From Echinarachnius parma (taxonomy: Eukaryota; Echinodermata; Echinoidea; Clypeasteroida; Echinarachniidae): a stretch of 64,000 nt of DNA. The DNA lies in contig JBAMJV010003844.1 of NCBI GenBank assembly GCA_037951105.1, positions 186,001 to 250,000 on the forward strand, read 5' to 3'. The position numbers and the translations under genes are program-made. The notes beneath the pieces are model-generated. The model saw only the letters and a list, made by a program, of their open reading frames with translations. It ran no database searches and was not told the DNA's origin. This document shows positions 1-64,000 of this stretch, piece by piece; within the stretch, counting starts at the first letter, position 1; each line of letters opens with the position of its first letter.

Positions 1-56
1 GTCTTTGATGTAAGAGAGCTAAATCTCTGCCTGGTGGTACCCTTTAAGCTATCTAG

Positions 57-192
57 CAGGGGGGGGGGGGGGGGGGGTGGGGGGGCGGGGTCCGTCGCCA
101 AATGTGTGAGACCAAGGAGGTAGGTGGGTTACCTCCTAGGTGAGACCGAGACCACTGGTTTAAAAGTGTTAGCGGGGGGGGGGGGGGGGGGG
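57..192. repeat. Poly-G tracts flanking a short palindrome
   Basis: Long G runs (58-77 and 174-192) bracket a roughly 70-bp partly palindromic segment. The first 50 bases of the window match the right end of the TTAA-flanked family at 18285. Run lengths are likely unreliable in assembly. Confidence 0.6.
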
Positions 193-361
193 CTGGGGGT
201 CGTCCTAACGCACCCCCGGCTACGGGCCTGCTAAATCTAACAACAGCCACCCGGACAAATTGTTGCATGCACTATAATACACTAAATAGGATGAATAGTC
301 CCTGAAAATTGAGCACAATCGGTCAAGAAATAAGAAAACTATGGAAAATATCCATTTATTT

Positions 362-1615
362 CTATGGTGACTCAAATTGGCAACGCACTCTGGCAAAGTT
401 GTGGACTACTCCCCATACGTTTTGTACACAAAATTTCAATTTTGTTTTCTTAAAATCACGGGCGTAAATCTGTCACTGATACCCATTCAACAGGGGGAGG
501 GGGTGATCTATTCATTCATCCCCCTGATGAATAGGTATTACGTAGGGGAACCCGGGGCAAAGTGGACCAAAAAAATTGGAACAACCAGAACAGGATTACA
601 AAGCAAAGTAAAGCAAAACATTTGGTTTATACTTTTACCTTAGGACTACCACTTACAAATGACACTAACAATGTTTCTCAAATAATCCGTTTTATTAAAT
701 GCTATGAACTTGAAAACAATATTAAAAATCCATTTTGCCCCGGACCTCCGGGGCAAAGTGAAACACGGAACGGGGCAAAGTGAAACACTTCCCCCAAAGA
801 GGTTGTCTTCAATGTCAAAACCATTTACCTCCTGGTGAATCGTTGTACTATATGACCTTACACATAATTGTCCATAGATTTGAATGTCCTGTTTTAATTT
901 AAAGGGAGAATGGAGTAGTAATGGTGTTCAGTGTGAAAAACTTGAATTTTCATGGTCTCGTTCGTTCTAATTCTTAAATGTAACACAATAATCGCATGAC
1001 CGACACAATCATTCATTCCACTATGCCCCAACCACTTTGCCCCGAACAAGTGAAATTTTACAGACATGCATTACTTCACGTGGGCCAATGATTACTAGCG
1101 GTGCTACGATGTATAAAGTTAAGCTTAAGCCCATCCATCATTAATATGGCTTTCGTGATAATTCGGCATAAACACAGTATTTTAGCAGATAATATACTTA
1201 TATTAATTATCGTTTTTTTATGTATGAAAAATGGATATTTTCCGTAAAAAGTACACATGATGACGTATTCGCGCAACTCCGGTCAAAAACGATGCATCCT
1301 CGTTGCAGGGTTATCGGCACATGAACTTAGATAGATGGCAGCACAAACAAAAATTTACCGGGCGTGTTTCACTTTGCCCCGCGTTCCATTTTGCCCCGGG
1401 TTCCCCTAAGTATTTACGCCCATGCTCAACTTATATGTTTACCCTTCGTTTTAGTTCAACATATGTTTTGTATGGACACAACATATCATGAGTTTTGGGA
1501 ATGGAAAAGTGTGACTATGAAGAAAACTGCAAAAATGGGAAAATTTGTGTACAAAACATATGGGGAGTAGTCCACAAACTTATCAGAGTGCGTTGCCAAT
1601 TTGAGTTCCCCATAG
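362..1615. mobile_element. 1.25 kb element with long terminal inverted repeats
   Basis: The left end (CTATGG...ACTCAAATTGGCAACGC) recurs inverted at 1530-1615, with about 75 bp clearly paired and weaker pairing (AACCCGGGGCAAA blocks) to about 560 and 1370. No transposase is visible, so it is non-autonomous. Confidence 0.7.
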
Positions 1616-1995
1616 CAAAGACACTACAAGGTAGTTAGGCAGCTAAGGGCCTGGAATCATAACAATTGTGCACAAAATGAAAGAAATGTGAATTTTTCAC
1701 AGATAGTTCATATTATCATAACGTTTAATTTCCCCCGTGGAAGTTTGCTAATTATGACCATGAGGGGCGGGACAGGGTCTTGAAAGAAAGGGGGTGCAAA
1801 GTGCGTTATTATACCATTGTATGTGTATCTAACATGATTTGATTTTTTCCTTAATATGTTAATGAGTTAAAAGTGACCTGAAAATCATATTGTCCATTAT
1901 TATATAATATATGATTATTTGATGGGGTAAGTGGGGTAAATGAAAAGGAGTGGGACCCCCCCTTCACTTTTCACATGTGTCTTAAGTTTACTTAT

Positions 1996-3434
1996 CGTTC
2001 TTTAGTTCAACATTTTTTTTATTGATTCATATTCTAGAAGGGTTAAGAATATATTTTAGCTTTGTTGCCACCATGGCAACATTGGGCAACTCTTTTTAAA
2101 GCATTATAAACTAAATTAGCTAATTTGCATATTTGTGAAATAATGTCAGGGGTCAGTTTCTAGCTAGGAATTGTGCAACATTGATAACAAACAAGTATTC
2201 TAGGGTATTTTGGGGCAAGGATTCCATTTCTGGTGCTCGTTTATAAGTGCCATATGGGCAACACCCTGAAATCTAAGATGGCTGCCCCTAATTTGCATAT
2301 TTATGAATATTATTGATTTTCTGTGGCTACAGCCTCTTATAAATCATAATTACAGACGATTTTCCTCAATTATGTTCTAAATGCGTGTTAAAGATAATTT
2401 AGCTTGGTTGCCACCTCGGCAACCTCTAGCAATGCATACAATTAGCATAATTAGGTATTTTACCTTATTTGCATATTTCCCCAAATCGAGTATATTGGGA
2501 ACCCAAGGAAGTAAAAATGACAAGGAATACCATTTTCCAAGGTTTAAGGGGGCAACAAATCCATCCATGATACTTAGTTTGACGTATCACCTTGGCAACC
2601 CGCATAAATCCAAGAGGGCTGCCTTTGTAATTTTAAAGGAAAAATGCTATTTGCCACTTTAATGGCATTTATTTTTTTAATAAAAGTATGATTTGTTTAC
2701 TGTAAGCAAATAACTACATCATGATTCAAGTATTCTAGTTGCTTATTCCAATAATTAAAAATCCAAACATTATAATATCGATCTAATATAACCGAAATAA
2801 TATAGTCGTGTATCATAACATGTGTAATTTGGGGAGCAGCCATCTTGGATTTGAGATGGTTGCCATGGTTAAACAGGGAAGTAAGTATCAAAAATGGATC
2901 TGTTGCCCCCGAAAAACTTGGAAAAGTGGTATTACTTGTCATTTTTACTGTCCGGGTTCCCAATAGACTCGATTTGGGGGAATATGCAAATTATATAAAA
3001 ATACCTAATTATGCAAATAATATGCATTGCTAGAGGTTGCCATGATGGCAACTAATCTTTGATATCTTAAATACATACTTAGAGCATAACTGACAATTAA
3101 TAGTCTGGAATTATTGCTTATAAGGGGCTGTAGCCACTGAAAATCAATAATATTCATAAATATGCAAATTAGAGGCAGCCATCTTGGATTTTGGGATGTT
3201 TCCCATATGGCACTTACAAACGAGCACCAGAAATGGAATCCTTGCCCCCAAATACCCTAGAATACTTATTTGTATCAATATTCTACTATTCCTAGATAGA
3301 AAATGACCCCTGACCTTATTACACAAATATGCAAATTAGCTAATTAACTTTAAAAGGTGGGAACAAAGCTAAAATTTCTTCTTAAACCTTCTAGAATATA
3401 AATCAATAAAAAAACGTTAGACTATAAAAGAACG
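1996..3434. mobile_element. 1.44 kb foldback element, family F1
   Basis: The two halves are inverted copies of each other around about 2700, for example AGCTAATTTGCATATTTGTG on the left and its complement near 3330. A second copy of the family lies at 38970-40445. No coding capacity seen. Confidence 0.8.
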
Positions 3435-3814
3435 TCTCCAGGTCTAATACACAAGTATATGTCCGTCTACAGGACTATTTACTTACTTCAATTACACTGA
3501 TTGTGCATAGATAATGAGCTCCATAACCTCTAACCCCATGACCCCAACATCTTTAAATCAGTTCATTGTCACCCCACGGATGCGAGGCTAATTGCTACAA
3601 TCATATTTAAAACGAAATATAGGAGAAGCGTTAAGAATGATGCCTCAAAGCGGCAAAATAGGGCGGTAACAAGGTCATGACCTCTAAAGGTCACTTGGGG
3701 TCAAATTGAGCAAACTTCCACGAGGGAAAATAATTCACATATAATGAAGATTATATGGTAGGACTTTCATGTTTCTTTCAAAAAGTGCACAATTGTTTCC
3801 CTTAGCCGCCTAAC

Positions 3815-5835
3815 TAAGGGGAAGACTGGACACTTCGCGGATTTTGTGTAACGCTGAATTTCGTACATGGGGAAGGGCGCCACTAGCGTTGAGTAAGTAA
3901 ACTTCTTGTTGTTTTCGCGCGTGGCCATTGAAAACACAATAGGGAACTGGTAGTGAAGTATCAAATTCCTTCTTATTTTTGCTTTTTTATCTCAAAATGT
4001 ACACCAAATATTAAAAGGAGTTTGTTTCTAAGTTTGTCTGTTTACAGGTGAAAATGTCCAAGAAATATTTAATAGTAGACATGCAGAATCAACATTCACG
4101 TAGGCTACAAGTTTCTTTGCTTGCTGTTAAAAAAGAACTCATGTAGGCTACATCATCAGGATTGTTGCTGTTACCTGTGTCATGGTTTGAAATCAAAATT
4201 TATTTGAATACCTCTTTTCTCTTTATTATGAAGAATTTTTGTTAACAAGAGTGTCACATCCGAAACACAAGCATTTTGTTAACTGCGGCACATCGGAAAT
4301 GCGATGCCTCAAAAAAGTCATGCAGGAAATCTGGTTCCTCTTTTCACTTTCTTCTCTAAATTCGCAGATTAAAACATAATGTTCACTTCTCATTTTCTAT
4401 GCAAAAAACTACAGAAAAAAAAAAAAAAAAGATTCGAGGATTTGAAAATGTTCATCTTTGTTGACAAATTTTCTCAAAAAGCAGAAATATCAAAAAACAA
4501 ATGTGCCTTATGTCTGCATATATTTCAAGTTCATACTTCTAGTAATCTAAATCCTGATATTTCATTTCATTCACCATGGATACATAAATATGAAATATGA
4601 ACTTTTATGTGAAAATGTTATAAATCAAACTAGGGAAAAAAAATTAATGAAATTAACTCCTGTCCATGTGGATATCAGGATTAGATTACTAGAAGTATGA
4701 ACTTGAAATATATGCAGACATAAGATACACTTGTTTTTTGATATTTCTGCTTTTTGAGCAAATTTGTCAACGAAGATGAAAATTTTCAAATCCTCGAATC
4801 TTTTTTTTTTTTTTTTTCTGTAGTTTTTTGCATAGAAAATGAGAAGTGAACATTATGTTTTAATCTGCGAATTTGGAGAAGAAAGTGAAAAGAGGAACCA
4901 GATTTCCTGCATGACTTTAACTTGACTTGGATTTTTTGCGCCGCAGTTAACAAAATGCTTGTGTTTCGGATGTGACACTCTTGTTAACAACAATTCTTCA
5001 TATAAAGAGAAAAGAGGTATTCAAATAAAAGTTACTATTTTGATTTCAAACCATGACACAGGTAACAGCAACAATCCTGATGATGTACACCGAGTTCTTT
5101 TTTAACAGCAAGCAAATTAAGAAACTTGTACGTGAATGTTGATTCTGCATGTCTACTATTAAATATTTCTTGGAAATTTTCACCTGTAAACAGACAAACT
5201 TAGAAACAAACTCCTTTAAATATTTGGTGTACATTTTGAGATAAAAAAGCAAAAATAAGAAGGAATTTGATACTTCACTACCAGTTCCCTATTGTGTTTT
5301 CAATGGCTACGCGCGAAACCAACAAGAAGTTTACTTACTCAACGCTAGGAGCGCCCTTCCCCATGTACGAAATTCAGCGTTTCATTGATCACTGTACAAA
5401 ACCGGCGCAGTGTGCAGTCTGCGTTTATTTTTTCCGTAACCCTAACGCGTCGGAATTCGTGAAAGCGCGCTGGAAAGCCAAGACTAGCTCGCGGTGTTGA
5501 TTTACACGCAAGCCTAGCTATTTTCTCAATAAAATCGTGGCTTCACACACCATGATGACTGTGAGTGTGATAGTTATACGCCTAGATGAATCATAATGTT
5601 CCTAGTCTCAATGTCGTGGTCGTAGTCCGCATCGAGATCGGACACTAATTAAATAATGGTCACCCTTGTCCTTGGACTTGTCTTATCTAGTTCGATGTCG
5701 CAGAGCCGCAGATTTTGATGCATGATATAGCAGCGGGGGCTAGTGAATAGTCTTGGCTTACCGTTTTTACGAGTTTTTGAGGAAAAGCGACGCGTTAGGG
5801 TTACGGAAAAAATAAACGCGTCCAGTCTTCCCCTT
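3815..5835. mobile_element. 2.0 kb nested inverted-repeat element
   Basis: Outer ends AAGGGGAAGACTGGAC and its complement at 5820-5835 enclose a palindrome (arms about 3825-4560 and 4668-5390) plus a smaller inverted pair (5427-5453 with 5790-5820). Short ORFs in the arms mirror each other and look non-coding. Confidence 0.7.
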
Positions 5836-6213
5836 GTTAATAAATGGGCATCTTCAAAGAGCCATGGTTTTCCCGATTATGCTCTAACTTTCAGAGATTA
5901 TTCCTTCTAATCTCTTCAAGTCTATGAAAGCAACAGTTTGCTTGGGTTCCATTGCCCTTTAGTTTAATGTAACGATAGCCCCCTAACATAATTTATAGCC
6001 ACCATAATATTTTAGGGTTTGTCAGTGTTCGCAGCCATATTTTTGAAAATTGAACTTCGCAACCAAAAATAATAATCGGCACCGTAACCTGTACCTACCT
6101 AGTACCTCGCTCGGTTTATATTCGATTCCCAATAGCATGCACTCCATACACAGGCCGAATTTATGTACCCACGTGTGACAGCTGTACGTACATTCATGCA
6201 TACATGTAACGCG

Positions 6214-6287
6214 ATGAATTCGCGTGTTGTCGTTCGTGGTGGTGGAAATTTGACGAAAAGGAGGCCAGTTTTTACAAAAGATGGAAA
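6214..6287 (+). CDS. WDR75: WDR75 exon 1 (start codon)
   Basis: The exon opens with ATG and reads MNSRVVVRGGGNLTKRRPVF, paralleling the vertebrate N terminus (IRVVRCGG...RRAVFS). It ends at a GTAAGT donor. The last codon is split after two bases and is completed as Lys by exon 2. Confidence 0.82.
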
Positions 6288-9200
6288 GTAAGTAGGCCTT
6301 CGAATATTTAATATAAGCGATTTTTGTTTTTTACAGGCAAAACAGCGAGCATGTTGTGCAGTTGTACAGTACACTGTCCCATCCCTTTATTTTTGTGTAG
6401 GGAAAAGAGTGTAACTGTAAGTTCATTAAAAAATAATGATAACAATATATTCTGCATTACCGATCCCTCCTCAATTGGTTCTACTTTTACAAATATGTAT
6501 GTATGTGGTGTTTTGTGCGGGGTGCTGCTTCTTTTATGGTATTTTCAAGCTTTTATCACTGACACTGTTTCTCGGCTCTTGGCCTTGCTAGGCATAACCA
6601 AATGAAAATTAAAATTGCACGAAAATAATGCAAATGATATTCAATGGGTTGGGACTTACCTAATGTAAATCATTATGCCCTTTGAAATAAAAACAACAAC
6701 TGATATTTGCCCAAAATATGGTATTTAATCCATTTGTTGTGTCACCATTTTCGCCATTCGTTTTATGGCGCGTTGTGCTGTGACTGTGAGCTTACATTTC
6801 GCGTGCGCCCGGGCCCCACCGCTGTCGCTAGCAATTTTAATACCCATTCGCGCGGCATGCAGCACACGCGGCGGCGTATCGTAGCGGCGAATGAGGGCTA
6901 AATTCACCAAATCATGGCCCCACAACCCTCGGTTTGTGCGATAAAATGAATGTGTGAAACTGCTCGAGGCAGAAAAAACTTCCGAGATTATATCGTAAAA
7001 ACACCTGAATCTTCCAAAAATGCAATTTTCCAAACTGCGGAATACTTCCGATTGCTCTAAAATTTGATATTTCAGCAAAGTTCACTGCGAAAATGCGGCA
7101 AAAAATGACTTACCGATGTCGAAATTGATCGAGTTTCTTGATTCAAAACACGAACCGGATCTATTTTTACTAGTACCTCTTGTGTATACTTCACATGCAT
7201 AATACGTGGTTCAGTCAGCTGTTAGACCGCATTACATTAGGAAAAATAGTATATCCCTCGACCCTTGCAATAGCGAAGTTGCATTGCCCACAGTAAGGCT
7301 GTTGACGAGTCCCGGGTACCCGGGTCCCGCCGAAAAATGTCGAGTCCCGGGCGCAAAAATCGATACTCGATATCCCGAAAAAAAGCAAAAAATTGATTTA
7401 CGAATTTGCTGTATTTTACAAGATGATTTATTGTCATAAATGCGCTGCATTTTTGTCACTTGAATGAACATGTTTCCCAGCGGCGTGACATGCCTATAGC
7501 GAAATCAACAAATTTATAAATTTCGGGTACCCGGGACTCGCCCGAAAAATTATCGCGAGTCCCGGGTAGTAAATATACCCGAAATCGACAGCCTTAGCCC
7601 ACAGTCAAATATCACGCAAACTATGTGTACAAAAATATGGTCCATGCGTGCGCGGTAACGCCGAATGCCGATGCCTACTCTTGCACTCGGCTGCGATATG
7701 ATTGATTATCCCAACCATCGTTCATTCAAATTCAATCAAACTCAAACTGCAGCATTCTCTTCGCAGACGTGCCCTAACTCTAGAGAACGCTAGCGCGAAG
7801 CGCTGGCGTACTAGGACTAGGCCCACCTATATACTGCCCCCGAATTATACATTATATGTGCACGATAGTTGTGCTTAAAATGATACATATGATACGGTAC
7901 TTACCACCGATGAGCGCACAAATATGTGATACAACTTTGGGGTGGATACAAATTATGATTTTTCGCTCCATTCCGCATAAAAATGATTGATTTATGCACC
8001 TCCTCGACTTCTCTCCGTGTCGTAGCGCGACTCCGAACAGATTTTGAACGAAAGATGATCGCGATGCGCATGCGTGGTAACTAATATTCATGTGTATCGA
8101 TATCGCAAGCGCTGTTCATCGCATCGCGATCATCTTTCGTTCAAAATCTGTTCGGAGTCGCGCTACCACTTGGAGAGAAGTCGAGGAGGTGCATAAATCA
8201 CTCATTTTGATGCGGAATGTAGCGAAAAATCATCATTTTTTCCACCCCAAAGTTGTATCACATATTTGTGCGCTCATCGGTGGTAAGTACCGTATTCTAT
8301 TTCTATGTATCATTTTAAGCACAATTATCGTGCACATAAAATATATAATTCGGGGGCAGTATTAGGTGGGCCTAGAACGCTTTAGAGTTAGACGTGCCCA
8401 TGACTTGGTATATGCATGACTAAAAGAACACATGCTCTATGCAATTTGTATAGCGCATCTGTTCTTTCAGTCATGCATGACAAGTCGTGGGCATGTCTGC
8501 GAAGAGAATGCCCAAACTGCTCGATATGCTCAAGTCATGGGCATGGCTCATGTGCTGTATCGGGCAGTTTGATCAAAGTCCCACAAAGACAGGATGGTCG
8601 ATAACGTCGCAGCCGAGTGCAAGCAACAGTGAAAGCTTGAAAATACTGTAAAAAAGAGCAGCCATGTACTTTATAGTGGATCCCCATTTGATTTGTGAGT
8701 TTAATTATCTGTATTACTAGGGAAAATCATACATATAAAGTGTGTTTTGAACCCTAGTTCAGGGTGCCTGTCCGTAACTATTCAGGCTAGCTATGCCGGT
8801 AATGGCCGACGGTAAAATACTGCAATTCAAAGAAAAAGAGGCCATAATTCATAAAATGATAGATTTGTCAATCTAGTATACATGTACATTTTGTATCATG
8901 TGAACAATTTTATTGTGATTACAAAAAAATCTAATGCAGACAAAAGCATTGCATTTACAATAGATTGATAAATCTATCGTTTTCCGGGCCTTTTTTTACA
9001 CTTTACAGTACTGTCTAACTCACCCCAGCAAGTCAAGGGGTTGAATGCATATACCGTAGTTGCTGGAGAACCTGGCCAAAAAAAGGACAGGGCTGACTTT
9101 GAAATTAGATTTGCCTAGAATGCACTGAACATGCGACTCGAAACTTATATCAAACGATTTATCTGCATATTGCTCATAAAATACATGTATCTTGCTGTTC

Positions 9201-12200
9201 TGTAGTCCTCCTGGTTATCCAGAAAATCGCTTGAAAGTCAGTCTTTAAACTCCAAAATTTGTTATTTTTTATTTTGTTCACGATAATTTGAGATTTCAAT
9301 GATCTTGATTCTCGCTTTTGTAAATCGACGCTCAGTAGTTCATTTCGGTAGAAACTTACACCACTTGGATCGCAATATCGTGGTGCCTTCGCTGATAAAA
9401 AATTATTGCTCAACGGCAAAGCGGGTTTCCGCAAGGCGTGATTTTACGTACGAAGGTTCAATTTATCGCAGTGCAGGAGAACCCGACCACCGCGCACGGT
9501 GCGTGTACAAAGTCAATGGCGCACTGTGTTGTGTGTGACTGGCCACGGTATGTGTCTAACTCGCATATGTTATACTGGACTGGCCCTTTGATATTTTAAA
9601 AGTTTTACTTACATGTAATACAATTCTGTTTTCAAGACCAAAACTGTACTATCCCTTTGAACTCTAGCATTGCTTTCATCATCATCATCGTCATCATCAT
9701 CTGGACAGGAGTGTATGGTAGTCCTGTAGATCTTGATAGCATTCATTCTGCTGCAGCATGCATGGATGTCGGACGATATGAAATCTTTTATTTCACCAAA
9801 AAGTATCCAGGCAATTTTTGAAGGTGGTGATGCTTGTAGCAGTAACTAATCATGAGTCATGACACAGGAAGACTGTTCCATGAATGTATAACACGTTTGC
9901 TGAAGAAACTGCTTTTGAGGTTGAGTTTACAATGGGAAGCGAATAAATTCAGAGGATGTCCAGGAGTACGGAGGTATTCAGATCTGACAAAGACACGTTC
10001 TGGTTAATTCTGTCAATACCGTGCAGGATTTTGTAGACTTGGTTAAAACAAAACTTATGTTAGAACAACAACAAAATTATGATCAAGAAATTAAAAAATA
10101 TATATATACATGTATTTGTTTGTAATGACTGTATTCTGTATTCAGTTCTTTTATGGGATTTTTGTTTTCTTCAGGTTTTTGTTGGTGTGCTCAGGGCCCC
10201 AAGTCAAGATAGTGAGCTGTGCCAGTGGCGAGTGTGTGAGGGAGCTGAAAGGTCATACGTCAAATGTGACCGGAGTTCAAGTCAGTCCTTGGAATAAACT
10301 ACAGGTAAGATTCTGGAAGGAAATTTGTTTTGGATTATTATGTTTCATCTTGCTGTTTTTGTTCACACATCCAACATGAAATGTTGCCATTAAAGTCAAG
10401 ACAAGGTTCAAATTTAGCACTTGCCACCCAAATGATATAATGCCAAATTTTATTTGCCCAAACAGGCAACCAAATTTGAAATATGACAGAATGTTAATGT
10501 TCTTCTTTTGTTAGGGGCCACTCAAATATGGGAAATCTCAATTGTATTGCCCACAAGGAAAGGAGATAACTTCTAGCATTGCATGATTTAATCTAATATA
10601 TAATCTACTTTATCATTTGCAGGTTCTAACCTCGTCAGAAGATGGAACGGTTATTCTGTGGGATTACATGGACAATGCCATACTCAAGGTAACATAGATC
10701 ATCAAATTCTGCTAGCTAAAACAGTGTTTCTGCACATAATATATAGAAACATGTTGAATATTAGATTAGTAAAACCTGCTACAATAACCCTGTTTGTAGT
10801 CTCTAAAGACCCTCCATCTTGACTTCCTATGAAATATAATGATGAATATAGATATTTATGTCACTCAAATTGCAAAATAGCTTGTAAGCACTTGTAAGTG
10901 TACATACATGTACATGTATAAACAATTTTAACCCCTTGAAAAGAAACTTGGGCTTTGCTGGGAATGGAACCGGTCACACTGCAGTCTGCATTGCATTGAT
11001 ACTAAGTAGATGTGGAGCCGGTGACCTCCAGAGACTTGTCCAGTGCACTAACCATTGTGCCAAAAGACCCTATTGATGGTGGTTCAGAGGTATATAAAGT
11101 CTACATTAATTGCATTTTTCAATGTATGTATTGCTATCAATATCATCTTCTATTTGTTCCTCCTGCCTTCAATAATTTCTAATTGCAATAAACATGCTTA
11201 TTATATTGTTGATACCCAGACAATCAAGTTTGATCGCCCCCTTCATGGCCTGTTTGTACACGAGGCTCACAAGAACCTGGTGTTTGTCATCTGCAGAAAG
11301 CTGGATGGTGAGTTAACCCTAAGGCCCACATATTTGTGGTTTGGTAGTCCTACACTTCAGCAAGAAGATAACAAGTTATATAATGTATACAAGGAGAAAG
11401 AGCATAAATTCCTTTATTTTAAGAGCCCTATTTTGTTTACTCTACCTGCTTTAGTTATTTTGTAATGATTTTTATTATAGCGTAAATCGCTATAATTTAG
11501 AAAAATCCTTAAATTGGCAACACATTGTGATCATTTTAAAACAGATTTTGGCATTCAAATTGGCAACTTTGCGGCAAAGTCACTTTATATTTGTCCTAAA
11601 TTGTACTTACTAAATATTTTCCACCTACTTTTATGTCATAGGTCGACAAAATTTAGGAGTTGCCAATTTGTAGAGGAAAATAATGATCAATTTTGCCTTA
11701 AAATAGCTCTCGTCCTTGATGGGTTAAGCATTTGGAACTTGTATTTGTAAAGCCAAATGTAGCTATTAAAATAAAGCTAAGAAAAATAGTTAGCTTTTTC
11801 AATATAACGTCCTTGTCATTATAGGATTGCATACACTCTGAATGAGGTTTTCAAAATAATTTTTTTTTATTTTTTATTATCTTCGTATGACTAAGATTTA
11901 GAAGAATTCAGAAAAATAAAAAGGGAATACTGCATTTTACTAAATATTGTGTCATTTAGTCTATGTTTAAATCTTTACACGATTGTGTTTGCTTATTTGA
12001 TTATGTTTGAATTATAACAGCTCTGTGTAATTACAGTAGAGTATATATTTATAGTAGCTGTGCTATATAGAAATGTCCATATTATCATTATTTTATTTTA
12101 TGGTTATTATTATTTTTTTGTATTATCATTATTATTTGTATTATTATTATTATATATATTTGTTTAATGATAATGATGGTGATTATTTCCAAGTCTCATA

Positions 12201-15200
12201 TGTCACTGCATTTATCATATTTCCCCCCCCCCTCCTCCCTCCTTCAGATGATGGTAAAGTACAGAGTAAGAAGTCTTGGATGCTGTGTACAGCCCCCATC
12301 CCCGCAGCCCCTTCCAACACAAACCCTGTCACACTCAACTACATCACCCCTGTTGGTCTGAACGGGGACAAGGGAGTCAGCTTCGGTGTGAACGGGGAAT
12401 ATGTAGCATGCTTGATGGGAAGCACCCTCAAGATATACACCTTCAGAGACAGCACACTTCAGAAGTAGGTTGTTTTGCTTCTTATGCCTTTGTTTCAAAG
12501 TTATGAATAAACAGGTTAGGGACCCATTACATGAAGATTCATGATTAATTGTATGATTAATCAATTGTATAAGTGATTGTTAATCTTTATGATATGAGGC
12601 CCAAATTTTGCTTTGAATATGGTATTGAAACTCAACCACTTAGGCCAGCTTAGATTCATGTTCAGTCTATTTCAGATGATAGTTCTATATTAAAAGTAAG
12701 CAACCAGTAGTCATAGTAAAACCCCCAAAAATAAATTTAGCATGAAACTAAGCCTCCGGGTTTCATAAATATAGGCCCTGTTCTGTATTGGCTAGGGAAA
12801 TACATGACATATTATGACATAATGTCAAAACTAATTCATGTTTTTTGCACAGAGTACCTGGCAAACAGCAGCACCATATTATTCTTATCAAGGTCTTAAT
12901 TAATCAATCAACCATCTTCACCCAAAAAACAAAATTGCAGTGGAGCATCTGTCACAGGAGCATAATTATGTTGTCTTGCACTTAAAACTGTGTCATCCCA
13001 ACGACTACTGCTTGGCTGTGGGCGATGTCAAAGGTCATATCTCCATGGTGTAGAACCTATAGCAGACAGATGCTGTAGTATCTCTGCCAAAATATGGTTT
13101 ACTTCATCTTAATTAGCCATTCTTCTTTCTTTTCTTTCTACAGGATCATATTGGATGGGCCTCGTCCAACCTGTGTTGCATGTCATCCCAACGACTACTG
13201 CGTGGCTGTGGGCGATGTCAAAGGTCAAATCTCCATGGTGTGGAACCTACAGCAGGCAGACGGTGCCGTCCAGGCGGTAGATCACTGGCACGCACTCCCT
13301 GTGGGAGATCTATGCTTCTCCCCTGAAGGTAAATCTCTCTTTCCACCAGAAACCAACTGGCAAATTGATAATCGCTTTGATTGCTAGACAAGCAAAAGTC
13401 AATAAACAACTGGGCTTCTGGTGTAGTTCTTCTACAGCACATGTCACACCATGATAAGTTCTTTTTGCTCTATCCTTTCTACTGTTTCTAACAAATATAT
13501 TTAATTCTCTAGTGATATTAATTGTTATTGTATGGCTTTTTTCATGGTATTCTTTAAAAGAGCCACTACTATTGTACCGCTATTTGTGGTAAGCCCAAAT
13601 ATATAAATTTTTGTAATTTGTTTAAACTCTGCCAGATTTTGAAACTTAAGACCAATCTCACATACAGTTGTCATACACTTTTGCAAAAGAAAAATTGCAG
13701 AAGGATAAGAAAACCAACATCTAATAGGAATGAAATACTTTGCAGTTGAGCACCAACATTTTCTTGTAATAAAATAACAAATTTCACATTTGAAATGAAG
13801 GAACATTCTTGTCCCTGCATATATCATATAATCTTACATACTGTTGTCATATGTGACAGGCTATAGCAAATACCGGCACTTGTCGGTAATTCATGTTCTG
13901 AAGAAATGGGCATAAGTTCACACAATGTGTGTAAAATACCTATGATTGTAAAATTGAAACAATCATATCTTTGCCAATTATTGACCAATAAGTTAGAACA
14001 AAGCATTAAATGAAAGCTTGTGATGAGGCCTTTGCAACATTGGTATGAAAATCTACATTTTGATTTTGACTGACAAATGCCGGGTTTTGCTATAGCCGGG
14101 TTTTGCTATAGCCGGTCACATACAGTATGTATTGCAGAGGAAACGGCTGGAAGGAAAGACAGAACAATGTCTGATAAGAATGAAATACTTTGCAATGTGC
14201 ACCAATCTTCTTATTATTATTCTTCCTCCACTTTTCAGAGATTTACAGAACCCAGGCTGCATACATATTTGAGCATCAGTAGGGAATCATATTTTCTTTG
14301 TAATGAAATAACATATTTCACATTTTGCAGCTGTGCACCTACATTTTCTTGTAATAAACTGCCATATTTCACATTTGATTTGAAGGGACGTTCCTGTTGA
14401 GTGGTGGTCATGAGTGCACGCTCGTGCAGTGGCAGTATAACTCTAAACACAAGGGGTTCATGCCGAGGCTCGGAGCTGCCATCACACACATTGCCAGTTC
14501 CCCTGATGGACAAACGAGGGCGCTGGCCTTAAAAAGCAATGGTAAGTAAACCTGTGTAATTGTACTTAGTAATGTTGCTGTTGTCTGCAAACACATAAGT
14601 CAGATGGGCAAATGATATACGCCTATCATTTAGGCCTGAAAGTTTCATGACAACTCAATATGTTTTAATTCAATTTTGTTCAGATTTTCCGCCAAATTAA
14701 AGCAACACAAAACGATACAAAATCAGTGTAAATATACAAATCATACTTTTTAAATGTTTTGGCCGAGATATGTATGAAGACAATAACAAGGAAAGAATCA
14801 AACAAATGAAAATAAAGGGAGAGGAGGATAATGCAAACACTGTCTGCAGCTGGTAATGTATTCCATTGTATTCCATGACTTGGATAATAACAGTGTATGA
14901 GATGAAAGTGTTTAGTGTGTGGTGGATGAGATGACACTGTTTCTGGTTGAAGGCATTGTATGAATTAAACCTTTTACTAATTATTAATTCTCTCTCTCTA
15001 TTGCAGCCATTCTTTTGATAGCCAACAACAAAGTGCTACACACAGTGCAGGGACTGGATCATTCCAGTTTCCAGCAGTCAGAACCCGTTCCAGCCGGTTT
15101 GTCAGTGGATCCCAGGACGGGTGCCATGGTCCTGAATGGCAGGGTGGGACATCTCCAGTTCTACCAACTCAAAGACGACAAGCTCTTGTACAATGTGAGT

Positions 15201-18200
15201 CAAGTCTCTTAACAAGAAAAGTTTGGAAAAAAAATCATTAAACAATTTTGATCTCGATCCTGAGTTGGAAACCAGATTTTGCCCATTGCGCTTTCCCTTT
15301 GCTGCTCTGGCTGGAATACTTCCCAAGGAGTGGAAATTGTATGAGCTGGATTGATTGCAGTGTGATGAATGGATGATAATGATCCCCCGCAAGCATTTAA
15401 AGACAGAACTGGCAATATATAAGTAACCACATGGTTGGGAGCCTGTGTCTCGACTTTACCTTTCTAAACGCACAGGTCAATTTTGTGACATTTTACTTTA
15501 ACCCTTAACCCTTGCCTGATGTATGGTGTTATTACATTTGTATGATTATTTTCTCTCAAATTTTGTTTCCCCTCTTATTCTAACAAACTTAATTTCACTG
15601 GTGAAAACAGCATTTCACCTGAGAACTTGGACAAGCCTTGACTCACACAGAGATCACTCATTTAAAGGGATCTAGTAACTTTGTTGACATGTGCAAAAAG
15701 CATTGAGTGGTTGATACAATGTATACTGTTGATATCTGATATGTCCACTGGGTGTTGTGCGAGCATTTCAAGTTAAATGGACTTTATATGGCCGAGTAAT
15801 GTGCAAAAATGCAAAGTGACATTCACTAACTCATTGCACTCACTTTGAACACGGTTCTGACAATCCATTGGATAATTTGACATCTGAACACTTCAATCGT
15901 TAATATCTTTTTAACGAAAGGGAAATTTGAAAAACCGAAAACCTGTTCCATGCTTTTTTTGTTAATAACAATACAACAAGGTATGAGGGAACCGCTAGAA
16001 TTTTAATTGGATTTTGAGGATTTGGACAATGTTACTAAGTCCCTTTAACATTTGACCTTTAATTTTAGGTGAATGGTGCTGTTATAATGCTATGCTTTTA
16101 TTTTCATTTCATGTTACCAGCTTGATATCACCGGTGAAAACTACATTTCACCAGAGAACTTGGACAAGCCGCTGACTCACACAGAGATCACTCATGTGAC
16201 CTTTGACCCGCGAGGTCAGTGGATGGTGACCTCAGAGAGGAGGGATGATGGGGAGACGTCGGTGGAAATGAGGCTCAGGTTCTGGGAGTTTGATGACAAG
16301 AAGCAGAGGTAATGTATCTTCTACCTGTAATACTCAGCATCTAGATGAGGGTATATCAGTTCCATAAAAGGGGACTGAATGTTCCAAGAGCCATCGTAAA
16401 CTGCTCCAAAGAGGGTATCTTAATTAATAAAACATGTTATTGATATGATATATGTGGGAATGCAGCTCAGAGTCTAAGATATTGATGCCAAGAAGCAGAG
16501 GTAATGTATTCACTCTCTGCCTCAATTGAGGGACCTTATCAATTTGTAACAGTTGTTGAGTCATTTTCCCCTTTTTCTCCTAATACTTCCAGTGAATTAC
16601 TGTACTGGTTAGGGCATTCATCAGTTTTAATTGATGCTATTGGTATGCTGCTGATTGATGAGGTGTGTCTGAGGTTCCTTGGGACAGGAATCTGGGCCCA
16701 TATTCATGAAAGCCTGCTAGCTTAGTTACTTGCTAATTTTATTTTGGATGACGTGGTTAAGAATTATTCGCAAGATATTTTAGTTTAACGAAGGTTTACT
16801 TAGTGGTTATCTAAGGCTTACCAAGTTGACCCTAGTTGGGGACTAGGAAAACTGTTTGTTGCTCAATAAACCGCACATCAAAAATACACTTAGCAAGGAA
16901 CTAAGCTAGCGTTTTTTTTTTATGAATATGGGGCCAGGATTATTTGCATCCAGGTAGCAAGGATACAAAAAAATGCTATGTGAAAATGTTTTAAGCAATT
17001 TATCTTTTGTTGCTGTTGAAGCTTGATATTCCACATGCTGTTTAACCCTATTCTAACTGGGCTATTTCAGACCAGGTTTTTACTGGAGGGGGGGGGGGGG
17101 GTCAATTTGACCCCCCCCCCCCCCCCCCCAAGATCTCGAAGACCGATTGTCCGATTCACGTGAAATTTTGCATGGAGGTACATTGAAGTATTAGCGACAC
17201 GTTCATGTTTTCGTTTAAACGATCCAATGTTAAATATGCAAATAATGCGCATATTCATAACCGAAGTACGCTTATTTATGCAGAAATCCTCTTTTTGTCT
17301 GTAAATCACTAAATATTGCTCAGAATATGCTAATTTTGTGCATGAATATTCTTTATGACTTAATTAACAGGTTTTCAACATTAAAAATTGCAATAGCCAA
17401 ATTTTCTTTATGTATTTCTCTTTTTGGGGAATTTCTTATGTATTTCTTTGTTTTTTCGACTTATGTTTTTATTGTTTTTTCAATGGAATAAATTATTGAC
17501 CATTATCCAACCATTTTTAGCCCAAAATTAAATGATTGCAGTGATTAGAATGAAAAATAATGACAGTTTTGTGTATTCTAGGAAAAAATCTATTTCCATA
17601 GGATTTGTACACAAATCACAAAATGTAGCGATTTTTGGGCCGACGATCACTTACAAAAGGTCACGTGACTTTAGAACGGTATGTGTGGTCGTCGCAAATT
17701 TTGTCTCAAAAGTTGCGCAAGACTTAAATGAAAAAACTCATGAAGTAGCGCGGCAATATCTGCGCGCGTTGCGGAATTATCGCGCTAAAAGTCGAAGGGG
17801 GGTCAAATTGACCCCCCCCCCCCCAGTTAGGATAGGGTTAATACCACGAGTAGGGTTGATATCACTAATATTATCTATTTCACTGTGTAATTTTGTCATT
17901 TTCTTTCTCAGTTTTTCACTGAACACCACCATAGAGAGTCCCCACACAGACGTCATCAATACTCTTGTTTTCCGGCCGGCCCCTACAGATGGGAGCTTTG
18001 ATGATCCAATGGCTGTGACTACTAGTAAAGATGGGCAGCTCAAGATATGGGCTCTGGTTGATGATACTGACATTGAGAGTAAGTCTGTTGTAATGCCCTT
18101 CTTTTCTTTACCAAACTTGGCCACCTGGACGCGGTTAATTTCTAGTCTGTATGTATTTGGCCTGAACAATTCCCATTCAAACTGTGTAGATGATAGACGC

Positions 18201-21200
18201 TGCTGAATATTCTGATATTGCTTTGTCATTCTGACATCACTCTGGTAACTCTACAGCTGCAAATTAAATCCCCAGTGCAAGCTTAAAGGGTACCATCACC
18301 CAAACATAATATTCTTATAAATGAAAGGTAACATCTTTAGTAGTCCATTCCATCAACAAGTTCACAAAAATATGTTTCCAGGAAGAAAAAAAATATAATT
18401 GGAAAACGCATCATTCTAAAGCACGCATTCACGGGTCTGCATGCACGAGACTACTTTGTCCAGAGCGAACGAATCGTCCGGGATTCTATTCGTGAATAGC
18501 ATTGGCGCACTCGCAAATGTTTGGCCTGTACGGAATTTAAATTAATTGCTTTGTTTATGACTTACACAACCCTTTGCGAAATGTTGGGTATCTATTTGAT
18601 ATCACAAAGCGGTACCAAAACATATAATTATGTTCTTTGCCTGGTGGTCCCCTTTAAATGTAAGGCCAAAGGTGGACCACCACAGAAAGAAAAACACAAG
18701 CTTATCTGTTTTAGTACCGTTATTTGATATTAAATAGAAGTCCAACATCTTGCAAACAGTTGTGTATTATTCATAACAAATGCATTTAAATCACCCCAAA
18801 TTACAGAACATAACGTAAGCCTAACTTTTGCTAACTAGTGCGTCAATTCTGTACACACCTGTTCTAATTCAGAGTGTGTTAATTTTGTTTTTGCCCTGTT
18901 CTGCGTCGCTCTATTAACTGTTTCTCCCTGCGTAGAGTCGAGACACTAGCGTCTTTTCGCACGGCGACGCAAGTGCTGAGTACGGGGGATTTAAATCACC
19001 TGTGACCGTCTCCGTACTCTGGCTACCGTCGCGATCTATTTGCAGTTTCGCAGTGAAGAATGCGCGGAACGTCTCCTTGCTTGAGTGACCAAGCGCGCTG
19101 ATTGGCTGACCCCACTGTCCTCTGTGGCTGACCCATTGAAGTAAGGGCTTACCAGACCGCTGCGTAGTCGTTGTACACACCACGCTATTTCGGCCAACTA
19201 CCGTCGTAGGTTTGGACGATACGCGGAAATTTTCGTTCTGAGTGCGACCCCCCGTGCGAAAAGACGCTACTGTTAGAACTGTGACAGTGTTGGTTTCTAC
19301 AAGATGATGGAGCCTAGTGCAGCTGTGAGAGGCTTGTGATTGAATGCATGGTTTAATTGCCCGATTGGCCAACCAAACTTCGGCATTTTGATATTTTTAC
19401 TAGTCCTATGTAAATTTTAGGTGACCCATTGCCATCGGGCCTGTGGTAGTTTCGAATGTTCATATATTTGCTCTGTTCTGACAAAGCTTTGTTAACTATT
19501 TCTCCCATTTTTCCTCTGGAGAAGATTCTGATAGGGTTGAAAATGTAGGCCTTATTATTGACTCTCGACCTTTGCTCCCTGCATAGAGTCAAGGCACTGC
19601 TGGAACTGTGACAGTGTGGGTTTCTACAAGAACATAGAGCCCAGTGCAGCAGCCTTCTCCTCCGATGGCTCTCTATTGGCGGTTGGTTTCCATGACGTCC
19701 CGACTCTCTGGGACCCAGAGACCAATCAGCTCAGACAGGTTCTGGCCCACACGGCTGTCGACGGTCAGATACGGTATGTTGAATTTTATAGTAATCAATG
19801 CTAGAAATTACTTTTTTGCCTTGTGGCCCAAGCGGACAAGTAAAGCCATGATTTTTTAAATTCTAGTAGCCCAAAACCTGAATCTGGTGGCCCCAAACAA
19901 AGAAATACATTACAAATTCTTTTATATTTGGTTGCCCATTTGGACCAGTAGAATTTAGGATCAATGAAACTTTGTGGCCCGATCCCCCGAAGCTGAATTT
20001 GAATGGCTCCGGCCAGCAGGCCTGTGCTAATTTTGGCACTGTATTAATATTCTTTAGGTTATGATAATAGATAACATTTATAGCACATCATACTGATGTT
20101 TCAAAGCGCTGCACTGTGAAAACATGGTTACCCTGACTTAAAGCCCTCCGTACACAGAGCCGACTCAACCCGATCGGACTGGTTTTCAGTCGGTTCAGCT
20201 CAGTATACGTTGCCTCATGACACCTGTTTTGCTGTTCAAGAGCCAGTCGGAGATCATTTTAGGCCGATTCAACATGTTGAATCAGCTAAGACTGAGCGAA
20301 ACCAACTCTAGCCTGACTGAAAACCAGTCGGATCGGGTCGAGTCGGCTCTGTGTCCGGAGGGCTTTAGATGATAATTTATTCTCCCCATTTACTACATCT
20401 GGTTAGAGGGAGACAAATATAGATATAGAGCCTTGTCTAAGTGTGAACATACAACAGGGGGTGTTGCAGAAAAGTTTGAGCTGCATTTGAAATTTGCGCT
20501 TGAAATAAAACTCAACATTTATGCAATGGATTTGCGTTGAAACGCAAAGTTGCATTCAATTTTGTGGACTTGTGCTTTTCTGCAACACCACCCTAGCAGT
20601 TTTTTTAACCTGCTACCCTTGGATTATGAATAAAAGCAAATACTTTTTTGTGTGTGTTCACATATGCCCAATTGAAATGAGATCTAATTTGTGAAATAAT
20701 TATAGGTGAATGTAACTGTATTTATTATGATTCCCGGTGCTCATTTCTTTGCATTTTCTGCAGGTGTCTTTGCTTTGGACATACTGGTTCCTCCCACCTC
20801 CTGGTGTGTAGTACAGCGTCGTCTCTCACTGTGTGGAACCTTCTTACATGCAGAGGTATGCTTTGTTTGTTTGTCTATTTGTTTGTTTGTTTGTTATATC
20901 TTTGCTCCCTGTCTTGGGTCATCCCACCTCCTAGTGTGTAGTACAGCCTCGTCTCTAACTGTGTGGAACCTCCTTACATGCAGAGGTATGCTTTGTATGG
21001 TTTGTATGTTTGTCTGTTTGTTATATCTTTGCTCCCTGTCTTGGGTCATCCCACCTCCTAGTGTGTAGTACAGCCTCGTCTCTAACTGTGTGGAACCTCC
21101 TTACATGCAGAGGTATGCTTTGTATGCTTTGTATGGTTTGTCTGTTTGTTTGTTTGTTATATCTTTGCTCTCTGTCTTGGGTCATCCCACCTCCTAGTGT

Positions 21201-24200
21201 GTAGTACAGCGTCGTCTCTCACTGTGTGGAACCTCCTTACATGCAGAGGTATGCTTTGTATGGTTTGTATGTTTGTTTGTTTGTTATATCTTTGCTCCCT
21301 GTCTTGGGTCATCCCACCTCCTAGTGTGTAGTACAGCGTCGTCTCTCACTGTGTGGAACCTCCTTACATGCAGAGGTATGCTTTGTATGGTTTGTATGTT
21401 TGTTTGTTTGTCTGTTTGTTTGTTATATCTTTGCTCCCTGTCTTGGGTCATCCCACCTCCTAGTGTGTAGTACAGCGTCGTCTCTCACCGTGTGGAACCT
21501 CCTTACATGCAGAGGTATGCTTTGTATGGTTTGTATGTTTGTCTGTTTGTTTGTTATATCTTTGCTCCCTGTCTTGGGTCATCCCACCTCCTAGTGTGTA
21601 GTACAGCGTCGTCTCTCACTGTGTGGAACCTCCTTACATGCAGAGGTATGCTTTGTATGGTTTGTATGTTTGTCTGTTTGTTATATCTTTGCTCCCTGTC
21701 TTGGGTCATCCCACCTCCTAGTGTGTAGTACAGCGTCGTCTCTCACTGTGTGGAACCTCCTTACATGCAGAGGTATGCTTTGTATGGTTTGTATGTTTGT
21801 CTGTTTGTTTGTTATATCTTTGCTCCCTGTCTTGGGTCATCCCACCTCCTAGTGTGTAGTACAGCCTCGTCTCTCACTGTGTGGAACCTCCTTACATGCA
21901 GAGGTATGCTTTGTATGGTTTGTATGTTTGTTTGTTTGTTATATCTTTGCTCCCTGTCTTGGGTCATCCCACCTCCTAGTGTGTAGTACAGCATCGTCTC
22001 TCACCGTGTGGAACCTTCTTACATGTAGAGGTATGCTTCGTATGGTTTGTCTGTTATCTTTGCTCTCTGTTTTGGGTCATCCCACTTCCTAGTGTGTAGT
22101 ACAGCCTCGTCTCTCACTGTGTGGAAACTCCATACTTGCAGGGGTATGTTTCTTGTTTGTTTGTCTGTTTGTTTGCTTGTTTGTTTGCTTGTTTGTTTGT
22201 TATATATATATTAACCCTCCATCACACTGGATGGATTGATTGTGGGTGTGTCTGATGACTGTGGTAATAAAATCATTGTAAAGCACTTGAAGATGTGCTT
22301 TATAAATAGTGTATAGTTCATTAGTTTTAAAACATTTTTTTTGTGTTATGTCTTCACCCTCTGCAACAAAAGGGCAAGAGGCAATGTTTTCTGGTTGTCC
22401 TTTTTACATGGTAGTTCCCTTTCTTGTGATTGGCATATATCAAGAATGATTTGACAAATTTATCTTGAGTATGTGTTAAAGGGATCTAGTAACTTTGTTG
22501 AAATGTGCAAAAAGTGATGAATGGTTGATGCAATGTATATTGTTGTTATATGTCCACAGGGTATTGTGTGAAAATTTCAAGTCAAATGGACATTGTATGG
22601 CCAAGTAACGAGCAAAAATGCAAAGTGATATTCAGTAACTCACTGCACTCACTTTGTACATGGAAGAAAAACTCGCCCGGAGTTTTTCTTATCTGAATAC
22701 TTCAATCATACATATCTTTGTAACGAAAGGGAAATTTGAAAAACCGAAACCTGTCCCATGATTTTATTGTTAATACGAATACAACAAGGTATAAGGGAAA
22801 CGCTAGAATAAAAATTTTATTTTGAGGATTTGGACATTAAGTCCCTTTAATGTATTGATTTTAGGCATGTCCTATGATCAGGGTAATACACATAATTCAG
22901 TGCCTTGTACATCAAGATATCAATGGTAATGTTGTAGTTTTTTAAATACTCAGTATTATTAATATTAAGTTGATTGTGTAAAAATATAATCTCTGTATCT
23001 ATAAATAGCATTGCTATCAACATTTGTTGAGCAAATCATAATTTCTTTAATTTTTGGTAAATGATGAAATGTTGCACATTCTTTTCTCCACTCTTCTCCC
23101 ACTCCCTATTGTAGTTCTGTGGAATGTTACTCTTGCAGTAGCCAGGCTCATTGGGGATCCATACACGGAGCACTTTGCTGTATTTGACGACAAACAGAAT
23201 TGTGAGTATATATATAGTGAGGGCTCAACATTAGCACTTGTCCGCTTGCAGGGGGAAAGTATTGCCGGGGGAAAGTATTGCCGGGGGAAAGTACAAATTT
23301 AAGTCGGAAAGTAAAATTTCTTACGTTTTTTGGTTTGGTTGCCCGATATTTATGTTCCAACTACGTGTGAATCTATAAGAGTAGAATGCAATAAATTGTG
23401 AATCTAATCTAGAAGTAAGTGGTCAAGTAAATTTTCTCTTTGGGCAAGTAATATTTGATTTTTTGTTTTACTTGCCCGAATGGGCTAGTAGAGAAAAAAG
23501 TATATCTCCAATCTCTGTATCATCTGAATCTATATTGCGCTCTAAATCCTGATCATGGCAAAACTGTTTGATGAGTCAACCATGCGTATGTTTGTACGCA
23601 TTTTGAGCGACGTTTATTTCTGCAATAGTACTTTTATTAAAAAATCCTATGCGCACACACATGGCGTCGCAGAGTGGTGCTTGGCCACTGGTTAGTATAT
23701 ATTCATTCCTCTTTTACTAGGCAGCATCTTAATGTTTGTTTCTTTCTCTCTCTCATTAGTGTATGTATTCCACGGTTCCAAACCACACCCTGTTTTCCAC
23801 CACGTCTGCGCGTCCAGCTCTCCAATCGTCTCGGCAGCGTTCACCCCCGGGAAGACAGCCAGTGAAGGAGACTTGTCCAAGGATGCGTTACCATGGCAAC
23901 CTGCATCTGATCTCTACTTCCTCACCAAGTCTCAGGAGCTACTGACGGTGATCAGTGGGGAGCAGGCCGAGAGGGAAGAGAGCGTGAACAAATATGACAT
24001 GGTCAGTTTTGTTACTTTGATTATGACACGTTTAATGGGCATTGCTTTCTGTAAATAGCTTCCTTTCGCTGGACATTACAAAGACAATGAAATATTATAT
24101 GGTAGGTTTAGCAGCTCAGCTACAGGCTGGGTAACATTATACTGTCCAGTATAATGCGCCTCGGAATATAAATTACTAGATTGATGGCGCAATATATGCT

Positions 24201-26829
24201 GGTTTTTCATTATTATTATTATTATGATTTGATTATGACACGGGTATGTTTAATGGGGATTGCTTTCTGAAAATAACTTCCTTTCATTGGGAAATTAGAT
24301 GGACATTGAAATATGATATGGTAGGTTTTGCAGCTCGGCTACAGGCTGGGTAATATTATACTGTCCTGTATAATGCACCTGAAAAAATTACATTTCTAGA
24401 TTGATGGCGCAATATAAATGCTGGTTTATCATTATTATATTATTATGAATTGATTATGACAAGGTACGTTTAATGGGGATTGCTATTTGAAAATAACTTG
24501 CTTTCAATGGACATTAGATGGATGTTATTGTGGATGTGTTGTGCCACAATCGGATGGGTACGTCACTTCAAGTAACGGGGACCCTGAGTTTGAAACCGAT
24601 TGATGTCCCTGCATCATCTTTGCCAAGGCAATTGATCCACATTGCTATTCTCTGCCAAGGAGAAAACTGGGAACTTGGTTGGGGTATATATTGCCTGTAA
24701 CACTCAATTGTATAACATGTTTGACTAGTATGCTCCCCAGGGAGTTGAGATGGTGCATAAGCTAATTGTGTGAGTTTGAAGTGTACCTGGTGACCCAGGA
24801 TAATAACATTACTGTGCCTCTGAAAGAGATGCATGGTGCTCTATAAACGCCATATTTTAATCAGGGGGAAATAAAACTTACTTTTCGGGGGCTACTTATC
24901 AAGCTTGCCTGCATGAAATAAACACGCTAAATTTGTTTTCCATTGAACTCGATGCAAAATTACGATTTTCGAGGGCTCTTTATGGCATTCCAGGTGGCGA
25001 ATTTGTCCTCAGCCCCCATGTATTTTGTCCACTGATTATAATATTTGTATTATTATTATTGTTATATATTTGATATCTCCCCTTTCATTTCATCAGACTG
25101 ATCTGCATGCCAGCTTGCCGGAGACACCGTTTGCCCAGCTGCTCGGGGAATACTCGCTGCCCAGCTCATCCAGTGGTCAGGGCACTGGTCAAGCCACCAA
25201 GCCTCTCTCAACAGCAACCACAAAGGAGGTAATTCATACTTTCCCTTTTCTGTGCCCCAGCCCACATCTACGATGTAAATGGTAATGACCATTTACACAC
25301 TGTATCATGCACAAATTCCTGGTTGTACACTTTACATGGACCGAGCATGGTGGCTTAGCGGTTGAGAGTGTCCGCCTCATGCACAGGAGGTCCTGGGTCC
25401 GCCCTAATTAGAACCATTACTATGTTATAACAAAAGAATGTGAGTGACGTCATGATTTTGGTGCTATATAAGCCTGAGCGGAGTCAACTTTGGTGTTTAT
25501 TGGGAAAATATTTATTTATTGAATGTGCAATGCGCAAATCCAGTTATTCTTATGTATTTATCTCCATGTTTAGCTGTGTTACTTGCTTGGTTCAAAAGCT
25601 CAGGCTTGATTTTACTCATGAATCCATGGGGGGTTTGCATAAATAGATGTGATCAATCGCAAAGTTGGGATTAAACGCAAATCAGAAAATGTGCCTAAGT
25701 GGGCAAATCTGGTTAGCTCAATTTTCTGACTCGCATTTAATCTTACTTTGTGATTGATCGCTACCCCTTATGCAACACCTCCCTGTTGTTGTTATTGTTG
25801 CTGTTATTATGATTGTGTTTGTTCTATTGTTCAGATCCTTGCAGCCCCGCCCCACATCCTGCCCCCGGCCAGCCACCTGTGTGGTGCCTTCATCCTCTCA
25901 CTACTGGGCACTGCTGCACAGTCACACAGGTAAATTGAATCAATCATTTGTGAATGGCTATAGCAAAACCCTGCACTTGTCGGTAATTCATGTTTTGAGG
26001 AAATGGGCATTTTAAGTTCACATAATGTGTGTAAGATTTATGATTGTGAAATTAAAACAATCATATCTTCGCCAATTATTGATCGAACAAAGCATCAAGT
26101 GAAACCTTGTGATGAGGCCTTTCTAATGGTACGAAAATCTACATTTTGATTTTTACTGACAAGTGCAGAGTTTTGCTATAGCCGGTCACATTTATTTCAC
26201 ATCTCATGAAATATAATGACAAAAACAACCATTATAAATAGTTACAGCATAACACAAATTAATACAAATTATAAGAATGTGGTGACAGCGAGAAAGAGTC
26301 TTGTTAAATGCTGCCACTGAGTACATGGTTAAATATAAAGTTGCAAATTGAAGTACTGTATATGATGACAAAATCAAATTTTATTTCATTGTTTAACTTA
26401 TTGAATCATTAAAGCAATATAAATGTTGAAAAATATATGAATATCTTTCACATGATACGCAGAGAATAATGTAGCCAGATCGATAGTCAATGAATGTTTA
26501 TTCTTACTCTTGATAACTAATTCCTTGTATATGCTTGTTTGGTTTCTGCTCTATTATAAACCAGGACAAGTCACTGGGATTCAGACAGTGATGACGATGA
26601 CTCTGATGCAGAGAAGCCTGACCGCGCCTCCTCAGATTCAGACATGGAAACCGACACCTTGGCTCCGCCTCCAGGGAAAACAATGGCCCAATCACAGGCC
26701 TCTGTGGAGACCAACGAGGCAGCTGTAGAACTAAGTGATAAAGAGATGAAGTTGGTAGAGAAAGCAGCGAGAACTGGTTTCGGCTGGCTCGAAGAAGCCA
26801 TTAGTCCTGCCTCCAATCAAACCAACTGA
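6214..26829 (+). CDS. WDR75: WDR75 (UTP17-like) nucleolar WD40 protein, 17 exons, complete
   Basis: Joining 6214-6287, 10175-10304, 10623-10688, 11220-11307, 12248-12464, 13144-13328, 14386-14541, 15007-15194, 16121-16308, 17912-18078, 19587-19773, 20764-20855, 23115-23201, 23760-24001, 25097-25228, 25835-25929 and 26565-26829 gives 2559 nt in one frame (852 residues plus TGA). Every junction is GT-AG and in phase. The order of recognisable segments follows vertebrate WDR75: RVVVRGGG start, RELKGHTSNVTG, VILWDY, THIASSPDG, GHLQFYQL, VTTSKDGQLKIW, SDGSLLAVGFHD, TVWNLL, LYFLTKSQELL, then an acidic Ser/Asp tail (about residues 770-798). The family is known to form two WD40 propellers plus a C-terminal tail and to act in the nucleolar t-UTP/UtpA complex in pre-rRNA transcription and 18S processing. 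Function here is inferred from similarity. Only the first exon, which is short, leaves some doubt about the exact N terminus. Confidence 0.93.
7294..7596. mobile_element. hAT-like MITE with 8-bp TSD
   Basis: A 303-bp element in WDR75 intron 1 has ends TAAGGCTGT...ACAGCCTTA and is flanked on both sides by GCCCACAG. An exact 8-bp duplication is the hAT signature. The interior carries repeated GAGTCCCGGG blocks. Confidence 0.85.
7679..8624. mobile_element. 0.95 kb foldback element in WDR75 intron 1
   Basis: Arms pair around about 8090: TTGCACTCGGCTGCG at 7681 with its complement near 8610, and a long inner block (CATCTTTCGTTCAAAATCTG and its complement) next to the centre. Mirror-image ORFs in the arms are a consequence of the symmetry. 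Confidence 0.75.
8805..9000. mobile_element. Two opposed terminal fragments of the TAGATCGAC family
   Basis: A right-end-like fragment stops at 8875 (GATAGATTTGTCAATCTA) and a left-end-like fragment starts at 8961 (TAGATTGATAAATCTATCG). Both are decayed relatives of the palindromes at 33692 and 35203. Confidence 0.6.
10175..10304 (+). CDS. WDR75: WDR75 exon 2
   Basis: A T-rich tract and TTCAG acceptor precede the exon and GTAAGA follows. It encodes the first blade, including CASGECVRELKGHTSNVTGV. The phase matches exon 1 exactly. Confidence 0.93.
10623..10688 (+). CDS. WDR75: WDR75 exon 3
   Basis: A 22-codon exon (VLTSSEDGTVILWDY...) lies between TTGCAG and GTAACA. It ends the first WD repeat with an LWDY motif. 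Phase 0 at both ends. Confidence 0.92.
10957..11072 (-). mobile_element. tRNA-derived SINE-like remnant
   Basis: The reverse strand reads TTTTGGCACAATGGTTAGTG (A-box-like) and later GGTTCCATTCCC (B-box-like). Spacing is loose, so this is a degraded retroposon and not a working tRNA. Confidence 0.5.
11220..11307 (+). CDS. WDR75: WDR75 exon 4
   Basis: The exon encodes IKFDRPLHGLFVHEAHKNLV, aligning with the vertebrate FIVGCKLHALF region. The acceptor is CCCAG and the donor GTGAGT. Confidence 0.9.
12248..12464 (+). CDS. WDR75: WDR75 exon 5
   Basis: The exon follows a C/T-rich tract and TTCAG and ends at GTAGGT. It is the least conserved blade but stays open in the expected phase and contains a propeller-like VNGEYVACLMGSTLKIYTF. 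Confidence 0.88.
12958..13080 (+). repeat. Ghost copy of WDR75 exon 6
   Basis: Intron 5 holds a partial copy exactly 190 bp upstream of the matching part of exon 6, including an ACAG before it. It reads HPNDYC-AVGDVKG-ISMV in frame, then TAG where exon 6 has TGG. The 3' end of the exon is missing. Confidence 0.9.
13144..13328 (+). CDS. WDR75: WDR75 exon 6
   Basis: The exon encodes TCVACHPNDYCVAVGDVKGQ and DHWHALPVGDLCFSPEG, closely following vertebrate TCVACHP...HWHHDMVMDLAFS. A decayed partial copy sits 190 bp upstream. Confidence 0.95.
13745..13816 (+). repeat. Ghost of intron 6 tail and exon 7 head
   Basis: A segment with ACATTTTCTTGTAATAAA, TTTCACATTTGA and TGAAGGAACATTCTTGT repeats the acceptor region and first 15 or so bases of exon 7 (14340-14402). 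A third, shorter copy is at 14290-14331. Confidence 0.7.
13850..14122. mobile_element. MITE family M1, copy 1
   Basis: Ends ATGTGACAGGCTATAGC and GCTATAGCCGGTCACAT are inverted repeats. The interior matches the copy at 25956. The right end has a tandem duplication of a 16-bp GGGTTTTGCTATAGCC unit. Confidence 0.8.
14386..14541 (+). CDS. WDR75: WDR75 exon 7
   Basis: The exon encodes TFLLSGGHECTLVQWQ and PRLGAAITHIASSPDG. The acceptor is an unusual TTTGAAG without a good C before AG, but the phase (G|GG) and the similarity to SLLSGGRESVLVEW fix it. The donor is GTAAGT. Confidence 0.9.
15007..15194 (+). CDS. WDR75: WDR75 exon 8
   Basis: The exon encodes LIANNKVLHTVQGLD and VDPRTGAMVLNGRVGHLQFY, nearly identical in layout to vertebrate IDPRTKALVLNGKPGHLQFY. 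Acceptor TTGCAG, donor GTGAGT. Confidence 0.95.
15588..16120 (+). repeat. Ghost copy of WDR75 exon 9 head, split by a MITE
   Basis: 15588-15660 repeats the exon 9 start (GAGAACTTGGACAAGCC, ACTCACACAGAGATCACTCA). After a transposon (15663-16048) the copy resumes as CATTTGACCTTTAA...GGTG, corresponding to CATGTGACCTTTGAC in the exon. Confidence 0.88.
15663..16048. mobile_element. TTAA-flanked MITE family M2, copy 1
   Basis: Inverted ends TTAAAGGGATCTAGTAAC and GTTACTAAGTCCCTTTAA bound a 386-bp element found again at 22476 and 55706. TTAA with AGG termini fits Kolobok-type elements better than piggyBac. It sits inside ghost exon 9. Confidence 0.8.
16121..16308 (+). CDS. WDR75: WDR75 exon 9
   Basis: The exon encodes LDITGENYISPENLDKPLTH and a blade ending MRLRFWEFDDKKQR. 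Acceptor TACCAG, donor GTAATG. Decayed copies of its head lie upstream and of its tail downstream. Confidence 0.93.
16476..16512 (+). repeat. Ghost copy of WDR75 exon 9 tail and donor
   Basis: GATGCCAAGAAGCAGAGGTA and ATGTATTC repeat the exon 9 end and its splice donor (16288-16318), 190 bp further on inside intron 9. Confidence 0.75.
16694..16935. mobile_element. MITE with GGGCCCATATTCATGA ends
   Basis: The left end GGGCCCATATTCATGAA and CTAGCTTAGTTACTTGCTAA recur inverted at 16892-16935. About 240 bp, no ORF. The ends resemble those of the palindromic element at 42185. Confidence 0.7.
17046..17837. mobile_element. piggyBac-like non-autonomous element
   Basis: A 792-bp element in WDR75 intron 9 is flanked by TTAA on both sides, with ends CCCTATTCTAACTGGG and CCCAGTTAGGATAGGG. 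TTAA target plus CCC-type ends is the piggyBac pattern. Poly-G and poly-C runs lie just inside both ends; no transposase. Confidence 0.8.
17912..18078 (+). CDS. WDR75: WDR75 exon 10
   Basis: The exon encodes SPHTDVINTLVFRP and MAVTTSKDGQLKIWALVDDT, matching vertebrate TLVTASKDGYFKVWILTDDS. The open frame continues far upstream into intron 9, but that part is transposon DNA and not coding. Confidence 0.95.
18285..18658. mobile_element. TTAA-flanked MITE family M3, copy 1
   Basis: Ends TTAAAGGGTACCATCACC and GGTGGTCCCCTTTAA are inverted. A second copy is at 28800-29204 and a right-end fragment at window position 1-50. AGG termini within TTAA suggest a Kolobok-like origin. Confidence 0.75.
18936..19331 (+). 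repeat. Ghost copy of WDR75 exon 11, split by a MITE
   Basis: CTCCCTGCGTAG|AGTCGAGACACT copies the exon 11 acceptor and start; after a 321-bp insertion it resumes as GAACTGTGACAGTG, GGTTTCTACAAGA and GAGCC-AGTGCAGC. The copy is truncated before the exon's middle. Confidence 0.9.
18948..19268. mobile_element. 321-bp MITE with 3-bp TSD (ACT)
   Basis: Ends AGCGTCTTTTCGCACGG and CCGTGCGAAAAGACGCT are perfect inverted repeats. Comparing the disrupted ghost with intact exon 11 shows that removing the element plus one ACT restores the alignment, so the target duplication is 3 bp. Confidence 0.85.
19587..19773 (+). CDS. WDR75: WDR75 exon 11
   Basis: The exon encodes WNCDSVGFYKNIEPSAAAFS, SDGSLLAVGFHDVPTLWDP and GQIR, following vertebrate WTCDFVGSYHK...EDGSLLAVSFEEIVTIWDS. 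Acceptor GCATAG, donor GTATGT. A transposon-split ghost copy lies upstream at 18936. Confidence 0.94.
19810..20040. repeat. Dispersed repeat 'GTGGCCC' family
   Basis: A roughly 230-bp sequence (TTGTGGCCCA..., CCTGAATCTGGTGGCCCC..., AGGCCTGTGCTAATTTTG) has relatives at 49440-49670, 44440-44615 and more weakly at 23220-23490 and 10400-10520. No inverted ends seen; class unknown. Confidence 0.6.
20141..20365. mobile_element. 225-bp MITE with TA target
   Basis: Inverted ends of about 53 bp (AAGCCCTCCGTACACAGAGC and its near-complement) are flanked by TA on both sides, as in Tc1/mariner-type insertions. No ORF. Confidence 0.8.
20456..20594. mobile_element. Short MITE with AGGGGGTGTTGCAGAAAAG ends
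   Basis: The left end AGGGGGTGTTGCAGAAAAG is matched by CTTTTCTGCAACACCACCCT on the right, about 139 bp in all. Confidence 0.7.
20764..20855 (+). CDS. WDR75: WDR75 exon 12 (founder of tandem array)
   Basis: The exon encodes CLCFGHTGSSHLLVCSTASS and LTVWNLLTCR, aligning with vertebrate HLCFG...CCWNLLSC. It alone has a proper CTGCAG acceptor. Donor GTATGC. About ten 3' copies of its second half follow directly. Confidence 0.9.
20764..22205 (+). repeat. Tandem array of WDR75 exon 12 and its donor
   Basis: After the functional exon 12 come about ten copies (112-138 bp each) of its second half (CACCTCCTAGTGTGTAGTAC ... CTTACATGCAGAG), each ending in a GTATGC donor and a (TTTG)n run. The copies lack the original CAG acceptor and differ from the founder at their 5' side but are almost identical to one another. 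The last copy (22083 on) is the most diverged. Confidence 0.95.
22240..22320. mobile_element. Retroposon 3' tail-like sequence
   Basis: GTAAAGCACTTGAAGATGTG and CTTTATAAAT resemble the common 3' ends of invertebrate LINE/SINE families (AAAGCGCTT...CTATATAAAT). Only the tail is visible. Confidence 0.4.
22476..22850. mobile_element. TTAA-flanked MITE family M2, copy 2
   Basis: TTAAAGGGATCTAGTAAC starts the element and AAGTCCCTTTAA ends it; the interior matches 15663-16048 throughout. Confidence 0.8.
23115..23201 (+). CDS. WDR75: WDR75 exon 13
   Basis: The exon encodes VLWNVTLAVARLIGDPYTEH and FAVFDDKQN. Acceptor TTGTAG, donor GTGAGT, phase continuous with exon 12 and exon 14. Confidence 0.9.
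23760..24001 (+). CDS. WDR75: WDR75 exon 14
   Basis: The exon encodes LYVFHGSKPHPVFHHVCASS and DLYFLTKSQELLTVISGEQA, matching vertebrate LFVFKPSEPRPLY and FYFLTKSQSLLTF. Acceptor CATTAG, donor GTCAGT (weaker consensus). Confidence 0.94.
24010..24515. repeat. Tandem repeat of about 220 bp in WDR75 intron 14
   Basis: GATTATGACA...GTTTAATGGG through GATTGATGGCGCAATAT and a run of ATT is present twice in full (24018, 24232) and a third time in part (24450). The units contain a SINE-tail-like TATAATGC...GGCGCAATATAAATGCTGG. Confidence 0.75.
25097..25228 (+). CDS. WDR75: WDR75 exon 15
   Basis: The exon encodes TDLHASLPETPFAQLLGEYS followed by a Ser/Thr/Gln-rich linker. It aligns with the vertebrate TPFYFILG segment. 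Acceptor CATCAG, donor GTAATT, 44 codons, phase 0. Confidence 0.88.
25349..25405 (+). mobile_element. tRNA-derived SINE head
   Basis: GGTGGCTTAGCGGTTGAGAG gives an A box, then GTCCGCCTCATGCACAGGAG, then GTCCTGGGTCCGCCC as a damaged B box. Layout and spacing fit a tRNA-like SINE promoter. Confidence 0.6.
25628..25783. mobile_element. 156-bp foldback MITE
   Basis: GGGGGGTTTGCATAAAT and GTGATCAATCGCAAAGTT pair with CTTTGTGATTGATCGCTACC and TTATGCAACACCTCCC on the right; arms of about 60 bp. Confidence 0.75.
25835..25929 (+). CDS. WDR75: WDR75 exon 16
   Basis: The exon encodes ILAAPPHILPPASHLCGAFI and LSLLGTAAQSH, matching vertebrate LLHTPAHVLPSAAFLCSMFV. Acceptor TTCAG, donor GTAAAT. Confidence 0.92.
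25956..26183. mobile_element. MITE family M1, copy 2
   Basis: GGCTATAGCAAAACCCTGCA and TGCAGAGTTTTGCTATAGCC form about 26-bp inverted ends; the interior matches 13850-14122. A lone end fragment of the family is at 61018-61046. Confidence 0.8.
26565..26829 (+). CDS. WDR75: WDR75 exon 17 (stop codon)
   Basis: The last coding exon encodes an acidic run (WDSDSDDDDSDAEKPDRASS...), then ELSDKEMKLVEKAARTGFGW and a short tail to TGA. Acidic tails and a terminal W-containing helix are typical of the family. Confidence 0.9.
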
Positions 26830-28800
26830 ACAATCACAGGCCTTTGTGGATTCACACTGTGCAGCTTTAAAATGAAACGGCGAGATGAGAGGATATGAAA
26901 CGTAGCTAGGATTGGTTTTCAATGACTTTAGGAAATTCATTTTTACTACACATCCCGTCAATAACACAAATGTAAAGGGATGCCCGACGGAGATAAAGAG
27001 TTTCAATCTGTTTGTATGCGTTTCTTTTCCGTTCCTTGTCGGGCGATGTACGTTGTTCTATCCGGCAGAATGTTTTGTGCATGAAGCAATGGAGACGACT
27101 TTCATCACCGTATAATTTGATTTTGCAAATGTTTTATTCGTCGGGTATCCGTTTATGCTATCCGGTGATATGTGACCGGGCCTTTAGACATTGATAAGTA
27201 AACAAATCCAATCAAGCAATTCCTTATAGTACTAGGCAGGACTGTTTGCCCAGGGTTCCAAAGCCTACACTGATCATGATGTAAATCTTTGAATTAAACT
27301 TAATCATATTAGGCACTCTTTATAAATCAAGTATATTATTATCATTATAAAACATTTGATAAATTTGACTTTCCTGTGGATAATAGACCGGTTCTCTTAC
27401 ACATTAAAATGTGTTCCTTGTCTAAGCTTCTGTTTCTGATACATTTAAATAAATGTTAATACTTTGAACCCACCTTGCATACTCTAGTTGCCGCTATGTC
27501 AGGCAAACCTCTGACAATCCTTCAGGTTGGCAGAAGCAACCTTTGTATAAATGGGACATTCATACAAATTGAATATGGTAGCGAACTGACCTATCGTGTC
27601 TGTAAAAGGGTGATATTTCCCCAAGAAGTGATCTTATCGTCATCTGAGAAAGAGAAGGGCGCAAAGTCGCTTTTTGAACTTTAGAGATGGAGCCTTGTAG
27701 AAATCTGGTTGCGTGTCTTTTAATTTTGATAAGTATTCTCATAATTATAAGTATTTATGGAGGCCTCTGAACTACAAATTGGTATGCAGAACTCAATTTA
27801 GCCAAAACTTAACGCCCTTCTCACTCTCATCTGACGCTATTCATTAGTAGAATGACATTTTCCAGCATATTAACTTTTGTGATTTTTTTGTTTAGCTCTG
27901 TTCTTTGCTATTAAAACGTCAGATTTAATGATTGGAGCCAACTACATTATACAAACACGTTTTTACATTCGTTCACTTTTTTTCTTCAAAATTAACAATG
28001 TACGCGTACATTTTTCTAATAAATACAAAGTAAATTTCAATCTGAAATCAGTAGTTTCCCGTTTTTTGTGTTTGTTTTTTGTACCATGATCATACTTTAT
28101 TTCTTGTAGCTGAAATTAATTTGTCAACATTGGTAAGGAATGAATAACAATCCAATCACAACTGTTCTACCATGAATTAACATATGATGACATAAACGGT
28201 ACCCTGAGGGACCAGACGAAAATCCGCCATTTTGTTTAATTATTTATTTAATTATTTTTTAAATGAGCGTGCATACAATCGCGCGCTGCACTGCATGCAC
28301 AACGCAATACGGTTGTACTTCGAGTGGACACAAGATGGCGCTACACAACGCGGGATAACGGGGTACAACGGTACCCCGGGGTACTGCGTGTGTACCTTAA
28401 CCACAAAATTAGCTGAAATAGTACCAAAAAAAAAAAAAAAAATGATATTCAGGATTTTGGTATTGTCTGAATGAGGGTATCCTAATTTACTTTGTTAATT
28501 TAATTTTGAGCATCAGATATGTTTAAATACGGTTTGTCATGGAATAAAAATGATCAGATTACAGTGCTTGAATGGATGCCGATCTTTGAAGCAGACCATT
28601 TTCTCTTATTTTAAAATTGCTTCAGCCATTTTCCAAGTCTTTGGTGCTCATTGTGAGAGGGCTTGCTTCGTCCGAATATGACAAATTATATACCATCTTA
28701 AAAGTAATGACTTCTACTTAAATATTATGTGGAAATCAGCACAATTATTTTTCTTGACCTATTGGTCATTTTGTGGCGAAGGGTCACATAATTATTATCT
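26830..28800. other. WDR75 3' UTR and intergenic DNA
   Basis: Beyond the probable 3' UTR this is AT-rich DNA without recognisable coding exons. A CpG-bearing patch with several GTACCCC/GGGGTAC inverted blocks lies at 28200-28400. Confidence 0.5.
27448..27453 (+). terminator. Candidate WDR75 polyadenylation signal
   Basis: AATAAA lies about 620 bp after the WDR75 stop. A variant ATTAAA occurs at 27293. Either could end the 3' UTR; without transcripts the choice is open. Confidence 0.35.
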
Positions 28801-28802
28801 TA

Positions 28803-29204
28803 AGGGTACCACCACCCACAAATAATATTCTTATAAATGAAAGATAACATCTTTAGTAGTCCATTCCATCAACAAGTTCAGAAAAATATGTATCCAGAAA
28901 AAATATATAATTGGAAAACGCACCACCATTATAAAGCATGCATTCATGGCTCTGCGTGTAGGAAGACTACCTTTGTCCAGAGCGAACGAATCGTCCGGTA
29001 TTCTATTGTCTCCAAACGTACGCATGGCGCACTCGCAAAAGTTTGGCACGTACAGAACCATGAAATAATACTGGTTCCGTAAGTGGTGGTAGTTAATTGC
29101 ATTGTTTATGAGTTACACAACAAAATGTTGGGAATCTATTTGATATCGCAAAATGGTACCAAAACATAATTATATGTTGTTCTTTGCCTGGTGGTCCCCT
29201 TTAA
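28803..29204. mobile_element. TTAA-flanked MITE family M3, copy 2
   Basis: TTAAGGGTACCACCACCC to TGGTGGTCCCCTTTAA, matching 18285-18658 along its length, with a small internal insertion near the right side. Confidence 0.75.
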
Positions 29205-29213
29205 CTCTATGCA

Positions 29214-29390
29214 TGGTCATGGAGCACCCCCTCCCTGCCTAGAAGGATTCCTGGCTAGCCACCAATTGCAGGGTCATGGAGCACCCCCTCCCTGCCTAGA
29301 AGGATTCCTGGCTAGCCACCCATTGCAGGGTCATGGAGCACCCCCTCCCTGCCTAGAAGGATTCCTGGCTAGCCACCCTTTGCAGTTTTT
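29214..29390. repeat. 57-bp tandem repeat, three copies
   Basis: GGTCATGGAGCACCCCCTCC...CTAGCCACC is repeated three times with almost no change. 57 is a multiple of three, so an open frame runs through it, but no gene context supports translation. Confidence 0.9.
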
Positions 29391-29407
29391 GAGTAAGCAA
29401 CATATTA

Positions 29408-29627
29408 TGGCCTAGTTCCACTGCACTGTTTCTCCTTCCATTCTCCGACCAAAATGTGGCAAAACGGTAAGTATCTAGCAATGAAATGGCCACAGTCGAC
29501 CAAGCAGACATCGGAAACGGAGCCAAATTAAAATTATCCTACTAGTCCATTCCAAACTTGGTTCGCATCATTTTGGATGGATATGGAAAGGAAACAGAAG
29601 GAGAAACAGTGCATTAGGACTAGGCCA
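29408..29627. mobile_element. PIF/Harbinger-like MITE with TTA TSD
   Basis: Ends TGGCCTAGT and ACTAGGCCA (paired over about 32 bp including GCACTGTTTCTCCTTC) are flanked by TTA on both sides. TWA targets are typical of PIF/Harbinger. Confidence 0.75.
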
Positions 29628-30210
29628 TTAGTATTTTCTATTTTTCTTGCTCTACCAGTCCGACGGGAAAAGGGTATCATTGCGGTTTATCAACACAAAT
29701 CATGAACACTACACAACAAAAATGTAATTGTTTATCATACAGCAGTATCAAATATTTAAAAACCTAACACACTAATATAAACGATAGCAACAGCTGATTG
29801 TAAAGATTTTTTATGAACAAGTTCAAGCTTTTATTCTTGTAGAATTATGATGCACAGTAATTTTATAGGAACAATGTGAACAAAATACTGTAAAGTTAGT
29901 GTTTTAATAAACGTGAAATTACACAGGGTGTAATGCTGGAATTTGTGCATGCTTTTACTGAAGTGCAAAATTCCTGTCATTTCTAGTCATGTATTATTTT
30001 CCTTATGGGTATCACTTATAATGGAAACAATGTTTGTTAAACCGCTATCAACTGTTTTGACTGATAGCTTTTGTTAGTGGAAGGTCAGATGACGTTATGG
30101 TACATTTGGAAAACATGCAGCCTCCAGTGTTCAGTCAAAACAGATGATGGTGGTTTCAAAAACGGATTATTTCCTTTATTAGTGATGCCCAAGAGGATTG
30201 TATACAACCA

Positions 30211-30606
30211 GGGGGTGTATTCTGAAAATGTAGCGGAGATAATAATGTTATCACCCTAAAATAAAATCGTGCGTGTTGATGCTCGTGGAGTATTTGTGCT
30301 CCAAGAAGCGCTGCCATAGCTTACTTTTCAATTCAAGTCACGGAGATAAAACTGCTACTTAGTGATTTTAAATTCTGTTGTAAATTTGATGTTAAAATTA
30401 TTTTCAGAATACCGATTTGCCTCATTTGCATACAATTTGCATATCTTCCATGGCAACTACAATAAATGTTAGCGCTGGCTTAAAATTTGTAGTGACGTAG
30501 ATACAAATAAAATCTCACAGTTTTAGAATACCGATTTCCTAAAAAAGTTTTTAGTGACGTAGATACAATAAATTTTAGCTTAAAATCGTTTTCAGAATAC
30601 ACCCCC
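30211..30606. mobile_element. 396-bp MITE with GGGGGTGTATTCTGAAAA ends
   Basis: The left end GGGGGTGTATTCTGAAAA is matched by TTTTCAGAATACACCCCC at the right. An internal GAATACCGATTT...GTAGTGACGTAGATACAA unit occurs twice. Confidence 0.75.
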
Positions 30607-31170
30607 AGAAGTATTGGGAATTACGAAATTATGAGTAACAGACAGCGAAAATGCACTTTTAATAAACTTGTCTAGTCCAGAATCGGCAGTTTGAAGTGAT
30701 TGTATTTGCCTAAAACTAATTAATTGTAGGATTCTAGACAAGTGCACCCATAGACAAAAAGAAAACAAAATAGTACATCGCCGGACAGAGAAAGTAAGAG
30801 AGAGGGGTAGGAGAGATATTTTATTTGATTGCATCTATTTATTTTCAACATTTTCAACAAAGTATTATATAAACCAAATTTTAACTAAATTATGTGGACA
30901 TTTCTCGTTCACAAGCAATTTTACAGATATGATCATACATGGACAATATTCCAAATATTTCATCCGTTTATACCTGTTAAATGTAGTTAAAATGAGGAGT
31001 AACCAATCGAGAAAGCATACATGGCTTGTATATTGTACAATTGAAGGACGGCTTAATAATCATAGACATTTATAACAACAGGATAAATAAAAATTGTACA
31101 ACACAAGACAAGAAGATTTAACGCTAGAGGAGAAATAGATAGCTATAATGGAGGGAGGAAGGGAGAGATA

Positions 31171-31312
31171 TAGTGTGTGTGTGTGTGTGTGTGTTTCATT
31201 TTCTTTGTTTGATTTATTTAAACACGGAATAAAAACTAGCAGCTGTCCGGGCTGTTTACACCAAGTCTGTATGTGTGTGTGTGTTTGTTTGTTTGTTTGT
31301 TTGTTTGTTTAT
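31171..31312. repeat. (GT)n and (GTTT)n microsatellites
   Basis: A GT run at 31171-31194 and a GT then GTTT run at 31270-31312. The open frame through them has no coding signs. Confidence 0.9.
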
Positions 31313-31399
31313 TTATGTGTTAAGTACTTTTGCAACTTATGTGTATATAGTCAAACTAATCTAAGGAGTTCAAAAGTCTAAAAACTAAAAGGATTTGTT

Positions 31400-33260
31400 G
31401 TTGTTGCTGTTACTTGTTAGTTGTTACTAGGCTGTTTTTTTTTTAGTTGGTGGTGGTGTTACTTTTAGTTATTGTTGTTACTGTTATAACAATGAGATTT
31501 TTTCCCTTGTAGATGCAACAACAATTGATTTGCCCTAATTCATATGTATTATAAACAGTTGACAAAAAAGGAGAGATACAAAACAAAAACTAGTAATCTG
31601 CAAATCGAATAAATAAAAGTACGGTACTTTGGATTGATCGGGGATAATCGCTCACCATGACTAAGAAACAACAGGAGCCCAATTAACAGACTCCCTTGAA
31701 TGATTCCACAAACAATGTCAACAAACGACAAACAATATTGATCTGCGAAATGCCAATAAGATACGTAGTTATGGGATGTAAACTGTATTACAATGCAGCG
31801 AATAACTGTTCTATTTTTACTACTACTGAAATAAAACTGAGGTTACAGTACCGAGTCTTTACAATGACATCAGCAGTGTTTGTTCTTGAATGATTTTCAA
31901 GTGAATAAATTAATCGTAAAAAATAATGTTAAAAAGTTATACGACATATCCCCGCTAGATGGCGATATACAACTCAATTCGTCAAGTACTGGTGTGTGTC
32001 AAAACAATCCAGGGACATGATCACGGATCATCGACACACACGCTCATCATGCATGAAGTACGACACGCATGCATCGTGCGATATATCGGACCACTGATTG
32101 TGAAGCATGTAACTATGAAAGGCAGTTAATGTTGAAATATAAAAGTTCGACGTTGACAGTAATAGCATCAGTACTCTGTTCATTTCAAATTGGTAGGCCT
32201 ACCGTACGGCGTATTTCACAACAATACATTGCAACAATTCTGAATATATTATTTAAAACATCTAGAGAAACTGACTCATTGAAAGTGTCTTGATGGCTCG
32301 AAGACCTGACTTTGGGGGGCACCCACATTTGGGGACAATATTAATGGGGGCAGCTTTGCTGTCATAGGTTATCATGCATGTTACATGTACGTAGGCTATT
32401 CAATAATAAAGCAGTTATAAGGAAAAATATTAATTATTTGACACTGAAAAGCTAGATATTTGGTCGCATTCTTATTTCCCTTATGAGTCGGTGTATATTG
32501 AGCAAGTTTGGGCATCTCACTTTAAAATTAATTACGTTCTCCAAATTAATTTTTTAGAACTTAGAAGGCCTATTATCTTTTCTCATTATGTGTAAGAAAC
32601 TAAGTTCATGTTTATTTTATGCTTTATATTTTGTTGAAAATGTGGAAAATAAATAAATAAATCAAATCATCTTCTGTCTGAATTATGCCTCCTGCAATTT
32701 TAAGATTTTAGCAAACTATTTAGAGTATACTATTGGACAAAAATAGAATTGCGAACCGTGTCTGAATTGTCACTACGATAATATTTTTTCCCATTTTGGC
32801 CAACCATAGTCTACCACACAGCTTTGTGCGTGTACGGTCTTTTAAATTTAGGACGCATCAAACTGTACGCTGGCCAGCTGATATATGACCCCTGAAAAAA
32901 CCGGCACTACAAATAACGTGTACGGTACGTACGTATGCATGTAAACGGGGTACGGTATACCGAACCCATGATCATGAATGGACTGATGCGGTGATTTTAA
33001 TATTTGTATCGTGTCTTAAAACAGATTGACTACCGCAGATTCAGCTTAAAAGACCACGATAAATTGCAATAAAAAGGATATCTGGATTTGCTTCGAATTC
33101 GTAAAGGTATGTAAATTTTTTGTTTCTTCTAAAATTAGAAAATGAAAGATTGCCGAGTTGAGCTGAGGGGCTGACTGTGCAGCTGAGCCTGCCCCGTCCC
33201 CCGACCGCGCCCGGTGCGGTGGCGAGGCTTCCCGCAGTCATACTAGTCTAGAGAGCTTCT
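31400..33260. other. Intergenic DNA, no gene seen
   Basis: AT-rich sequence with short GTT-rich runs. A GC-rich patch at 33160-33240 and a possible retroposon tail with AATAAATAAATAAATC near 32648 are the only marked features. Confidence 0.4.
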
Positions 33261-33267
33261 TCTTTTT

Positions 33268-33400
33268 GTCTGACGTGAATGAATGAATGAATGATCGTTT
33301 ATTTCCAACAACAAACAAGATACAAGTTTACAATGAATATGGGTATACAGATTGGAAAAAGGAGGTCTACTAAAAAGTGCAATGCTTGTAGTTGTAGATT
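33268..33400 (-). mobile_element. 3' end of a non-LTR retrotransposon
   Basis: On the reverse strand a GGAAATAAACGATC segment runs into (ATTC)n, the usual form of a LINE 3' tail. Only the tail region is recognisable. Confidence 0.45.
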
Positions 33401-33691
33401 GTAGGTCTCTATTAGTCTAAGAAGACGAAAGGTAGAGTCTAGAGACACTTACATTAAAGTCATACATGTAAAGTGTCCAAATCCACGAAAATTACTTGGA
33501 GCTTCATCGTTTCTCTTCTACCGTGTTGTTTAGCTTATGGTAAGAGAAGAATAAAATAGGGTTTGATTTTTCCAAATGTCCCTTTAGTATGAAGATAATT
33601 ATCATTGAAAATCATTATTTCTAAAGCGTTAATCAACGCAATTGAAAAAAAGTACAATTGTCTCAGCATAGAACGTCCGCATGCAGCACCC

Positions 33692-34678
33692 TAGATCGAC
33701 AAATCTATCGCTTTCATGGCCTTTTTGACATTATTATTGTTATTTTCACTGTCGGCATTCTAGCGATAGACGCGACCGATACGCGGTGCCTTAAGAGGCA
33801 AGAACACCGTAGCTCTACAGTAAAAGTTACTTACGGAAAATCATTTTTTTTTGCACATAAAACACAACATATTTAGTATTTTGAGCGACATTTGTAGCCC
33901 TATCAATACATTTAGGGCTGTTATAATACTTTAACTCACCGATCTCGTGTGTCACTATACATTTCATTCTATAATTACGGCGAATTGTGAGATTTTCCAC
34001 AATTTTCCATCACTCTTCGTCGGTCTTTCGCCGTTCAAACTGCCGTTATCGTACACAGATGCAATAATTACGGTATCGCTAGCGTGCACACAAAAAAAAA
34101 AAAAAAAAAAAACGACGCAAAATTAAAATGAGTTATTTGACTTGACAAACTGTTACCGCTACATTTTTAGCAAATAATTGTGGGCCAGTGATTCCAATAA
34201 TTATTCGGTAGCGGTAACAGTTTGTCAAGTCAAATAACTCATTTAAATTTTGCGTCGTTTTTTTTTTTTTTTTTTTTTGTGTGCACGCTAGCGATACCGT
34301 AATTATTGCATCTGTGTACGATAACGGCAGTTTGAACGGCGAAAGACCGACGAAGAGTGATGGAAAATTGTGGAAAATCTCACAATTCGCCGTAATTATA
34401 GAATGAAATGTATAGTGACACACGAGATCGGTGAGTTAAAGTATTATAACAGCCCTAAATGTATTGATAGGGCTACAAATGTCGCTCAAAATACTAAATA
34501 TGTTGTGTTTTATGTGCAAAAAAAAATGATTTTCCGTAAGTAACTTTTACTGTAGAGCTACGGTGTTCTTGCCTCTTAAGGCACCGCGTATCGGTCGCGT
34601 CTATCGCTAGAATGCCGACAGTGAAAATAACAATAATAATGTCAAAAAGGCCATGAAAGCGATAGATTTGTCGATCTA
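33692..34678. mobile_element. 987-bp palindromic MULE-like element with 9-bp TSD
   Basis: Ends TAGATCGACAAATCTATCG and its complement are flanked by GCAGCACCC on both sides (33683-33691, 34679-34687). Arms of nearly 490 bp pair almost perfectly around about 34180. Nine-bp duplications and very long inverted ends are typical of Mutator-like elements. No transposase. Confidence 0.88.
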
Positions 34679-35202
34679 GCAGCACCCGTGAGAACATTGC
34701 GGAGATTGAACTTTGAGCCGAGCGAGTTCAAATTCCATGAATTATGTACTACGTGTGTAAAAATACACGGATGCGAATATCTCAAACGGATCATTCATTA
34801 CTACGACAAAAGTATGGCAGACCATCAGTATTCGGTGATAAAATATGAACTCAATATTCGTTTTTTTCACTAGGTAAACAGTGTTCGTTTTCTTTCAAAC
34901 TTTCACAAATCTTTCAATTGTATTTTACAATGATATTGATGTAGGATTGAAGTCTCAAATGCCATTTTGTGCAATATCTGACACTTTACATGCATCACTT
35001 TAACATTTGGACTTTTTTTTTTAACATGTCATACCTTACGTCTTATTTTATATAATTTTAAAAAGCATGACTTAAATTTGCCTGGCATACTGAGGTGTGT
35101 ATACCGTGATGGTAACACTTTATAGGCTTTAACGGCAAACACACTTATAATAAAAACACAATATCATACTTTAAATAACATATCTCGGTTCATACTTATG
35201 TT

Positions 35203-36141
35203 TAGATCGACAAATCTATCGCTTTCATGGCCTTTTTGACATTATTATTGTTATTTTCACTGTCGGCATTCTAGCGATAGACGCGACCGATACGCGGTGC
35301 CTTAAGAGGCAAGAACACCGTAAGTCCGCAGTAAAAGTTACTTACGGAATAACATTTTTGTTGGGACATAAAACACCACATTCTCACACTTTGAGCGACA
35401 TTTGTAGCCCTATCAATACATTTAGGGCTGATATAATACTTTAACTCACCGATATCGTGTGTCGCTATACATGTCATTCTATAATTACGGCGAATTGTGA
35501 GATTTTCCACAATTTTCCATGCCTCTTCTTCGGTCTTTCGCGGTACTTTTTGTTCAAACTGCAAAAAAAAAATATATAACGTGCATCCGTATGCGCGAAC
35601 ACTTTTTCAGAAACTTAGGCAGCTAGGTACGGTACAGCGCGCGCGCCGCAAAGCTGCTATAACTTGGCGCGCCCAAGTTCTGTATAGCAGCTTTGCGGCG
35701 CGCGCGCTGTACCGTACCTAGCTGCCTAAGTTTCTGAAAAAGTGTTCGCGCATACGGATGCACGTTATATTTTTTTTTTTTGCAGTTTGAACAAAAAGTA
35801 CCGCGAAAGACCGAAGAAGAGGCATGGAAAATTGTGGAAAATCTCACAATTCGCCGTTATTATAGAATGACATGTATAGCGACACACGATATCGGTGAGT
35901 TAAAGTATTATATCAGCCCTAAATGTATTGATAGGGCTACAAATGTCGCTCAAAGTGTGAGAATGTGGTGTTTTATGTCCCAACAAAAATGTTATTCCGT
36001 AAGTAACTTTTACTGCGGACTTACGGTGTTCTTGCCTCTTAAGGCACCGCGTATCGGTCGCGTCTATCGCTAGAATGCCGACAGTGAAAATAACAATAAT
36101 AATGTCAAAAAGGCCATGAAAGCGATAGATTTGTCGATCTA
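35203..36141. mobile_element. 939-bp palindromic MULE-like element with 9-bp TSD
   Basis: Same ends as the element at 33692, here flanked by ACTTATGTT on both sides (35194-35202, 36142-36150). The outer 350 bp match the first copy; the centre is different and includes GGTACGGTACAGCGCGCGCG in both orientations around a short spacer. The mirrored 97-codon frames arise from symmetry. Confidence 0.9.
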
Positions 36142-36479
36142 ACTTATGTTATGCATGGACATCAATGATCCAAATCGTAAAATGTCTGATGCTCCATTCG
36201 TTTTATTTATACTGAAATTTACTATAAAACTGGCAAGATTACAGAAGTGACGAAAATGGTATCCGAATTTGTTCGCTGCATATCAGGTGATCGAAAACTT
36301 GTCGGCAATGCGCGAGGTCGCAGGCCAAACTTTGGTGTACGAGCCTGGATGTGCGCGCGTTCTGTACAGCGATTGATCTATTTCTGCGTGCGCGATACAC
36401 CCCTGTACACGTACATGTGAGTATGGTACATACAGTCCCTGGCTTATTGTATTAGTCAACCGATCGCCACTTACGCGCG

Positions 36480-36594
36480 GAATACCTCCTATCCCAGCAT
36501 GCATTGCCGACGAGTTTTCGGTCACCTGACATTGCATGCAGCGAACAAAGACGAAGGAAATAACAGTCATCATCATCATCATCATCAATTTGAG
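36480..36594 (+). other. ACLY: Probable ACLY non-coding first exon
   Basis: A CpG-containing stretch ending in a CATCATCAT run and AATTTGAG meets a consensus GTAAGT donor at 36595. It lies upstream of the only acceptor (41897) leading to the ACLY start codon. The 5' boundary is a guess; the local rise in CpG from about 36240 suggests a promoter. Confidence 0.4.
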
Positions 36595-36599
36595 GTAAG

Positions 36600-38960
36600 T
36601 TATCATTCTTTTGCAACAAATTAAATAGCATGCAAGGTAGGTTGAAGGTTTAATTCATGTCTAGAACTAAAAAAATAAAAATAATAATAGATGTAAAGTT
36701 GTTGAAACCACCCGTCGCAAAATTTCTCAAAATTTTTTAACGTCTCGTCACAGCGCCGTACTTCGTACGGCGCTGATCACAGTTAGACTTAAATCATCTC
36801 CCTCATGATTAGCCCCTATACAAACACAAACATCCCCCCTCTCCCTCCTGATCTACGCCGGTGCTCACATACACACTCATTTAATTCCACACGGTTTCTC
36901 AATTTGATTTTGTGCAGTTCTAAGGTTTTGGGGGACCAAATTTTGCAAATTTAAAGCGATCCATTTACTTCATGTTTCCGTAAGTGATATTTGAGACTTC
37001 AATCATATAGCAATATAGTTTTTCTGCTGAATGATGTGTGATATAGTTTCATAGAAATAGAACACTTTGTATAGATCTACTGACAAGTGGGGGATAGGGA
37101 AGGGGAGGGGGGAATCAATCCGGCATTGCCCCAAATGGGAAATCAAATTTGTATTTGTTTGAGAGTTAAAAGAAGACTTTATTGGTGAAATGCACTACTT
37201 TGATGATTCATATCATGATTTTAGAAAACCATTCCATACAAATAAATCGTATTTGAAACCTTTAACTTTTCCCAAATTTCAACTATTCAAAACATGAATC
37301 ATCAAAGAGTAATGGAACGATCCTCAAAATCCATTACGTGAAGGATGCAATAATATACGTTTCTCGTGAAAATCACTGTAGGCCAATCTACTAAGTAAAA
37401 CCCCGTCTTAACTGGGAGAAATAGTCGAGGTGACATCCTGACGTTATCCGGATGAGATCCTACCCCGTTCCAGTTAAGACGCTTCAATCGGGGTAACGTC
37501 AGGACGACATCGGGGTGAGTTTCAGCCTAGTCAGGCCAGGGTGACATCCCGGTACAACGTCCAGATGTCACCTCGATGTCATCCTGACAAACGGCCAGTT
37601 AAGACGCAGAACAAAGTTACCTGGGTTGATGACGTCAGGCGGGCATGCGCAAATGGGCCGTGAAAAATGTAAACAATGCAGCGATCACGTTTTGGATCGG
37701 GAACATACTCTTGTAAACAAGGTTGCCAATTTAACTTGCTCTAAGCTTACACCATACATTCATAATTTTACACTGGCATTGCTCAAATAATGTGAGTTGT
37801 AATACTATTAATAAATAAATCGCAAATTTAAAAAGCTACAATTAGGTAAGCACTACATCAAACATCTAACTGTGCGCACTCAATTCAGCAACAATCGCTG
37901 ATCAGGCACACGTGTATCGGTATAAATACTGAAAGGAGGTGCGGTTGTTATGGTAAACCTACCCGAGTGAGGTTTGTGCGGGTGGCTGGTTAAGACACCG
38001 GCCATGAGCCTGGCAAAGGATCACCCCGTGTTTTACGATTAGACCACCAACTGTTTCTTATCCAAGTGACACAGATGTAAGGTCTATTAAGATGGGGCTC
38101 GAAACCATACATGAAATATATATATTAATTCATTATTTTCTTCCTATTTGGTCGCTACAAAAATAGACAAGAACATTACAAATAATATCAACAATAAAAT
38201 GACCCGAAATGTGGTGGTACAATATTTATCAGCACGTGCCCTCATGGCCTCATAGACCCCTGTTTATGGAGCACACGCACAACATAAACAGACACAAGAC
38301 GTGAGAAAAAGTAATTTACCTTGTTTACTTCGCAATTCTTCAATTGACATAACAAACAAGATTCTTTACTTTAAAAAATGGACCAGTTTGTTCGGGCCGA
38401 GAATTCGAATTTTGCGTATACATACACCCTTGGCCGAGCTTTGGCGTATTCAAGTTTGATACGGCACAGCAGTTTACAATGGGTAATTGTGCGCAAACAA
38501 CGGAGTACAAAGGTCATGCTTGTACGTAAAGCGAGCACACAATCATAGTTCTGCTTCAATGACGTCACAGCATCCGTGCAGATGAGTTCATTAGCATATT
38601 ACACAAAAAAAAGGTACTTTTGAAAAAGAAATGCAGACTTTATTGGAGGTTATACATTTGAAATTTTTGTGGAGATCAACCTTTGAGGGTATACAGAACA
38701 ACATTTTTTTTTTTTAATTCGTCAATACAGTCTTCTTTTAACATATTGAGGTTTCTGTCCACTAAAATAGGAAATGCCTTAATTTGTACTTGCCCAAATT
38801 GGCCATAAAGCAAATAAGAGGCATTTACCCTAGATGGCTTACTGTAGGATTTACTTCTCCTGCATTCATATAGGGCATGATATTTTTGCTAATTTCAAAG
38901 AGTTAGCAATGTCATTCCTTACACTACATGTACTAGTATATCCCCTAATGAAGTGTAAAT
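36600..38960. other. ACLY intron 1, 5' part
   Basis: AT-rich intron DNA. At 37393-37612 a cluster of GTCTTAACTGG and its complement CCAGTTAAGAC, with repeated GGTGACATC blocks, suggests an old inverted-repeat insertion. Nothing coding seen. Confidence 0.4.
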
Positions 38961-38969
38961 AAATGTTGT

Positions 38970-40445
38970 GAAATTTTTTGCTATAATCTTGGAAACATTT
39001 TTTAATTTGGTCTTAATACATTACTGATGAGAAAAAGTGATGTTTCCATTTTTTATTTTTGGTCCCAGGGTGCATTTTGGCGATTTTAAAGATAATTAGC
39101 TAATTTGCATATTTGTGAAATAAGGTCAGGGGTCATTTTCTATCTAGGAATAGTACAATATTGATAAAAACTAGTATTCTAGGGTATTTTGGGGCAAGGA
39201 TTCCATTTCCGGTGCTCGTTTGTAAGTGATGTATGGGAAACACTCTGAAATCCAAGATGGCTGCCCCTAATTTGCATATTTATGATTATTATTGATTTTC
39301 ACTGGCTACAGCCCCTAATAAGCAATCAATCCGGATTATTATTTGTCAGTTATGTTCTAAGTATGTATTTAAGATATCAAAGATGAGTTGCCATCGTGGC
39401 AACCTCTAGCAATGCATATTATTTGCATAATTATGTATTTTACCTAATTTGCATATTCCCCAAAATCGAGTATATTGGGAACCCGGCAAGTAAAAAAGAC
39501 AAGTAATACCACTTTTCCAAGGTTTTGGGGGGCAGCAGATCCATTTTTGATACTTATTTACCTGTATCACCATGGCATCCATCTCAAATCCAAGATGACT
39601 GCTCCCTAAATTACACATGTTATCATACACGACTATATTATTTCGGTTATATTAGATTGATATTATAATGTTTTGACTTTTAATAATTGGAATGAGCAAC
39701 TAGAATATTTGAATCACAATGCAGTTGTTTGCTTACAGTAAGCAAATCATAATTTTATCAATTAAATGCCGTTTAAGTAGCAAATAGCATTATTTACTTT
39801 AAAATGACAATCGCGGCCATCTTGAATTTATGTAGGTTGCCGAGGTGATACAGGTAAATAAGTATCATGAATGGATTCGTTGCCCCCTTAAACCTTGGAA
39901 AAGTGGTATTACTTGTCTTTTTTACTTGCCGGGTTCCCAATATACTCGATTTGGGGGAATATGCAAATTAGGTAAAATACATATTTATGCAAATAATATG
40001 CATTGCTAGAGGTTGCCATGATGTTAACTCATCTTTGATATCTTAAATACATACTTAGAACATAACTGACAAATAATAATCCGGAATTATTGCTTATTAG
40101 GGGCTGTAGCCACTGAAAATCAATAATATTCATAAATATGCAAATTAGGGGAAGCCATCTTTGATTTCAGAGTGTTTCCCATACAGCACTTACAAACGAG
40201 CACCGGAAATGGAATCCTTGCCTCAAAATACCCTAGAATACTAGTTTTTATCAATATTGTACTATTCCTAGATAGAAAATGACCCCTGACCTTATTTCAC
40301 AAATATGCAAATTAGCTAATTATCTTTAAAATCGCCAAAATTCACCCTGGGACCAAAAATTAAAAATGGAAACATCACTTTTTCTCATCAGTAATGTATT
40401 TAGACCAAATTAAAAACTGTTTCCAAGATTATAGCAAAAAAAAAT
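38970..40445. mobile_element. 1.48 kb foldback element, family F1, copy 2
   Basis: GCTATAATCTTGGAAACATT on the left and CCAAGATTATAGC on the right open two inverted arms meeting near 39730. The inner arms match the element at 1996-3434. Confidence 0.85.
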
Positions 40446-41059
40446 GCTGCTTTACATAACCTGATAGACTATACATGTGCATCTTGCATTTTGTCTAGCT
40501 TTTATTAGAGCACTTCATGCTTATCTTTCATGCTTGGGCCTATCTTTCATACTTGGGCCTATATCCTACAGGCATCTGAAATACCAGCAACTACATGTAT
40601 GCTGGTCGGAAATTCACAAATATTACAGGTACCATCGGTGTGTGGTAGAGAAATTTCCTCTGTAATGTAATAGTACTGGTACTGGCACATGGTGGCTTTG
40701 TCCATACATGTAGTTGTATGCATTCCAGTACCACTGAGATCAGTACCCTTGTGAGTTATTCAGTTAAAGGGAGATCATTTATACTTGGTTCTAGAAGCAT
40801 CCTGTCATTTATTTTATTTGTCTTCTATCCTGCAAGTCATAGTGCTTATTCCAGTTATTTGGCTGAACAGCTCCATCCAAATTTAGGTAAGATGTTGCTT
40901 AAAGAAATATTTTTGACTGCATATTGTGCACAATTTAATGTTTAAAACTGTTAGTTGTGTCTTTGTTCATAGAATTGAATGTGTTTTAAATTCTTTCTTT
41001 TTTATTTAACTGAAGTGATATATCCATTTGTTTTCTAAGGGTTATATAGTTTGTTTGAA

Positions 41060-41815
41060 AAGTCATGAATAATAGCATGTACCACACATTACCACATGAG
41101 AAGGAGGGTATGCACTATTTGTTATGATATTGTTTTTATTATTGAAATATCAACTATTTTGGCAAAATATAAAAATAATGGATTACTTTGTAATGAGTAC
41201 AATACAAAACGTAGTGTTTTTCGTCTTCCTTTCTTGTAATGAGTTAGCACACCACACATACTTAGCTTTTAAAAGGGATCGTTGAGTTTTGGTATTTAAG
41301 AGAGTACAGTTTTGGTCAAACTGAATTTAAGTAACCAAAATCTGCACAATTACATTACAAACTAATACCATATTTGCCGGTGGCACACCTGTGTATTAAC
41401 AGCACCCCAAACTTTGCGTTGTCATTGAAGAGGAAAAAAAAATTTTCTAGATAGTTCAACTGCTGGGAATCATAGCACCATTATCAATTCCATGATTTCC
41501 CCCTAACTTTTGTAAACTCTAAGTACACAATACAACAACAACAACACAAGTCACATACTTGTTTCTGATTGGAGTACAGAAAAGCCTTTCCAGCTTTACC
41601 CTCCACAAAATCTGATATTATACTTGCCATATGTGGTATTTTCCTGAAATAAATTTCTCTATAACTTTTTCAGCTTGCACAAAATTATTTCTGAAATAAA
41701 ATGAGTCTATTTGAACGTTGCTTTTTCTTTATAACTTGCAGGATTCAGCACACCACACATAATAACCTTGTGAGAAAGAGCACACTATTTGTTACAATGA
41801 TATTGGTATGATTAA
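41060..41815 (+). repeat. Ghost copies of the ACLY 5'-UTR exon
   Basis: 41742-41803 repeats the acceptor and UTR (TTGCAG|GATTCAGCACA..., GAGCACACTATTTGTT) 156 bp before the real exon but loses the start region. More decayed relatives are at 41075-41120 and 41240-41262. Confidence 0.8.
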
Positions 41816-41897
41816 ATTCTCCAATTTGCTTTTGGAAAAGTTAAAATTAAGGGATCATTTTAGAGTACAATGTTTTTTTCTTCTTTATTTCTTGCAG

Positions 41898-42107
41898 GAT
41901 TCAGCACATCACACATAATAAGCCTGTTAGAAGGAGCACACTATTTGTTGAAGGATGTCGGCGAAAGCAATCCGTGAAGCCGGAGGGAAGGCCCTCCTCA
42001 GCAAGAGTCTCAAGAGCTCGGCGGTGTCGCCTTTCCGGGGCGCCACGGTAACCGAAGATGTCAACTGGAACGAGTTGACGGCTGCGAATCCCTGGCTGCT
42101 TACTGAG
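41898..42107 (+). CDS. ACLY: ACLY exon with 5' UTR end and start codon
   Basis: The acceptor TTGCAG is at 41897 and the ATG at 41955. It encodes 51 residues ending [10 protein letters not shown], matching vertebrate HPWLLSQ at the same splice point. The donor GTTCGT is weak. A decayed copy of its UTR part lies 156 bp upstream. Confidence 0.9.
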
Positions 42108-45100
42108 GTTCGTACCAAGCTCCTTGCTCGTACAATGCATTTGGAGAAATGTGTAGAGATGTGTAGGATGATGTATGTCACATTGGCCCGTATTCACAAA
42201 GGTGGTTTATACAAACCCTGGTTCAAACCGCGGTTTACATCTATGGAATGCCAATTGTAAATTCCTTACTTGTTAACAATGTTGATGGTACACATTCTCT
42301 CTCCATCAGTTTACAATTGGCATTCCATAGATGTAAACCGCGGTTTGAACCAGGGTTTGTACAAACCTCCTTTGTGAATACGGGCCTATGTGTGTGATGC
42401 TGTCTATGAAAGTGATCCATTAACTTCATATAAATGTCAACAAAGTGATATTGGAGACTTTAATCATGATGTCACACACGTGACCAGCAATTTTTTACCT
42501 CTGACCCTATTCAAACTCATTCCGAAAAGCAATATATATGATTTTCATGATAGACTGCAACATACATACGTGTATGAAAGGTTTATATCTATAGAGTAAA
42601 AACATAATACCTTAAAAGCTTACAAAAGCTCCCCCCTCTCATGATATCCAAATGCACACACCCCACACAAACTTTTAATTTTAAGCCTAAAGGCTAATTA
42701 CATATAGATGTGATTTCTCTCCCCCCCCCCCCCCCCCCCCCCAATGTAATTGCACCCCTTATCTGTGAACTCAAACACAAACATACAAGAATCTTCTTTT
42801 TGACACTATCTGTCACCCATCCTAAGAATTTACCCCCCACCTCCCACCCCTTTGGCAAACCTGGAAACTCTCCTTCTAACACACATGCATGCACCCACTC
42901 ACACACAAACACACCAACACACACATGCATGCAACCGCAACCGCACACACACGTATCCACGCAAGTACACACACACACACACACACAGACTAATTTATGT
43001 TTTGAATCCCACCCACACCCCTCCCCATATCTGGGATAGACCCTGATTATGACACTTGTTCCCCCTGTGGATAGTGGCCCTGTTATCCAGTGGGTGGATT
43101 GCAGCAAGTGAGGTGTGATATCCAATCAGTGTGATTGAAATGCTTGAAAGATATGCTTAGCCTGATGCGGGCACTGCACACAGCGTGTAGTAATACATCA
43201 TTGGATCTCAGAATTATTCTGCCCCCAACATGGCATTAACAACAATAAAAGACTTCCAATATTTTGAACGTATACATACAAAAAATGTGTTATTCATTAA
43301 TTATTGTTGTTTTTATGTTCCCAGGACGAAATACCAATTGAAATTCTAATGGGTACCCATTGAATTCAATGGGTACCCATTGAAATTCTAATTGGTACCA
43401 ATTTAATTTGATGGGTACCCATTGAAACTGAATTCAATTGGTACCCATTGGCATTGGTGTCAATGGGTACCCATTGAATTCAATTGGTACCCATTGTTTC
43501 CTTTTCCATATGCATGCTCTTTTATTACCAATTGAATTCAATTGGTTATTTTCAATTGGTAATTCTGATTACCGATTGATTTCAATTGGTAATATAGTCA
43601 ATGGGGTTGTTGTTTATATTACTGTTATCATCATTATCATCATTATTTTTAGTATTTTTTTTAATGATTATTTTGATAATAAACTGGTTTAATAATACAT
43701 GTTTTTATTTGAAATTGGAAGATCTGAACATTATTTTTTCAATTTGGTTGATGTTTATTTAGCCTAGGGATTACATTCTCATTGTTTAAATGTGTGTTGT
43801 TGCTTTTGGGGAATATATATTATTCTACATGTTAATTGCATTGAAGGCTGAGAAGAAAATTGTAAAGTGCTTTTTAAGCTCTTAGCCTCCAAATGAACTT
43901 GATAGGGACCAAAATGAAGAGAAATTAGATAAAGTTTATATAATTGAGATGCTATGTATACTCACTGGTATTCTGGCACAGTGCTCTCCACTTTAGGCAA
44001 CATTTAACTTCCTGTTTTAAAAAGAGGTAGGACCGTAGGATTTGATCATTTGACATAATCAGGTACACCAGAAGGGGTAAAATATAGCCTCCCCAATAAA
44101 GCGGACACTAATGTAAAGTTTGCCTTCATTCAGGCCTGCTTGCCATTCTGTGTATACTACAAGTGTATATTGGCAGTATTCAAGGTACTTGAATTGGAAA
44201 TTGAGATGGCTGCTGCTTATAAATACAGCCTTACAGGTCACATGCACACTGCTATTTCTGTCCCTTTTAACCCTTTCAGGACTTGGCCTGAATATACTTG
44301 AGCTTGTTTCTATATAGCAAAATCAAGCAGAGGTCCGCTACAGGTTAATAGAGCTCTGACAGTGTGCATCGATCCTTTCCCTCTCTCTTCATGATCCTCA
44401 CATCTTGATCAAGAATAGTATACTTTACAGCGATGCTCAAAACTAACTTGTTTTCCTTGTGGCCCAGTTGGGCAAGTAATAACAAGATTTCTCATATTTT
44501 AATGGCCTAGAACCTGAATCTCGCGGCTCTAATTAGACCAGTTAATGTTTGTTCTATTACGGAGCCCATTTGGGCAAGTAGATTTTGGCATTAATATTTA
44601 GTGGCCTTGTGTATAATGAGAGAAAAGGGCCCTGTTGCAAAAGAGATACAATCGAATCTAAGTTACAATTAATTGTAAGTCAGAAAATATGCGCATATCA
44701 ACCAATCAGATTTGCGCATTTAGAACACATGATCTGACTTACATTTAATAGTAAAGTCTACAATCGATTGTATCTCTCTCTGCATTTGGGCCAATATCAG
44801 GCAATGGGTGTGTTTACTATCCTATGAACGCTGTAATTAGCATTTTGAAACATTTTTCTGGCCCATTTTTGTAGCTGATATTAAAAATGCAAGCATATTT
44901 GTATACTGTGGTTAGTAACACTGTTTCAAACGTGAAAGAAACTTGTGCAATATTATATACTTTTACTTCTAGCCAAAATTGCCTTTACTATGTTTCTAGT
45001 ATACAAAGAAAGATCTATAGAAATGCTGTTCTTCAGCAGTTTCTGAATGGATTTTTGATCAGATACATTTTTTTTTTGGGGGGGGGGGGGGGAAATTATT

Positions 45101-48100
45101 TGCCTAGATGTATTCATACACTTATTTTTCCTGTACCGTTTTTCAAAGTGCCCTCTAAATCATAAATACCAAAGGCAGAAAACACTTCTCTTGCGTATTC
45201 TGTGTTATAAAATCCACCATCCAAATAGCATTATTCCCTCTGTTTATGAGAAAAACACTTGAAATCAAATTATAGAATAGGAAAAGCGGCGAATAAAAAA
45301 AGATGAGCGGGCCTGTAAGGAATATATTATGCGGAACAGTGTCCTTTTTGAGACATAGATCTATAACCTGTATTCTGCAAACATGGTACACAGGGCCTCT
45401 GGGTGCTATACTTGCACTTTTGCAATGCAGATATAAATTTGAGATTAAAGTGGGTATTCAAATTCAAAATAGTGACAATTGAATGTTTTACGAGCCTGTG
45501 TTTGATCAATCAGAATTTGTAAAGTTAATTTGTTACATTGTTTGTCATCTGATGTGATTTAGCAAGTGTTGGATTTCACATTTTAAGATACATTACATCG
45601 GACCATGTCTATAAAACATGGTATAAAAACACAGAAAGAAAATTAAATTAAAATGAAAATCCCCCCTTTTTAAAATGGTCATCAGGACTCTGGAATTTAA
45701 AGAATAAGAATTCACTCCAATTGAATCGTCACTTACAGGTAGTAAACTGTATGTAGGGTACCGCTACTTCAAATTCTGTGCGTGTATCATTAGGTGATTT
45801 TATCATTAGGTGATTTTATCAGCACATGTTTGGCCTATAATCGATGTTGATGAACACAAACTTGTTTCAATACATGAATAGCGTCACCATTTTGATAGAA
45901 ATTGTGCTAAATTAGCACAAAGCTGTTTCTGACATGTTTTATTTTGAATCTCCTCAAGCGAACCACAGGTCTATTGATTCTGGCTTGAGAAGCAATAAAC
46001 AAAATAGAAAAATGCACAAGTACAAGCAGCAGATCAGTTCCCCTGGTGATATGGTGCTAAGAAGCTACAGGCAGGGGGAAAAAGGCAGATATACATGTAT
46101 AGCAGTGCTCAAAATGAGCACAATTGTATAAATCTCAATTTTACTTGCATGGAACAGTTAATTTCATTAATTGCCTATATAGTGATATAAACATCCAGAG
46201 AAGCACATTCCAATACATGTTTTAATATAGGCAAAGAGAAACAAGGGCTTTATATTGACTTCATTATGCCTTTATAAACGCGACATTACAAGAAACACAT
46301 TTAGATGTACATGTTTCTGTATGCATGTACATAAATGCTGTTTCTGGCTAGTACCCTTAAAGTGATTATTCAAAGAAAAAGCAACATAAGCCAAGTTTCA
46401 TCTTTCCAAAAAGTTCAAATCATACAGAAAATGAAAATATCACTTTCCAAGTACTCGCATATCCGAAAAAAAAAAAAAAAATGAAAATATTAAACGCTGC
46501 TTCAAAACCACAATCCCGCTACGAGCGGGGTCCGATAGCCGGGTGTGTTGTACTGACGTAGAGCGAGGGGTTATCCAATCAGAAGCCTCGGTTTCTACCA
46601 CATTATATACCGGATTTATACCCCTTTATACTGGGGATTCCGTGGTTGTTTTAACTATATTATATACAATTATGGTGGTTCAAACTTTTTGAACTAATGC
46701 ATAAACAGCTTATATTCGTTGTAAATTTATTCTTTTATTCATTTATATGTCTGATAATGTAAAAATACAGGTAAATAAATCACCTAGTCTGCGAGTGAAA
46801 TCATACTACGTGCGGTGCGATGTGAGTGTATAGGCTAGTGTGTACCGTGCATGCACCCCGGGCGTCCCCGCGCATGTACGAATGGTACAGGTGCCAGCGC
46901 CTCCAATTCAGCTTGCGCTCCTCCTCTCGATCTTCTCTATAGCTCTCCTCGATACCCGCCCGCGCCCCCGGCCCAGCCAGCTAACCCAGACGCCCCGCTC
47001 ACATGCACACACCGGCCCAATCGACGGGTTCAATTCAAGCCAGTACAAACAACATGCAAAATTACAACTCTGCTCGATCAAGATCACATATTTTATATAT
47101 GCTGGCCTGCGCAATAATACTATACTAGCTAGCATGCACTGCATCGAATGTTTAGCGTGCAAATTAAAAACACGTGTGCTACGAACGTAATTTTCCTAAC
47201 AAATAATCCTGGATCGGACGGAGTTATTTTCACGATTTGACAGCGTGGTCATTGAGCTGAGCTGAGCGAAGTATCGGAGAGCTGTTCTCATCTTCTACTT
47301 CAAAACTCAAATCTAAATTCAAGTCGTCCGCCATTCGAGGTGCTTTAGTCAAAAGAAGTTGGAGTAACACGAACAAGATGTCAACAGAATATGCACGCTA
47401 ACCTATATAAAATGCACCGTTCGCGCATGCGCAATCGATATAGCTGAGAATGTGCATCCTCGGGTGACGTCATCAATCTAAGCGGCGAAATCACGGTGGA
47501 TACGGGCTTGGTTTGAAGGGTGAATTTTTCACATTTTCAATAAATAAAAAAATATATATAAAAATTTGCAAAAAATCTGAAATTTTCCAGTCTTATAAAG
47601 TAGACGATTACCTTCACATTCATGCCAAATTCGACTCAATTTATAATCAATATACCAGCAGTTTAATAAACGAAAGCCACGTTGATAATTGGTACTGAGA
47701 GAAATTTAATGCATAAAGCTGGATGCGCTGAGTGCTACGTTCTCCTCTCCTATCTCCTCGATTTAATGAATTTAGTTATGAGAGGAGACACGAGACAGGT
47801 ACACTGCACGTGGCTGCAAAACCCGACCAGGCAATCTCGTTTGCAGGAAACCTAATTGATTTTACAAAGTACGCTCTGACATTTGGCTGTATCCCACGCA
47901 TCCCAGCCACCTACATTCTGCATCTTGTGTGTTACACGTATTATATGTCTCCAGCATGAAAATAAACATGAGTATCACTCTTCGGTTTTCAATCAACTAA
48001 ATATCTCCATGTACAGGCATGCGTTTACCAGTAGGAACTGTCCTTAGTTTATTAGTTCAGCAAGTTCAGCAGTACATTTTTAAATTCAAGGAGACAAAAT

Positions 48101-51100
48101 CCAAGTATCTTTTCTCATTTTCAATACATTGCTAAACAACAACATTCATCAATGTCTGATTCATGGCATTTAAGTGATTCTTTTTGTCTGTATACATTTG
48201 ATGACATTCCTGATAAAGAAGAGATGGTACCAGTATAATGTATGTAGGATGTAGTTCTCTTCAATCTGCTGGTTGGTGTTCAGTCAGACAGTACTTCAAA
48301 CCAGTCATTTCTATCTGAACACACTGAGCATGCATTTATTAACGTTTGTAGCTAGAAATAGCGTTTCTGTCTGTGTCTAGAAAGTAGAATAGTTAATAGA
48401 AACAGACCTGTTTTTTAATCAACTTTAGGGTTTATCATCTCTCCAAAAACATGATTCTGGCTTGTTCACATAATATCAAAACATTATGTCAGCATTTTGA
48501 AGCGGCAAGAGTTATCATGCATGAAAATGCGCTGACGTTTGAGCAACTGCAAAGATTAGCATGATAAGACTGAAACACGTTTTAAAATTGGAAAGGCTAA
48601 TTATGGGCTGAAGAGAGAGGCTTAACACACCCTTTGAAAACGCACTACAAAATACTGGTACTGAGTTCATGCTCTGAACAAAAATGACATACATGTACAT
48701 ACTGTATCTAACAACTACCTGTATGTAGTTAACCTATTTTTAAGAACATCCACGTTCAGTATCTTGAACATTTTTAATTTGGAAAAATGTAAATCACCAT
48801 GAAACTATGTAAACATACAAATATAAATCCATTTAATCAGGGTGCCACTCTGACGACAAGTGGCCCTTTTGAGCCAGTAAAATGAATGTATTTTACAATT
48901 TATAGTTCACACATTTCTTACTTGCTTATTAGGATGATATTAATGAGGGAATTAAACCATTATTTTTCTCACATTGTACATTTAGATTTGAGTTGCAGAT
49001 CAAGCCAGTCAAAATGTGCTTCCTGTAATTTCCCTGTTTTATTTGTTTTTACAATTTTTACTAGCCCTGGGTTAGATATTAGACCAGTGCTATACACTGT
49101 ATAGTATTGAGCCTAAGTATTTAAAATAACCATGACATTTCTTTGCATGAGAGAACAAACAAAATTCTTCTAGTCATGTTGGGTACCTTACATTATGCGT
49201 TGTGAATCGAATCCATTTTACATGATGCGCATAATGTACATTTTGTAGTACTGCATATTGGTGAGCCACATGCGTACAGTACATTGATCACCAATGATTG
49301 ATTTGTCAGTCAGGGATGATTTCATTAACCAGCGTTTGCCCACAATTAAACAATTTGTCCCTTACATCTGCTCACACGTAACACTCACATCGTGTGCATT
49401 AACGTGTGTATGATGTAATAGATGTCCTCTCATACTGCAGTGTATGAAATTACCCTTTTTTCCCTGTGGCCCAGTCAAATCAAGATTCTCACATTCTAGT
49501 GGCCTGTAACCTGAATTTGGTGGGCCCCAAACAAATACATTGAAAATTATGTTATATTTGGTTGCCAATTTAGCTAGTAGAATTTGGCATTGCAATGAAA
49601 CTTTGATGGCCCAAAGCTAATTTTTAGTGGCCCCAGGCCAGTAGACCTGTGCTTATTTTGAGCCCTGCATTCTGAATGGGTGCCCCTGTTCAAATATCAA
49701 AGCTTAACCATTTTGGGGGACCACAAACTGTGAAATATTCACTTTATTATCAATAATGCAAGAATAAAATGAATGAATATTATCTGTGTGTGTAAAGACT
49801 TGACAATAATTGCCTTCTTCAGACACAATGACATTGTCTTGAATACTCAAAAGGTCAAAAGGAGTTAATTTAAGACCAATCGTGTACATGCTATGTAATG
49901 CTATCTGTGTTATCTGACCTGTCTGTTTGCATGTTCAATTCAATTCAATATAAAGAGCGGACATTGTCTTGTCCCAAAAGTATGCAAATAACACAAGTCT
50001 GTATTGACTTTACTTGAACAGGGATTCTCCATTCTCCAATCAGATCCCAGTAGTGAAGCTAAAAATGTAGATTAGCTGATCAGGGCCCTGTTGCAGAAAG
50101 AGATATCGATTGTAAGTCAGATCATGTGTTCTACATTCACGAATCTGATTGGTTGAAACGTGCAAATGTTCTAACTTACAATCAATTGTATCTCTTTCTG
50201 CAACGGGGCCCAAGAGATGAGGGGAAACTTGTCCTGAAAAAGATCAATGCCTACCTGGAAGGGTCAAAGGTCTGGAAGGTTATTTGAATGTTCTCATGTT
50301 CTCCTTACAGTGGCCTTGTGGTGAAGCCAGATCAGCTGATCAAGAGATGAGACAAGCTGGTATTGACCAAGGTCAATGCTGATCTGGATTGGATCAAAGG
50401 TCAAAGTTCAACAGTTATTTGTATTAGCTTGTTAATATTTAGTTTGTGTTGTGATTTCTCCATACAGCGCCTTGTGGTGAAGCCAGATCAGCTGATCAAG
50501 AGACGAGGCAAGCTGGGCCTGATCAAGGTCAATGCTGATCTAGAAGGGGTCAAAGGTTGGCTGGCATCAAGAATAGGGCAGGAAATAGAGGTAAGCCTAA
50601 AATTACATGTAACTGATATTTATGAAATGTGTTTCTGGTACCAATATTTATTGAAGCAAAATACTGCTGAAATTACCTCACAATATTATTAATTGTGAAT
50701 GCATAAATGTGGGTTTAAATATTTCAGCAGGTTTTTGAAGATGGTGAACAAAAAGCCATAATAAATGTCATTAGAGCCATGTATTAAGTATGTGTGGTTT
50801 GAGTTCCTGTGAATGCTAATGTGAGTAATTGTTGGTGTGTTAGGGGTGGGTAAAATGAGCTTTACCAGTTTACAATTCAATGTGTTTGTGTTCATGTGTC
50901 TGTGTGTGTAATGTACTTAATGTATAATTGTTGAAATGTTTGTTTGGTTAATAAATATAATGACTGAAATGTTTCCTGTTTATCTAGTCAAACTTATGTA
51001 TAAATCCCTCTCAATGGCTGCCAAAAATGTTATCCATATTGGGCTGAGATCTATTATACAGGTTTATTTGTTTATAAATCTGATTCCTAGGGAGACAGGA

Positions 51101-54100
51101 TAAGTGGTCTTTGTACAAAGGTGGTTGCTGTTTTCCCTGTATTAACCCGTTCCCTTTGAGATTCCCATAGATCCCGTAAGCAACAGGTTAATTGTATAAA
51201 ATTTCTATTTGTGTGTGTATAATCGTTGTGTTGTCAAATTTTAGGGTTAGGAGAGCTGAAGAGGTAAACAGTCAGAATTGATTTTCCATCAAATTTAGGA
51301 GCTCTAGGTCATATTTGATCAATTAGCTCAAGGGTAATTACATGTATACAATGTACACCTGATTTGTGGTACTATAGTGTGTGTGTCTGTGGTAACATTT
51401 TATAATATGAACATTAAATGGTTACTGTGCATTGCACAATATATATTTTTCCGCTCAAAGACTGACCTATTTGAAGAAAGAATATAAGAATTAGTCGAAA
51501 ATAGTACAGGTCTACATTTACAAGTACAAGGTTTATTGTACACATGTATTCATTGTACCTTGATCTGTCACACATGAGTAGAAACGGAGAGTATCTGGGT
51601 AGGAGGGGAAAAACATTAATACATAGCTGTGTAAATATATGCATGATATATTAATTACTCGACCGAACTCATGGAAATATTTTCAATTCTTCCATTATGG
51701 GCCCTTTTAAATGGTGCTGGGCAATTCCGTATGAGAGAAGGCAAAAACACCACATCTCAAAGTTGAGCAATCTTCCCTAAATCAAACTGTTATCAATAGA
51801 GGAAAACTTGAATTTTAGGAAACTGAAAACCGTTTGTATATAGCTTGATTGGTTTTTCAAATATTTCTGCTTGAATTGAACAGAAATTTATGACCTTTTA
51901 TTCATAAATCAGCTTCATTTTGTGAAAATAAAGTGAATCTTTTAATTCAATGACTGTTTCTGCTCATTTTCTCATATTTTCCATACGATGTTGTAACAAT
52001 CACAAATTGTAAAGCATGGGCAGTAACTTCATTGCATATTTTTTTGAGAATTTTTTTAAATCTATGCACATTTGATTGTAATTCCGTTACGATAAAACGT
52101 TTGAAGTTTTTCTCAATATCTTATTACTTGTTCTTTAGTCATGTCATTGTGAATTCTCTTCCTTCACCATAGTCCTAAGAACTTCCAACATAATTTTCTG
52201 AAATAATGTCACTACTTTTTCCAAAAATGGCGTAACAGTATTAGTAATTCCGTTACGTAACGGAATTACATGCACATGGTTTGTAAGGTATTGAATGATA
52301 TTGCTGAAAATAAATTTTTTTCTTGTTCTGAATGTAGAAATACCCTTTAAATAGCATGAACTGTAGCCATGTAGACAATAAGTCATTATACTGTACAATG
52401 TTACTTTATGTGACTCATTACCTCACATGCTTCATAAATTGCATCAATGGTGATTTAACTAAATCGATACACGATAAATAATTTCTCAAATTTCTCCATG
52501 AACATAATAGAGATGATAATGTTCTATCATTAAATTAGTTTCCAGCAAGACCCACTTGACTGAAATTATGAAGATGCAGCAGATTCATGTTTGTACTTTA
52601 GAAAGGGAAAAACAAAAACAATAACAAAAATTTAAAAATATCCAGTAATTAGTATGACACTGGTTCTACATTTATTTTCTCACATTAATTTACATTGATG
52701 TATTTTAAGATATAAATCATACCTTCAACTTTCAAGGAGATTAATATTAATAATTTTGTATGTAGATTTGAATATCATTGATCAGTTAAGGGCTCATAAC
52801 TCACCATTAATTATGTAAATTTGTATTAAACTGAAGCATATAAAATCAAACATAAATACAGAATAGGCTTCAAGATATTCAAAACTATACATAATACAGG
52901 CTAAGATATGTTTTTATTCATTATCATAAAGTCAGAATTCATTGAGTGTTCAGTGTGCTTATGTATGCAGATCAAAGAAGATGTACAAAGTATTTGCATT
53001 TTCAAATGGGAATTCCTAAAGGTGTCTTTCATTTTTTGCAATTTGATTTTTATATTTTATATATGCCAACTTTTTGTATTTGGATCATACATGTTTATAT
53101 CCGTACATGTATTTCATGAAATGAATGAAAACGCATTCTAAATTGATTTGAGAGTAAATTAAGATCACTTTAGGATGAATTTTTGAAAAGAATAATTTTA
53201 GAATATAACAAGAGTTTATATAACAAATCTCGATTTGTTTGTAATTCTGTTACGCACACACATAAATTCAGGATTTGTTCTGGTCCTTATGTAAGAGTTT
53301 AACAATGCATACAAATTAACAATGCATACAAATTCTTTACTATAGACTGTACGCAGAAAAATGTAACCAAGAAATTGCATTTTCATGGGTGGATTCATGG
53401 GTGGATTTCACAGGCGTAATTCCGTTACAGTGACATTCGTTTGTCTTAAGGTAATTTCATAGGTTAAAATAGATCATTTCTGGAAAAAAGATGTACCAAA
53501 TTCAAGTTTGTAACTTGAATGATAAGTTTTTATTACCAATGAAGAATTTTTTTGTGGTAGCTTTTGCAGAAAATCATTACAAAGTTAGTGTTGAATAAAA
53601 GACCCCTTTCCGTTATGATTGTATTTTGGTCTCCTGACGCTACAGTGTTATAGATTTGTACCTCTAGTACCCCTGCCAGTTATTAAAGTTTTAAAAACTG
53701 TGGAAGTGAAAGGAATTTTAAATATGATTAAGAAAACAGAGCTAAAAATCACTTATATGTCATTCTGTAACAGTGGAATTGCCCATTCACAATGCATTTC
53801 CATTCACACAGATTTCCAATATTCAGGAAGTTTACGAGGCTTTATAGCATTGAAAGTTGAATTATTTTACCTGTTTGTGATTTTAAATTGTTTAAATGTT
53901 TCTTGATATTGATGATGTGCAGCTATTTAGCATGTCACATAATGTAGGTACTTTTTTTTTTTTTTTTACTTGGGTTTTTTCACAATTTAACCATTTTTCT
54001 TGAAGTAAAGGAAAAATTAAAAAATGTTGCTATTTTTTACTTCAAATATGGTTATTATTGTCAAATTATTGATTTTTGAAAAGTATTGAAGCTAAAATGT

Positions 54101-57100
54101 GAATTTTTTGTTGTTCATGTACCGATTTGTGGAAAAGTTGATCCCACTGCTTAAGTTGTGTAATTCCGTTACACACTTTAGTGGACATAGTTTCTAGGAT
54201 TTTTCTTTCATTTAATTGATGCAATCCTTTTTAATTTCTTGCCTACTAATATGAAGCTGAAAATAAACCGAAATAAAGCTGGAGTTTAGCAATATTTTTT
54301 TCAAATTTCATTCTTGTTTGTATTTTGGCCATATTTTCATTTATTTTACACATAACAAGTTCAAAAATTGCTTTACAGATATGTCAAATTATGGTTTATA
54401 TTCAAGTGCTAGATAGCCTTGATGTTTGCATTAGCATGTAAGAAAAGTTGAGTGCAAAATAATTGAGTTTTCCTTGTAACTTTCAGAGATGTAATTCCGT
54501 TACAAATTTGTGTAATTCCGTTACAGTGGTCTTTTTTCAAAAAAGTGAATTTGTGAACTTATCATTGTGTTGTTTATGCACGTACTTGTTCCAAAATGAA
54601 GTTGACATTATCAAGATAGAAAAAATACATAAAATCAGTTTCAAAGTGTCTTATATTTCAGAGAAACTCAACGCAAACTTGTAGCAAAAAAAAAACTCCA
54701 TTCTCCGGTAATTCCGTTACGGTCACACATATTGGTCTAGTGTGCAACAACACATGGAAGATATAAAACCATTTCCCTATCATGTTGTAGCCTGGTTACC
54801 CGTGCAACTTATATAAGTATCAAAATTTACTTGAGTCATGAGAATATTGCGCAGGGAATGAAATAATGAGCAAAAAACGTCTCTGAATGTAATTCCGTTA
54901 TGGTGGAATTGCCCTGCTAGCAGGTAGGCCAAGTTTGAATAATTGTACAAATTGAAACTCCCTATCACCTATAGATGTAGCTCTTGCATTATAAAATACA
55001 GACCCATGTTATGTGGTACTATGTAAGTGTACATTGTTCAGGCTTGAATGAAATATTTAAATAAAATAATTCATGTTGTTATTTTATATTATTATCATTA
55101 TTATTATATTTCAATTCAATCTTTGAAACTCCCTATGTAGCTCTTCCATGATACAATCTACCCTTGTTATGTGGTTCAGATGCAAGTGTACATTGTACAC
55201 GATTGAATTATTTGAATAAAATTACGTGTGTTGTTATTTCATAATTGAATGAAATCCTTGAAACTCCCTTTCCAATTTACAAACATTATACATGATTGAA
55301 TGAAATCTTTGAATGAAACGACAAAGTATGTCGTGGAATGTATTTTTAACTCTGGCCCGAGGTGAATTGGTTCCTGATTTCCACTACCTCGCATGTCAGT
55401 TTCCATCATATCATATTCGTATGATATTCTTAACCCCTTTGGGACCAAACCTGATACATCAGCCCAGAGCGTATGGTTCCAAAATGAAGTAATCTCTCTA
55501 GCTGGTTAATGCAAGATGAATTTCACCAGTAAAGTAGTACACCGGCCCTAGTATTATTAAATTAGACTTTGCAGATCTGCAGCCAATGTCAGGTACATTC
55601 AAGGATTTCATTTGAACATGTTATGTAGTCTATGCATATATTAAAATATATAAATACTGATTCAGAAAAAAACAGCCTTCAATAAAATGAGTTAAGAATT
55701 TTGTTTAAAGGGATCTAGTAACTTTGTTGACATGTGCAAAAAGTGTTGAGGGGTTGATACAATGTATGTTGTTATCTGATATGTCTACTGGGTGTTGTGT
55801 GAAAATTTCAAGTTCAATGGACGTTATATGGCAGAGTAGTGAGCAAAAATGCAAACTGATGTTCACTAACTCATTGCACTCACTTTGTACACAGTTTTGA
55901 CAATCCATTGGATAATTTAACATCTGAACACTTACAATCGTAAATATCTTTTTAACGAAAGGGAAATTTGAAAAACCGAAACCTGTCCCATGTTTTTATT
56001 GTTAATATGAATACAACAAGGTATGAGGGAACCACTAGAATTCCAATTGGATTTTGAGGATTTGGACAATGTTACTAAGTCCCTTAACCCTTCAAGCATG
56101 GTAGTATGGTAACTGGCAGTTTTCAATGATAGCACACGCTTTAGCCACTAACATTAAGTTTCATATTTACTTTTCTTTCATGTATATATTGTTATTAGTT
56201 TTAAATTTCAGGTTGGTGCTGCTATTGCTAGGGGAAAGCTGAAGAACTATTTGATCAAGCCGTTTGTACCCCACAAGCCAAGTTATACGTGTGTTACCAT
56301 CTAGATAGATTAAGTCAAGGGAATTTCTGCAATATCTAAAAAACAATACTTAATTTAATTGTATTTTACATTTAACTTCAGGTTGGTGCTGCTAAAGGAA
56401 AGCTGAAGAACTTTCTGATCGAGCCGTTTGTACCCCACAAGCCTGAGGATGAGTTCTATGTGTGCATCTTCTGTCAACGGGCCAATGATGTCATCCTCTT
56501 CCACCACGAGGGCGGTGTTGATATTGGAGATGTCGATGCCAAGGTAACATTTCGTTGTGTTTGAACAATTTTCAATTCAATTTGATTTTTGTATTTGGCT
56601 AACACTGGAAATTCTTTTTGGAGATGAAATGTAAATCAAACAATAGTTAATAATTGGCAATACAATATAACATTAAATCATACATAGCAAGACCGTCACA
56701 TGAACAAGCATTATAATTCAATTAACAGATGCAATTTATGAAGTCAAATGAAAAATTGCGGCAAGGGATGTGTTGGATTTTTTTTCTTCAGGTGATCCAT
56801 TAATTGCATCTATAGGATTTTTTTCAAAAAGATATTTTAGACTTTGATTGATCAAGTACCAATATCATTGTAAGATTCTTCTGAATGTAAGGTGAAAGTT
56901 TCATAGAAAAAGAACAAAGTTTACCTACTGAAATGAAGTCAAAATTGAAGGTGCTCAAATCTTATTTCAATTTTTAAACAATATTAGAAGCCTTAAAAAT
57001 TCAGCACTTGATGTTCTTTCAATCACATGACTTGGGCCACACATTTTAAAATCAGCACAAACTTAACTAGTTGAAGTAAGTAATAAATGTCAGTGGTTCA

Positions 57101-60100
57101 AACACACTTTCAAGCGTTGGTCTCGAACTGATTTAAAGCCGAGTGAATTTTGAAAGGGTGTAAAAATACTTTTGGACAAATATGAGGTGAAAAAACTGCA
57201 TTTTGAAGGTTAAAGATGATGCATTATCATTGTTTAATTGCAAAACAATACATGTCTGTCTGAATATAATTATTGAACTAGTGATAAAGGTATTGATACC
57301 CTTCTCATACCAAGGTTATAAACTATTTTGATGTGAAAGAATCAAGAATTGAGTTTGGTCTAAATTCAGTACATGACTGTGATGAAAGGGGGGCAATAAA
57401 TCGATTCAGTAACATGCAATGAAGTTGGGGAGAGTCATAATATATTCAAATGTGTGCATGTTCCTTTCCTGATGACCAGGAGACAATCTGTGTAATTAAC
57501 CTGAACCTAATAAATCAAATTGGATTCTAATTGGTATCCACCTTGCATACATTGGTACATTAGTTATTAAAGTGTTATGCAAATCTCCAACAAGCATATT
57601 GCTAAGAACAACCTTTAATTAATAGGATATGCTTGAATGTTTATGTTTGAATTTAATAGGATATGCCATTTGAATATGTCATTGAACCTGTCGAGCTAGG
57701 ACCTGGCAAGATCGGTAGAGCATGTGCTCTCCAATCAATGGGATTCCGAGTTCAAAACCAGTGTATGCCCATTGCATTGTTCTTTCAGAAATCCACTATT
57801 GATGCTCTCTACCCAGGTGTATTAATTTGGACCCCATAGGATGGAATGTGTATACGACTATACAAATTATTAGTGCGCCTTATGGCTATTCAATTCAATT
57901 CAAGTTTGGTTTTATTGCAATTAAAATATTAATGATAACACAAATCTGTAGATTTAGTAAAACTGCTATGTTAGGTAAGTATACATTAATTACGAATTGT
58001 ATAATTACAAATATATAAGCGATAAAACACATTTAACACCAGGATGCAATCATATTAGTTGCTACTTGTGAGTACAAAAAAAGCATTATATATTAGTACT
58101 GGTTATCTTGACAACAGAAATACGTCAGCAACCCAAAAAATACACGGGGGCGACGGGCGATTCGCCCCCGATACCTTTGGAATCGCCCCCGTGAGCCACG
58201 GCACGGGGGCAAAATTTTTATTTTTATTTATTTATTTAATTTTTTTAAACATCTTTTTGCATGATCGGAGAGCGCCAGAAACGTACCAAACATGGCATAA
58301 TCGGATAGATCACATCATGATAATCATTTATTAGACCCTTGAGCAGTGAAAACGATGTAAAAAAAAAAAGAGCCAGCGTGAGCCCCAAAATAGCCCTCGT
58401 GAATAATTTCACGAGGGCGTTTTTGTCCCTCAAAATTTTCAAAATCGCCCTCGTGAAAAAAAAAGTTTTTTGGGGGGCACTCAGAGGGCTGTCAAATTGC
58501 TCATATTTTACTTGCCCAAGACTTTTGACACTGCTCAAATTGATACTGTTCCAATGTAAGACCTTGATATGAAATGGTATTAATTAATTTAATCTGTTCT
58601 GTTAATACCTCTTTGATAGCGTCATGGTTTGTTGGTTCTGGCCTATGTCTTTCAATATGAAAGTCTGGCACTGTGTGTCATTCAGCGAGACACTTAATCT
58701 GACCTTGCTGAGCACTCTCAACCCATGCGTAGCAATTGAAAAATACACAGGGCTTCATTCGATTTAGACCCTCGTGCCCAAAAGAGCCCCTGATTCATAA
58801 ATTCATAATTAGCCCCTGTTAATTTAACAAAGTTATTGTCCTTTTTTTTCTACTCGAAGGCTCGAAAAGGAGCCCAGAAAACAAATCTTATATGTTCCCT
58901 GAGGTTTTGTAAATGGTAGTACATGCCAGAAGTCTACTCCCTGTGATGCTTGATGCTCTGGGTTAGATCTGTAGAAATAAATTTTGATCAGGAGGATTAA
59001 TGAAAAAGATCACCACCCCCCCCCCCCCCCCCCCCTCCCCAAAGCTAGTAACAAAGGTTAAAACTACATTACTTTGTATCTTTAAATGTAATTTCTGGGC
59101 CCCGGTGCAGAAAGAGATACAATCGATTGTAAGTTACAATCAATTGCAAGTCAGAAAATGTGCGCGTTTCATCCAATCAGATTTTTTTAGAACACATGAT
59201 CTGACTTACAATTAATTGTAACTTACTGTCGATTGTATCCCTTTCTGCAATGGGGCCCTGGAAAGATCAATATAACTACTTGTTAAATGGTTATAATTAT
59301 CCTTACCTTTCCAGGCTGTCAAGTTGGAAGTTGGACTTCAGGAAGATTTGACGACCGACAAGATCAAATCCTCTCTCCTCTCCCAAGTTACAGCTGCTAA
59401 GAAAGAGTAAGTTAACCCATTGCCTATTGGAACCTGGTGGGTCAGGTATTATATCTAGTAGGGAACAGGTTAACCCATTGCCTATGGGAACATGGGCCCT
59501 TTATTAACTCTATGGGATTGCAAAATCTAGTAGGGAACAGGTTCACCCATTGCCTAACTGAACATTATCGGCGCTAGTAACAGTGTGATAATGGAATTGC
59601 CATCAGTTCAATATTGAGTTTTATGTGACCTACCTTCCTCTTATAATGGGTATTTGATGTGAGTGTGTGTGTGTGTGTGTATGTGTGTGTGTGTCCTGTA
59701 CATCACATTGGGTGATGCAGTAGGCTCATTATGCAAACACTGTATAGTGAGTAAACATTTCAGAGGTACAGTCAAACCGGTCCTAGTGGCCACTTGTTTA
59801 TCGGTGTAACAGCCAACCTGCCTACAGTAGCCACACAGTGATCCCCTGAAAAGCAAAATAATGTTATGAAACCTGTCAATAGATTTTTCCTAATAAATTG
59901 CAACACACCGACTTGAAATCATTAATTTGAATCTGTAGCATTGAAAACAAAAGTATACAGTGCCTTAGAAATGCCCCCAAACCAATGCCAAATCAAATTT
60001 TAGGGTGCTATTTTTGTGAAGGAGAGCTTGAAAAGTTGCCCGCTGTTGGATGGTGGCTGTGTATCGTGTATGTACTTATGTGCTTGGCTGATTGCTATTT

Positions 60101-63100
60101 TCCTAATAAATGGCAACACACAATGACTTACTTGACTTACTTGACTTGCATAGGACGGTGTGTCCCTTCACTCCCCTATGAGATATCCTGTTCCATTCAG
60201 GTCTGCCCTGGGCTTTGAGCTCTGCCTCGTACAAGGGTAGTCGCTCTGGTCTTGGTCTCTCCATCTCGTAGGAGGCTGTCACAGGGGTCTATGTGCATTA
60301 AAGTCATTTTGGTATGCTTGGTATGGTAGGCGGTGATGCCATGGAACACACAATGACTATAAATTATTTCTTTGACCCTGTAGGATGGTGGCTGATTTCA
60401 TCAAGGACCTGTACCAGCAGTTCCGGGATCTCTACTTCACATACCTGGAGATCAACCCGCTAGGTGAGTCTTCTAGTTCTTGTGACCATAGAATTATACA
60501 TTCATTAACAAACCAACTCGTTTCTAACTTAGAAGCTCCACTATACAGTCACATGCCCTATACATTTGTACATGGACATTATCTACTGGATAATTTCAAC
60601 TCTGTAACTAATGTAAATTGACTATTTTTAGGCAGGCAAGTTTTACAGTTCAGTGTATCTCCCCAAATTAATATTGTTATTTGTTTCCATGATTCAGTGG
60701 TGACTGACAAGGTGTACGTGTTGGATCTTGCTGCCAAGATTGACTCCACTGCTGAGTACCTGTGCAAGCTGCAATGGGGCGGTCTGGAGTTCCCTCCACC
60801 CTTTGGACGGGAAGCATTCCCAGAGGTAGGTATAGCAAGGGAGCAGGGGGTGTTTCACAAAGATCCTAAGTTGATCTTTAATTCTAAGTTGAACTTTAAA
60901 TTATGGTAGGCCAGTTGTAGCCTTGGAATAAAACTTATTCAAAACAAGAAAATAGAAGTATGTGAGACTTCCACCCGAAAATATATGAATTATTTCAAGG
61001 CTCCTTGATAATAACAAATGTGACCGGCTATATCAAAACTCACCACTTCTTCTTCTTCTTCTTCAGCCTACTTCACTCCACTGCAGGAGGAAGGCCTCTT
61101 CACCAATTTTCACCAACTTGGCTAGGTAATTGAGTAGCGCCAAGTCCATTATTCTTCTTCTAGTTTGGCTCCATAGACCCCCGGAATGACTTGGCTATGT
61201 ATTTGAGTAGCGCCAAGTCCATTATTCTTCTTCTAGTCGGCTACTTGGACCACCATTTGAGCCTTTTTGAGGGTTTCCGTAGGTCTTTGGTAGCTCCAAG
61301 TCTATGTATTTTGTAGTTTTAGTCTGCTCCTTAGACCCCTTAACTCCCGTTTTAGGGTTTTTGTAGCTCCAAAGACCCTATATTTTGTGCTTGTAGCCAG
61401 CTCTTCAGACCCCCATTTCAGAGTTCCGTGAGGCACACCCCCGTCAAAAAATAATTCGAGTGCCCCCCCCGGGACCTACCCTAATGTTTGGTTGCCCGTT
61501 ACTCCAATCCAACAATTCATTTGTTTTGGCCTTAGTGCATGCAGGTGGTCGGAAGTACGGAAGCCTGGTCTGCGGCCTGCTTGCTCTCTTGGTTGGTTGT
61601 CCTCGAGCTGCTTTTCTATGCGGGCAAGAATTACTCTGGCAAAATTCTTGTAGAATCTGTAGTTCTTTATATCTTTCTTGTCTCCTTTCTTGAATATGAG
61701 AACCTTTCTCCTCCCTGTTCTGTCTCACTCCCACTTTTGCATTGAAATCTCCCATAATGATCGTGTATGTTGATTGTCATCTCCTAAAGCTTGATCTATA
61801 TCTTCGTAGAAGGTCTCTAGGACTTCGTCGTCATGGCTTGTGGTTGGTGCATACACTTGGATTACAACAAAATGAATTTTGCTTTCGTTGAGTCCATTGA
61901 GACAGTGAAATGGCTTTGATTTAAGCGTAAATTTAAACTTATGTGGGAAAAAAACAATAAACAAAGTAAAAGGAACCAGAGTGGACCATTGACTTGGCCC
62001 ATATTTAACTTCTGAGAGTTCAACCCAAGATAGATCGACTGCATCATAATGTTGATGCTGTTTTCCTCGGGGAACATTGCAAACCAGTCCTTGCTCTTTC
62101 ACCGTCTGAGGCCCCTTCTTGATTGCATTTCATTCTGCTACGTGATAATCTTTTCACTGGAGAATCAATGGCAATGGTTTTGATCTTGTGTCGTAGACGT
62201 CTTACGCTCATACTCTGCGTCTTTCCATGACTCTCCAGGCTGTTGCTCCCTGCTGGAAACGGGTGAAGTAATGTCTCTACCCGACTTGCTGGATGGAGAC
62301 TGACTAGATCTTGTGGGATAAGTTTCCACGACATCATTTTCACCTCTACTGTCTGCGGTCTTCTGTTTTTGAGATGATGATGATGAAGTATTTGGTGAAG
62401 AAATGTGCTCCTCCGTCTTTCTCGGGGACCATCTTAAATGCATGGATGGCATTGCATTGTTAACATCTTCACCTCTGCCGTCTCTATTTGCTGGTTTCTG
62501 AGATGATGATGAAGCATCGCGAGAACAAATTCATCCCTCCAACTTTCTTGTGGATCTTCTTGACCGTGTGGGAGATGTTTCCTTGACATCAACATCACCT
62601 CTAGCCGGTTTCCGAGATGATAACAATGACAAACAGTTTCTGATCTGCGTAAACTGCACTGGCTCTGAATTATCGGAAGACAAAGTCTCACTTGACAGTG
62701 CGCTCTGAGCCTTCAGCCTTTGAGATCGTCTAAAGGACGTCCGGACACTATTAGGTTCTGTTCGCTAAATCCTGGTCGATTCTGGCTGCTTTCGATCAGG
62801 TTCGGTTCTGCTCGATCGTGTAGTCATTCTTACTGGCTTTCTTCCATTGGTCCTTGCTGTTTCTGCCTCATCATCTGAAGACCCTTCTGGCAGGTACCTA
62901 GGCATACTTGGCAGGAAGCAACTGTGGAATGCCTAAGATGCAGGAGGTGAAGACATTCTTGACAAATTCTCAAGATTTCCCTTTAACCCAGTGTCCCATC
63001 TCTGACGAGAATCACAGTGATCTGTCTCAATCTGACTGCATCTGCTCCTTGTGAATCTTGCAGACTCTTGTTGATGAGTTTGCGATACTGATGATGACAT

Positions 63101-63369
63101 CCTCTGCAAGTTGCACTTATCATCAAACAAGTTATTGCTCAGATGTCAACTTTCAGGCTTTTGAACAATTTTGAACAAATTTACAAGTACACTGTTCCTT
63201 TTTCAATTAGTATGAGGATATTCAATGTCTTTTTTCAAATTTGAAATTAGGAAGCATACATAGCTGACCTTGATGCCAAGAGTGGAGCGTCTCTCAAACT
63301 GACCATCCTCAACCCTAAGGGCCGGATCTGGACGATGGTTGCAGGAGGAGGGGCCTCCGTCGTCTACAG
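41898..63369 (+). CDS. ACLY: ATP-citrate lyase, N-terminal part (continues past window)
   Basis: Exons 41898-42107 (ATG at 41955), 50468-50590, 56382-56543, 59315-59406, 60384-60463, 60698-60825 and 63251-63369 splice in phase into 285 residues plus two bases. The product begins [15 protein letters not shown] and has the hallmarks of the animal enzyme: [17 protein letters not shown] (nucleotide-binding Lys56 and Arg-Gly), [58 protein letters not shown] and [13 protein letters not shown]. This is the ATP-grasp, succinyl-CoA synthetase beta-like half. ACLY is a cytosolic enzyme that turns citrate, CoA and ATP into acetyl-CoA and oxaloacetate for lipid synthesis and acetylation. The remaining roughly 800 residues (CoA-binding and citrate-synthase-like parts) lie beyond the window. 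Confidence 0.95.
42185..42386. mobile_element. 202-bp palindromic MITE in ACLY intron 2
   Basis: GGCCCGTATTCACAAAGG and its complement end two almost perfect arms of about 75 bp sharing TGAACC/GGTTCA and AACCGCGGTTTA blocks. The loop is about 50 bp. Confidence 0.85.
42720..42990. repeat. Poly-C tract and (CA)n-rich stretch
   Basis: A C run at 42720-42742 and many short CA runs from 42885 to 42990. Frames read through them are low complexity. Confidence 0.85.
43327..43600. repeat. Array of self-complementary GGTACC/GAATTC units
   Basis: AATGGGTACCCATTGAATTC-like units repeat with about seven GGTACC cores in 140 bp, followed by looser ACCAATTGAATTCAATTGGT units. Each unit is itself a palindrome. 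Confidence 0.85.
44627..44792. mobile_element. MITE family M4, copy 1
   Basis: GGGCCCTGTTGCAAAAGAGA and ACAATCGATTGTATCTCTCT with TTTGGGCC at the right. Related copies at 50083 and 59097. Confidence 0.7.
46497..46655. mobile_element. Short inverted-repeat element with CCAAT motif
   Basis: AAAACCACAATCCC on the left and GGGATTCCGTGGTTGTTTT on the right pair imperfectly. It contains TTATCCAATCAGAAGC, so promoter-scan hits here may be false. Confidence 0.45.
47395..47480. promoter_or_regulatory. Promoter-like cluster inside ACLY intron 2
   Basis: TATATAAAA (47404), GCGCATGCGC (NRF-1-like, 47423) and TGACGTCATC (CRE-like, 47465) lie within 75 bp in a CpG-bearing stretch. It could be an internal promoter, on either strand; no first exon could be identified. 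Confidence 0.35.
47500..50000. other. ACLY intron 2, 3' part
   Basis: AT-rich intron DNA with a relative of the GTGGCCC repeat at 49440-49670. No exon with the expected phase and no foreign gene seen. Confidence 0.45.
50028..50280 (+). repeat. Ghost copy a of ACLY exon 3, split by a MITE
   Basis: GTAGTGAAGC...TTAGCTGATCA before the element and AAGAGATGAGGGGAAACTTG, ATCAATGCC, GGGTCAAAGGTCTGG after it follow exon 3. It is the older, more diverged of two copies. Confidence 0.8.
50083..50210. mobile_element. MITE family M4, copy 2, with 2-bp TSD (CA)
   Basis: GGGCCCTGTTGCAGAAAGAG and TCTCTTTCTGCAACGGGGCC are the ends. Removing the 128 bp and one CA restores GATCAAGAG as in exon 3, so a 2-bp duplication is read from the ghost exon. 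Confidence 0.8.
50311..50415 (+). repeat. Ghost copy b of ACLY exon 3
   Basis: Acceptor CTTACAG, then CCTTGTGGTGAAGCCAGATC, GCTGATCAAGAGATGAGACA and GGTCAATGCTGATCTGGA, ending at GGTCAAAG. It is 156 bp upstream of exon 3, with a CGA-to-TGA stop and one-base shifts; the exon 3' end and donor are missing. Confidence 0.92.
50468..50590 (+). CDS. ACLY: ACLY exon 3
   Basis: The exon encodes 41 residues, [20 protein letters not shown]... to GQEIE, the nucleotide-binding start of the ATP-grasp fold. Acceptor ATACAG, donor GTAAGC. Two decayed copies lie directly upstream. Confidence 0.96.
51719..54914. mobile_element. 3.2 kb element studded with TAATTCCGTTAC motifs
   Basis: Ends GGGCAATTCCGTA and GGAATTGCCC are inverted and flanked by TGCT on both sides. 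Inside, TAATTCCGTTAC or near variants occur about ten times (52079, 52244 and 52257 inverted, 53241, 53416, 54160, 54491, 54512, 54709, 54891), plus degenerate copies. The rest is AT-rich with only short frames; no transposase. Confidence 0.75.
54955..55330. repeat. Degenerate tandem repeat in ACLY intron 3
   Basis: GAAACTCCCTAT...TGTAGCTCTT, GTTATGTGGT, AAGTGTACATTGT and GAATGAAAT recur in two full units of about 175 bp and a third partial one. Confidence 0.7.
55706..56088. mobile_element. TTAA-flanked MITE family M2, copy 3
   Basis: TTTAAAGGGATCTAGTAAC to GTTACTAAGTCCCTTAA, matching 15663-16048 and 22476-22850 along its length. Confidence 0.8.
56212..56310 (+). repeat. Ghost copy of ACLY exon 4
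   Basis: TTTCAG|GTTGGTGCTGCT, GGGGAAAGCTGAAGAACTAT and CCGTTTGTACCCCACAAGCC repeat exon 4's acceptor and first half 170 bp upstream. The frame is kept up to a TAG; no donor follows. Confidence 0.92.
56382..56543 (+). CDS. ACLY: ACLY exon 4
   Basis: The exon encodes 54 residues with [20 protein letters not shown] and [14 protein letters not shown]. Acceptor TTCAG, donor GTAACA. A decayed copy of its first half lies 170 bp upstream. Confidence 0.96.
57690..57770 (+). mobile_element. tRNA-like SINE remnant
   Basis: CCTGGCAAGATCGGTAGAGC resembles an A box and GAGTTCAAAACC a mutated B box about 35 bp on. Too damaged for a working tRNA. Confidence 0.5.
58138..58465. repeat. Cluster of GC-rich hairpins
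   Basis: CGGGGGCGACGGGCGATTCG with CGCCCCCG and then CCCTCGTGAATAATTTCACGAGGG form strong short stems, with relatives at 58445-58465. An AT-rich loop of about 170 bp lies between. Confidence 0.55.
59000..59040. repeat. Poly-C tract
   Basis: A run of C from about 59015 to 59033 just 5' of the family M4 copy at 59097. Confidence 0.85.
59097..59258. mobile_element. MITE family M4, copy 3
   Basis: GGGCCCCGGTGCAGAAAGAG and TATCCCTTTCTGCAATGGGG with CCC; interior GATTGTAAGTTACAATC palindromes as in the other two copies. Confidence 0.8.
59315..59406 (+). CDS. ACLY: ACLY exon 5
   Basis: The exon encodes [30 protein letters not shown]. Acceptor TCCAG, donor GTAAGT; the final Glu codon is split with the next exon. 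Confidence 0.93.
59405..59560. repeat. Tandem repeat after ACLY exon 5
   Basis: GTTAACCCATTGCCTATTGG...ATCTAGTAGGGAACAG occurs twice, with a third partial unit, directly behind the exon 5 donor. Confidence 0.75.
60384..60463 (+). CDS. ACLY: ACLY exon 6
   Basis: The exon encodes [26 protein letters not shown], the conserved metal-binding EINPL region of ATP-grasp enzymes. Acceptor TGTAG, donor GTGAGT. Confidence 0.95.
60698..60825 (+). CDS. ACLY: ACLY exon 7
   Basis: The exon encodes [20 protein letters not shown] through [12 protein letters not shown]. Acceptor TTCAG, donor GTAGGT. Confidence 0.96.
61044..61440. repeat. Degenerate tandem repeat, about 70-90 bp units
   Basis: TAGCGCCAAGTCCATTATTC followed by TTCTTCTAGT..GGCT and TAGACCCCC recurs about four or five times with decay. 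Confidence 0.65.
61440..63130 (-). pseudogene. Decayed non-LTR retrotransposon with endonuclease fragments
   Basis: Inside ACLY intron 7 the reverse strand encodes [20 protein letters not shown] and, just downstream but in another frame, MGDFNAKVG, both hallmarks of the apurinic-type endonuclease of RTE/CR1-like LINEs. Frameshifts separate the pieces and no reverse transcriptase is seen. Upstream on the same strand (63130-62160) lie Ser/Arg/Gln-rich broken frames with internal repeats ([14 protein letters not shown]-like), which may be the remains of a first ORF or another inserted sequence. Confidence 0.65.
63251..63369 (+). CDS. ACLY: ACLY exon 8 (last in window)
   Basis: The exon encodes [39 protein letters not shown] and the first two bases of the next codon. 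Acceptor ATTAG, donor GTAATA. Confidence 0.96.
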
Positions 63370-63454
63370 GTAATAATAGTTTGACCATTATTTTAAACTT
63401 AGGGAATCTCACCAGAAATGGATAATATAAATGAAAATGAGCAAGAAAACTAAG

Positions 63455-63535
63455 TTTTACCTGGGATTCAAACCAGAGTCCTCCAGATTGCCAGATTGCC
63501 GGCACTCTACCTACTGTGCTAGAAAGCCCATCTGA
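63455..63535 (-). mobile_element. tRNA-derived SINE head
   Basis: The reverse strand reads TAGCACAGTAGGTAGAGTGC (A box) and CTCTGGTTTGAATCCC (B box), with a CAATCTGG duplication in between. A retroposon in ACLY intron 8. Confidence 0.6.
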
Positions 63536-63776
63536 TGGTTGTACATCCCCGATGGTCATCCCTTGTTATGTATGGACTATAACCGGAAGTCATCATCTTT
63601 TCATTGTATTGTTATCTACATACATTTGTACTTTTCAACTCGCGCTGTATTCATTATATAATCATTGTATTTGTCAACTTTATTTCTCTTTAAATATCCC
63701 TTTTAACAATGACACCATCTTTGACCTTGGCGGTGCTCAAGAGCATTCAGTTAGAGCCAGTTCTCTGAATAGGGTA

Positions 63777-64000
63777 CCTATACAGGGTGGCCCAAAAAAA
63801 CGGAACGGGGCACTTCCCAAAATAAAATAACAACATGATTATGTCCATCAGATAGGGTGTCCTTTCCAATGAATAACGATACCAAGAACAGTAATTTTGG
63901 ACGTGTAGTTTTTGTTTTAGGGCGCTTTGAGTGAGACCATGTCAGGTTCCCATTTTTGCCAATTTTTACCCAGTCAGTGTCTGATAAATGAGACTTACTG
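63777..64000. mobile_element. Possible transposon left end, cut by window end
   Basis: TACAGGGTGGCCCAAAAAAA is a form often seen at the ends of invertebrate DNA transposons. The right end would lie beyond the window. Confidence 0.4.

Follow-up and report, generated by a model that had tools for sequence, protein, structure and literature searches.

Short tandem duplications of a 'patch-mediated' kind, produced by repair of nearby nicks, are said to have been described by Vaughn and Bennetzen in 2014. In rice, tandem duplications are the commonest insertions and are enriched at 50-200 bp, their share declining beyond 125 bp to 5% by 200 bp; the duplicates are complete, and no exon bias is mentioned in the part of the report drawn on here (PMC7971508). 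For Drosophila, the corresponding excerpts describe tandem duplication within an exon as a source of new introns (PMC2891723, PMC3296678), while tandem exon duplication, counted as exonic bases with a copy of at least 80% identity over the whole gene, concerns about 2% of human, 0.08% of fly and 0.06% of worm exonic bases according to the excerpted survey (PMC9013439).

In this study, we analysed a stretch of 64,000 nucleotides from the sand dollar Echinarachnius parma, called the window throughout, together with a wider sample of exons from the same genome. Many sampled exons are accompanied by a decayed copy of part of their sequence, taken from one end and mostly lying 100-230 bases off in the adjoining intron. 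These half-exon copies were apparently left by short tandem duplications, which would be tolerated because the spare half-exon is predicted to be spliced out. No earlier description of such a pattern was found in the open-access literature, searched largely at the level of titles and abstract openings.

Partial exon copies in WDR75 and ACLY

The window holds the genes WDR75 (match to PDB 7mq8_LH, E 7.6e-77) and ACLY (match to 3mwd_A, E 1e-104). We use the term ghost for a partial, decayed exon copy in the adjoining intron. Self-blastn of the window yielded 26 local pairs at offsets <2500, a count that leaves out the 127-bp array region at WDR75 exon 12, and nine core alignments scored 13.7-32.7 standard deviations over 50 letter shuffles each. 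The exons and their copies are as follows.

12991..13075 (+), upstream ghost of WDR75 exon 6 (pair 12991/13181, offset 190, 94% identity)
13144..13328 (+), WDR75 exon 6, intact (splice anchors, open frame, WDR75 match)
13739..13812 (+), weak case at WDR75 exon 7, intron tail and ~14 nt of exon (pair 13739/14324, offset 585)
14386..14541 (+), WDR75 exon 7 (splice anchors, open frame)
15588..15661 (+), upstream ghost of WDR75 exon 9 (pair 15588/16121, offset 533)
16121..16308 (+), WDR75 exon 9 (splice anchors, open frame)
16454..16509 (+), downstream ghost of WDR75 exon 9, exon tail and donor (pair 16262/16454, offset 192)
19269..19323 (+), upstream ghost of WDR75 exon 11, right part (pair 19269/19596, offset 327)
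19587..19773 (+), WDR75 exon 11 (splice anchors, open frame)
20764..20855 (+), WDR75 exon 12, intact (splice anchors, open frame)
20856..22181 (+), downstream array of WDR75 exon 12, 10 ghost units of ~127 bp, exon tail and donor
41722..41793 (+), upstream ghost of ACLY exon 2, 20 nt of intron tail and 52 nt of exon (pair 41722/41878, offset 156)
41898..42107 (+), ACLY exon 2, 5'UTR and start codon (ACLY match, splice anchors)
50211..50271 (+), outer ghost of ACLY exon 3, the more diverged of the two (pair 50211/50497, offset 286)
50289..50401 (+), inner upstream ghost of ACLY exon 3 (pair 50289/50447, offset 156-158)
50468..50590 (+), ACLY exon 3 (splice anchors, open frame)
56201..56300 (+), upstream ghost of ACLY exon 4 (pair 56201/56371, offset 164-170)
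56382..56543 (+), ACLY exon 4 (splice anchors, open frame)

A first-pass annotation of this DNA had listed partial copies at WDR75 exons 6, 7, 9, 11 and 12 and ACLY exons 2, 3 and 4. We could confirm all of these except WDR75 exon 7, where the match comprises ~60 nt of intron and only ~14 nt of exon, a multicopy repeat (13850-14100) sits within the pair interval, and the stretch 13474-14351 containing the supposed copy is missing from the allelic contig C993; among 40 of 2655 candidates scored, the query 13000-15000 matched C993 and repeat copies near 13850-14100. The list had missed the outer ghost of ACLY exon 3. Its offsets (190, 190, 156, 156, 170 and ~128) agree with those from self-blastn, and its statement that nearly all copies lie upstream is correct for the window, whereas the wider sample contains 34 upstream and 13 downstream rows. 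The exon 9 tail, described as the single downstream copy keeping its donor, is joined by WDR75 exon 12 as a second such case.

Several ghosts are damaged. That of WDR75 exon 6, also present in C993, contains an in-frame stop and shows weak leftward similarity, maybe to ~12955. The acceptor AG is gone from the upstream ghost of WDR75 exon 9, whose offset we infer to be ~148 once the dispersed repeat of ~385 bp in between (~15662-16046) is discounted. At WDR75 exon 11, the left part of the ghost (~18911-18947, by eye) is cut off by an insertion with terminal inverted repeats, and the ghost is uninterrupted in C993. A palindromic insertion at ~50084-50210 (by eye) breaks the outer ghost of ACLY exon 3. 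The 127-bp repeat array at WDR75 exon 12 spans 20785-22181. Separately, the last WDR75 exon has a weak internal copy starting inside the exon.

Frequency and geometry in the wider sample

The expected excess of exon-like copies next to exons was borne out. Among 75 chaperonin, WDR75 and ACLY exons, 31 had a local partner against a permutation mean of 17.9; ascertainment by itself gives 1.5-1.8 fold. The excess is confined to offsets of 140-235 (27 exons with a partner, 11.2 expected), with none in this permutation at offsets <140 (3 vs 3.2) or >235 (11 vs 9.7). Since the permutation background includes unannotated exons, the excess is understated. In held-out adaptin exons, three of five had a local partner, and all three followed the side rule described below. 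For the chaperonins, exon borders were taken from the profile match and do not mark true splice sites except where they were read by eye; the exon 12 array region was excluded from self-blastn pairs, offset plot and permutation, and contig C8375, read as a haplotig of C6105, from the latter two. C906 and C9177, seemingly two haplotypes of a single locus, both entered the offset plot, the permutation and the geometry table.

The proposal that one breakpoint lies in the exon and the other in the intron is supported by a side rule without exception: all 34 upstream rows copy sequence nearer the 5' end of the exon and all 13 downstream rows sequence nearer the 3' end (Fisher p 7e-12), the 47 rows stemming from 34 distinct exons and not all being independent. 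The table drops offsets >700 and exon overlaps <20 bp, which removes WDR75 exon 7, exon 12 being already out. Whole-exon copies with both splice sites were found in none of the 47 rows, while random placement of the same unit sizes would give 11% (P ~0.014 for 36, calculated by hand as 0.888^36); copies wholly inside the exon are expected at 7%, and an alternative P of 0.0007 presumes that there are none such. Differences between exon and ghost fall on the three codon positions as 102:77:188 over 942:951:938 cells, which fits a non-coding ghost and a conserved exon.

Two or more ghosts were found at 8 of 12 places tried, and the repeated duplication that had been proposed is borne out by the arrays. 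Inner spacers resemble each other (p <=0.01) at six of these eight places but not at C1820 or at C6105, where we read the copies as a single ghost broken up by an insertion. With C6105 excluded, the outer flank is strongly alike at one of seven places, weakly alike at four (p 0.003-0.02 in one or both of two comparisons) and shows no likeness at two, the weaker resemblance that an older first duplication would leave.

Offsets of exon pairs peak at 150-224 (25 of 43 plotted). As proof of the speculative link to nucleosome spacing, this was rejected: the peak is real, but the non-exon comparison pairs included unannotated exons, so that the peak says little on nucleosomes. A minimum spacer for splicing combined with a falling distribution of unit sizes could yield the same range.

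The missing intron half and the origin of the ghosts

If unit length equals offset, the intron half of the unit should be duplicated too. This holds in the array C4646 42550 (97-98%), which kept full flank homology as plain duplication predicts, and fails in most pairs: flank homology was absent in six of eight window tests and in 17 of 24 exon pairs, many with cores 85-94% identical (offsets outside 120-240, match lengths near the offset and spacers <40 being dropped from the 24-pair test). In the other seven pairs, one or both flanks show similarity at p <=0.01. It was rejected as support for old duplications at C10628, C762 and ACLY exon 3, where the flanks hold a second ghost, and at C5332 143545, where it looks like exon sequence by eye; the remaining pairs are C906, C9177 and C5284 30157. 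None of the seven was relied on.

The edges of the copies are abrupt. In 12 well-kept pairs of 86.7-98.4% identity, they lie inside the exon or <=30 nt from the splice site. This list omits C6105 57590 (inside the exon and assigned to the split ghost), C4646 49197, C906 105807, C9177 3063, ACLY 79636 and 83522 (border unread or non-exon), C10628 8676 and C5332 143545 (short), adaptin C5025 (inside the exon) and two arrays, C4646 42623 and 46713, in which the match does extend into the intron; further short pairs >=86.7% may exist. Acceptor-side edges often fall near -20 to -25. Copying from an RNA intermediate ending at the branch point, considered because of these edges, was discarded, as neither the donor-side cases nor the side rule calls for it.

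We give a probability of about one half to a reading in which the ghosts are older tandem duplications whose exon part was refreshed through exchange with the intact exon, which alone is protected by selection. Short tandem duplications, with units mostly of ~100-230 bp, would have had one end in the exon and the other in the adjoining intron, leaving the spare half-exon on the side where it is spliced out; the geometry is that of the side rule, the mechanism is presumed. Whole-exon duplications would have been lost to selection, as their absence suggests. The spare copy would mutate, but gene conversion or unequal exchange would at times restore its exon-derived part from the intact exon, a master that selection would hold constant; the intron parts of the two copies would drift past recognition, as fresh cores beside stale flanks suggest. 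In tandem repeats generally, such conversion or unequal crossing over would make exon and ghost more alike and lengthen arrays, and the same exchange may have enlarged some ghosts into arrays. More tentatively, exons might be regarded as protected masters that re-print their truncated ends into introns, with a large share (31/75 with a local partner) bearing a renewed half-exon whose flank is much older than its core.

Comparison of the haplotypes bears on this renewal. In its favour, ghosts diverge less between them than introns do. In C993, the end of exon 12 and the start of the intron are identical over 85 bp to one of its own ghost units, and exon 12 differs between window and C993 at three sites, synonymous as read by hand. 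This sharing is suggestive, being the only case among the loci compared that points to gene conversion, and may be retained ancestral variation. No direct exchange event was caught at the loci compared, and in the single-ghost loci compared ghost alleles did not follow exon alleles, the sole site scored as following (WDR75 exon 11) falling at the insertion that throws the window ghost out of alignment. Of three ghosts with internal edges, WDR75 exon 6 alone gave support, and that weak, for two ages within one ghost (local p 0.009, anchored p 0.10); neither adaptin case gave any. Two adaptin ghosts begin inside the exon without trace of the exon head, so that renewal requires an additional deletion or decay.

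Displaced templated copying, in which replication or repair places a 30-130 bp exon-edge piece 100-230 bp off into the intron without flank, would account for two sharp edges, an unrelated spacer, interior-only ghosts and a few short direct repeats of similar displacement that seem to be intron-only (e.g. C5332 167617/167743, 41 bp, 97.6%). We consider it unlikely: under such copying no side rule is expected, short exons at any rate, yet 0/47 rows break the rule, and it predicts that ghosts diverge between haplotypes as introns do, whereas they diverge less (9/929 vs 369/17247, p 0.0125), a difference that could stem from constraint or base composition.

Plain tandem duplication followed by neutral decay, with the ghost surviving as it lacks one splice site, had been the original proposal. 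It explains the geometry of the side rule, the C4646 42550 array and possibly the flank similarity in 7 of 24 pairs, and it draws on a process that yields the commonest insertions in rice, as far as the excerpted report goes (PMC7971508). The missing intron half contradicts it in well-kept copies, as does simulation. With mutation rates measured between the two haplotypes (intron indels at 0.30 per substitution), and with k 0.05-0.09 per branch, matches should reach ~90-110 bp into the intron and pass 30 nt in 97-100% of cases; at k 0.13 this share falls to 57-93%, so that old, poor copies could fit plain duplication. As a general account it is quite unlikely.

A non-coding function of the ghosts, for instance as splice decoys kept by selection, agrees with a haplotype divergence about half that of introns and with the polypyrimidine tract and AG that some ghosts retain; in view of in-frame stops, the lack of codon bias in the ghosts, the AG lost at WDR75 exon 9 and insertions within ghosts, we regard it as very unlikely. 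False duplication in the assembly, which had been raised as a possible refutation and might be suspected because the assembly separates two haplotypes of this region, is refuted for the loci compared and exceedingly improbable in general, since ghosts are 2-29% diverged from their own exons and all window ghosts other than the exon 7 case recur in C993 with the same fixed differences.

Implications and relation to known systems

Should the pattern hold genome-wide, it would document, in nature, the local duplications that splicing can tolerate, and would allow short tandem duplication in animal genes, and gene conversion over short distances, to be measured directly. It would further call for caution in gene annotation and exon-duplication surveys and, judged from sequence, would suggest that introns steadily receive decoy splice sites copied from their own exons.

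As in the described part of tandem exon duplication (PMC9013439), the copies are intronic, tandem and found by aligning exons to their own gene; here each is partial and no more than a few hundred bases away, and 31/75 exons have a local partner vs ~18 by chance placement. Whole or mutually exclusive exon duplication differs in copying both splice sites, seen in 0/47 rows here. With the patch-mediated duplications of rice, as excerpted, the ghosts share short tandem units, whereas their offsets peak at 150-224 and the intron half is mostly missing (PMC7971508). Like the intron gain and sliding outlined for Drosophila, the process involves exons in tandem duplication that shifts splice-site placement; unlike there, spare half-exons are added to introns already present, and the border of the exon does not move (PMC2891723, PMC3296678). 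Compared with ordinary gene conversion among tandem repeats, finally, one partner here would be a selected exon and the other intronic debris.

Half-exon copies in the two genes

In the assembly searched (1.2 Gb, 14,790 contigs), where the window is C3842:186001-250000, the identities of WDR75 and ACLY were upheld by the best match among solved structures. Self-comparison of the window gave 26 local direct-repeat pairs, to which a 127-bp array is to be added. The first-pass annotation had placed partial, decayed exon copies ("ghosts") in adjoining introns; those at WDR75 exons 6, 9, 11 and 12 and ACLY exons 2, 3 and 4 are present at the offsets it claimed, while that at WDR75 exon 7 is mostly intron sequence and absent from C993, a contig read from its sequence as allelic to the window. 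At ACLY exon 3 there is another ghost besides, more diverged than the first, and WDR75 exon 12 has an array of ten units.

Repeats in the window
13850-14100: ~250 bp element with inverted ends; many assembly copies, mostly ~91-92% identical among 40 of 2655 candidates scored
15662-16046: ~385 bp dispersed repeat; further copies near 22476-22850 and (by eye) at 55704-56085
18950-19263: ~0.3 kb insertion that divides the ghost of exon 11; terminal inverted repeats (by eye)
20785-22181: exon 12 ghost array, 127-bp unit
33692-34034 and 35203-35544: 343-bp direct repeat pair, 93% identical, ~1.5 kb apart (self-comparison)
34336-34678 and 35800-36141: 343-bp direct repeat pair, 93% identical, ~1.5 kb apart (self-comparison)
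50084-50210: palindromic insertion within the second, more diverged ghost of ACLY exon 3

C993 is collinear with the window in blocks from ~7.8 to 62.4 kb, with 22 larger breaks over 36 kb aligned; substitutions affect 2.05% of the 36,099 aligned bases, with 0.30 gap events to each substitution; both haplotypes were apparently kept apart in the assembly for this region (C3842 and C993, L009-L015). Ghosts of WDR75 exons 6, 9 (both), 11 and 12 and ACLY exons 2, 3 and 4 are common to both, as are their ghost-specific differences, which rules out, for these loci, the assembly artefact considered earlier. The exon 11 ghost, interrupted in the window, is whole in C993.

Over 47 rows from 34 exons, upstream copies are nearer the exon 5' end (34/34) and downstream copies nearer the 3' end (13/13). 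Random placement of equal-sized units expects 11% whole-exon and 7% internal copies; the observed count, which covers whole-exon copies, is zero. Neither side shows an exception. Tandem duplications that end inside an exon, once sieved by selection, leave just such a pattern, and it is the strongest support for the earlier reading.

Three further observations concern WDR75. The array units carry CTAG where exon 12 of the window has CTGG, placing an AG ahead of 51 nt that end at a donor, possibly a cryptic mini-exon. At 26667-26872, part of the last exon is copied over 64 bp at 72% identity; the copy, displaced downstream by 142 bp, begins within the exon and extends beyond the coding end. A 219-bp tandem repeat at 24016-24522 starts in the intron ~15 nt past the exon end at 24001.

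Excess of copies at exons

The chaperonin family (PF00118) gave 63 matches; in the 18 stretches examined, which come from 12 contigs, its exons likewise carry local partial copies. When the positions of 75 exons (54 chaperonin matches and 21 WDR75 and ACLY exons) were randomly shifted, 17.9 (s.d. 3.3) were expected to have a local partner, compared to 31 observed; for offsets of 140-235, 27 were observed and 11.2 (s.d. 2.8) expected, with no excess at these exons outside this range. Offsets of exon pairs peak at 150-224 (25 of the 43 pairs below 1000; 44 overall). In the unannotated ACLY stretch beyond the window, seven of nine pairs with offsets of 100-260 are, by eye and against the human protein, presumably ACLY exon copies; 79636/79778 is uncertain and 83522/83766 resembles a repeat. 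In the held-out adaptin family (PF01602, 43 matches), ghosts were found at three of five exons examined (offsets 213, 205 and 190).

The excess is partly ascertainment, since simulated ghosts of a conserved exon can be recognised 1.5-1.8 times longer than intron copies. In the gene spans (~10-26.9 and 41-64 kb), self-comparison and the array give ~10 exon events (including exon 7) in ~3.2 kb of exon, versus 10 intron-only rows at ~8 places in ~36 kb, a roughly 14-fold difference in density by hand count. Plain decay does not explain the excess left after ascertainment.

The missing intron half

A tandem duplication also copies the intron half of its unit. When intron sequence on the two sides of the ghost, towards the exon and away from it, was compared, only two of eight window tests gave any similarity: the upstream ghost of WDR75 exon 9 (p 0.01) and ACLY exon 3 (p 0.02). 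In the wider set it was absent at p 0.01 in 17 of 24 exon pairs; in three of the other seven, another ghost lies in the flank. Simulated at measured rates, the match edge lies ~90-110 bp into the intron at 0.05-0.09 substitutions per branch and exceeds 30 nt in 97-100% of cases (57-93% at 0.13).

Observed match edges, twelve pairs of 86.7-98.4% identity
WDR75 exon 6: +37, inside exon
WDR75 exon 9: 0
WDR75 exon 11 (C993 ghost): -11
ACLY exon 2: -20
ACLY exon at 77356: -21
ACLY exon at 82736: -9
ACLY exon at 90178: -25
C10628: -12 by eye, +1 from profile border
C5284 32248: -30 by eye
C1820 65435: donor side, +17
C5284 30157: donor side, +7
C5284 35034: donor side, +5 by eye
Numbering past 64000 continues from the window into the stretches joined to it (L016-L019)
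Left out: C6105 57590, C4646 49197, C906 105807, C9177 3063, ACLY 79636 and 83522, C10628 8676, C5332 143545, arrays C4646 42623 and 46713, adaptin C5025; possibly further short pairs

Duplication followed by plain decay, as first proposed, does not fit these well-kept pairs: observed edges fall short of those simulated and flank similarity is mostly absent. Counter-examples are the arrays C4646 42550 and 46601, which extend into the intron, and C6105 61859, which extends 46 nt.

Proposed renewal by exchange and its alternatives

The exon core of the ghosts looks younger than the flank. We propose that the exon part would be renewed by exchange with the intact exon, while intron flanks drift; because selection keeps the intact exon, this part could be renewed indefinitely. 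No exchange event was directly seen, so renewal is what we infer. In arrays, inner spacers are alike in six of eight, and outer flanks weakly or not at all in six of seven true arrays, which fits exchange. So do the divergence of ghosts between haplotypes (9/929), which is below that of introns (369/17247; exons 25/2387), and the end of C993 exon 12, which matches one of C993's own ghost units without a difference across 85 bp. Displaced templated copying as the source of ghosts would account for the sharp edges equally well but leaves the side rule unaccounted for, and we consider it rather unlikely. Codon-position differences of 102, 77 and 188 over ~940 cells each suggest that the ghost side is non-coding. 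Constraint on the ghosts would explain why they diverge little, but it leaves the stops and insertions in them unaccounted for and is quite improbable.

In the open-access literature searched, mostly by titles and abstract openings, no earlier description of widespread half-exon copies was found. The nearest known kinds are tandem exon duplication (PMC9013439), intron gain by tandem duplication (PMC2891723, PMC3296678) and the short repair-born duplications of rice (PMC7971508).
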